From the IMG/VR virus record IMGVR_UViG_3300025030_000239, positions 1-40,187 of that record: a DNA stretch of 40,187 nt; one strand, 5' to 3'. Positions 1 through 40,187 of this stretch are shown piece after piece (position 1 is the stretch's first letter; each line of letters begins with the position of its first letter). Made by a program: the position numbers and the translations under genes. The notes beneath the pieces were generated by a model. That model was not told the origin of the DNA. It saw only the letters and a program-made list of their open reading frames with translations, and searched no databases. This DNA is from a virus.

Positions 1-10
1 ATATACTTGA
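1..10. other. Fold-back artefact at contig end
   Basis: The first ten bases are the exact reverse complement of 62-71, and bases 1-8 do not match the sequence preceding the same repeat at 40062. This is best explained as a read or assembly fold-back at the contig end. Confidence 0.5.
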
Positions 11-631
11 AAAATCCCTGTTTGAGTTCTTTATAGATTGGTTAAAATCAACCTGATTCTGTCAAGTATATGTATTATAATCTGCTCTTGCTCTTTGTAT
101 ATCAAGGTCTGCTTTTTGAGTTTGCCAGTCTAGATTTTGAGTAGCTGATTTATAAGAAGTTTCAAGGTCTGCTTTTTCTCTTGCTTTTTGCTCTAGATCT
201 CTTTGAGTTTGAATATTATAAGCATCTGTCTGAGTTTTTGTATAATCTGAGTATCATTTATCAAAAGAAGCCATATAATCGCTTGTTTTATCATCTGTGA
301 AATTATTTGCAGTATTATTGAAGGCACTGTTTGGATCTTTTCATCAACTAGCCTTATTATTTGCTAGAAATTGATCGTAAAATGATTTTTTTCATGCTTC
401 TGATAATGATTCGTAATATTGCTGATGATTCGGATCTGAGAATTTTGGAGCATTTCAGCTAGCAGGCATTCAACTTTGGTTATTGCTCCAATTATCCTGA
501 TTAACATAATTTTGAATTGTCTTCAGCTCAGAGCTATTATCTCAGTATTTATTTGAAAAAGCCTTTAATACTGCATCTACAGATCAAAGCTTTGCTACTA
601 AATTATCAAATTTTTGTTTATCTACTGCCAT
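1..631 (-). CDS. Internal virion-like coiled-coil protein, N-terminal part (gene crosses the circular join)
   Basis: This is the 5' part of a gene starting at 631 that runs off base 9 and continues at 40187, ending at 39581. Joined, it is 1,104 nt and 367 residues with UGA read as Gly. The protein is rich in Asn, Gln, Asp and Ser and has a long helical middle (about residues 125-190) with a Gln/Arg/Ala heptad-like pattern. No enzyme motif is seen. It lies between tail-fibre genes and a large virion protein, the usual place for podovirus internal or ejection proteins. That role is inferred from position. AATTAACTA lies just before the ATG and no Shine-Dalgarno is present. Bases 1-8 are not part of the gene. 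Confidence 0.85.
9..134 (+). repeat. Terminal direct repeat, left copy (circular overlap)
   Basis: These 126 bases are identical to 40062-40187. The gene at 631 reads in frame through the join, so this is the overlap of a circular assembly. A true terminal repeat in the virion cannot be excluded from sequence alone. Confidence 0.9.
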
Positions 632-653
632 AATATATAGTTAATTAATTTTA

Positions 654-809
654 TTATACATTTTTTTCTTTTTTATCAAGCTCTTTATCTATATTTTGCT
701 TATCAAGTTCTTGAAGGTATACCATGCATTCATTATATGCAGGTACTTCGTTTCATTTAAGGTCTACTCTAGACATAAATTTCATAAGATTTATTACAAT
801 AGGATTCAT
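654..809 (-). CDS. Small conserved podovirus-type protein, 51 aa
   Basis: ATG at 809, TAA at 654, one in-frame UGA. The N-terminus (MNPIVINLMKFMSRV, then DLKGNEVPAYNE) resembles short proteins that sit beside fibre and internal virion genes in other podoviruses. The C-terminus is Lys/Asp rich (KELDKKEKNV). It starts just past the stop of the upstream 57-aa gene, so the two are probably co-translated. Function is not known; a structural or assembly role is a guess from position. Confidence 0.75.
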
Positions 810-813
810 ATAT

Positions 814-987
814 TTATAAGGTTATTTTTAAAATTCTTTCTTTGTTGCATCTATAGCAAACTTGCTTTATTTCGGTTTCAGTTTCTTCAATATCTTTCCA
901 TGCGTGTATACATTTCTCTTGTATTTCTTCAGGTGTTAGGTTTATTATTTCTCATCCTGAGGATGCACCTCATATAGATCATCACAT
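814..987 (-). CDS. Small Gly-rich protein with a CxxC pair, 57 aa
   Basis: The gene begins ATG TGA TGA, so codons 2 and 3 are both recoded glycines and the product cannot be made under the standard code. The first dozen residues are Gly/Ser rich (MGGSIGGASSGGE). The rest is charged, with Cys26 and a C-x-x-C pair (CYRC) near the end that could bind zinc. It lies between a fibre gene and a 51-aa gene. I do not recognise the family. Confidence 0.7.
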
Positions 988-1005
988 AGTTTTTTAAGTT
1001 AATAA

Positions 1006-1884
1006 TTAAGCATAAGGATTACTTCAAGAAGGGAATATATTTTTATATCAATCTGAAGCTATATATCCTATATGTTCATATCAAAAGTTTGAATCCATCC
1101 AAAACATTCAAGGAGTTTGTCAGCTTACTACTGTTGGACTAGGTCAATTTGAAAAAGCTGATGCAAATTGTCTGAAATTGTATGGAGCACCATATTTAGT
1201 TCATCATCATACCCAAAATACATTACTTCAATCTATCCATATTTTTCAGTTATATTGAGTTCAAACACTTCAATAACTTACTCAGTTTCTAGTATGAATA
1301 TGTGAATTTGCAGAAGTCCACCTTAAATCGTTTCATTCTACCCAAATCATTCATGGAGTGTAAGATTCTACTATTGAAGGTACATTCGTCATTGATATAC
1401 TTGTTTCAGTATTTTGACTGAATCATCATCAATCAGCTATTCAGTAAACCTTGTAAGTACCTGAAGTATAAACCTCCCATGAAGCAAGTCAAGTATTTGA
1501 TGCTATTTGTGAACTAGACCATGCTATAGCATCTGCTAAATATGGACAATTAAAAGAATAATCTCAATTTATAAAATAATTTGTTCATGCAGGATTTTTC
1601 CATACTTGTCTTATGGGTATTATTCATCATGCATAAGGTCAATGTACTGTTATTACTGTACTAACTGCACATATTTCCCAACCATTCTGAAATCAAGATA
1701 AATCAAAACTTGTTGCTCATCATATAGAATTTAACATTCCTTCAGTTTCACTATAACTTGAATTATTATCAAATATATTTGTAACAGGCATATTAAAAGA
1801 CGTTCAAAACCATGTCATTTTTGTTCAAGAGGTCTTATTTGAAAACCCCTTTGCTACATTATTTGTTATTGTCATTGTTGCCAT
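1006..1884 (-). CDS. Tail fibre / receptor-binding protein, 292 aa
   Basis: A Gly-, Ser-, Asn- and Trp-rich protein starting MATMTITNNVAKG, predicted all-beta. The composition fits a tail-fibre tip or adhesin. By hand count 31 of 37 glycines are UGA, the most extreme recoded usage seen here, with runs of three UGA codons in a row (for example DGGGF and VGGGT). ATG at 1884 overlaps the upstream fibre gene, whose TAG is at 1886. Together with the 491-aa and 828-aa proteins it forms the adsorption module. The exact receptor role is inferred. Confidence 0.8.
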
Positions 1885-1885
1885 A

Positions 1886-3361
1886 CTAGTAGAGGTTAGA
1901 TCATACTGGTATTTTTAGTCTATATTCACAATTTACCGTTCAATAAACATCAGTAGAATCATTAAATATAGTATTTCAATTCATTATTATTCCAGATCAT
2001 CAACTATAAGGTCAAGATCAATCTATATATAAATAATCATATACTCAAGAATAATCTTGTATGAAAATCCTTCAGTGTATTTCATTTTCAAAAGTACTTC
2101 TAAATTGTAGCATTCAAAGTCATGACTGATCAGATAATTCAACATATCAATAAGTATTGGATGTTTTTATTGTTCATCATGTAATTGTCGCAGAGCTTGT
2201 TATGCTTCCTGTAAATGTTCAGTTTACTGCGTATATATCTCATTTAAAAAATGCACTTCAATCTGAAGTTTTTACCTCAAATTTTTTATCGCTTCCATAA
2301 TATCATCTTATACCTGCACTATCCATTACAATACCTGTCGAAGGATTAGTCCCAGAAACAAAATCATTGGTTGTAAGCCACTGAGCATATCTATTACTTG
2401 AATTTAATGCATTATATCATCTGCCTGCTCAAGTTTTTTCATTTGATGTAGTCTTTACATATGTACTTCAATTTGATATATTATCAAGATTTCATGATAA
2501 AGAACCTATACTTAATGCTGATACGTTTGTAATATATGAAGCATTTATATTACTTCAAGATCATGTGTTCAATGTTCATACTATACTTAGTGTACTTGAA
2601 TCCCATGTCAATTTGTTTCAAGCTGAATTACCAATTGATAATTTATAGGCTCACGATGAATTTCAGAGAAAAAATCAAGTTCATGTATCATAAGCCACCT
2701 GACCTCATTTTATATAACCTGAAGAATCAATAGTCATATTTCAGGCTGTAATGCTTCACAGATTTGCATTTATTGCTGATAGGCTTGTTACACTTATTTT
2801 TGATGCAGTTACAGAGTTTGCCTGTAGCATATTTGCAGTTATAGAATTTGCAACTATATTATCCGAAATAATAAGGTCTCATAAGGTTCAAAGTATCTTT
2901 ATTCATGCTTTATTTGCTGTATCAGTATTTGGTTTGCTTATAGCGATTATTATTCCTCAGTTTGTTACTGCAATTCAAGCATCTGTAGTAGTCTGAATAG
3001 CAGTAGGTATATCATCTTGCCAATAGAAATAGGTCTGAGTAGTCATATCAAAGCTACCTGAGCTTATTGCATATTGCACACTTCAGGTAGATGTACCGAT
3101 ATTTATAACTCATGAGGTCCATGTTATCGTGTTATAGTCGGATGCAGTTATTACGGAAGTTATAGTGAAATTCGATAGTGAACCTCATGAAGTAGTAAAC
3201 CAATTCTTTCAGTCAAAGAATTTTGTTGTTTGTGTTGCAGGATCAGCCCATATAGTATTTGCAGTAGGATTAATAGGTTCATAATTAAAAACCACTTGTT
3301 TATTTTTAAGTAGTTCTAAATCTGATCTTAGTTTTGCTATAGCATTATCGTATGAACCCAT
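1886..3361 (-). CDS. Tail fibre protein, 491 aa
   Basis: Starts MGSYDNAIAKLRSDLELLKN, a short helical N-terminus of the sort that docks fibres to the tail. A long beta-rich Gly/Ser/Thr/Asn part follows, with repeated pieces such as SANIVANSITANML and ASKISVTSLSAINAN, typical of trimeric fibre shafts. Most glycines are UGA. It lies directly downstream of the propeller-like tail protein and overlaps the next fibre gene. Fibre identity rests on composition, repeats and neighbourhood, not on a recognised domain. Confidence 0.8.
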
Positions 3362-3363
3362 AA

Positions 3364-4983
3364 TTATATTACTTTAGGTAATGGATTGTAAAATGTTTCG
3401 TGTGAAATAAAACTAGGGCTTCATTCACTTGTAAACTCGTATTTATACGTTAAATATCTTCATCTTTTATTATTCATGAGTCTTATTTGTCCTGTAGACA
3501 TAGAAAAAGCTCATTGGCTTACTAGACTTCATTCATCCACTCATACAGAGATTGTAACATTTTTTGCAAGAGCTTTCCAATTTATATAGTCTCTTTCGTA
3601 AATTTTATAGACGTTTTTATCTCATTGGTGCTTCTTCCCTGTGGTTATATCGCAAGCAAAATATACTCCGTCATCTGTAGAACCTCAAACAATGTATGTT
3701 TTTGTTGCAGATCCGAGATAAACGAATCAATTATTTATGAAAGAATCTACTATATTTTCAGGATAAACAAGTCTTGTCCATACTGTAGTCCTTTTCTTGA
3801 AACTCTGATCGATATCATAAACAAATACTTCATTTCAGATAGATAGATGATACCTATTGTTTATTAGCCACCCTGTAGCTTCTGAGAGTTCCTGTGCAGT
3901 GTGTGCAAGTATATCTGAGTTAATATCTATAGAAAGTGGCAATCATTCGTCTGTGGATGAATTTTCAAGGGTATTTATAGAGTAAACTCAACCGACTCAA
4001 AGAAAGAAATTCCAATTATTACCATGAGCTACACTTTTTGGAGCAATACAACCAATAGCTGTGTCGACTGGAATAAGCTGAAATTCATCCTCGTTGTAAC
4101 CTATAAGCCTATAACGTGAATTTTGCTTATAAACAATAACGTCTTGCAAGTTCTTTGTAACCTGAGTAATGATATCTCAGTCTTGATTTATAGGGATATA
4201 ATTATCTTTCGGAAAAAAATCAGTTCATAGATTTGACATATAAAGATAATCTAAATCTCTTCTAGCTCAGAATAATCTGTCATGCTGTACTTCTAGTGAA
4301 TGGAACTTAGGCATTGAAAGGGTAGTGAGAGTGGTTCAGTCATATTTGAATACTGAATCTGTACCATTTGTAACTATTACGTGTGGTGCTACTGCTCGGA
4401 TATCGTAAGTAGAGGTTGCATCTGGTGTAGTTTCAAATACTCAATCAATAAATAGTGTAGTAAGATCATTTGAAGTTATTGTTTTTTCTTGTCCTGATCC
4501 TGTACCTCAAGTTATTCTGAGAACCTTTGAAGCATATGCATTTATTGTCATTCATCCACCTGAAGGCTCGAAAGTTCTTGTTGTACTGTTTGCTGTACCG
4601 GTACCACTTTTAAGCGATGCTGTAGTAAGGTCTGAACAGTTGTAAGAAACTATTACTGAGCTTAGATTTGATACTGTGCTTACATCAGTCCATGTTGTAG
4701 TTACTAACTTCTGGAATTTTGTTCAAAAAACCCTGACTAATATATCTCAGGACTCTTTTTTAATTACTCATTGTGCATTTATCTTTGCTGTACCTGTTTG
4801 AGTTCAGTAAGTTGTTATTCAAGACCTGCACTCGAAACCTAAATCAGTTGTATAAATATTCTTGCAGTCAATGAATTTACTCTTTTTGATAAGAGTAGGA
4901 TCATTTGTAGAATCTAGACCGTTTGTTAATTGGAATAGTTCTGAGGGGTTATTTCTTCTCGCAGGTTTATAATTTATTGCCAT
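3364..4983 (-). CDS. Packaged-DNA stabilisation / tail needle-hub-like protein (P22 gp10 type), 539 aa
   Basis: Starts MAINYKPARRNNPSELFQL and looks like a beta-propeller with repeating strand patterns. It includes a segment typical of phage DNA-stabilisation proteins: VQHDRLFGARRD, then DIITQVTKNLQDVIVYKQN and a PVDTAIGCIAPKSVA stretch at about residues 320-345. P22 gp10 (about 470 aa) plugs the portal ring and is a propeller; length and gene position (after a small connector, before fibres) agree. UGA=Gly is needed throughout. ATTAATAG lies before the ATG at 4983 and no Shine-Dalgarno is seen. Family assignment is by resemblance. Confidence 0.75.
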
Positions 4984-4999
4984 AATTCACTATTAATTG

Positions 5000-5563
5000 T
5001 TATCAAAGTGTTATTAATTTCTGGTTTAACATAGACTGAGCTAGTTGTAGAGCATTTCAAGCACTTACATCATCTCTTATTCTTCTAAAGTATTCTACAA
5101 GGGCAAAATCAGCGATACATCTGTGTAATTCACTAGGAATCAAAGAGGGTTTATCTCAATCAGCAGAAAGTACAGTTATTAATGGAAGGAATGTAATATA
5201 AAGATTCGGAATATTTGTCTGAGTTACGATAGTCTTCGCTCATGCAACTCATCTTATCTCAAAATCAAAGTATCTGTTTGTAAAATCTCAATCTACTCAA
5301 CTATCTGTACTAAAATCTACCATAGATGCAAAATCTATAGTATCGAAAGTAGCAGGCAAAGTTCAGACCTTGTTTGTGATTACTACATTGGTTTTTGTAA
5401 GACCTATGTATTTTTTTACCTTTGCAGAGTTCTTTAAAATATCATACATATACTCGTAAGCCTTGTTTACGCATTTTTTATTCAATGAACCTCCTGTAAT
5501 CCATGTACTTGAAGTATCAAGGTGCAATTCTGCAAATTCAGTTTGTATTTCTGCAAAAGTCAT
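5000..5563 (-). CDS. Head-tail connector / tail accessory protein, 187 aa
   Basis: Starts MTFAEIQTEFAELHLDTSS. The N-terminal helical part (AYEYMYDILKNS) and a C-terminal helix (LHRCIADFALVEYFRRIRDD, then ALQLAQSMLNQKL) flank a beta-rich middle. This helix-beta-helix layout, the size and the position before the gp10-like gene fit a gp4-type connector that attaches to the portal. The match is to general features, so the specific family is uncertain; it is almost certainly a virion neck component. Confidence 0.65.
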
Positions 5564-5574
5564 AATATTTAAGA

Positions 5575-6129
5575 TTATTTAATATTCATATTTTTTACTC
5601 ACTCGATTATTCAGTCTATAGCTTTTAATCTGATAGCTTTAAGATCCTGGGTATTTGTAACAAATCAAAGTTCTACAAGCAATGAAGCACATTTTGTATC
5701 TCTTACGAATCAAAGTCTACCCCACCTACCAGCAGTATCAGGATTTACGTGTCTTGAAGGTTCTCAGGTTATTTCGGTGTATTTCTGTAGGAATTGCCCT
5801 CCTTCTCATTTAGTATATGCATTTCAGTCTAAAAACCAAACACTAGCCCCACGAGCAGTAATAGGTCATGCATCTAAGTGAAGTTCAAAAGCAAACGGTT
5901 CAAGTTCTTTAGGGAATCTTTTATTTATCCATGCTATCCTATCAACCAAAGAAAGACCCAAAGGAACTTTTATTAATTTAACTCAAGGAATACCTTTAGT
6001 TATCAATCAATTGATAATAAGATTTGTTTCGGTAGCTTCGTTTGTATTGTTTGCTGAAGCTCATTTGTCTATAGCTCATTTTGGAGACTTAGCCCAGTTA
6101 TGTCAAACACTTAAAATCAGAGTCTTCAT
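5575..6129 (-). CDS. N-acetylmuramoyl-L-alanine amidase endolysin (Amidase_3), 184 aa
   Basis: A single-domain zinc amidase that would cleave the bond between MurNAc and the peptide stem at the end of infection. Visible signatures are SVGHN (His10), a Glu at 31 or 34, FELHLDAG (His84) as the remaining zinc ligand and VELGFVTN with catalytic Glu153. The Gly of VELGF and the Gly preceding His10 are UGA codons at positions where the family has glycine, which supports UGA=Gly. No signal peptide is seen, so export would rely on the nearby holin (6348-6857). No separate cell-wall-binding domain is present. Confidence 0.9.
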
Positions 6130-6130
6130 T

Positions 6131-6337
6131 TTAATAATTATTAGGATTTAATAGTATCTTGCACATTGCAGTTTTAACTTTATCGTGTAATATTTGATAT
6201 TCTTTCGAGTGTTCTTCTGTAGTCCATAATCATTTTCTTAAATCTTTAGTCAATGCTTCTCTTTCCATATTTGCAAACTGTCAGCATCTATCAAATTCTT
6301 TTTTTGCTTCAGGTTTTAACTGGTCTACTAGTGCCAT
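6131..6337 (-). CDS. Small protein between holin and endolysin, 68 aa
   Basis: Starts MALVDQLKPEAKKEFDRCG. Mostly helical and charged, with two cysteines (Cys18 and one near the C-terminus) and no membrane segment. It lies inside the lysis cassette, its stop almost touching the amidase start. Its function is not recognised; accessory roles in lysis or virion assembly are both possible. Confidence 0.7.
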
Positions 6338-6347
6338 AAAAATAAAG

Positions 6348-6857
6348 TTAAAGAGTATTATTTTTTGTATCTTCAGTGGTTTTAGGATTGCACTCAGGAC
6401 TATCAATATCGGTTATTCTTCTACATTCTACACTATCAATATAATTTTTCAATTTATCTACTATTATTGCAGGAATCGGTATTTTTAATCGTATAAGTTT
6501 ATGAAGAAGGTCTAATGCTAGATTTCATCATAATACAGTTACGATTATATTATGGAATCAAAGTAATATTTCCTGATGAAAAATAATTATATCCGTTCAG
6601 TATGATACTCAGATTCAAATTGTAATTCAAATCATTTTCCAAAATCATTTCCATGCCTTCTCTTTACTTAATGATCCTGTCATTATAGCCCAGTGGAGTC
6701 ATAAGAGATAATCCATAAGCATGAATCATATTACCCATTTTAATTGTAAGTCCCAACCTCACATAAGTGTTCAAAGTGTTCAGAGTATAAGTGTTATTCA
6801 AAGTTTTAACTTATTCATTATAAATAATGATTGTACATAGATTAGGACTGATTCCAT
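6348..6857 (-). CDS. Phage holin (TcdE/phage holin_4 type), 169 aa
   Basis: Three or four hydrophobic segments occupy the first 125 residues, and a segment LMDYLLGLHWAIMTGSLSKE (about 48-67) matches the LDYxxGxxxA...GxLSS signature of the TcdE/holin_4 family. Many membrane glycines are UGA. It would form the inner-membrane lesion that releases the amidase encoded downstream. The long hydrophilic tail after about residue 130 contains two Cys (VECRR, PECNP). A second in-frame ATG (MNKLKLG) 14 codons in could give a shorter form, as in dual-start holin systems; no proof here. Confidence 0.8.
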
Positions 6858-6897
6858 TTTTCAGGGCAGGTTAGAAATATATTTGTTTTAGTGAAAA

Positions 6898-9384
6898 TTA
6901 CATTGCAGTTGTTCTTGATAGCTCAATTGCTTGAATTCAATCACTTACAAAATTCAAAGTAAAGTATTTTGCATCTGATGTCCCAGTTGCTAGAGTTCCA
7001 GTTGTCTTGAATCAAGTTGCGAAAGTCAAAGTATAGGATGATGTTCAGCTTGTTTTTACTATAATACTGAATTTCTTTCAAGCACTCGGAACTTTGAGTA
7101 AATTTATATTTCAGGTCGCTATGGGAACTACTAGAAATGTATCGGCTTCAGTTGTAATGTCAGGAGCTGTGAATATTGTAAATCAAGGAGTTGTAAGCTG
7201 TTTGATGTTGCTTATCTCTTTCTTTATATCCCTAATATCATAGCTTATTCCTTGATATTTGTACATTGACACGATACCTTGCTGTAAACTTCAATCTTTA
7301 TCACTAGAAGAGTTATAATCGTTACTGGATGAAAGAAGTCTGTTTTTAGTTATTGTGATGTCTGTGTAGATAACTGGAAGAAGTGTAGAGGATATTGTCA
7401 GACTTGCTCAGTCTGCTTTTGTAGTGTAAGTTACTCAGTCAGCACTCAGTTTAACTGTACTTGCTGAATCTTCACAGTTCACTTCTAGGAATTGATATAT
7501 CCCTTCTGCGTATTCTATAGCAGGGAAACCATATTTAGTAGCTCTGTAGGTTGCAGTTGTGGTTGCAGTTTGTAGTTGTTTAGTGTAGGTTTGTAGTATT
7601 GATTTGTTTGTAGGGAAGTTGTAGAGAGTTTTAATACTAGATGTGTCAATATTCAATTTGAAACTGAAACTTGCAAATCAAGAATATGAGGCAATTTTTA
7701 CATAGATAGTTTTTCTTCCTGTAGGCACTCAAACTCAGTAAGTTATATTATCAAGTGAATAAGTCAAAACTTTGTCGCTTGTAAATATTCCTGATAGTAT
7801 GTTTGTAGGACAATTAATTTTACAAATCAAATCACTTCAAGAAATGGTATAATTCTGTAAATATTGAGTTCAGAAAGTTTCTGTATAGTTTACAACTCAA
7901 TTCACTAGGTCTACTTTGCTTCCGTTTAAAAATCAATCCTCATCAGCTTTCAAAGAAAGACTATCTCAGTTAAGAGAAGCATTGAAAGAAGTGGTAGGTT
8001 TGTAGTAGAGAGTTTTGAAATATAAATCATAATTTACAGTAGACCAAGCAGATGAGTAATATCCTTTAAAAATTCAAGCATAGTTTGTACTTGCTGAAGT
8101 TGCTCTAAGTCTTGCATTATTTGTAGCATCTGTTGTAGATGACTCTATTACTACATAATAATTACTTCATATAGTCAATATACAAGGCAGTACTACTGTA
8201 AAATCTGTATCTACTGTTAATGCTTCCCATTGTACATTTGTATATGTATATGATGCCTTAATTACTCAGTCTGGGGCACTTCAAGTATCTCATTGTATAC
8301 TTATTGTAACTGTTCAAGTAAAAGTTCAGTTATCTGCAATTCTTTGTAATACTACTCAGGTAAATTTACTTTTTGTAGGTATTATCTGCATTGCTATTTT
8401 TGTAGGATATGTAGATGAGCTTCAATCTCCTCAAAAGTTTCTAGCATCGTTTTTTGTCAATTGACTCTGGTCTATATTATCCGTACTTCCTATTGCAGTA
8501 AATCATACTACTCATTGCTCTTTAGTAGTAAGGTTGTCGTTAGTTGTTTCGATAATTTCGTCAAAAGTCATAGAGTTAACATCAAACCAAGCATCTGATA
8601 TATTTCAGGCAGTATTATTCATCATAACTATCTGCATAAAATTTGCTGTGCTTCCAGAAGTAGCTGTTACTGTACATAAAGTCCAATCATTCGTTCAAGT
8701 TAATTTGTTACTTTCACTTGCAACTAGAAAAGAAGTTCCATTATATGTTTCTAGTTTTACAAATACTCAGTTTGTTACTGCTGTCGTGGTTTTAACCCAG
8801 CAAGACAATTTATATTTTGTGCTAGGTTTACAAGGTATGATTGCTTGTGATGATGCGTTATTTCATATAAATCAAGCAATTCTTCAAGTAATATCAGTTG
8901 TAGAAAGTTTAAATGTTAATCTTCAAGTTCTCTTAACTGCACTATCTGCTTCTGCACTAGCTCATGAAGCTGTCACTCATATTCTAATTCATAATGCTTC
9001 ATTATTTTCTAATTGTCAACTAGTAGTTCTTGCCACATCTCCTACTGCATTATCTATACAGATATTAAGTCATCATTTAGATGAGGTTTCTGTAGTGGTT
9101 ATGGTGGGTTTTCAGTTAAGATTCACGAAAGACGGAGAACTTGTAGTATTCAATGCCTGATCGAATGTAAAAGTTGTGGAAAGTTCCCAAGAATCTCAAT
9201 CCCATAAGTAAATACCTAAAGGACTTTTGACTACTGCCATATCTCAGATATTCAGATCCGTTACTGGCAAAGCTCAAGTAGTTGCATAATCTCAAATAAA
9301 ACCTTCTATTACTGAGCGTTCTATTGCATTTCAATCACTGTCTACATTGTAGCTAGTTCTTTTGAAGTCATTTACATTTCACAT
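6898..9384 (-). CDS. Large tail fibre / adhesin with carbohydrate-binding-like modules, 828 aa
   Basis: The gene begins ATG TGA, so its second residue needs the recoded code. The N-terminus (MGNVNDFKRTSYN) is followed by beta-rich modules. One, at about residues 185-300, resembles a CBM_4_9-type jelly-roll (IPCKPSTKYKLSCWVKT ... ISDAWFDVNSMTF), a fold that binds cell-surface glycans. A second such module follows, then a short helical segment (YDIRDIKKEISNIKQL) and a C-terminal beta domain. This is the best candidate for host recognition. Module borders are approximate and the ligand is unknown. Confidence 0.75.
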
Positions 9385-9391
9385 AGGATAA

Positions 9392-9553
9392 TTAAGTTAA
9401 TGATATATTTTTTCTACCTGTAGACACGTCAAACGACCCATTTTCAGAGTCGTTTGTATTCTGTACCAATAAACTTACAGGAACTTTTTTCTTTTTCATG
9501 ACTCTTCAGCTAGAGTCATATTTTCAGATGTTTAGGTCGTTTGTGTTTGCCAT
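9392..9553 (-). CDS. Small hydrophilic protein, 53 aa
   Basis: Starts MANTNDLNIGKYDSSGRVMK, with a basic patch (KKKK) and Asn/Asp/Ser-rich ends. Lies between the 396-aa coiled-coil protein and the large fibre, overlapping neither by more than a few bases. It could be a short fibre-attachment or capsid accessory peptide; nothing in the sequence decides this. An inverted repeat CAAACGAC...GTCGTTTG lies within the gene (about 9431-9456). Confidence 0.65.
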
Positions 9554-9563
9554 AATCTTAAAA

Positions 9564-10754
9564 TTAGATTGCTGTATTGATTTTTTCTAAAAGTTGTGAT
9601 GCATTCCAACCATTGAATGGAGATTTACCGAACTTTTCAGTGTATTGTTTTCTTAATGCAACGATATCAGCGATTTCATCTCAAGTTTCTGAAGTTTCAG
9701 GAGCTTTTTCGTTTGATTCAGCTCATAAATCAGTTCATTCACTTCAATCAAGTGTTTCGTTTCATTCAGTGACTGTTTCTACTTCGTTTTCTACAATCTT
9801 TTCATCTTCTGCCTTAGTTTCTATCGTAGGAGTTAAAACCTCTTCATCTGGGGCAGTTTTTGGAGTTTCTGCTTTGATTTCAGGAGTTTCAGCAGGTATT
9901 GTTTCAATTTCTTCTACCTTTTCCACTGTTTTAACAGTTTCAGGAGCTTTTGCAATAACTTCTCATATTTCAGATAATAGAGTTTCAGCGATGAATTTCT
10001 TGATTTCTGGTGTAAGATTTGGTATTTGTATTGCAGATCCGTTTATCTGGATATATTGGTGTAGAGTTTGTCTGAATACTGTAATTAGGTTTGAAGCCAT
10101 ATTTTTAGCATATTCAGATGATGCTATGATTTGATTTGCATTATTTCTAAGCAATTCAAGACTAGCTCTTTCTGCTTGCATAATTTCTTGACCTGCTGAA
10201 GCATCTGATTGAGCTTCTTTTATTCTATCAAGAGTTTTCCTATTTGCTTTTGACAATGTCTCAATTTCTTCTTTTAATCTCTCATTTCTTTTAATTTCGA
10301 TTTGCTGAGCTTGTGTAGCTTCTTCAATGAATCCTAATTCATCTTTTCTAGCCTGAGAAAGTCTTTTTGCTTCGTTTGTTTTACTTTCAATCTCTGAATC
10401 AAGTTGTTTTGAAGTTTCTAGAGCTTCAAGATTGTCTCTCTTGATTTTCTCTACATTGTCTTTCTCGATTGCAAGAGCATCTTTATCAGATTGAAGTTGT
10501 AGTTTTTCAGCTTCGATCTTCTCGATAGTTTCTGTAAGTTCTTTTCTTGTATCTTCTAGAGTCTGTGCAGTTCTATCAGTTGCAGATTTGGATTTTGCTT
10601 CATTTGCATTGAATAGGTTTTTTGCTTCTTCTAATTCCTTATTAAGTTTGTCTACACGTGCAGTTTTATCTGCAATGTCTGAGTCTAGCTTTTCGATTTC
10701 AACCTTTTTTGCATTGATTGCATCATCGACTAATTCTTGTACTGATTTTCCCAT
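9564..10754 (-). CDS. Coiled-coil structural protein, 396 aa
   Basis: Residues 1-200 are an almost continuous Lys/Glu/Ala/Gln-rich coiled coil, residues 200-265 are a compact helical part (NLITVFRQTLHQYIQ), then an acidic Pro/Thr/Glu linker and a C-terminal piece ending YTEKFGKSPFNGWNASQLLE. That ending resembles short C-terminal motifs on other phage coiled-coil proteins that bind the virion. The first UGA is near residue 264, so the N-terminal half is readable under any code. Encoded just after the capsid block; a head-associated or tail-attachment role is inferred. Confidence 0.75.
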
Positions 10755-10823
10755 AGGATTATATTTAAAAAATTAAAGTATTAATTAAAATTATTATAAG
10801 TTTTTTTTGTATAAATCAAATTA

Positions 10824-11396
10824 TTATAATGTGATTATTCTGTATGCTACAGTAACCTTTATGTCTGAATTTCATGCTGTTGGATTTGCTGTAGGAACAC
10901 AAGCAACGATTGGAGCATTTGTAGTCAATGTATGCTCTGCTTCAATTCCTTCTACTGATTGTACTTTTGTAGCTGTAGCATTCAATAGAGATGCAATATC
11001 TGCTGATACTTTTGCTCATGAACCGTCTGTAAATCTGAATTCAAGTGTTGTTTGTGTTGCATAGGCTGATGTACTATATGTCATAGTTGCAGTGATAGAG
11101 CAAATCTGAATTGCTTTTCAAACTCATGGAGCAGGTACAAGGCTTTTTGGAGTTGTGAACAATGCAAGAAGTTCAGCTGATGTAATTGTAGTCTTTGCAA
11201 CTTGAATAACATCTGGGGATATTTCAGTGGATGAAATAGATCATGCAGGTGTTGTAATATTTGAACTTATATTAGGAACTACAAGTGTTTGAGTATCCTC
11301 ATCATAAGTGAATTCTTTTGTACTTCATTCGTTTCAGTCTTTACGTATGAACCTTACTTCATTTTGCCCTTTTGGATAATTTGAATTTACTCACAT
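10824..11396 (-). CDS. Putative head decoration / minor structural protein, 190 aa
   Basis: Begins ATG TGA (Met-Gly) and continues VNSNYPKGQNEVRFIRKDG. Beta-rich, Thr/Ser/Ala-rich, with a pattern like a single Ig- or jelly-roll-type domain and a C-terminal strand VTVAYRIITL. It follows directly after the major capsid gene, separated by a hairpin, which is the common place for a decoration or cement protein. No family is recognised. Confidence 0.65.
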
Positions 11397-11426
11397 AGTT
11401 TGTTTATTTAGGTAATAAATTACTTA

Positions 11427-11450
11427 CTGCCCACCATTTCTGATGAGCAG
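11427..11450 (-). promoter_or_regulatory. Intercistronic hairpin after the major capsid gene
   Basis: A 10-bp stem with a few GU pairs closes a GAAA tetraloop on the minus strand, a very stable RNA shape. No T-tract follows, so it is not a simple terminator. It may stabilise the capsid mRNA or reduce readthrough into the next gene. Confidence 0.5.
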
Positions 11451-11462
11451 TGTAGCAATCGA

Positions 11463-12773
11463 TTAGGCTTGGTAGTTAATTCTTCAACCCATTTTTCTAG
11501 AACCGTAAGTTCCGTAATTGAAGTATGAAGCTCTAACAGTTTCATATAGTCTAGTTCAAGTTACTCTTGTCATAACTCCGTCTTCGATGAAGTCATCAGC
11601 GAACAAGTCAGCACAGAATAATTGATCTGGATCTAATAGGAATACTTGTCATGCAGGAAGAAGTGAATCTAGCATGATTGGAAGAGGTTTTCAACCGTAA
11701 GCGAATTCAAGTCCTGCGTGTCCAGTACCTAGTTTAGAGGTATATGGAGTTGTAGATTGATTTGCTTGTACTGTAATAGTGATTGAGTCTGTATATGTAG
11801 CATACACATCTTCAGAAACTAAGAAGTATTTTACGTTTTTGTTGTAACGTCTAACTGCTGAATACAAGTCTCTGAAGTCTTTGATAACAGTGGTAGAACC
11901 AGTTTTATCATAAACGATAGATTTCATGTATGGAGTAGTAGAACGAGTTACGTTTTGGATTTTTCCAGAAGCAAGAGCTAGAGGAGAAAGAGTACCGTCA
12001 TCAACGAGACCGAATATACCCATAGGAGCATTTCCATATTCTCATTTGAATCTAATATGCCACGTATCAGCATTTGTACCTGCTCTATTGTTACCAGTAG
12101 CAGAAGTACCCACAGTCTTACTAGCAGTAAGAGTAATTTGAGTGTCTGAATCTACTGAAGCAATGATAGCATCAATTTGAGTTCAACCTGCAAAGTCTGA
12201 TTCAGTACCGAAACTGATTTCTTGACCTGCCATAAACCATTGAGTACCAAGAGCATATACATTTTGTGATGCGATTGTACCTTTAGCCTTAGCTGAAATA
12301 GTGATTGCAGTTCAAGTCTGAGCACCTGTATTAGGAAGAACTCAAACGATACCTGTTCCGTCTCATCTAATAAGTCTACTCTTAGCCCATATCATAGCTC
12401 TACGAATAGCAAGACCGTATAGGTTTACTGCTGTTTCAAGTGCTGATTTGTCTTTAGATGTAGCTTTTATTGCTTCATGACCGATTCTATAAGAAGCAGT
12501 TATGAATTTTGGAGTAACTTCCATTTTATCAAGGTGGATATCAGAAGCTATTAAAGCTGATCCTTCTGCACCTGCATAAGCTGTCATTCATCCGTCTTGT
12601 GAAGTAATTACAAATTTATTGTTTTTTAGGTCTACTTCTACACCTACTTTGTTTTGTCCGTCTATGTTTAGAGAATCCTCAACTAATACGTCAATTTCTA
12701 AGAATTGTTCTTGTATGTTAGGCTCTAATTGTTCTTTCAGCATATTTGCGAAAAGAGCGATATCTGCACTCAT
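11463..12773 (-). CDS. Major capsid protein, 436 aa
   Basis: Starts MSADIALFANMLKEQLEPNI and has an N-terminal arm, a mixed alpha/beta core (for example FITASYRIGHEAIKATSKD) and a C-terminus ending FNYGTYGSRKMGGRINYQA, in keeping with an HK97-fold coat protein of a P22/podovirus-like type. It directly follows a scaffold gene and portal. By hand count only 9 of about 42 glycines are UGA and the rest are GGN, mostly GGT, in contrast to the fibres. This suggests selection on codon choice for high output. The TTGCAT promoter at 13582-13609 probably drives scaffold plus capsid. Confidence 0.85.
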
Positions 12774-12800
12774 AATTTTAAGAGTTATTTATATAAAATA

Positions 12801-13484
12801 CTAATGTCCGAAAACTCAAAACTTTTTGTAGATATTAGCATTTACCTCTGCTTGTGTTTCAGGTCTATCTCATGTGTTTGATTTAGTGCCTACTCAAGGG
12901 GTGAATGCTGAAGGCTTCATTTTAGCTTGAATTTCAGAATGTTTTGCAAGCATGGCTATCTGTGTTGGAGTTAGACCTTGCTCGTCTATTTGTCTCATTG
13001 TAGCAACGACTTCATCTCTAGATACTTTACTTATTCAGTATTTTTCAAATTCAGATGAATGAGATTCAGCAACTTTGTTATAAACATTGTCGATATATCT
13101 TTCAGTCTCAATTGATTCGAGTTTTTCTTGAAGTCATGATTTTTTCAATATTTCAAGGGCTTTTTGTTCTGCTCTTTGTTCAGCAGTATACTCGATCTCC
13201 TTTTTTCAGTCAGGATCAGTTTCATCATCGAATACTGGTTTTACTCTTCCTGATTCTTCTTTAATCCTTGCAAGTTCTTCCTTCGCTTCCTTTGCTTCTC
13301 TCTTTGCATTAGAGATTTGATATCTCATTTCTGCTTGAGGATCTTTCGCAGTAGGCTTATCGGTAGGATTAGCAGGATTTGGATTAGCTGGATTTTGCTC
13401 TTGTCAAGCAGTTTGGTTGTTTCAAGCTTCTCAGCCTGCGTTTGTATCAGCACCATTTGATGCATCTACTCAGTCAATTAACAT
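12801..13484 (-). CDS. Capsid scaffolding protein, 227 aa
   Basis: Residues 1-45 are a flexible Gly/Asn/Pro/Gln segment with the short repeat NPANP. Then comes a strong coiled coil (NAKREAKEAKEELARIKEES), a middle helix rich in Lys/Glu and a C-terminal region. This layout, the size and the position between portal and coat protein are those of a phage scaffold that directs procapsid assembly and is later released. The gene is preceded by a 5' leader with two twin hairpins and a TTGCAT-type promoter. Confidence 0.8.
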
Positions 13485-13521
13485 AGGTGTTATAATAAAG
13501 AATTATAAGCATTTGATTTAA

Positions 13522-13564
13522 GAGAGTTTTGTCTCTCGGCATTTGAAGGCAAGTTTTGTCTTGC
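13522..13564 (-). ncRNA. Twin 5'-leader hairpins with identical ACAAAA loops
   Basis: On the minus strand two hairpins, GCAAG-ACAAAA-CTTGC (13564-13549) and GAGAG-ACAAAA-CTCTC (13537-13522), have different 5-bp stems but the same six-base loop. Conserved loops on changed stems suggest selection at the RNA level. They sit in the leader of the scaffold/capsid transcript, where they could stabilise the message or bind a protein. Confidence 0.6.
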
Positions 13565-13581
13565 AGTGGTTGGTTATTCGC

Positions 13582-13609
13582 AATATATTTACATTCACGA
13601 TAAATGCAA
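13582..13609 (-). promoter_or_regulatory. TTGCAT-class promoter for scaffold/capsid
   Basis: -35 TTGCAT (13609-13604), 16-bp spacer, -10 TATATT (13587-13582), reading toward the scaffold gene. The same arrangement occurs before the 32721 gene and the plus-strand acidic gene. The predicted transcript starts near 13575 and carries the twin hairpins. Confidence 0.6.
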
Positions 13610-13652
13610 ATTTTTTGTGCATATTCATTGGATATACACAAATAATCTGATT

Positions 13653-15446
13653 TTATTGTGCAGATGAGTTTAGAAATGCATTATGCATATTTGCATGGTT
13701 TATTATAGCTTTTCCTGCATCTGATTCAGGTGGGAAGTTCTTTAATAGTTCTGTATGCATAGCAAGGTGCAATTGGTGGTCGTCTGAAGGGTTTGCATTA
13801 AAAGAGATAGCATTCATCAATTTCTTATTTTCTCATTCTGCGATTTGTAAGTCTGGATTTATTTCTTTGTCTATGTCTTTTTGTATCTTTGTAGCTATAT
13901 CGTTTGTAACTCAGAATATATCTGTAATTGTATTTGGACTTATCTTTATATCTGGTTTGAATTTAGCGATTAAATCTAATATCTGGATAGATTGCATTTG
14001 TTTTGTGATTTCATCAAAAGCATCTCTTCAGGTAATTGTAACTTTTGTTTTAGATTGTTTGAATGTCTTTTTATCAACTTCTACGGATCAACCTCATTGT
14101 CATTTTACTGATACTTTATCTTCTCAATATATGTCATGAAGTCTTAAAACTATTCTTACGAGTCTATTCATATATTTATTAAGTTCTCCGAGTGCTGTAC
14201 CTATATTGTTCTTCGATCATGCTTGAAGTGCCATTATTGCTCTACCAGATGCATCAGGTCAAATTGAAGATTGCCCCATGATATCAGCTTTCATTCATCC
14301 TTCCATGTCTGCTTGAGTCATAAGAAAGTCTAGATGCTGTAAGTCTGCTTGAGTAACCTGCAAAAATGTTGCTTGTTGTGGTAAGTCCTGAGAACCTGCA
14401 ACCTCAATAACTTCAATATCCATTGAGTTAAGAAGATTATTTGTTGCTTTTGTTAGGGTAGTTCATTCTTTTACATAAACGAAACGTCATCCTGATTTGA
14501 CTATCTTGTTTATCTTTTCGATTAATTGGTTTATTTCTCTTTCAAGTTCTAGCATATCAACATACCAACCTCTAGGATATAGGGATTCAGGATCATTCAT
14601 AGTTGTATAGTATGTGAAAGGTAAGAATCATACTTCAAACTCTTCTTTTTCGAGAAGCAGTCATTGAGTTGTTAGAATTCTGTACAGTTTTCAATCTTCA
14701 ACGTAATAACCTTCTCTGACTATAAGAGTCTTTGAATTTGGTTTATCTTTAAGCATTGCATTCTTTGTAGTATCCAGAGATTGTTTTTTCTCATTTCCTA
14801 CGTTCTCCCAGTCAATCGGTGATCATAATCCGTCAAGTGGATATTTCTTTTCTAGATATCTTTTACCTTTCGTATAAGTTACGATTATCTTCTTGATATC
14901 TCTTAGGCATCTTGCATCTAGGTCTATGTAAGTATCCATAGAATCATAAGACTTAAATTCGTATGTTTTCTTTTTCTCATCGTAATATGCGATAGTCCAT
15001 GCGAGTCATCTGAATAATCCGTAAAAAATAACGTCATCCATTACGGTATCATAAAAAGAACATACCTCATCAAGATCTGACTCATTTCATTCAAATACTC
15101 CGTTAAGGAATGATCTCTTATTCTCTAGATCCTCTTCTGTAACATCTCAACCGTTTACTGCTGTGATAAGATATTGAGGTTCATTGTTTCAAAGATAGTT
15201 TGACGTAATCCTGTATTGTCTCTTGATAAGATTCAAAAAACTCCTTCTTTTAGGATCTTTAATGATTGTGCTAGTACCTGCAAGCCTGTCTTTTCTTCTT
15301 ACTGGGTATTTGTTACCTTTGAAAGAGTACATAACATCTTTACATTCTGCTTCCCATTCTGACCTATAAGTGATATTATCATTTATAACGTCATTTTGCA
15401 TCTTGATGAACTCTTCTGCTGTAATAAATTCTGATATTGCCTTCAT
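13653..15446 (-). CDS. Portal protein, 597 aa
   Basis: Dodecameric DNA gateway at the capsid vertex. Support: size, position between terminase and scaffold, an N-terminal helical part, a central wing/stem region, and the segment QADMEGGMKADIMG ... GPDASGRAIMALQAGSKNN (about 385-430), which matches the conserved region of P22-gp1-like portals. The C-terminal DDHQLHLAMHTE also recurs near the end of such proteins. Dozens of in-frame UGA codons fall at Gly-like positions. The start at 15446 (MKAISEFITAEEF) is the first ATG after the upstream stop. Confidence 0.85.
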
Positions 15447-15454
15447 ATTTTGGA

Positions 15455-15664
15455 TTAGTTATCATGATATAATGGAGTGTCTGTAATGTTTGGTATTTCT
15501 TTTTTCTCTTTGATTGGTTTTTCGATTACCTTCTTATAATCAAAAATATCCTTTGATTTCTCAAGGATTTTCATTTCTATCACTAGCTTATAGCAGAAAT
15601 AAGATTGGATAGAGCTTGCTATCACTACTCAGAATATTGCTAATATCTCAATCAATTCTTTCAT
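15455..15664 (-). CDS. Small single-span membrane protein, 69 aa
   Basis: Starts MKELIEILAIFGVVIASSIQ: one hydrophobic helix (about 5-25, with a UGA-coded Gly) followed by a Lys/Glu-rich cytoplasmic tail. It lies between portal and terminase. Its function is unknown; small membrane proteins in this place may serve lysis or superinfection control, but nothing here proves it. Confidence 0.7.
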
Positions 15665-15674
15665 TTAAGTAAGG

Positions 15675-15881
15675 TTATTTAACTATTCTAACACATCTTT
15701 CGTAAATTCATCTGTTTGCTTTTGTTTTTTCGTATAGGCAGTATTGGTTACGATCTTCGATGTACATTTCATCTCGGACTATAAATTGTTCTCATTCTTT
15801 GTATTGCTGAGTTCATCTGGTTACTATTATCGTCTTTCCGATATATGAATTGCTTTTTGTTTTCATATTATCGGTATTCAT
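15675..15881 (-). CDS. Small basic protein, 68 aa
   Basis: Starts MNTDNMKTKSNSYIGKTIIV; a second in-frame ATG 5 codons in is equally possible. Probably a small beta-barrel (SYIGKTIIVTRG ... YKEGEQFIVRDE) of the KOW/SH3-like kind, but I cannot name the family. It overlaps the end of the 42-aa gene upstream by 14 bases, suggesting coupled translation. Confidence 0.65.
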
Positions 15882-15996
15882 GATCTCAGTCATCAGTGCA
15901 TTTTTTCTTTCTCTTTCCTTTCATCTTTTCTTTCTTGTCTTCCTTCATCATCTCATCCATTTGTCTGGCATTCATCATTTTATCTTTTGCTTTCAT
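15868..15996 (-). CDS. Very small Lys/Met-rich protein, 42 aa
   Basis: Starts MKAKDKMMNARQMDEMMKED. Highly charged, with about a third Lys plus Met, and no membrane segment. It contains one UGA (DDGDHEYR). A real gene is supported by the frame, the overlap with the next gene and compact packing, though it is short. Function unknown. Confidence 0.5.
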
Positions 15997-16058
15997 AAAT
16001 TGAATTGATTATATATATTTTTCTAAATATATTCTAGTTTTGAATTAAATCAAGTTTT

Positions 16059-17705
16059 TTATTTATCAAGATAATCTCATCTAGATACTCTTAGTTTAAG
16101 TCTTTGTAAATATCCCATGTCTTCTTCTACTTCCCGAGGTGGTCTATAAGTAACTACCCACGATTCGTGAACTGTTCAATGATAAGCAATCATATCAGCT
16201 ACAAGTAAATCATCATGATTTGGAGATATTGCATTTGGTCTATTATTTGAATCATATTGAAATGTTCTTATTTCCGCCAAAGTATCTAGAGTTATCCATA
16301 TTCAGGTTTCATCCTTTCTATATAATGCTCAACGATATTCACGTATAATAAGATCCTTTGAAACTGTAGTCATCCTGAATCAGTATTTTTCTTGAATATT
16401 ATCATCAGATGCATTATCAATGCTTCTAGCCTTCAGCATAAATTGAAACCATGAATAATGCTTACACTCATTTATGAATGCAAGTCCTACATTGTTTTCA
16501 GGTAATAACAATCATTGATATTTTCTTCAGTTCTCTTCATATCATAGAATAAAGTCCATTTTTTGAGCTAATATAATTTCATTAACCTTTCATTTGAACT
16601 GGCAAGCAACCTGTCATTTTCTGTTTCTTCATGATATAGTGGAATAATCTCATTTAACTCAACCTTCAGCCATATCAATACCGAATACCAATTCATCTGT
16701 AGGAGGTAGATATAGTTTCCAACCTTCAATCTCTTTATAATGCTTTTGTATTCTGAATTCTTGAGATACATCAAAAACCATTGCACCAGATGATACGAAT
16801 GCGTGCTCAATAGTAATAGGGTTTTCCTGATTGAATTTCTTTTCTCAGTCTTCTCATAATGCAAGAGCTGTTTCGATCTTCTTATGTCTCCAAAATAACT
16901 TCCTGTATCATTTTTCTTTTCAATGCTTCTCTAAGTAGTTTTTATAGAATTGCAATTCATCTTCGTTAGGTATCCAATTCTCAGGTGGTTCTAGTTCGTT
17001 TCTGTCTTCAATATCAAAAGGATAGAATAAAAGCTTATAATCTCATAATCAGTCTTTGGCATTCATACAAAGCACATAGAATACATCTCATAAACCATTT
17101 GCAGTGGACTCGATAGTAACTGAAGCTTGTCTAAACTCATTCATAGCAATATAAACCTTTGATTGATTTTCTGAAGTCATCCATGCAAACTCTGATACGT
17201 GTATTTTTGTAGGTGTTTTTCATCTAACATCAAGGGCAATCTTTAGGGTAGAATTTGTTTCTTTCCAATAAAGCTCGTTTGAGTTATCTGTTTTAGGTCT
17301 TGGTAATATTGCTTTGATACATGAAACCATTGAATCATAAGTATATCTGGCTTTCTTGAAAAATTCATCTAAAAGATCCTGCCTGTGTGTGATAAAATAA
17401 TTATTACGGTTATTAGGTCAGAATAATACATCGTCTGTAAGATCAATAATCTTTAATGTAGAAACTCAACCTTGCCTATACTTTAGAATTACACATCTCC
17501 AATCTTGCTCTTCCCAGATAAGATTCTGAATATAATTAAAGTGAAAGGGTACTGTCTGTCCGTATTCATCAACGATATAATAAAGGTTTTGCATTCTCCA
17601 CTTCTTTGAAGTCAATCGTGCAAATAATTCTTCTGGATTTAATTTCTGGATAGAACTTCGATCTATTATTTCATTTTCAATATCAATTAAGACTGCTGTA
17701 CTCAT
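16059..17705 (-). CDS. terL: Terminase large subunit, 548 aa
   Basis: DNA-packaging motor ATPase and headful nuclease. Motifs seen: Walker A variant KYRQGGVST (75-83), in which Gly80 is UGA; a Walker-B-like VSEFAW (170-175); the coupling motif ESTANG (199-204); and nuclease acidic residues in GIDMAEGG (Asp344), GDYST (Asp353) and SPNHDDLLVAD (Asp498/499/504). The length fits the family. It follows the small terminase after a 104-nt gap and precedes the portal by three tiny genes. The ATG at 17705 is preceded by a T/A-rich stretch with no TTAACCAA copy. Confidence 0.95.
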
Positions 17706-17809
17706 TTTTTTGTCAAGTATGAAAGTTTATTTATTTAAAGCCAATTTGTATTTTTTATAAAAGCTAAAACCCCGTAAAATTTGTGCCTTAATATGTTATA
17801 ATATAGTTT

Positions 17810-18445
17810 TTATTTACTTCAGAAACTTCTAACTCAATCCATAAAAGTTTTTAATCATTCATCAAATCATACTTCTACTTTCTGTTTTATTCTACCTTTC
17901 ATCTCATTATAATCACGTATTGATGCTCTTTTTGTAGTTAGTTCTTGTCTTTGCATACATAAAAATAGCAATTCTTTATCCATTGCATCATCATTAAATC
18001 AGTTTACATCAGACAAATATCTCATGTAATTCAAAATGTTAGGGTTTGCAAGGAGTCTTGATGATTCAGTTCTTGCTGTGTTATAGGCTCAAGCATCGTA
18101 ATACTCTGTCTTGAATGCTCTGATATAACTCTGAGTAGCATTTGCAAAGTATTCTGATGACAAGCAATATAAACGACAGAATCTTTCTTGTTTGATTGTT
18201 AACTTAAACTTTGCTAATAGAGCTGTGTATTCTGGAGTTCAGAACTTAGGAGTAGGATGCAGTATATCTGATTCAATATTTCTAAATTCTTCTTCGAGTC
18301 TTTCTTGTTCTGAGTCCCACCATGTTTTCTTTTCTTCTTTTGATCCTTCTTCATGTAACGGTGGCAAAGAAACCTCAGTAATATTATCTGAGGTCTTTTT
18401 TGTGATTCTCTTTGTAAGTTTTTTCTTGTTTGATTTTAGTGTCAT
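17810..18445 (-). CDS. terS: Terminase small subunit, 211 aa
   Basis: Binds phage DNA and delivers it to the large subunit. A basic, disordered N-terminus (MTLKSNKKKLTKRITKK) and an acidic linker come before the family signature KLTIKQERFCRLYCLSSEYF (about 81-100), the ATQSYIRAF helix and a SRLLANPNILNYM segment, as in XtmA-like subunits with a helix-turn-helix. UGA-coded Gly occurs in the second half. Directly upstream of the large subunit. Confidence 0.85.
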
Positions 18446-18451
18446 AATTAT

Positions 18452-18673
18452 TTAATTTATATTACACAATGTATATAAAGGTTTTTGAGATGGATAACTA
18501 GGATATAAATTAGGATTCTGCATAGGGTAGAATGGTGTAGAAACATGATTTATTATTATTTTCTTTGATACGGTTATCTTAGTTTTTTCTCACTCAAATT
18601 CAATAGTAAAGTTACTTATTGAAGTATCATTTTGAAGTTCTTGTATTATTTCTAATATTTCAGATTTTTTCAT
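18452..18673 (-). CDS. Small protein, 73 aa
   Basis: Starts MKKSEILEIIQELQNDTSIS: a helical N-terminus, a short beta part, and a Pro/Tyr/Asn/Ser-rich tail (NPNLYPSYPSQKPLY). It ends a few bases before the small terminase starts. No known family. The aromatic-rich tail suggests a disordered binding region. Confidence 0.65.
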
Positions 18674-18721
18674 AATTACCGTTTATTTTTAAATTTCTTT
18701 AATTCTCTATGTTCTCTGAGA

Positions 18722-19186
18722 TTATCCTTGTAGCTCGGTTTCCGTTTTTGGTTCGGATTCAGTATTTGTATCATTTTCTTGGGTAATTAAGTCTTTTCTT
18801 GCTTTAAGTTTATTAATCTGATCTAGAATTCTAAGCATTTCTTCTCAATCAAAAAATTTTTCTTTACGCATCATACTATCTAATAATTTCTCAGTATCAT
18901 CAATAATTTCTTTCTCAAGATCCGTTATTGTCTGGATTGCTTCGATTATCTTACCCTTGTTTGTCTGCATGAATTTTATGTATTCCTTTTGTTTTTTCGG
19001 AGTGAAAATCTTGAAATCAGATGTATTTCTAAACCTTGCTTTTTCTACTTCTTCATCGGTAGCACCTTCGTAAAAATCTACGTGAGCATTGGTTCTAAGA
19101 CCTGAAATAATAGCACATAATACTATTTCTACATTATCTGCTTTTACTGTCCATTTCGATCCTGCTATTCAAACGATATATTTCAT
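18722..19186 (-). CDS. Uncharacterised coiled-coil protein, 154 aa
   Basis: Starts MKYIVGIAGSKWTVKADNVE. The first third looks like a small beta/alpha domain; residues 75-130 form a charged helical coil (DLEKEIIDDTEKLLDSMM), and the end is Thr/Glu rich. The ATG is preceded by a perfect TTAACCAA at 8 nt. Encoded in the stretch of small genes upstream of terminase. Not recognised. Confidence 0.7.
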
Positions 19187-19231
19187 AGGTTTTATTGGTT
19201 AATTAATACGGATATATTAATAATTTTTGCT

Positions 19232-19573
19232 TTAAAGTCAAAACTTTTTATATTCTTTTTTTGTTAGTTTACTCATTGTTTTTCCACAATTTCATCATGC
19301 ACACCAACTTCATTTTCAGAATGCAAAACACTTTATATCGGAGCTATCAAACTCTAGCTTATTTGCTGTGTTGTAGTATATGTTTTCTTGTATCTTTTTA
19401 TTAATTCTGATTGAAAAACTATTATTGTCAATTCACATTGGGAAGGCATCTCAGTAGTATATTGCATTCAATGAGTCTGTATATTTACCACCACACTTTC
19501 AGCACTCGCATTCTCTATGCTTTGATACAAGCCTTATGATCGAATCACATTTAACGCAATACAATAGTTTCAT
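19232..19573 (-). CDS. Zinc-ribbon-like Cys-rich protein, 113 aa
   Basis: Cys6 and Cys9 (CVKC) followed by CECGKCGG at 22-29 make a plausible zinc ribbon. A second Cys group near residues 82-96 (KCFAFGKGSWCAGGNCGK) contains several UGA-coded glycines. Overlaps the 3' end of the upstream zincin gene in another frame, so the two are coupled. A DNA- or protein-binding role is only inferred. Confidence 0.7.
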
Positions 19574-19988
19574 ATTTCGATTTCTTAATTTTATATTTCT
19601 TAAATATTCTATCCATAAATTCTAGCTTCAGGTTTATAGTATATTCGTCTGATTTAACATTGTTATATGTTGCAAGGAATATCTCTGCAAAATCTTCTTC
19701 ATACCTTGTGTATGCTGTGAGAGATACAAAACACCTGCTGTATATGTCGCATCCGTCATATAGTTTTTTGTATTCTGATCTTTCTGAGTCATCTATAACC
19801 TTAAAAAATACAAAGTGTCATGTTTCATGTACTAAAACTCATTTTTTATTTACTTCTCATTCAAACTGATAGTCTTTACATAGGTAAATCTTATTTTCAG
19901 TAGGTCTATAAACTCAAGGATATCAGCTCAGACAATTTATTCAGTTGTAGAAATATGAAGTTACTAGGACTATTGGTAAAATTATCAT
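19551..19988 (-). CDS. Zincin-type metallopeptidase-like protein, 145 aa
   Basis: A hydrophobic N-terminus (MIILPIVLVTSYFYN), probably a signal or anchor, is followed by the zincin motif HETGH at 54-58, in which the Gly is a recoded UGA. EEDFAE (97-102) lies at a spacing that could supply a third, Glu zinc ligand. If active it would be a membrane-targeted or exported protease. Cys19, Cys37, Cys80 and Cys86 could stabilise an extracellular fold. Such an enzyme is unusual among early/middle phage genes. Family and substrate are unknown. Confidence 0.75.
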
Positions 19989-20007
19989 ATATTTGTTGTT
20001 ATTTTTG

Positions 20008-20109
20008 CTATACTTCTTCTCAGATTAAGCAAAATCAGATATAAATTATTGTCAGACAGAGTGCGAGTATTAAGATGCATCACACTCATATTAAAATATT
20101 ATCGATCAT
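20008..20109 (-). CDS. Tiny membrane peptide, 33 aa
   Basis: Starts MIDNILIGVGCILILALCLT: a single hydrophobic helix with four UGA-coded glycines. It would stop early under the standard code. It lies two bases from the upstream gene's stop codon, which fits coupled translation. Function unknown. Confidence 0.55.
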
Positions 20110-20110
20110 A

Positions 20111-20359
20111 TTATATTTTTACTGCTTTTTTAAAACCTTTTGAAAGTGCTTCTACACTTCTTTGATTTATCAGTCTACCTTTTCAGTCGTACACTCCAAA
20201 ATACATTTTTCAGTGGCTATCGGTTATGTAATGAGTAGTTATTCTTTTCTTTTTCTTGTATTCTTCCATTTCCTCTTTTTTTACACTTCAGCACCTTTTA
20301 GCAAGTGTTGCAGTGTAGAATTTATCCATAGCTTTTTGATCTATTTCCATTTTTTTCAT
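20111..20359 (-). CDS. Small basic protein, 82 aa
   Basis: Starts MKKMEIDQKAMDKFYTATLA; Lys-rich helix followed by a beta hairpin (HGKMYFGVYDGKGRLINQRS) with UGA-coded glycines. TTAATTAA lies 5 nt before the ATG. Part of the small-gene cluster. No family recognised. Confidence 0.65.
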
Positions 20360-20368
20360 AATTATTAA

Positions 20369-20623
20369 TTAATCTCGGTTATCTGGATCTGGGTAAACTT
20401 CATTAAATTCCTTTTGTAATAAAGAATATTGCTCTTTTAGTGTAACTCTTCTGTCCCAAATTTTTCAATAGTCTGATTCACTTCATAACATAAGTTTTAA
20501 GGCTTTCGTATGATTATCAATATTTACCTGAAGTATTCTCATTTCATCTTTTATTTCACATGCTCTCTCAGGCATATTTTCACAATATGAACAAGGAGGG
20601 TTTAAGTGGCAACTACATGACAT
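20369..20623 (-). CDS. Cys-rich small protein, 84 aa
   Basis: Cys3, Cys5, Cys11, Cys14 and Cys22 lie in the first 22 residues (CSCH, CSYC), a likely zinc-binding knob, followed by a helical, charged C-terminal half. A perfect TTAACCAA sits 8 nt before the ATG, inside the end of the upstream exported-protein gene. Function unknown. Confidence 0.7.
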
Positions 20624-20628
20624 AATAA

Positions 20629-20868
20629 TTATTGGTTAATTTCTAATAAATAAAACAAATATTCTATATCTAAATCCTCATCTACTACATCAGAATTGAA
20701 CGGAACATCTATAGTCTGATATTCATGATATGTAACTTCAGGATCTTTTTCATTTCAAATACAATCGTATAGTCCACATTCTTCGGTATTATATTCGTAA
20801 TAGTCTGCAATAGTAGTAGGAACTGTACATATAAACAGTAATATAAATATAATTGACTTGGTTCTCAT
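20629..20868 (-). CDS. Exported acidic protein with signal peptide, 79 aa
   Basis: Residues 1-20 (MRTKSIIFILLFICTVPTTI) look like a Sec signal peptide, with a plausible cleavage site after TTIA. The mature part is acidic, Tyr-rich and has a close Cys pair (CGLYDC) that could form a disulphide. First gene after the TTGACA-class promoter at 20896-20923, so probably expressed early. A secreted or periplasmic early phage protein suggests a role at the cell surface, such as superinfection exclusion; this is inference. Confidence 0.7.
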
Positions 20869-20895
20869 AAAATAGTTTATTAAGAATACTTGAAC

Positions 20896-20923
20896 AGTAT
20901 ATTTATTTTTGTCTGTCTGTCAA
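20896..20923 (-). promoter_or_regulatory. TTGACA-class phage promoter
   Basis: -35 TTGACA (20923-20918), 16-bp spacer ending AAAAATAAA, -10 TATACT (20901-20896). One of five near-identical copies in the genome; drives the exported-protein gene at 20868. Confidence 0.75.
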
Positions 20924-20925
20924 AT

Positions 20926-21213
20926 TTATTTAATATTTCACTCGTAAAGTGCGATAAGTTCCTTAACTTGCGACTGATCCATATATCAACCTTCTAGAAA
21001 TACATTCTCGATCTTACCACCTTTTCAAACATAAAGTCTTTTTACTTCTCATTTCTGAAAATTTACTATTATAGGAGTTCAATTAAACCTTCAGTAAAGG
21101 CTTACTTCTCAGATTGAGAACCAATATAGCTTATTTATTAGCCATTTAGGGAATCTTAATATCTTTCAGAGTATAAACAAAGTTCGCTTTGCAGTTTTTT
21201 CTAATCTGTCCAT
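20926..21213 (-). CDS. Uncharacterised protein, 95 aa
   Basis: Starts MDRLEKTAKRTLFILGKILR. A basic N-terminus is followed by a mixed segment with several UGA-coded glycines (YGRFNGTPIIVNFQKGEV) and a helical end. Its stop lies against the -35 of the promoter for the next gene. No family recognised. Confidence 0.65.
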
Positions 21214-21419
21214 TGGTAAGTTTGGGTTAATGTTACTTTTTTATTCTTAATTTCAATAACTGACTGGGTTATCATAGCATTTATTGGAACTTTGCTATTG
21301 TAAACTGCCATGAATATTGCTTCTTGTTGTATGTCCTGAATCTGACCTGAAACCTTTATAAATCTTGTGAAGTCTTCGGTTTTTATATCTGATTCGTTTA
21401 TTATTGTGGTACTACCCAT
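21201..21419 (-). CDS. Small protein, 72 aa
   Basis: Starts MGSTTIINESDIKTEDFTRF. The ATG at 21419 overlaps the stop of the DUF1064 gene (TATGGGTAG), giving a clear coupling signal; an upstream in-frame ATG at 21449 is less likely because it lies well inside that gene. No UGA codons occur. Predicted small alpha/beta domain, family unknown. Confidence 0.65.
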   Translation of the reverse strand: MGSTTIINESDIKTEDFTRFIKVSGQIQDIQQEAIFMAVYNSKVPINAMITQSVIEIKNKKVTLTQTYQWTD

Positions 21420-21804
21420 AGTTTTCAAAAAAATTATATTCCTTTCCATATCTTGCTAAAAATAGCTTTTTCTTAATCTTATATACATCAGTTGCATTAC
21501 CCTTCGTATCTTCGCACCATAGCCCTTTATCAAATCAGGGAAGATTTATAACTTCATATGTAAAGTCTGCCATGTATTTTATGCCCTGTATCTTTACTCA
21601 GTCTATTTCAAAGCTATCAAGTAGGATGAATGGAACTTGAGTTTTTAAATCTTTTATTACTCATGCTCTTTCTAGTATTACTAACTGCTGATATCTGTTT
21701 GACTCTAGTTTGCTTGCAAATCCATTGGTTTTTATATTTCAATGCTTGCTAGGCTTCTTTTTTGTCATCAGTTCGATATATTCAGCTTGTGTAATTCTGC
21801 TCAT
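21412..21804 (-). CDS. DUF1064-family predicted nuclease, 130 aa
   Basis: Contains the usual order of DUF1064 landmarks: GNIKTNGFASKLESNRYQQL (22-41), then LERAGVIKDLKTQVPFILL, the acidic YMADFTYEV, and CEDTKGNATDVYKIKKKLF with the conserved D-x-K-G. This family has a PD-(D/E)xK-like core and is common in phage recombination or replication clusters, where it is thought to cut branched DNA. Two key glycines are UGA. Overlaps the next gene by a few bases. Confidence 0.8.
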
Positions 21805-21808
21805 TATC

Positions 21809-21943
21809 TTAATGGCTTTTATAATAATCTGCTATTTCTTGACTGCTAGGATCTGAATTGACTTGCTTAACATCCTTGAATATCAGTATAGCTAAAATTA
21901 ACATAATAGCAATCATAATAATATCTACCTTAGTAAGTTTCAT
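21809..21943 (-). CDS. Small membrane protein, 44 aa
   Basis: Starts MKLTKVDIIMIAIMLILAIL: one transmembrane helix (about 8-23) then a hydrophilic tail. The ATG is inside the last codons of the upstream gene (overlapping a recoded UGA: ATATGA). Stops just before the DUF1064 start. Function unknown. Confidence 0.6.
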   Translation of the reverse strand: MKLTKVDIIMIAIMLILAILIFKDVKQVNSDPSSQEIADYYKSH

Positions 21944-22350
21944 ATAGCTGATTTTAAAGAGGTAAAGAATCATTTAGGAGCATGGTATTGAATATCAATT
22001 CATCTGGCACTGCGTTCTAAAAAGTCTTGGTGTAGCTTAATGTGTTCTTCATCATTATCAAACTGTTTCATAAGGTTTTCAGGTTTTTCCTGATTCCTTA
22101 TTTTTTGTTTTACCTCGTGTGAATACCTTTGTCTTTCTGCCCACCTTTTTCATCTCATGTCTGGATTTACTCTCTGAAAAACTTGTCTTGCAGTACGAAT
22201 ATTGAGAAGTATATTTTTTTCGATAAATTCTCTTGGGGTTCAATCAAAATATAAATCTAGATACTTAATAGCGAGTAATCAATCACAATCTCTAGTCTCA
22301 GGATATTCTACGAGTAATTGTTTTACCCTTTTTGTAATATTTGCATTCAT
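21925..22350 (-). CDS. Uncharacterised helical protein, 141 aa
   Basis: Starts MNANITKRVKQLLVEYPETR. Mostly helical and charged; a section (RKNILLNIRT-type helix, then RWAERQRYSHEVKQKIRNQE) is rich in Arg/Lys/Gln, as seen in some DNA-binding phage proteins. Ends with UGA-Asn-Leu-Leu-Arg-TAG, so the true stop lies 4 codons past a recoded UGA. Transcribed behind a TTGACA-class promoter and a 46-aa membrane gene. Not recognised. Confidence 0.65.
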
Positions 22351-22351
22351 A

Positions 22352-22492
22352 CTAGTGTTGATTAAGATGTAATCTATTTGTATTTGTTTTTGCTACAATT
22401 AGCACTGTGAGGTATGCTCATAGTGCAACTCAGACTGCGAATACTACTATCGAGTATATAATGAAGTCTTGTTTAATAGCAAATTGTATCAT
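22352..22492 (-). CDS. Small membrane protein, 46 aa
   Basis: Starts MIQFAIKQDFIIYSIVVFAV: one transmembrane helix with two UGA-coded glycines (AVGVALGAYL). A perfect TTAACCAA lies 7 nt before the ATG. The start codon and motif are enclosed by a 10-bp inverted repeat (22484-22521). First gene after a TTGACA-class promoter. Function unknown. Confidence 0.65.
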
Positions 22493-22521
22493 ACAGTTAT
22501 TGGTTAAATGTTATGATACAA
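22484..22521. promoter_or_regulatory. Inverted repeat around the 22492 gene start
   Basis: TTGTATCATA (22484-22493) and TATGATACAA (22512-22521) are a perfect 10-bp inverted repeat separated by 18 bases. They enclose TTAACCAA and the ATG and lie just downstream of the -10 at 22525. It could be an operator or a leader hairpin gating translation. Confidence 0.6.
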
Positions 22522-22524
22522 CCT

Positions 22525-22552
22525 ATCTTATTTATTTTTGTCTGTCTGTCAA
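22525..22552 (-). promoter_or_regulatory. TTGACA-class phage promoter
   Basis: -35 TTGACA (22552-22547), 16-bp spacer, -10 TAAGAT (22530-22525). The spacer is nearly the same as in the 20896 copy (GACAGACAAAAATAAA). Confidence 0.75.
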
Positions 22553-22572
22553 ATTAAATTTCATTGACAAAT

Positions 22573-23169
22573 CTAATTTGCTAATCTCCATATATATCAT
22601 CATGCAGTTTTTCTTTTTAGGTTGCAACAACCTGATATATTTGAGCTAGGTATTCAGATAACTCTTGATGCTTCAGATATTCAAAACCATTTCTTTAAAA
22701 AAACAAAATTGATATCATATTGATTTACTGGTTTTGACATTTTACTATCTGCTCAAAATTTTCATTTTGTTCAACTTACACTTTTATTTCATAGGACTCT
22801 AAAACTATGTAGTAAATTTTCTGATTTTGTACACCATTCCAGATTATTTAATGTAAAATCAGATTTTATTCAATTTATGTGGTTTACATCAGGTTTGTTT
22901 TCAGGATTCGGTATAAAAGCTATTGCCATTAGTCTATGTATTGATTTTGTTTTTTCTTTAATATTATTATCTGTAAGTGATACCCTATAATATCAATGTG
23001 GATTCAGAGCAGGTTTTAGTATTCTTTTTTTTCAATACCTCAAAGATTTTACATTACCTTTATTTGAAATCTGATATAATCACTCATATCAAACAATATC
23101 TTTGAATATCTCTATATGATTATCTGATCTTATTTGTCATTGTAACTCTTTATATGTAACTTTATCCAT
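22573..23169 (-). CDS. Free-standing NUMOD4-HNH homing endonuclease, 198 aa
   Basis: Order of domains: a NUMOD4-type segment IFKDIVGYEGLYQISNKGNV (21-40), an HNH core with HRLMAIAF (78-85), PDVNHING (93-100) and NNLEWCTKSEN, and a C-terminal NUMOD1/IENR-type DNA-binding part ending KRKTAGGYIWRL. The glycines of YEG, HING and AGG are UGA and are family-conserved. It is a parasitic mobile gene inserted between the 146-aa gene and the next promoter. Closest relative in this window is the 206-aa copy at 25511. Confidence 0.9.
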
Positions 23170-23173
23170 AAAT

Positions 23174-23614
23174 TTATTTTACTAAATATGCAGTATCCCA
23201 CGTATTAGTCTCATTAGGCAATGGTAAGTATAAACCTTTTTTAGCTTCTCATGCTCTAATTCTAGATAAATATGCTTCAAACTCTCAGACTTTCTGATTT
23301 GTGATTGTAAGATCATGATATATCTCAAGAAACTTTTGCATCATCTTTGTAACTTCTAATCATTCCATTTCTTTTAAAAAATCCTCATAATCTGGCAAAT
23401 ACTCGGTTTTAAGTTCAATGTGAGCTTCTTCCTTTCAGAATCAGTGATATTCTGCTACTCAGTTAACAATTACAGAAAAATAGTATTTTCTTTGATTTTC
23501 AGATAAATGTTCCTCATACTTTTCCACAGTAATAAGAGCCTTTCATAATCTCTTGACTTCTTTATCAAGCTTTGCAAAGTCATCTAGTGATATTTCTTCT
23601 CTTATTAGTTTCAT
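23174..23614 (-). CDS. NinB-like/recombination-cluster phage protein, 146 aa
   Basis: Starts MKLIREEISLDDFAKLDKEV. A segment ENQRKYYFSVIVNGVAEYHG (39-58) followed by EEAHIELKTEYLP, and a C-terminal FEAYLSRIRAGEAKKGLYLP, resembles conserved phage proteins found with recombination functions (NinB-like in general layout). UGA-coded Gly occurs at several of these positions. It lies behind SSB, exonuclease and annealing protein, so a role in phage recombination is likely, but the family match is tentative. Confidence 0.6.
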
Positions 23615-23625
23615 GGTTCTTTTTA

Positions 23626-23892
23626 TTAAAATGGTGTTTCATCATCTAGTATTGCTTCTTCTCTTGCTTTATCTTCTTTTTTATAATCTTGTTTATGTTC
23701 TCTTGGATCATAATCATTTTGCATCATATTATGAGTTTCTCAATACTTTCAAACTTCTTTTCTTGGACTTATTGTAAAACTAGCATATCATTTTGAATTT
23801 TCTTTAAGGTCTGTAACTTTTACTGATACACTCAGAAATTTTCAATATTTTCAGTTTATTTCTTTAACTGATCATCATATAAAATTAGCCAT
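23626..23892 (-). CDS. ssb: Single-stranded-DNA-binding protein (SSB-like), 88 aa
   Basis: A short OB-fold-sized N-terminal part (MANFIGGSVKEINGKYGKFL) is followed by an acidic tail ending exactly DDETPF (83-88), which mimics the DDDIPF tip through which bacterial SSB recruits partners. The protein is shorter than host SSB (about 150+ aa). It sits two genes from the exonuclease. The tail suggests docking on host replication and repair proteins. Five of the glycines in the first half are UGA. Confidence 0.75.
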
Positions 23893-24220
23893 TTTGATCT
23901 TTATTATAATATAAATAATGTCTTATTATCAGTCATTTTATAAATCATAGTCTCCTTTTTAATTTTCTCCTTTCCTTAAATAATTCTAGCATTTCGCATA
24001 AATCATCAAAAGGTATTCAGCATTCATCATCATAATTATTTGTAATATCTAAATCATATTCAACCCCCTGACCTCTATTATCATATAGCTCTCAAATAAC
24101 TTTCATCATATGAGAGAATCAATCTTCATTACTATATTTTTTATTCATTATTTCGATACAGTTTTTATTCTCTCTTATCTCTTGTTTTTGATCGAAATAT
24201 TCTTTTCTATAATCTTTCAT
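23885..24220 (-). CDS. Uncharacterised acidic protein, 111 aa
   Basis: Starts MKDYRKEYFDQKQEIRENKN. Rich in Asp/Glu/Tyr/Asn, with a middle DLDITNNYDDECG and a basic, hydrophobic C-terminus (KERRKLKRRLGFIKGLIIRH). Overlaps the SSB start by 8 bases. Its function is unknown; it may bind DNA or a partner through the basic end. Confidence 0.65.
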
Positions 24221-24231
24221 ACTATTTTCGA

Positions 24232-24894
24232 TTATCTATTAAATTTTCGTTCATTTTCCATTCTTCTAAGTGCTTGTTCAGGTGTTTCTCATGCCTTCAT
24301 ACCGTATGAACATCAAAGAGTTCATCCTTTCCAACTTCAGACTCATTCTCATATAGGATCTGAGAATTCTACATCTATTATTTTCCTTATTTGTCTGAAT
24401 ATTGGTAATAATTTTAATAATAGTGGTCTCCACTCTCTTTCTTCTACTGTAACGGTAGCAATAGTTTCTTGAATAATTCAATCTCTCAGAGTATAGGTAT
24501 ATGGATATTTTTCTTTGAAAATATTTTTACAATTTTCTCTAAAATCAAAGAATTTGCCTTTTGTTTTTCTAGTTTCTAATGTTTCGTGTTCCCATTTTCA
24601 GTCTGAACATAAATAACTTGTTCTGATCCATTCATAAAACCACGGCATTCTTATAGATTTATGTTTCTTTCATAACCTAAACCATAACTGCGAACCATGA
24701 TAGCTAAATCAGTATTCCTCGGTATCATTTACATCATGTTCCTTTTCTGAATATCATATATCTATAAATATAATTCCCCAACCTAAACTAAGAGAAATTT
24801 GCTTTGTATCGTAATATGAGCAAGGTTCGTAAGATAATCTTATTCCATGAATTCAGGTAGTAAATTCAAAAAACTTATTCTTGTATGTTTTCAT
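24232..24894 (-). CDS. Conserved phage protein of unknown function, 220 aa
   Basis: Starts MKTYKNKFFEFTTGIHGIRL. Trp/Tyr/Phe-rich beta domain (LSLGWGIIFIDIG, LWFRLGKKHKS) and a C-terminal part with GSWKGGTLGCSYGMKAGETP (188-207), then LRRME. I recall similar C-terminal motifs in other phage proteins without a known role. It lies next to the YqaJ exonuclease (4-bp overlap frame), so it may belong to the recombination cluster. Confidence 0.7.
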
Positions 24895-24896
24895 AT

Positions 24897-25499
24897 TTAC
24901 TTTTTATCAACTAAACTTTGAATCTCTTTCATTTTTGCTATTCAAGTCTGGAATCATTTAATCAAATCCTCATGCTTTTTTGCATCTGGTAGTATTCTGA
25001 ATATAAGCAATGATTTTTTGTAGTTAGGATTGTATGAAACATAATCCCAGAATTTACGACCTGCAATAAGCAAGTTCATCTGAATTTGCCATAAATACTT
25101 TGTATCTATTTCAGATTCTCCGTTTAGAATCATTTTGAAATGGTTTATATCCTTAACGCATTTAATCTCGATCCCTCAGTCCTCTCAAATCAATCAATCT
25201 GGACTTGCTCAGATATATTCGTTGTATTCAATGAATCCGACCTCTTGAACTTTATTTCATGTTTCAAGCTCGTACATATCCCTTGCAATAGGTTCAAGTT
25301 CTACTCATCTTTCCATATCAGAGTTTGAATATCATTCTTTTTCTCATGTAGAGTTTTTCTCTGCCATTACCTCGATAATGTAAGTATCAAGCCCCTTTCA
25401 GTTGTTACCGATTGGCTGAGCATTGCTTGCAGTCATTTTTCATTTTCTTAATTCTTTCCATTCAGGAGTACCCTGAATTATATCTGTATAAATTTTCAT
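24897..25499 (-). CDS. YqaJ/lambda-exonuclease-family nuclease, 200 aa
   Basis: Processive DNA end-resecting exonuclease that works with the annealing protein at 26422-26784. Landmarks: QGTPEWKELRKGKMTASNA (9-27), ERGVELEPIARDMYE (63-77) and the catalytic core GASPDGLIGEDGGIEIKC with Asp101, Glu111 and Lys113. The Gly of SPDG is UGA, exactly where the family has a glycine. C-terminal helix DTKYLWQIQMNL is also typical. Separated from its annealing partner by a homing endonuclease, which looks like an insertion. Confidence 0.9.
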
Positions 25500-25510
25500 A
25501 AAAATAATTA

Positions 25511-26131
25511 TTAAATATTAAATGTCCATTTGTATCATCATGCTGATTTTCTTTTTCATTTACAGCATTTCCAAATATTTTGAAAACTTATATTAAGCTT
25601 CCTTCATGTATCATTTATTCCTATAAATTCTTTTATAAATTCTCATTCTAGACTAAATTGATATATTGATATACTTTTTTTATTATCTATTCCAAATTTT
25701 CCTTTGTTGTAACTTAATATAGGATGATTTACTTTCATTGTTCTTAATCATATTCTATACGAATGTAGACTATTCTCACTATGTGTACACCATTCTAAAT
25801 TACAATCATTATTATTTAATTTGTTTCAGTTTATATGATTTACACATGGTAGGTTTAATGGATTTGGTATAAATGTTATAGCTACTAACCTATGTACTTT
25901 CGATGTATTTAATTTATTATTTAGCGATAAAACTACACTTAAATATTGATTACCTATTATTCCTGTTAAACTAGGTTTTAATATCTTATAAGTTTTATAT
26001 AACAAGCTCTGAATATTTCATTTGTTGCTTATTTTATATCTTCATTCGTATCAAGGAATATCTTTAAAAATTTCTTCTTGATTATCCAGTCTTTCTTGTC
26101 TTGAAAGTTCTTTATATTCTAACCTGTTCAT
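25511..26131 (-). CDS. Free-standing NUMOD4-HNH homing endonuclease, 206 aa
   Basis: NUMOD4-like IFKDIPGYEGRYKISNKGNI (21-40), HNH core HRLVAITFIP (80-89), VNHINGNK (97-104) and CNLEWCTHSEN, and a C-terminal DNA-binding part ending CKGKRKSAGGYKW. UGA fills conserved glycines. Shares a similar N-terminal extension (YKELSRQ / YKELQGQ) with the 198-aa copy, so the two are likely paralogues. It follows a large pseudoknotted terminator and splits the annealing protein from the exonuclease. Confidence 0.9.
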
Positions 26132-26146
26132 AACATATAATTAAAA

Positions 26147-26226
26147 ACACTTACAACAGAGCTGAGTCGTCAAACGAAACTCTGTTGTAAGTGTCTATAA
26201 TAGACGACTCATTTAATTCGTTTGAC
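26147..26226 (-). terminator. Pseudoknotted terminator / attenuator-like RNA
   Basis: On the minus strand a perfect 15-bp stem (26194-26180 with 26161-26147) closes an 18-nt loop and is followed by GTTTTTAATT, the form of an intrinsic terminator. Two segments upstream in the transcript, GTCAAACGAA (26226-26217) and GAGTCGTC (26210-26203), are exact complements of parts of the loop, so loop-leader pairing is possible. It lies between the annealing operon and a homing endonuclease. Confidence 0.7.
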
Positions 26227-26263
26227 TTTAATAGTATATTAGATTATTTTAAATATCAATAGT

Positions 26264-26470
26264 TTATTTAATATTATTTTTAGTATCCTGAATTATTTGC
26301 AATTCTAATTTTCTCCTAGAAACTTCCTTTGCAATCTCTTTTCATTTTCACTCATTAGCTTTATAAAATATTCTAAGCTCATCTATCGAATTTATTTTAT
26401 TTATATAATCTATGAGTTCTTCTAGTTCTTCTTCTTGTTTTGTTTTCTGATATTCCATAAATTCTTCCAT
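26264..26470 (-). CDS. Small helical protein, 68 aa
   Basis: Starts MEEFMEYQKTKQEEELEELI; a second in-frame ATG lies four codons in. Glu-rich helix followed by a basic C-terminal helix. It overlaps the end of the annealing protein by 49 bases in another frame, so it is translationally linked. Could be a partner or regulator of the annealing protein; not recognised. Confidence 0.6.
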
Positions 26471-26784
26471 TCTTCAGATGAAGCTATATCTCCAGAAGCC
26501 ATATATCATAGCATAGCCAATGCTCTTCATACTGCTATGGTCTCTAATTTTTCAAAATCTTTATCTGCTTTTGATGTTCAAATTGCATGACCTGTTCATT
26601 CAGCAGAATCGGGATTTGATTTATCCTTTAGAATCCTAGCTTTGAATAGTATTTTTCAGTCAGGTAAAATTGTAGGAGTAGTTTCTATAAGTCCATACGG
26701 ACAGTCTTGCCTAAATTCCTTTATTCTAGCAGGAACAGTAGCATAATTTTTACCTTTTAGATCTATTGTCTCTGTTTTTTTCAT
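26422..26784 (-). CDS. Rad52/ERF-superfamily single-strand annealing protein, 120 aa
   Basis: Starts MKKTETIDLKGKNYATVPAR and includes the landmarks IKEFRQDCPYGLIETTPTIL (21-40), a strand FKARILKD, then SAEGTGHAIGTSKADKDFEK and LETIAVGRALAMLGYMASGD, in the order seen in short phage annealing proteins of the Rad52/ERF/DUF1071 group. It would anneal complementary single strands made by the YqaJ exonuclease. Glycines in GTGHAIG and VGRALA include UGA codons. The exact subfamily is uncertain. Confidence 0.75.
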
Positions 26785-26785
26785 A

Positions 26786-27751
26786 TTATCCTATTTTAAA
26801 TGATGAAATAATCTTACATAACTGTCTTTCTCCGTCAATATCTCTGTAAAAATCCCATGTTCCTTTGTTATCTTCGATCCATTTCTTGTATTTCTTTTCT
26901 TTTTCAAGTTTTACTTGAGATTCTTTGTCTGCTTTTTCTTTTGCTTCTTTTTCTTCCTTGGCTTTCTTCTCATCTTCTAGCTTCTGTAACCTTGCATTTT
27001 CTTCAGCTCTTGCCTTTGCTTCTTGCTCGGTTTTTTTCTTGAATTCTTCCATTTCCTTTTCTCTTGCAAGTTTATTCTTTTCATCTTCAATAGCCTTATT
27101 ATCTGCATCTATTTTGTCTTGTTTTGCCTTCATTTCTGCTTCTTGTTTTGCTTTATCCTCAGCAAATTTTTTTTGTTCTTCAGCGAAATCAGCACGTTCT
27201 TTATCTTCTTTTTCTTTAAGTGCTTTGGCTTTGTTTTCTTCTTCAATCCTGATAGATTCAGCATCATCAAACAATTTCTTTTTTTCAGATAATAATACTT
27301 CAAAATCTTCTTCAGAAATTAAAGTCATTTCAAGTAATGTAGGAGTGAATCCGTATTCTTGTAGTTTTGTAAATCTGTCTTGTATTATTTTTGCTTCTGC
27401 TTCCTCTTTTTCCTTCTTGATTCTGTCTTGTTCTTTTTTTACTGCATCTATCTGTTCTTGTAACATATCTTCAGTAGGTACAATTTCTTTTAATAACTCT
27501 TTTTCAAGTTCCATTGCATCTTTTTTCTTCTGATCGAACTGTCTTGTATAATCAAGTCTTGTTTTTTCTATGTTTGTTCTTGCTTTTTGTAAAGCAGTTT
27601 TTGCATCCATAGCAAGCCTATATCATTCTTTATCATCTACTCAATTTATCTTAATATCTTTGTATTGCTTTGCTAGTTCTATAAGCTCAGCTTTCTTTGG
27701 GTGGAATAAATCTGCAACTGACAGATTCAAATTTACTTCTTGATTTTCCAT
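26786..27751 (-). CDS. Coiled-coil protein of the recombination operon, 321 aa
   Basis: Start at 27751 (MENQEVNLNLSVADLFHPKK) is chosen over the in-frame ATG at 27610 because TTAACCAA sits 8 nt upstream and the first 47 residues include two UGA-coded glycines. Residues 50-285 are a near-uninterrupted Lys/Glu/Ala coiled coil; the end (KYKKWIEDNKGTWDFYRDID) is a compact module seen on other phage coiled-coil proteins located by annealing proteins. It may scaffold recombination enzymes. Only the N-terminus needs the alternative code. Confidence 0.75.
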
Positions 27752-27777
27752 TTTGATTGTTGGTTAATGGATATAAA

Positions 27778-27968
27778 TTATATTAGCTCAAGATTTTTTA
27801 TGTAGTAATCTTTCAGAATGAAGTTTATTTCATCTTTCTGAGTCCTACGATTTTTTTTGCATGATGCCAAAAATGCTTTTTCTACATCAGGCTCAATACG
27901 TATCATTATTCGGTAGTCTTTTGATTGTATTCATCTTGGACGACCAACTGGTCTGTTTGTTTTTTCCA
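27778..27968 (-). CDS. Ribbon-helix-helix-like regulator with a 1-base frame break at its start
   Basis: The open frame encodes GRPRGIQSKDYRIMIRIEPD and a helix-turn-helix-like remainder (VEKAFLASCKKNRRTQKDEI), resembling a 45-residue RHH DNA-binding fold with a basic N-terminal arm. The only well-placed ATG (27968, behind TTAACAAT) is out of frame: it reads into a 5-A run where one more A would join it to this frame. Either the run is miscounted, the start is ATG 27906 (shorter), or slippage occurs. A transcription regulator just behind an early promoter is plausible. Confidence 0.55.
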
Positions 27969-27996
27969 TATTGGATTGTTAAATATTAAACACTTG

Positions 27997-28024
27997 TATT
28001 GTATTTATTTTTGTTTCTGTGTCA
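27997..28024 (-). promoter_or_regulatory. TTGACA-class phage promoter
   Basis: -35 TTGACA (28024-28019), 16-bp spacer CAGAAACAAAAATAAA, -10 TACAAT (28002-27997). It precedes the RHH-coiled-coil-annealing operon. Confidence 0.75.
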
Positions 28025-28032
28025 AATTTATT

Positions 28033-28530
28033 TTATAAAGTCAAATATCTTTCTTTTCTGACTATTTCAAACACTTCCCATAATCTACGTTCTATTACCC
28101 ACTTATCTCTTAAATGTTCATTTGCATGAAATTTAGAATGACACTGACATTTAGAAAATCAAGATCCGAGCAATATAATATTTTTTTTGCAGTGTTTTTT
28201 TAGGTGGTTACGTAATTCACTTCTTTTTATAATATGATGAGCTTCTAACATATGTTCTTTTTCTCAGCAACCTTGACAGTATTGGTGTCAAACCTCTTTT
28301 TCCATATCTTTAAGAAGGTTTGTCTTGATTATTGAGGTAATGCTATACTCTTTTTTTGACTGTATCTTTGTTTTTAATCTCAGATTTTCAAGTGCTAGGT
28401 GGTGTTTTATCTTCTTTTGTGTGTAACTTTCTTTGTGTCTGCAATTTTTGTCTGAGCATGTTTTTTGTGTGGAGGTTTTTTGGAAGAACTCATTATTACA
28501 GACTGGGCAAATTCAAATATTTATATCCAT
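28033..28530 (-). CDS. HNH endonuclease with N-terminal zinc knuckle, 165 aa
   Basis: Cys8, Cys11, Cys25 and Cys30 form a probable zinc finger. A helical linker (LALENLRLKTKIQ) leads to an HNH core with CQGCGEK, EAHHIIKRSE and a C-terminal GSGFSKCQCHSKFHAN. It is unlike the three NUMOD4-type enzymes and more like phage NinG-type nucleases in layout. Its position, between the replication initiator block and the recombination operon, suggests a role in phage DNA metabolism and not a simple homing element; this is inference. Confidence 0.75.
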
Positions 28531-28548
28531 TTTTGTTTTGGTTATGAT

Positions 28549-28911
28549 CTATTTTTTAAATTTTGCTTCAATTATATTTATAATAATTCATTCTGTAATT
28601 GGCTGATTATCTTTTTTTCTTGCTTCAAGAATGATTCTAAGTGTTTCTTTTTCTGATTTACTTAATCATTTTGAATAAATAAGATCCTCTGCTGTCTTTT
28701 CCATTCATTCAATAGGTATAAGCTCTATATCTGACTTATATTTTGAAATAAATGTAAGATTTTCAGGATTTAATATAGTAACAGATGATTGATCTGGATT
28801 TACTATCTGATCGAAAATGTTTTGTGCAGTTTTATAAGTAATATATTTCACATCCATTCATTTTATTTTTAGCCTATGTGTTATTACATCACAACTTATA
28901 TCTGTAGTCAT
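28549..28911 (-). CDS. Uncharacterised protein, 120 aa
   Basis: Starts MTTDISCDVITHRLKIKGMD. Mixed alpha/beta; C-terminal part helical and charged (SKSEKETLRIILEARKKDNQ). Three UGA codons. Ends with TAG a few bases before the HNH gene. No family recognised. Confidence 0.65.
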
Positions 28912-28926
28912 AGTTTTATTTGTTAA

Positions 28927-29463
28927 TTATAAATATTTCCATATAAATCATCATATGCTTTTATACTTTCATCTACAACAAGCTGAAATATTTGCATTGT
29001 TAATTCATAATTCTCGTTGTATATCCATTAAACTATCCCATGTTTTTATACAATTTCATTGTAAATCAAATTGATTGGTTTTTTTACTACATGGACATAA
29101 TTTTCCTATTTTTCATTCTTTTCAATTTTTTCTTCATAAATATTTCCATGAGTGTCTAGTATTTTCTAATTGTGTCATCCATTCTAGGTTTTCTACTCGA
29201 TTATCAGTTTTTATTCAGTTTTTATGGTTTACTTGTGGTTTATTTTTTGGATTTAGTATAAAGGCTTTTGCTACAATTATATGGATTGCAATAGTTTTAT
29301 TATAAAAAACCATATGTGGGTATCATGAAGTATTCATACCTAATCGTAATATTCAATCCTTATCTTTACATCTTGTATTTTTAATAATAGATTTTACTCT
29401 GCCTAGATTTGATATTTGGTATTTTCATTCAAATCAGATTATATCTTTCCAAATTTCACTCAT
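28927..29463 (-). CDS. Free-standing NUMOD4-HNH homing endonuclease, 178 aa
   Basis: The clearest of the three copies: NUMOD4 at 4-25 (IWKDIIGFEGKYQISNLGRV), HNH residues His61 (AIHIIV), NHKNG (79-83) and VENLEWMTQ, and a C-terminal NUMOD1/IENR1 part ending CCRGKYKSIGGFIWKYL. At each family-conserved Gly (FEG, KNG, CRG, SIGG) the codon is UGA. It has no N-terminal extension, unlike the two copies at 22573 and 25511. Inserted directly after the replication initiator. Confidence 0.9.
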
Positions 29464-29479
29464 AAATATAAATTAATAA

Positions 29480-30262
29480 TTAAAAATCATTTCAAACTAT
29501 AACATATCAAGTATTTTGTTTTGGTTTTTGTATATTTTGAATATTTTTTAAAGGGAATATTCCTTGCCAACCATTCGCAATAGAATTATTTAGAATCTCA
29601 ACTGCAATTTCTTTATTATTTCAACTTATTTTTTCCAAATTTTTTATAAAAGCTTGTTTGCTTCATTCTTTTATCGGTTTTTTTAAATCTATCTTTCTAA
29701 ATTGTATAAATTTTCATAAGGTTTTCATAAGTTTAGTTTCAATAGAATCATTTTCATTTATTTCAAAATTATCAAAATCTTTTTCTATATCTTTTTTAAT
29801 TATATCTTTAGATATATTTACTTTACTTTTCTTTACTTTACTTTTCTTTACTTTACTTTGTGTATTATCGTTGACGATAATTTTCTTTATCTCTTGTTTT
29901 CGCTGTGATAATCTTTCTTTATCTCTGTTTCTTTTAGCGATAAGACCCTCAAATCTATCTATTAGCTTCTGACTATAAATTATATTTCAATCTTGTTTTA
30001 AAAGTGATAATTTTAATAAATAATCTATAATTTCTGAAAGATTTAGTGATCATATATCAAAATCTCATCCCCATAATTCTAAATTTAATTCATTTATTTC
30101 TAATTTAAAATTATCAGCATCACATAGTTTTTCAAGAAACATATTCCATATTGAAAATCAAATGTGTCAGAAATTTTTCCTTAATGCTTTTATTTTATCG
30201 TCATTTCTCATGTCATTATCATGAGAAAAATAATCTGCATTGTTTTTGTTTGGTCTTGCCAT
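29480..30262 (-). CDS. Replication initiator-like protein (DUF4373/DnaD-like), 260 aa
   Basis: Starts MARPNKNNADYFSHDNDMRN and continues DDKIKALRKNFGHIGFSIWN, the recognisable N-terminus of DUF4373-type phage replication initiators (winged-helix DNA-binding). The C-terminal half ends ILNNSIANGWQGIFPLKNIQ, the DnaD-like helicase-loading part of this group. The centre holds a triple 5-residue repeat SKVKK. It should open the origin and load host helicase. TTTAATTAAA lies before the ATG. No helicase gene follows, so it probably uses the host's. Confidence 0.8.
29817..29860. repeat. Three 15-bp tandem repeats in the initiator gene (candidate origin iterons)
   Basis: TTTACTTTACTTTTC is repeated almost three times (29817-29831, 29832-29846, 29847-29860) on the plus strand. 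It lies inside the replication initiator gene, in frame, and encodes SKVKK repeats. Initiator-gene iterons mark the origin in phages such as lambda, so this is a candidate origin. Confidence 0.55.
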
Positions 30263-30267
30263 ATAGT

Positions 30268-30525
30268 TTAATTAAACAATATTTGTTCTTTTGTTTCTCA
30301 ATTTGCTATTCTTTTGTCAAAGTGCCTTTGCATGCACGCAAATAAATATTGCAGTATGCAAATTCTTACTTTTCATTCAACTCATTTAGCCTGAATTGAT
30401 TTATATTTTGATATTAAAATTTTATAACTTCATATCGTTCTTATAGATTTATTTCTAAATAATTCAGCTCTTATTATTTGTCTAGCTTGTAATCTAGCCC
30501 AATTCCAACTTCAAACCTCGATCAT
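30268..30525 (-). CDS. Uncharacterised basic protein, 85 aa
   Basis: Starts MIEVGSWNWARLQARQIIRA. Arg/Lys/Ile-rich helices with few acidic residues, suggesting nucleic-acid binding. TGA-coded glycines at several points. Directly upstream of the replication initiator and downstream of a terminator, so it may start a replication operon. Not recognised. Confidence 0.65.
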
Positions 30526-30548
30526 ATTTATTATTTATTTTTTATATT

Positions 30549-30581
30549 AAAAAGCCTCTTATTCAGCTAGATATAAGAGGC
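30549..30581 (-). terminator. Intrinsic terminator after the clamp operon
   Basis: A 9-bp stem GCCTCTTAT/ATAAGAGGC (30581-30573 with 30562-30554) is followed by TTTTT. The loop contains TCTAGCT, complementary to the loop of an upstream hairpin (30604-30624). Confidence 0.85.
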
Positions 30582-30703
30582 ATAAATTTGTTTCAAGTTA
30601 AATATTTGTTCTAGCTATACAAATTTTTAACCGAAAGTAATGAAAAATACAATCTTTTTACTTTCAAGCCCACATTATCCTATTATTTTAAAAATGCAAA
30701 TAT
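30582..30703 (-). ncRNA. Candidate structured non-coding RNA ending in the terminator
   Basis: The minus strand carries GAAAGTAA...TTACTTTC (stem 30665-30658 with 30640-30633) and ATTTGT...ACAAAT (stem 30624-30619 with 30609-30604). The second hairpin's loop AGCTAGA pairs perfectly over 7 bases with the terminator's loop, forming a possible kissing interaction. A weak TTGCAT-N16-TAATGT promoter lies just upstream (about 30700-30673). No convincing ORF is present. Confidence 0.45.
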
Positions 30704-30745
30704 ATTTTATTGCAACTTATCAATTTTTGAATATAATATATTATT

Positions 30746-31030
30746 TTAACTAAATCTGTACAAATCTAACGCATCAGGTGTACATTCTACTAATAATTGT
30801 ATTGTATGAATATCCCTTACTTTATTTCAAATACTTGCAGTTCTTTCAAAACTTTCATCTTCTTGACCTATATAAATGCACCAATCGTGAATTTCTCATC
30901 TTACTGCAACGAAATTATACATCACAGGATTATCAGGTTCATCATAGGAGTGATTGAAAGTTCAAAAACGTATAATTCAGGGTTTAGAGTTATTTAACTC
31001 TTCTACAGTCAATATTTCGTATTTTTGCAT
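30746..31030 (-). CDS. Small uncharacterised protein, 94 aa
   Basis: Starts MQKYEILTVEELNNSKPGII. Mixed alpha/beta, ends VECTPDALDLYRFS. Co-transcribed with the clamp gene, starting 8 bases after its stop. A UGA-Glu-Ile-His-Asp-Trp-Cys stretch (RGEIHDWCIYIG) is notable but is not a family signature I know. It could be a clamp partner. Confidence 0.7.
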
Positions 31031-31037
31031 AAATCTA

Positions 31038-31640
31038 TTAGTTAATTTTTAAAGGCATCACTATAGCTTTATAATCTTTGTCATCATATCAAGATACTAT
31101 TACTCAATCATTTGGGTTTCTAATCTCATAAATTACCCTTTCTATTCAGCATTCCTTAAAACATTTAAGAAGATCGATCATTATATCTACATCCAAAGCA
31201 ACCTTATTTTGCATATATCAGGATTGTATCTCTCATAAGAATTTATCTACATCTGGGAATACTCAGTTTATTAATTTAACTTTTTTAATATCTGAACTGT
31301 CAAGATCTGTAGAACATAAATCAAGCTTTCAGTTAGAATAATTTGCAATTGCTACATTATTTATAATTGGCATGAGTTTATTTTTTCAGAAATTCAGTTT
31401 TTCAATATCTGCACTTCTTATAATAATATCTTCCTTGATTTCTTCTGTGTAAACTTCTCATGGTATTTCTGGGAAGTGTTTGCTATCTTTTTTCAGCATA
31501 GGGAATTTAACTGCCTTATATGAATCAGTAGCATAGTAGAATTCATTTCTTATACAAACTCAAGCTAGAGTTGGTCTGACATTTCATTTAGCTGAAATAT
31601 GTTTTGCAATAGCTTTTATATTTTTGTCTATTAATCTCAT
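31038..31640 (-). CDS. Beta-sliding-clamp-like protein (DnaN-like), 200 aa
   Basis: Resembles the last two domains of bacterial DNA polymerase III beta: NKVALDVDIMIDLLKCF (about 136-152), CGIERVIYEIRNPNDGVIVS (about 156-175) and a final DYKAIVMPLKI, the usual C-terminal strand of clamps. At 200 aa it is shorter than the host clamp (about 370 aa). No phage polymerase is encoded, so it probably works with, or competes for, the host polymerase. Driven by the TTGACA-class promoter at 31672-31699, with TTAACCAA 7 nt before the ATG. Confidence 0.7.
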
Positions 31641-31671
31641 ATGTTTATTGGTTAATACTAAAGACAAACTC

Positions 31672-31699
31672 AATATATTTATTTTTGTTTCTGTGTCAA
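31672..31699 (-). promoter_or_regulatory. TTGACA-class promoter for the clamp operon
   Basis: -35 TTGACA (31699-31694), 16-bp spacer CAGAAACAAAAATAAA (the same as at 28003-28018), -10 TATATT (31677-31672). Confidence 0.8.
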
Positions 31700-31723
31700 A
31701 TTTAATTTAAAAAGAAAATACTT

Positions 31724-31751
31724 TTGCATTACAAGTAATTTTAAATATATT
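31724..31751 (+). promoter_or_regulatory. TTGCAT-class promoter for the plus-strand gene
   Basis: -35 TTGCAT (31724-31729), 16-bp spacer, -10 TATATT (31746-31751). Divergent from the clamp promoter, 25 bases away from its -35. Confidence 0.55.
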
Positions 31752-31784
31752 ACTTTTATCTTATTTTTTTAACCAACCTACCAC

Positions 31785-31922
31785 ATGGAAAATACAGAAG
31801 AAAAAGTAGAGGATGAAGTAGTTTCTACTACTGAAGAGACTACAGAAGAAGGTATTGAATCATCAGAGGAAGAGGTTTCAGGAGATGTTGAATCTGCTGA
31901 AGAAACTGAAACTGAAGAATAA
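31785..31922 (+). CDS. Highly acidic 45-aa protein, only plus-strand gene
   Basis: Starts MENTEEKVEDEVVSTTEETT. Of 45 residues about 20 are Glu/Asp and only one is basic (a Lys). No UGA codon is used; its two glycines are GGT and GGA. TTAACCAA lies 8 nt before the ATG and a TTGCAT-type promoter upstream. Being the only gene on this strand, divergent from the clamp, it resembles small DNA-mimic or anti-defence proteins in composition. The low-complexity sequence means no fold can be named. Confidence 0.7.
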   Translation: MENTEEKVEDEVVSTTEETTEEGIESSEEEVSGDVESAEETETEE

Positions 31923-31984
31923 TTTGATTTTTAAACCAATTTGGATATTATTTATATCGGTTGTTGGTTAACTGCAAAGATAAA

Positions 31985-32010
31985 AAGCCCCTACAGAAAT
32001 GTAAGGGCTT
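31985..32010. terminator. Shared bidirectional terminator
   Basis: AAGCCC and GGGCTT flank a shorter TACA/TGTA stem with a GAAA (plus) or TTTC (minus) loop. Minus-strand RNA continues TTTTT; plus-strand continues CTTTG. It separates the acidic gene from the 120-aa membrane protein gene. Confidence 0.75.
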
Positions 32011-32015
32011 CTTTG

Positions 32016-32378
32016 TTATTTAAAAATTATTCCATATTTTTCTAGAAGTTCTTTTTTACTTTCAGTAGCTTTTTTAATATTAACATCAATAAGTTTCTTT
32101 TTTTCAGAAATTTCAAAATATAAATCTTTTATTTCAAGATTTATTTTATCACTGTTTTTTCTTGAATCTTGAATAATTGTAATATTATTTTGTATTCAAT
32201 GATCTTGTAGAATATATGTTACTCAGAATCATAATGCTACTCAGGTTATCACAAGTCATATATATATTTTTGTTTTTGCATCCATAAATGAATTTGGTAA
32301 GGATTTATTTTCTTGTTCTTCGGAAATATCTAAGATATCTTCATCATATTCGATATCTCAATTTGGATCTAGTCTCAT
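32016..32378 (-). CDS. Membrane-anchored protein with a cytoplasmic coil, 120 aa
   Basis: Starts MRLDPNGDIEYDEDILDISE. An acidic N-terminus of about 35 residues, one transmembrane helix (KIYIGLVITGVALGFGVTYI) rich in UGA-coded glycines, then a charged coiled segment (EISEKKKLIDVNIKKATESK). May face the periplasm or form small assemblies. Last gene of its unit, ending at the shared terminator. It could be a spanin-like or superinfection-control protein; not recognised. Confidence 0.7.
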
Positions 32379-32392
32379 ATTTATTTTTGTTA

Positions 32393-32494
32393 CTCCCCTC
32401 CCCTCTTGTTGGTTCAGAGAAAAATTAAAATTTATTTGTGTATTTTAAGCCAATATATTTTTTTATAAAAATTTTGAGTAGGGTAGGGAAGTGG
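32393..32494. other. Pair of C-rich and G-rich patches around an AT-rich stretch
   Basis: CTCCCCTCCCCTC (32393-32405) and AGTAGGGTAGGGAAGTGG (32477-32494) are rough inverted repeats (about 11 of 13 match) separated by about 70 very AT-rich bases, in an otherwise G/C-poor genome. The stretch lies between two small genes. It could hold a structure or a protein-binding site. Confidence 0.45.
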
Positions 32495-32593
32495 TTATTG
32501 ACTTAATACAATTATAACTAATCATGTAAATTCTAAGATATTTATCAATAGAACTATTAATAGTGCCAGTAATATTATTCTATGTTTTTTCAT
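32495..32593 (-). CDS. Tiny membrane peptide, 32 aa
   Basis: Starts MKKHRIILLALLIVLLINIL: basic N-terminus and one hydrophobic helix with a UGA-coded Gly. The ATG overlaps the end of the 48-aa gene, whose last UGA-coded Gly it includes (GTATGA), so the two are coupled. Such peptides can be lysis- or exclusion-related; no evidence beyond layout. Confidence 0.55.
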
Positions 32594-32721
32594 ACATTAG
32601 TATTAAGATATAAAATAACTTCTTGTGGGTTTATTACCCCTGTATCTACCATGTCTATATATTGACTAATAGATATTTCTCATTTTTCTACCTTCTTTAG
32701 GTAATTGTTAACTCAGCTCAT
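32575..32721 (-). CDS. Small protein, 48 aa
   Basis: Starts MSGVNNYLKKVEKGEISISQ. Helical, with UGA-coded Gly at position 3. A TTAACCAA copy lies 11 nt before the ATG and a TTGCAT-class promoter at 32759-32787. Starts the short unit that ends at 32016. Function unknown. Confidence 0.65.
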
Positions 32722-32758
32722 TTGTTTTTATTTTGGTTAAGAAATAAACTGTACAAAT

Positions 32759-32787
32759 ATAATAAACTAATTTTAAAATAAATGCAA
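32759..32787 (-). promoter_or_regulatory. TTGCAT-class promoter
   Basis: -35 TTGCAT (32787-32782), 17-bp spacer, -10 TATTAT (32764-32759), reading into the 48-aa gene. Confidence 0.55.
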
Positions 32788-32817
32788 ATAATTATATATT
32801 GGCTTATTGATAATAAA

Positions 32818-32846
32818 AAAACCGTATAATAAATTTATACGGTTTT
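32818..32846 (-). terminator. Strong intrinsic terminator after the polyvalent protein gene
   Basis: A 12-bp perfect stem AAAACCGTATAA/TTATACGGTTTT with a 5-nt loop is followed by a T-run. It ends the long structural transcript. The A and T arms would also let it work on the other strand. Confidence 0.9.
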
Positions 32847-32851
32847 AATTT

Positions 32852-35398
32852 TTATTCTTTAGGTTTCAGAAAATTCAAGAACTTGAGAGAATATTTTGCA
32901 TTATTTGTAAGTTGTCTTTGCCATACTCAGTTTGTAGGACTCCACCTATATCAATTCTTTTTAAGTTCAGTTATAGTTCAGAAATCAGGTCTGGAATCAA
33001 ATTTTATTTGTAATCTATCAGCTCATACATTTTCTATAATAGATCATCACTCAAATTTTTGAAATTCTTTTGATTCTACTCAAGATGATTTTGCTTGCTC
33101 TGTATTTTCCATTTTAGCAAGTTTTTCTTCTCTAGCCTTTATTCTATTATTTAAGTTAGTCAAAGAAAATCAAGGTATTGGTTCTCATCATTCTTTCCTT
33201 ACTTTTATATTGTGCTGTTTTGCTGATTCTTGTTGTTTTTTCAATTGTTCAATTTCTTGTTTTACCTCATTAATAGGGTTTAATTCTTCTTTTCAGAAAT
33301 TATTTAGCTTTTTCTTAATTGATTTTGTTGCTTTTTCTTTAAAATCTATCATTGTTTCTACTTTTTTTTCATAGAATCATTGTCTTTTCTGCATTCTAGC
33401 TACTGGGAATCTTGCAGGTCAAGCAATCATTGAAGAAACTATATTGCTTCTAGATCAAAGAGCATCTTTTTTAAGCTGTGTATATTTATCTTCAAACCTT
33501 TTCATCTCATCTAATAGTAAAGATTTTTTCTCAGGAGTATCAGCATATTTTGAAAGTTCATCGTAAGTTTGTTGTAATTCTTTCTTATGTGATTCAATTT
33601 CAGATTTTGCCCTTACATCACTTGAGAAACTCGTACCTCTATGTGCGTTTTCTGCTTCCTTATAGGTTATATTGTCTCAAGGGATATAATCAGACTGTTT
33701 TGGTTCTTCTTTAACTTGCAAGGATTCTTTACTTGTTGATTCATCAGATTTTATATTTTCTTTTTCGAGTTCTTTTTTTAAATCCTTTTGGTATTCTTTC
33801 ACTTGTTCTTCTTTTGGCATAGATTTATATTTTTCCATATCTATATCAAGTTTTTTTGGTTCTTCTGGTATTATCTGTTCAGAACCTACAACTTTATAAT
33901 CAGGATGCAATTTTCAATAAACTAGATTCATAAGTTGTTGTTTACTGCTAGAAGTTATAACCTGTGGTCTATCTCATTGTAGTATTGTAGCTTCAAATCA
34001 ATCTCTTGTTTCCTTAATTCTAACAACTCAGTTATCAATTTGGTATCATACACTTCTAGTTATTGCTTGGTCTGTTGTTTCTCATGTTCTTCTTTCTAAA
34101 ATATGTGTGTATCATTCTCATTCTCAAGGTCAAAATCATTTAGGAGTTACATCTTGTATTGAATCGACTTTAGCTTTTGTTTTTTCATTCATATCCGTTT
34201 TGTTATTGGTTAGTTCGGATATCTTATTTATTTTTGTGTTTGTGTCAATATTATTTCTACTATTAACCATTTTTTGCTTTATACTAGGTTTTGCAGACTT
34301 AGGTTCTTTCATATTTGATAATGCTATATCATGCAATTGATAGTCCCATACTTCCTGAATAGTTTTATCTGCTCATGTAGTGTCTATATACTCGGATATT
34401 TCATCTACAAGCTTTTTAACTTTAGGATTATTTATATTTTGCTCGATATCACTCAGAAAATTAGAAGTCTTTTTAAGATTAAGCAATGGTTTTACTTGCC
34501 TTATAGCACTTATTAAAGATTCTGGCAATCATTCTTGCTCGGATACAGTCATTTTAGATGCTTCTTGTTTAGCTTCATCAGAAAGCATTTTATTTCATTG
34601 CTCGTTGTACTTTTCCTTGTATTTACTTAATAATTCGTCTAGTTTCTTTGGATCTTCTTTTATAAGTTCTTTGTTTCTTTCTATAGCTGTTAAAAAGTTC
34701 TCATCGGATTGTCTTTCTAGGTTAGAAACTCTTTCCTGATAATTACTATCTGTTTTGGTCTCTTTTACTGTTTTTTTTTCTGAATTGAAATTTGATTTTA
34801 CTTCAGTTTTTGCAGAACCTTTAATAATAGGGTTTACATCAATAATTGTAGGTCATGTTTTACCAACTTCTTGAGCTTTTACAACTGGTTTACCACTTGG
34901 AGCAGGTAAAGCGAGATTTTCAGGTGTTATACTATCCAAATAAGCCTGTTTTTCCTCTGCTGTTTTCTTTGCGTTGTATTTAATCTTGATATTCTCTGCT
35001 TCTGCTTCGATCTGTTTTCTTATTTTTGATACTATTTGCTTATCTTTGATAGAAAGCTGTTTTTTTGATTCTAGTTTCTGTGAAATTTCTGATAATCTGG
35101 ATTGTCATTCTTTAGATACTTTTCAAACAATACTTTCAATTGCTTTTGCTTTTATTTTAGTTATTCAGTTTTCAAGCATAGAACCTCAAATATATCATAG
35201 TCCTGCTCCGACTGCGTGTCATATAACTGGCATAATAGCTCAAAAAGAAGATCCTAAGGCAAAAGCTCAAGTATAACCTCAGATATTCTTTCATCCGATA
35301 GTTGCATCTGTCATTGCCTTGTAAAGTTCTGGCAAATTGTTTACTGCTTCGATCTGTGTTCAAATTCAAGGTTTTACCTCTTCATTCTCATTTAACAT
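32852..35398 (-). CDS. Giant polyvalent virion protein, C-terminal frame, 848 codons
   Basis: This frame is open from a TAG near 35417 to TAA at 32852. The first ATG is 35398 (MLNENEEVKPGIGTQIEAVN). Early on it has a Gly-rich hydrophobic stretch (FALGSSFGAIMPVIGHAVGA), then coiled-coil and disordered parts. Toward the C-terminus there are two large-polyvalent-protein-associated domains: YTHILEGRTGETTDQAITR, then ENAHRGTSFSSDVRAKSEIE with ARFPVARMQKRQG. Such proteins are packaged and ejected with the DNA to protect or program it. It is almost certainly one protein with the upstream frame, joined by a frameshift or broken by an indel. Confidence 0.75.
34192..34248 (-). promoter_or_regulatory. 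Internal TTGACA-class promoter and start site inside the polyvalent gene
   Basis: -35 TTGACA (34248-34243), 16-bp spacer with ACAAAAATAAA, -10 TAAGAT (34226-34221). Downstream is TAACCAA and an in-frame ATG at 34192 (MNEKTKAKVDSIQDVTPKG). An N-terminally short form carrying the two C-terminal polyvalent domains could be made. Confidence 0.55.
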
Positions 35399-37427
35399 CT
35401 CAAGATTTATAAACTAGATCTTGGACTGCATTATGAAAATCATTTAATTTATCAGCAAAATTCTTATCAAGCTCTTTCAATCATGGTATTGTTTCTTTTG
35501 CTACGGTGTCGATTCATTTTCTTACCTCTCTCATTACGTTTTGACCTCTTGAAGTGGTTGTGGCATCGTATTTAGCCATATTGCTCGCTGTTTTTCTTAC
35601 ATCTAGTGTTTGCCCTGTTGTAAGGTTTCATTTACCTTTCTCAGAATCAGCCAATATATCTTTAAAAAGCTGATTGAATTTTCAAATATCAGCAGAATTT
35701 ATTTCTCCTGCCTTAGTTCAATCAAGCCTTACTATATTTCAGTCTACTACATCCATTCAGTTTTTTCATATTGTAGTCAGGAATTTAGATAAAATCTCGT
35801 GTGCAGGTACTTCGGTTTGTAATTCTCGGATATTATTGTAAACTTGTGCATCCTCTCATCTGGTCTTGCTCATTTCATCAATAGAGTTTGTAAGCTCTTT
35901 TGTTATTTGTCAGACTCTTTCAGTCTTATAATTCTTGATATCGTCTATACCTTCATTTGATTTTGATTTTTCTACCATTAAGTTGAATTCTCAGGCTTGA
36001 TTTGGGTTTGCCTGAAGTCAGACTCTCTTTGATTCTGATAAACCTGTTATAGCAGTTGTATATAGCTTTTTAACTTCTTCAGGGATATTCTTTATGATCG
36101 CAGGAACTTTTATAGCATTTTTTGCAATTTCGTAAGGCATTTTTGCTATATCTACTGTAGATTGTCAAACATCTTTTCAGACTATCTTTGTTGCTTCTAG
36201 TACTCATTTTGCTATGCTAGGAGAATTTTTGAAGGCATCGCTAACTTTTCAGGCAGTTTCTATAGTTCATCATTTGGCTTTAAGTCAAAGGACATTCATT
36301 CATGTTGAAATAACATTTTCCATTGTATTTTCATCAAGTCCAGTAATGTCGGCAATACCTTTTCAAGTTCATTCTATGGCTTTTGATAATCATTGCATTA
36401 TATACTGAGTTCATGGAAGCTCTGAAGCTAAATTCAGTCAAGTTGCTAAAGGTGCTTTGAATGCACTGAATCAAGCAGTTGTAACTCATGCAGGTATATC
36501 GGTAAGATCAGATAACAACCCTTGGTCTCAATATTTTTCAGCATCAGCCTGATTTGCTTCATCATAAGCTTGTCAGAATGATTTTTCTCACATTGTAGCT
36601 TCCTTTACTGCTCAGATGCTATTTGATATTACATTTTCCTTTTGTACTGTATCAGCACTTGTCATAGGTTTGTAACTATCTCATTTTATAGAATATCAGA
36701 TAGCGTTTAGAACTGGGTATAATCAATAATCTCATACAGTTTTTGCAAGTACGTTATTAACTCATCTTGCTCACTTTTCAGCACCTCAGACAATTCATTG
36801 AACTGTATCTAGTAAAGCTCTTGGTATTGCTTGTACTGTTTGTTCTACTACTCATTCGTTTTTATACTGATCTTGAAAAAATGGCTCGTCTTGATTTTCT
36901 GTTTGTGATATTTCTTCAGGAGAAAAAAGTTCTGGGTAAGCCTGAGTAAGTTCTTGAATATTAGAACCTTTTGAAACATCATAAGCAAGTTGCTCGAAAG
37001 GTGTTTTATCAGTTGCTTTAAGTTCAGGATATACACTATCCATTTGATCTATAGGCATTCAAGATAATATCGCATCTCTAGCATCTTTTATAAGTTCTGG
37101 TATTACTGTAGGCTGATTTTCCTGAGGTTGTTCAGGTTGTGTAATGGGTTGTATATTCTGTGTCTGTTCATTGTCATTATTTTGTATTTTTGTACCTAAA
37201 TTAGCCACTGGATTCAAAAAATCTGGTAACTGATTACTTTGAAAACCTGCATTTTGTGCAGGTGCTCATTTTACTTGTGGTAAATCCAACGGAGAAGGAA
37301 TAACACTAGACATTTTTCAGATTGAAGATACATTATTTCATCATTTGAAGGTATTAGGTGCTTCTTGAATTGTTCAGTCAGACATTTTAATTCTTCAGTC
37401 TGTCAGTGTTTGTACTGGATATGCCAT
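35157..37427 (-). CDS. Giant polyvalent virion protein, N-terminal frame, 756 aa as read
   Basis: Starts MAYPVQTLTDGRIKMSDGTI. A Pro/Gln-rich N-terminal 130 residues is followed by long, weakly repetitive helical stretches with Gly/Ala-rich membrane-like segments (PRALLDTVQGIVGGAEKGAR; AGVTTAGFSAFKAPLATGLN), as expected for an ejected internal protein. After about 35398 the frame continues 80 codons with unusual CGG/AGG/CGC codons and no protein-like pattern, while the +1 frame carries a normal sequence. So the real coding part probably ends near 35390 and continues in the other frame. Confidence 0.8.
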
Positions 37428-37440
37428 ATACTATTTTAGG

Positions 37441-39570
37441 TTATTGATTAATTCTACCTTTGCTTTGTGAACTCCACCTATTATTTGAAGTATCTATACT
37501 AGATGAAACTGATTGATTTACTTTATCACTTGGATTTCATACGTTTAGATCTCACAGATATAATGATCTTTGTGAATCATATTTCTTTTGTGCCTGTTCC
37601 TGCACCATTTGTAACTGAGTTATTAGATTATCAGCATTCATATTCTGAGTACCACCGATAAAATCTTTTAATGCTTCCATTTCTGTAGGTGTAACGGCTG
37701 AACCTGCAAAGAATTTCCTTTGAGTAGCCTGAGAAGACTGAAGCAATGTTTTTATTTTCTGAAAATCTGAAGATTTTGCAAGTTTAGAATAAAATTCATT
37801 TACTCTTCAATCAAAAGCACCTAATTTATCTTTGTTTTTAGATATAAGAGCGACTAGTTCTTTTGTAGTTTGATTCAATACGTTCATATATGGTGTGGAT
37901 GTAGCTTCAGCTTTGTTAACGTCTGAAATTTCTCTATCAAGAGCAGTATTCACATAATTATTAAGGTTTGCAGTATCTCATTTATTTATGAAGTTTGATA
38001 CTCTAGCTTCAAATCATGAAGGAGGAGCTTTCATATTATTGAAAACATTGAATACCTGAGTTGCCTGAGGTAAATTTTTCTTATCTTCAATAACAAATCA
38101 TTTATATTTCAATAATGCTTCCTGTGGATTAAGTCAATTTGCAATCCATGTAGGTATTTGCTTTTCAATTCTTTTACTATCATAATCAGATAATTTACTT
38201 GCTCATCCTGCTCATTGTATTACAAGATTCATATAATCATCAGGAGAATAAGAAGAAGAGTTTGCTTTACTAGATGCTCAATATACACTCATTGCCTGAT
38301 TTCAAGTGATTGTCTTTCCTGTAATCTTATCTTGAAATAATCATCATTCAGCACTAGATCATATTTGTACTAGGTTTGCATCTTGCATAGGAGAATATGA
38401 AGAAGTCTGTGCAGGTGCTCATTGAACCTTTGCAGTATTCTTGATATTTTTCAATATATTTGCTGTAGTAGTTCATTTTATCTTTTGACCGTTCTTATCA
38501 AACATAGTAATATCAATAACTCATCTTCATGGTTTTGCTATTACAGTTCATGTATTCTTTTGATTTGCAAAATATTGACCTGCATTAAGTGGTTGTCATA
38601 CTTGAGCTGTAATACTTGAAGGATCTAGATGCGAGATTCTTGTTTTAGTTCCGTCTTGGTTTGTAACTTCTACATAACTTCAGAAATATTTATCATTTCA
38701 GGTAAATACTTTTGATACTGTTCATCCGAAAGGTGCTGTAACTGCAAAACCTTCGTTTCAAGCTATATCGACTCCTTCATCTCATGCGACTCTTCATCCC
38801 ATATAAGTGATTTTTCAATCTCAGTGTAGAGATATCCAATCCTCTGAAGGAGAAATATAGCTGTATGTTCAATCAGGATTCTGTACTTTTTCAGGCTTGT
38901 TAAGAGTTTTTTCAAATTCATATCTTCTGTCATCTCTTGAAATATCGAATTGATTTTGCTGTATATCCTTAGATACATTAAATTGCCTTTTATTTTCTTC
39001 AAAAGTCTTATTTCTATAATCTGTATCTGCAACGTCTTTAAGATATTGTAAAGCAACTTTGTTTTTCTCATTTTCTGCATTTATCCTTTCCTGTTCTGCT
39101 TTAGATAAAGTGCTTAATTCTCATTGATAAACATTCTCTAATTGTCATAATTGGTCTACTCTATCAGCATAACTTTTCATGTTAGCTTGATATTGTGCGA
39201 CCTTTACTCTTGGATCTATAGGTGTTCAATCTGGATTTGTAGCATTAAATATATGTGACTGATCTCAAAGCATTTGTCTTCTTATATCTTGCATTTGCAT
39301 TCTTGCACCTACCATTTTATCGGTAAGTCAAGTATTCTGTCAAATAGTCTTTTCTATCTCTGTGCTTGTAGGTCTTGAAGCTATCATGGCTCAATAAATA
39401 TCATCCATTGTTTTACCCTGAGTCTGAGCTTTTAACTCATTTACTTGAGTATCAATAGGAGGAGCTGACATAGCAGGTTTTGGAGGAGAAAATTTACCGG
39501 TTCAAATTGGTATATTTGAATTTATAACCGGTGCTGTAGTAGTTCAGTCTAAATTTACTTTAACTGCCAT
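37441..39570 (-). CDS. Virion protein with degenerate M23 peptidase-like domain, 709 aa
   Basis: Starts MAVKVNLDGTTTAPVINSNI. A helical N-terminal part with a charged coil (about 130-215) precedes a beta domain at about 260-370 whose pattern is that of an M23/lysostaphin fold: EGVDIAGNEGFAVTAP, GGTVSKVFT, a late ISHLDP. The usual zinc ligands are missing: the H of HxGxD is acidic here, and HLHFE is replaced by VIDITMF. So it is probably a cell-wall-binding or structural relic, not an active peptidase. The C-terminal 300 residues are helical with Ser/Asn-rich linkers. Part of the ejection module. Confidence 0.8.
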
Positions 39571-39580
39571 AATCTATTTG

Positions 39581-40187
39581 TTAATAAGTATAAGTTCAAC
39601 CACTTCTATAAACTGGTCTTGTTCAAGTTGTTTTGATTCCGTATAATTGATTTATCCTGTTTAATTCTGCCTGTTTTTGGTTATTTGCTTGTATAGCATT
39701 CATACTTGAATTAAATAATGCATCTCATTGAGACTGTAGATTATATTCAAGTGCCTTGCTCCCTGCTGAACGATCTGATTGATAATTTAATATATCTGTT
39801 CAAATTCTTCATGTTCATGTGTTATATTGGTCTGTAGCTCTTTGTTTTAGAGTTTGTATTTGTCATGCGTTTGTATTATAATCTGATTCAGCTCTAGACA
39901 TATTCAACGAAGCATCATCTAATTTTCTCTGATTCAATGTTTTAAAATAATTTGTATCATTTACAAATTGTCATGTTGTATCTGCTGTTTGAGTTTTCTG
40001 GATTCAACTATTTAAAAGACCTCTCTTACCATATGCAGAAGAAGCCTGAGAAAGAGCTGTAGAAAAATCCCTGTTTGAGTTCTTTATAGATTGGTTAAAA
40101 TCAACCTGATTCTGTCAAGTATATGTATTATAATCTGCTCTTGCTCTTTGTATATCAAGGTCTGCTTTTTGAGTTTGCCAGTCTAGA
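39581..40187 (-). CDS. Internal virion-like coiled-coil protein, C-terminal part (crosses the circular join)
   Basis: Continuation of the gene starting at 631. This part encodes residues from about 166 on: an Asn/Gln/Tyr-rich helical coil and a C-terminus TTGTRPVYRSGGTYTY before TAA at 39581. Its frame agrees with the left part across the repeat, and the joined length (1,104 nt) is divisible by three, which is direct evidence for circularity. The stop is 11 bases before the ATG of the next gene. Confidence 0.85.
40062..40187 (+). repeat. Terminal direct repeat, right copy (circular overlap)
   Basis: Identical to 9-134. Removing one copy gives a circle of about 40,053 bp. Confidence 0.9.

Follow-up and report, generated by a model that had tools for sequence, protein, structure and literature searches.

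The window, that is, the whole 40,187-base stretch of the IMG/VR virus record analysed here, was interpreted as a complete, circularly closed tailed-phage genome in NCBI code 25, with a host that is most likely of the Gracilibacteria type (BD1-5); we put the probability of this reading at about 0.96. In this phage, UGA is read as glycine, UAA and UAG as stops, UGG as tryptophan and CGA as arginine. The original prediction, made from the bare letters, was that a whole phage genome had been written in code 25, and this was confirmed both by the coverage of open reading frames (87% with UGA as sense vs 14%) and by the presence of glycine at UGA columns in alignments.

The minus strand carried nearly all genes of the window. 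With UGA as a sense codon, the minus strand offered 52 plausible ORFs of 60 aa or longer; under code 11, ORFs of 100 aa or longer numbered 11 in all, four of them on the minus strand. ORFs of at least 90 aa covered 87.0% of the window with UGA as sense, compared with 13.7% under code 11. About 48 genes remained after overlapping ORFs were dropped, including one that crosses the circular junction; the earlier figure of about 55 minus-strand genes that open only when UGA is sense was therefore right as to strand and code, but slightly high as a count. The in-frame codons of the listed genes comprised 590 TGA, 268 GGN and 110 TGG, and these genes ended in TAA (n = 44) or TAG (n = 8), as expected if both codons terminate translation. 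Per 1000 codons, the coding frame contained 48.9 TGA and neither TAA nor TAG, whereas the +1 frame contained 16.7 TGA, 40.2 TAA and 27.5 TAG. All seven positions at which UAG had been said to end genes are minus-strand TAG; six of them close genes of 60 aa or more, while that at 20008 ends an ORF of 33 aa. The expectation that standard gene callers would fail held for code 11, which loses most of the phage genome, but a caller capable of code 4 would probably find the ORFs, albeit writing tryptophan for glycine.

Positions 9-134 of the window recur exactly at 40062-40187, a terminal direct repeat of 126 bp, and so the molecule is circular or circularly permuted, with a length of 40,053 bp. Position 9 joins 40061, and the gene that crosses this joint has a joined frame of 1104 nt with a single stop, at its end. 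Bases 1-10 are an inverted copy of 62-71, which is an assembly artefact. The features of the genome are as follows.

1..631, minus: 5' part of a 367-aa gene crossing the circular junction and ending at 39581
9..134, no strand: terminal direct repeat, copy 1 (identical to 40062-40187)
1006..1884, minus: Gly-rich protein, 292 aa, 31 UGA, without family match
1886..3361, minus: tail protein, 42 UGA, TAG stop (phrog_1101, E 1.8e-10)
3364..4983, minus: virion structural protein (phrog_3287, E 3.1e-8)
5575..6129, minus: endolysin, N-acetylmuramoyl-L-alanine amidase (PF01520, E 9.7e-9; phrog_435)
6348..6857, minus: holin (PF05105, E 6.6e-16)
6898..9384, minus: large protein, 828 aa, 49 UGA, without family match
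11463..12773, minus: major capsid protein (weak phrog_9953 and SU10_MCP matches)
13653..15446, minus: portal protein (PF16510 P22_portal, E 9.9e-9)
16059..17705, minus: terminase large subunit, 548 aa, 23 UGA
17810..18445, minus: terminase small subunit (PF03592; phrog_51, E 1.5e-15)
20895, 22524, 27997, 31671 and 34220 (span 20895..34256), minus: five copies of a 37-nt sigma-70-like promoter repeat
21412..21804, minus: Holliday junction resolvase, TAG stop (phrog_190, E 1.3e-28)
22573..23169, minus: HNH/NUMOD4 homing endonuclease 1, TAG stop
23174..23614, minus: NinB/Orf-like recombination mediator (phrog_72, E 3e-4, weak)
24232..24894, minus: Acb3-family protein, predicted CBASS inhibitor, 12 UGA (PF25187, E 1.8e-46)
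24897..25499, minus: YqaJ-family exonuclease, 12 UGA (PF09588, E 6.3e-25)
25511..26131, minus: HNH/NUMOD4/NUMOD1 homing endonuclease 2
28927..29463, minus: HNH/NUMOD4 homing endonuclease 3, CGA codons 89 and 150 at Arg columns
29480..30262, minus: replication initiation protein (phrog_2562, E 5e-28; PF14297)
31038..31673, minus: RusA-like resolvase (phrog_3007, E 1.2e-12)
32818..32846, strand not assigned: terminator-like 12-bp hairpin, directly after the stop at 32852
32852..35398, minus: large protein, 848 aa, 42 UGA, C-terminal domain as in phage primase family phrog_19458 (E 1.7e-21)
35157..37427, minus: large protein, 756 aa, 51 UGA, final ~50 codons non-coding in appearance
37441..39570, minus: virion-type protein with M23 peptidase domain (PF01551, E 9.3e-11)
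40062..40187, no strand: terminal direct repeat, copy 2 (identical to 9-134)

In the direction of transcription, from high to low coordinates, the replication and recombination region (with the RusA-like resolvase, replication initiator, YqaJ exonuclease, Acb3-like, NinB-like and Holliday junction resolvase genes and the three HNH endonucleases) was followed by terminase, portal, capsid, holin, amidase and tail proteins, after which the order continued over the joint into large virion-type proteins ending at the hairpin, proposed here as the end of the late transcription unit. The five promoter-repeat copies were situated within and ahead of the early region. Between the frames at 35157-37427 and 32852-35398 there was a break, near 35330, equivalent to a +1 (or -2) shift, which may stem from a mutation, from a programmed shift or from an indel in the assembly. 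The 828-aa protein is possibly tail-related, judging by its position. A terminase large subunit, a portal, an HK97-type capsid, and tail and lysis genes were all present, as in Caudoviricetes; the capsid match itself was weak, and that assignment was backed by gene order and by homologues downstream of the portal in L053 and in the IMG/VR contigs L224 and L225. The P22-type portal suggests a podovirus-like phage. No integrase gene was found in the window, and the life style is therefore presumed to be lytic.

The residue inserted at UGA was examined by writing UGA as X and aligning the terminase large subunit (TerL), the Acb3-like protein and YqaJ with homologues from standard-code phages. This showed that UGA columns held glycine in 61 instances and tryptophan in none; GGN columns were mostly glycine, and TGG columns most often held tryptophan (23 instances). 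Hence, comparison with family alignments, proposed at the outset as a check, favoured glycine, and TGG evidently still encodes tryptophan as had been claimed. Those of the predicted motifs that were checked did exist: NHKNGIKTDNRVENLEW in HNH, SPDG in YqaJ and RQGG in the terminase. The same genes were then scored against Pfam with UGA translated as Gly, Trp, Arg, Ser or Cys. Scores were highest with glycine, in agreement with the second proposed check, both for YqaJ (88.6 bits, against 64.1 for Trp, 79.2 for Arg, 77.6 for Ser and 69.6 for Cys) and for Acb3 (159.4 bits, against 95.3 for Trp and 124.1 for Ser). Among code-25 relatives, glycine was likewise found at UGA columns of TerL (62), portal (24) and capsid (11). 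These results bear directly on code 4, used by Mycoplasmatales and some phages, in which UGA is tryptophan and which would leave the same ORFs equally open. Given the residues in UGA and TGG columns, a fall of 24 (YqaJ) and 64 (Acb3) bits when tryptophan is substituted, and no code-4 relative having been found, code 4 was rejected and retains almost no probability.

A recoded phage of a standard-code host, switching code late through a suppressor tRNA of its own, would also carry in-frame UGA. However, UGA was spread over virtually all genes of the early and late regions alike, including those for replication and recombination; no tRNA genes were found in the phage genome, and an Rfam search of the window gave no match. 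The close relatives are all code 25, and the residue is glycine, a meaning of UGA that to our knowledge occurs only in the Gracilibacteria and SR1-Absconditabacteria group. Although phages with such a switch do exist (PMC10746230), a late switch was regarded as extremely improbable and set aside. The code is instead constitutive and, since the phage has no tRNA of its own, the tRNA that decodes UGA would probably come from a host in which this codon already means glycine.

When IMG/VR was searched with TerL or capsid as single sequences there was no match, and terminase relatives were recovered with an alignment query. The closest terminases belonged to six IMG/VR contigs (L220-L225; about 50% identity, all code 25), and a further code-25 terminase, with 27 TGA, was 49% identical (E 6e-131) and came from contig G080:C107. 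In all of these, terminase, portal and, where the contig reaches it, capsid occurred in the window's order. However, portal and capsid were only 20-25% identical to those of the window and similarity at the DNA level was small; the window may thus represent at least a different genus. A megablast search of 50,697 phage records with 24 kb of the window produced no match, and judging by these comparisons the phage appears to be a lineage distinct from phages in the collections searched.

In the terminase phylogeny, the group containing the window was fully supported (100/100), and all 12 code-25 rows formed one group (93/96) against 29 standard-code rows; a single code change was reconstructed in 96% of bootstrap trees. 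Contig G080:C107 is 15 kb long and lies in a Gracilibacteria-group bin, where mis-binning is possible. The EF-Tu tree joined G080 to named Candidatus Gracilibacteria genomes (100/99) and kept it separate from the G052 group. UGA accounted for 0.70-0.71 of glycine codons in sampled G080 contigs and 0.68 in the window; in named Gracilibacteria loci of higher GC the share was 12-32%. A 1.18-Mb code-25 contig of G052 contained a prophage (integrase, portal and MCP) with a sister terminase. Code 25 is characterized by a UGA-reading tRNA-Gly(UCA) and by the lack of release factor 2, and a tRNA(UCA) gene was present on this prophage-bearing contig. The G052 group is probably Absconditabacteria-like, given its pattern of CGA as tryptophan.

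The meaning of CGA provided a means of discriminating between potential hosts. In Absconditabacteria proper, CGA and CGG are reported to be read as tryptophan as well (Shulgina and Eddy 2021, PMC8629427), but CGA in the window is not. This call was made from three informative positions: codons 89 and 150 of the HNH endonuclease, where arginine (AGA/AGG) was found in 4/7 and 5/7 relatives respectively, and codon 216 of Acb3, where it was found in 5/5. CGG was very rare in the phage, and its single informative site (TerL 524) aligned with T, Y and Y. Sister terminases of G021, G052, G025 and the contigs L236 and L249, by contrast, had CGA or CGG at columns where relatives have TGG tryptophan. 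The window would therefore appear to follow plain code 25, without the extended Absconditabacteria code at CGA, and since CGA is still arginine a Gracilibacteria-type (BD1-5) member of the CPR is most likely the host rather than an Absconditabacterium. The original prediction had named either Gracilibacteria or SR1/Absconditabacteria; the broader group was upheld and the choice within it narrowed.

An Absconditabacterium (SR1) host for the same genome was considered improbable. In its favour, the sister group consists of terminases from Absconditabacteria-like prophages, and according to PMC10746230 code 25 is clear in most of the phages assigned by spacers to Absconditabacteria, whereas 34/38 of those over 20 kb assigned by spacers to Gracilibacteria show no clear alternative coding. 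It was set aside because CGA in the window falls at arginine columns, unlike the tryptophan usage seen in Absconditabacteria prophage-like terminases, and because the closest relative with genome context (G080) belongs to the Gracilibacteria group. Matching CRISPR spacers, which had been suggested as a check on the host, gave no confirmation. Class genomes were reached via the published JAEDAM01 16S probe, and no spacer match was obtained among 353 of them, with the two best DNA candidates per genome scored; these whole-class DNA searches produced low-complexity or homing-endonuclease matches only. No CRISPR arrays were found in the loci examined during the spacer search.

UGA was not used evenly across the genome. 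It represented about 69% of glycine codons in the whole phage, but only 10/42 (24%) in the capsid gene, compared with 71% in other genes (p = 1e-9). Similar depletion was observed in the capsid genes of L224 and L225, which had UGA at 3/36 compared with about two thirds in terminase and portal (p = 7e-9 and 3e-8), and in that of L053 (27/43 vs 66/70, p = 5e-5). Among cellular genes, the UGA share of EF-Tu was below that of its neighbours in 26/26 code-25 genomes examined (pooled, 10% vs 33%), and G052 EF-Tu had UGA at 0/37 glycine codons. The simplest reading of this codon usage is that selection acts against UGA where expression is high. Alternatively, the low share in the capsid gene could reflect recent acquisition or local base composition; the gene has indeed diverged strongly among relatives (about 25% identity). 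This explanation is unlikely, though it merits some weight, given that GC3 of the capsid gene (0.216) equals that of other genes (0.207), that arginine codons (AGR/CGN) were unshifted and leucine codons only slightly shifted, and that like depletion recurred in the relatives and in EF-Tu. Under selection, UGA would be tolerated yet mildly costly, a cost suggested by the depletion in the capsid gene, as in host EF-Tu. The general form of this proposal, that as a glycine codon UGA may be read more slowly or at greater cost than GGN in code-25 organisms, with phages and hosts keeping GGN in the genes they express most (capsid, EF-Tu) and UGA accumulating elsewhere, was given an even chance. If it is true, both expression level and the code of the host (CGA as arginine or tryptophan) would be legible in the sequences of code-25 phages. 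No earlier report of UGA depletion in highly expressed genes was found in the part of the literature covered.

The Acb3-like gene matched PF25187 over nearly its full length (159 bits, against a cut-off of 27), and the protein retained the C-terminal GEGxGSWKGGTxGC block of the family; it is predicted from this similarity to be a CBASS inhibitor. Eight of its 12 UGA codons were at columns with glycine in both aligned standard-code homologues, whereas its 28 relatives in IMG/VR all (28/28) look standard-code. CBASS-type SMODS cyclases were identified in 21/353 class genomes, several with in-frame TGA. Acb3 would thus be an anti-defence family that has moved into a different genetic code, its conserved glycines now being UGA.

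Liu et al. (2023, mBio, PMC10746230) had already described phages and prophages of Absconditabacteria and Gracilibacteria that use code 25, and the kind of phage is therefore already known; what is added here is the typing of hosts by CGA and the depletion of UGA in highly expressed genes. The searched passages of PMC10746230 contained no discussion of CGA or of capsid UGA depletion. In that study, clearly code-25 phages of Gracilibacteria are few (4/38 spacer-predicted, over 20 kb), and the closed genome would add to those assigned to this host. Moreover, the meaning of CGA offers a way to type the hosts of code-25 phages, while capsid and EF-Tu usage provides a quantitative hint that UGA-Gly is costly when expression is high.

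Like the window, the phages of Liu et al. (2023) have dense in-frame TGA, hardly any code-11 genes, a host group in which UGA is glycine and a source in IMG/VR, and their set also includes circular genomes; their spacer-predicted Gracilibacteria phages are mostly compatible with code 11, unlike the window. Roseobacter phage CRP-7, a standard-code podovirus with a P22-type portal, has a terminase large subunit that shares 26% identity with the window's across 83% of the query; the portal adjoins the terminase in the window as in CRP-7-type podoviruses, but the code differs, theirs being standard. The code of the window matches NCBI genetic code 25 (SR1 and Gracilibacteria) for UGA, UAA/UAG, UGG and CGA alike.

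Use of UGA as a glycine codon was avoided in the major capsid gene (11463-12773, minus strand) relative to the remaining genome, and the same avoidance was present in the capsid genes of L224 and L225, two IMG/VR contigs with a related terminase, and of L053, a contig (G080:C107) in a Gracilibacteria-group bin. EF-Tu likewise avoided UGA in all 26 of 26 genomes of code-25 bacteria.

Among related loci, the terminase genes of L055, L058, L047, L236 and L249 carried CGA or CGG at columns where their relatives have Trp (TGG); judged from sequence, these five are prophages and phages with the extended Absconditabacteria code (UGA = Gly plus CGA/CGG = Trp). CGG was also unusually common in L053 (9 codons), and one CGG in its terminase stood at a Tyr column.

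A repeat of 37 nt, with an ACA-rich spacer common to all copies, probably represents a family of phage promoters:

20895, 22524, 27997, 31671 and 34220, minus strand: five copies, each with TTGACA, a 16-nt spacer and a -10-like box

Between two large genes, at 35157-35398, the frame was broken and the coding signal shifted by +1 (or -2), which may reflect an indel error, a mutation or a programmed shift. Bases 1-10 are the reverse complement of 62-71; this inverted copy is an assembly artefact at the contig end.

Two further features had relatives elsewhere:

24232-24894, minus strand: Acb3-family gene (PF25187), predicted inhibitor of the anti-phage defence CBASS
22573-23169, 25511-26131 and 28927-29463: three related HNH/NUMOD4 homing endonucleases

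The Acb3-family gene contained 12 UGA codons; all 28 of the IMG/VR relatives found appeared to use the standard code. Relatives of the endonucleases, at approximately 70% DNA identity, were held by code-25 genome bins (G106:C141 and G080:C107).

Follow-up and report, generated by a model that had tools for sequence, protein, structure and literature searches.

A terminator-like hairpin with loop-leader complementarity before a homing-endonuclease-like gene: a candidate cis-acting leader in a phage read with genetic code 25

The window analysed here, that is, the whole stretch of DNA under study, is an entire viral record of 40,187 bases. Long minus-strand genes appear in it under genetic code 25 (TGA = Gly), and this reading points to Absconditabacteria or Gracilibacteria as the host group. 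The locus of interest (Table 1) contains a homing-endonuclease-like gene that is readable only with TGA as glycine, preceded on the same strand by a hairpin and its leader. The domains found in this gene agree with a first-pass annotation, made from the letters alone, which had placed the structure just before a homing endonuclease. The comparison took in relatives of the gene upstream (L106-L113) and of the YqaJ exonuclease gene (L114-L119); where both genes were present they abutted or overlapped, with neither a leader nor an HNH gene in between; the leader and HNH gene of the window are therefore, judged by this comparison, an insertion. The upstream gene is split across two frames in the window (120 aa and 88 aa) and is a single ORF of 163-179 aa in relatives, the split being due either to an assembly error or to a true frameshift. 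No comparable leader precedes the other two HNH genes of the window (22573-23169 and 28927-29463), and a terminase-based search for relatives of the window's phage returned none.

Table 1 Features of the locus, in minus-strand order
Feature	Position	Strand	Basis or remark
Gene upstream of the hairpin, apparently frameshifted	26264-26784		Relatives of its first part are L106-L113
Possible -10 box TATACT, 6 nt before C'	26233..26238	-	Putative, from sequence only
C' (family segment K), GTCAAACGAA, leader complement of the hairpin loop	26217..26226	-	10/10 complement
B', TGAGTCGTC, second leader complement of the loop	26203..26211	-	9/9 complement
A', 5' arm of the 15-bp terminator-like hairpin	26180..26194	-	15/15 complement, fold
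C (family segment K'), loop segment TTCGTTTGAC	26169..26178	-	10/10 complement
B, loop segment GACGACTCA	26163..26171	-	9/9 complement
A, 3' arm of the hairpin	26147..26161	-	15/15 complement, fold
U tract TTTTT, overlapping the stem by its first T	26143..26147	-	Sequence
NUMOD4-HNH_3-NUMOD1 homing-endonuclease-like gene, 206 aa, genetic code 25	25511..26131	-	ORF and domain search
YqaJ exonuclease gene	24897-25499		After the HNH gene

Read along the minus strand, the elements follow one another as C'-B'-A'-(C/B loop)-A-U tract, and then comes the endonuclease ATG. The first-pass annotation had described three segments followed in the same order by their exact complements, and all three pairs lie where it put them, the B pair being one pair longer than claimed (9, not 8). 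Its assignment of a terminator to the minus strand also agrees with a 15-bp stem, a U tract and a predicted fold of -31.9 kcal/mol (z = -4.75) on that strand, against -27.8 kcal/mol on the plus strand. Segments B and C share 3 nt (GTC) in the loop, so that full formation of both pairings together is impossible. The U tract is short and partly paired upstream in the predicted fold, and it ends 11 nt before the start codon, with the end of the stem placed by the parser 13 nt from the ATG. No purine-rich Shine-Dalgarno site is present in the sequence between the hairpin and the ATG. A promoter scan of the window gave matches near the chance level, and promoter-like matches are to be expected often in AT-rich DNA. 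A five-codon ORF, ATGAGTCGTCTATTATAG (MSRLL), extends over B' and a small hairpin at 26195-26212 on the minus strand and has no Shine-Dalgarno site.

The A hairpin stands alone in the entire 40-kb record: no other non-palindromic inverted repeat within 80 nt has arms of 14 nt or longer. With the hairpin given, 200,000 trials, in which an 18-nt loop and one 60-nt flank were drawn with the same base statistics, produced a complement of 10 nt or more together with one of 9 nt or more in 2 cases. Among interleaved pairs in 757 kb of viral DNA the top scores belonged to the window (25, 24) and to L081 (24, 22), and nearly all values from ten shuffled sets, the best of them 23, were no higher. An architecture score calculated at the 1,516 ATGs of the window was 74 at the HNH leader, which is unique there, and 40.5 at the next. 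A chance origin of the interleaved pairs was rejected on the trials, the shuffled viral DNA and the scan of ATGs. The structure in L081 (3425-3534, minus strand) is an independent one, in which the loop segment TTTCCCCTCA can pair either with TGAGGGGAAA, which lies upstream, or with TGAGGGGAA; the latter resembles a Shine-Dalgarno site belonging to the gene that follows, whose ATG is at about 3421, and the whole looks like a translational switch.

Folding in the course of synthesis was predicted by a model without pseudoknots. Before the A arm exists, C'.C is predicted to close around a small hairpin in which B' partly pairs with the 5' half of A', at -18.7 kcal/mol, a stability matched by 6 of 2,000 dinucleotide shuffles, and the terminator is predicted to overtake this intermediate some nucleotides before the U tract. 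The multi-state switch that had been proposed for the locus is not borne out, the sole hint of alternative states being this predicted intermediate that precedes the terminator. Rough energies of the pseudoknots, -30.5 kcal/mol with C and -32.2 kcal/mol with B, are so near the -31.9 kcal/mol of the hairpin alone that energy does not decide between the pairings. On geometric reasoning, as distinct from computation, C'.C is the likelier pseudoknot, because a B'.B pairing would leave a single nucleotide between B and arm A.

Leaders of HNH relatives obtained by a protein-based scan were read, and several had the same layout, which recurs before other NUMOD4-HNH genes in IMG/VR. An architecture score of at least 42 was reached by 9 of 36 HNH-relative leaders that had not been picked for leader features, compared with 10 of 1,440 Markov-resampled ones. 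For the 11 positives from the first scan, permutation of leaders and loops gave a p value of about 6e-5; that test was chosen after inspection, and for that reason reliance was placed on the later scans instead. The second scan, of DNA, looked for a U run followed by an ATG and MEVWK or MEIWK, selecting on the U run and not on loop-leader pairing, and yielded at least 97 distinct leaders. Among the matches listed, 78 of the 94 scored leaders (the window included) lay above the 2% shuffle threshold, the gap from segment K to the hairpin was mostly 22-26 nt, and that from the hairpin to the ATG was mostly 7-13 nt. In the third scan a first stem, P1, and part of the second hairpin were fixed and the leader segment K and loop segment K' were left free, and each of the 19 members with a variant K had a K' exactly complementary to it. 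The one exception to this complementarity, L315, has no other part of the element and was set aside as a coincidental match. Exact-stem and loop searches for close homologues of the window element found none, and the one loop match to the window (L120) is not in a hairpin. A known Rfam RNA, a tRNA or an intron was rejected as the identity of the window element or the family, as there were no matches, and in Rfam 15 neither the window nor any of 14 loci, mostly members of the family, scored above the gathering threshold; a sub-threshold DUF805 match (E = 4) was not counted as evidence. The family element is present in cultured Flavobacterium phages (vB_FspS group), among them vB_FspS_hattifnatt9-1 with its leader at 13303-13400, and several HNH genes of other cultured phages are without it.

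In order, the family layout comprises a promoter box, P1 with K in its loop, an AU-rich spacer, the hairpin P2, the U tract and the ATG; P2 has a short inner stem, and its loop contains K'. A TAnnTTTG-like box stood 5' of K, at a distance of up to 30 nt and mostly of 9-10 nt, in 61 of 63 leaders, against 7 of 60 controls, a box of this kind being weak promoter evidence when taken alone because the genome is AT-rich. In an alignment of 49 leaders, made by MAFFT and not fitted to structure, whose members were chosen by a parser that demands loop-leader complementarity, 77.4% of cells were paired, against 56.4% after shuffling and 33-43% after sliding. In the same parser-chosen set two-sided changes numbered 246 cells against 93 +/- 9 after shuffling and occurred at every K-K' pair, the covariation score was 0.49 against 0.18 when shuffled, and five of five helices were supported; the third scan is free of the parser's selection on loop-leader pairing. 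Interior non-Watson-Crick positions of P2 were G.U in 15 cases, U.U in 7, C.U in 1 and A.C in none, as counted with a parser that accepts G.U in stems and so somewhat favours it, U.U being unfavoured and yet present. The occurrence of G.U without A.C in the hairpin points to an RNA of the coding strand. Two copies within one phage can differ in K (L182 and L194), which fits pairing inside each RNA.

The comparison bears directly on the proposal that the loop pairs with either of two leader segments. The C-type pairing withstood it, with compensatory changes and similar spacing in the leaders of other phages; these changes are in pairs equivalent to that of the window and not in the window's own. 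The B-type pairing did not, as a pairing of comparable length is present in none of the 63 scored family leaders (the next best is 7 nt), and B'.B, specific to the window record, is an extra of that record without comparative support. The genes that follow family leaders are mostly NUMOD4-HNH genes, and also include GIY-YIG, T5orf172/MUG113, HNH_3 and HNH_3 with AP2, as well as an uncharacterised phage protein of 78-79 aa; the fractions from a division into HNH and other genes by a crude motif were left out of account, since it mislabelled many HNH genes. In the family copies L281, L307, L269 and L274 the U tract is not directly followed by an ORF, and these may be independent small RNA genes or else relics from which the nuclease gene was lost.

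Several traits of the family recur in the window. A terminator-like hairpin and U tract stand near the start codon (about 6-13 nt in the family), the loop and leader are exact complements over 10 nt at C'.C (at least 6 nt, about 19-27 nt 5' of the hairpin, in the family), and a NUMOD4-HNH homing endonuclease lies downstream. C' is 22 nt 5' of the 15-bp stem (21 by the parser), matching the family spacing. The TATACT box, 6 nt before C' (about 6-13 nt from K in the family), is an ambiguous trait, as promoter-like matches are to be expected often in this AT-rich DNA. C'.C, judged by its placement in the sequence, occupies the K/K' position of the family. The family covariance model R1, which holds sequence and nested stems and excludes K-K', gave no match in the window at E <= 10, the E-values of this custom-built model being rough, and the flanks corresponding to P1 are AU-only (ATTAA/TTAAAT), with a predicted fold of 0.0 kcal/mol. 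On these traits the window element works like the family, but its descent from the family is unproven, given the lack of a covariance-model match and the weak or absent P1, and the element is best treated as a divergent or convergent example of a recurrent leader class and not as a proven descendant.

On balance, the window segment is probably a cis leader of the inserted HNH homing endonuclease that keeps its expression low. An RNA of about 85-95 nt from the minus strand would form the 5' leader of the free-standing HNH gene and would be transcribed from an adjacent putative promoter; the strong terminator-like hairpin would fold, and its loop would pair with the 5' leader in a C'.C pseudoknot that would fix the fold. 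With the hairpin and U tract ending 8-15 nt before the start codon, most transcripts would stop at the U tract and/or the ribosome would find no open landing region, and the effect on the endonuclease would be negative and cis-acting. Counting against this reading are the lack of a close homologue of the window element, the R1 model without a match in the window, the P1 without a predicted fold, the two leaderless HNH genes of the window, the short and partly paired U tract, the family copies without a gene directly downstream, and the HNH genes of other cultured phages that have no such leader. It is plausible, if somewhat short of probable, that a promoter, a kissing 5' RNA and a terminator abutting the ATG make up a portable cassette common to HNH, GIY-YIG and T5orf172 endonucleases, an undescribed class of cis-regulatory RNA of which the window would be a far-diverged member. 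No description of the leader family was found in the open-access subset of the literature. Selfish endonucleases need to be expressed without harm to the carrier phage, and little is available on the control of phage endonuclease expression outside the T4-like phages. If the cassette is real, a leader RNA travelling with nucleases of different folds would be a common, testable control point, and the cultured Flavobacterium phages that carry the element open it to direct experiment.

A small trans-acting RNA, with the endonuclease gene merely next to it, is an unlikely identity for the segment. The promoter box, compact fold and U tract do resemble a complete sRNA gene, and a few family copies (e.g. 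L281 and L307) have no ORF directly after them, but in most copies the end lies 7-13 nt ahead of a start codon, the genes there are mostly mobile nucleases, and the differing K of copies within one phage is unlike what a shared trans target would give. The absence of a family-model match, the weak P1 and the missing inner motif would suit an ordinary strong terminator whose leader pairings arose on their own, unrelated to the family, by convergence or template-switch mutation; the GTC overlap makes leader and loop circular permutations, which repeated template switching could yield. Such an origin is nevertheless distinctly unlikely, as the position before a NUMOD4-HNH ATG, the gap and the spacing are in or next to the family ranges, and the score of the window leader is unique in its phage.

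The predicted preference of the RNA for C'.C before the A arm is made is the ground for considering an attenuator under the control of a ligand or protein, in which C'.C and the small B'/A' hairpin would be a factor-stabilised antiterminator. This is very unlikely, since the terminator is far more stable and predicted to win before the U tract, no comparable antiterminator was noticed by eye in the family leaders, and no ligand is known. Highly improbable is an element acting as DNA, with inverted site copies bound by the endonuclease as an operator or a mimic of its homing site, although at the DNA level K and K' form an inverted repeat, and I-TevI represses its own synthesis at an operator that lies over its promoter and resembles its homing site (PMC2988022). 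K and K' sit in hairpin loops, the hairpin substitutions include G.U and no A.C, and one K precedes unrelated nuclease families, all of which speak against an element of this kind.

Type III toxin-antitoxin loci consist of a promoter, a pseudoknotted RNA, a terminator and then a nuclease gene, and their RNA is a repeat array that is cut by the endoribonuclease toxin. The window cassette has the same order of parts, but its leader is without a repeat array and its protein is a NUMOD4-HNH DNA endonuclease. T4-type phages limit homing endonucleases (I-TevI, mobE, segB) by RNA structures of the initiation region, whose hairpins sequester the Shine-Dalgarno site and are relieved by a late promoter inside the 5' arm (PMC3014915 and PMC2988022). 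The window leader resembles the structures of I-TevI, I-TevII, I-TevIII, segB and Aeh1 mobE in that an RNA hairpin, thought to limit expression, stands directly before an endonuclease ATG, whereas it has no evident Shine-Dalgarno site and does have a U tract and a loop that pairs with the 5' leader. A hairpin sequestering a Shine-Dalgarno site, the trait that marks the T4 type, was not found in the window leader, and the simplest reading is that the window leader may serve the same aim by another structure. In seg43 of Aeromonas phage 25 a very stable hairpin lies just upstream of the initiation region and does not cover it (PMC2988022). The two have in common a stable hairpin upstream of a homing endonuclease initiation region, with a putative function in both, and differ in the loop-leader pairing, which the available portion of that source does not describe for seg43. 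The T4 gene 32 leader pseudoknot, a nucleation site for gp32 autoregulation, is likewise a pseudoknot of a phage mRNA leader upstream of a start codon (PMC3014915), but its leader has no terminator and the gene is a different one.

Similar layouts were observed before genes that do not appear to be endonucleases. In L034 (103-234) the 12-nt loop of a terminator-like hairpin pairs over 8 nt with GGACTTTCC, which lies some 60 nt farther upstream, and the hairpin precedes an ORF that is replisome-organizer-like by eye. The kissing layout is also present in L188 (1880-1975, K of 11 nt), where the downstream gene encodes a small protein with a start resembling a signal peptide by eye and without a Pfam match, and in L205 (K of 8 nt), where the leader precedes a minus-strand ORF (4815-5465) likewise named replisome-organizer-like by eye.
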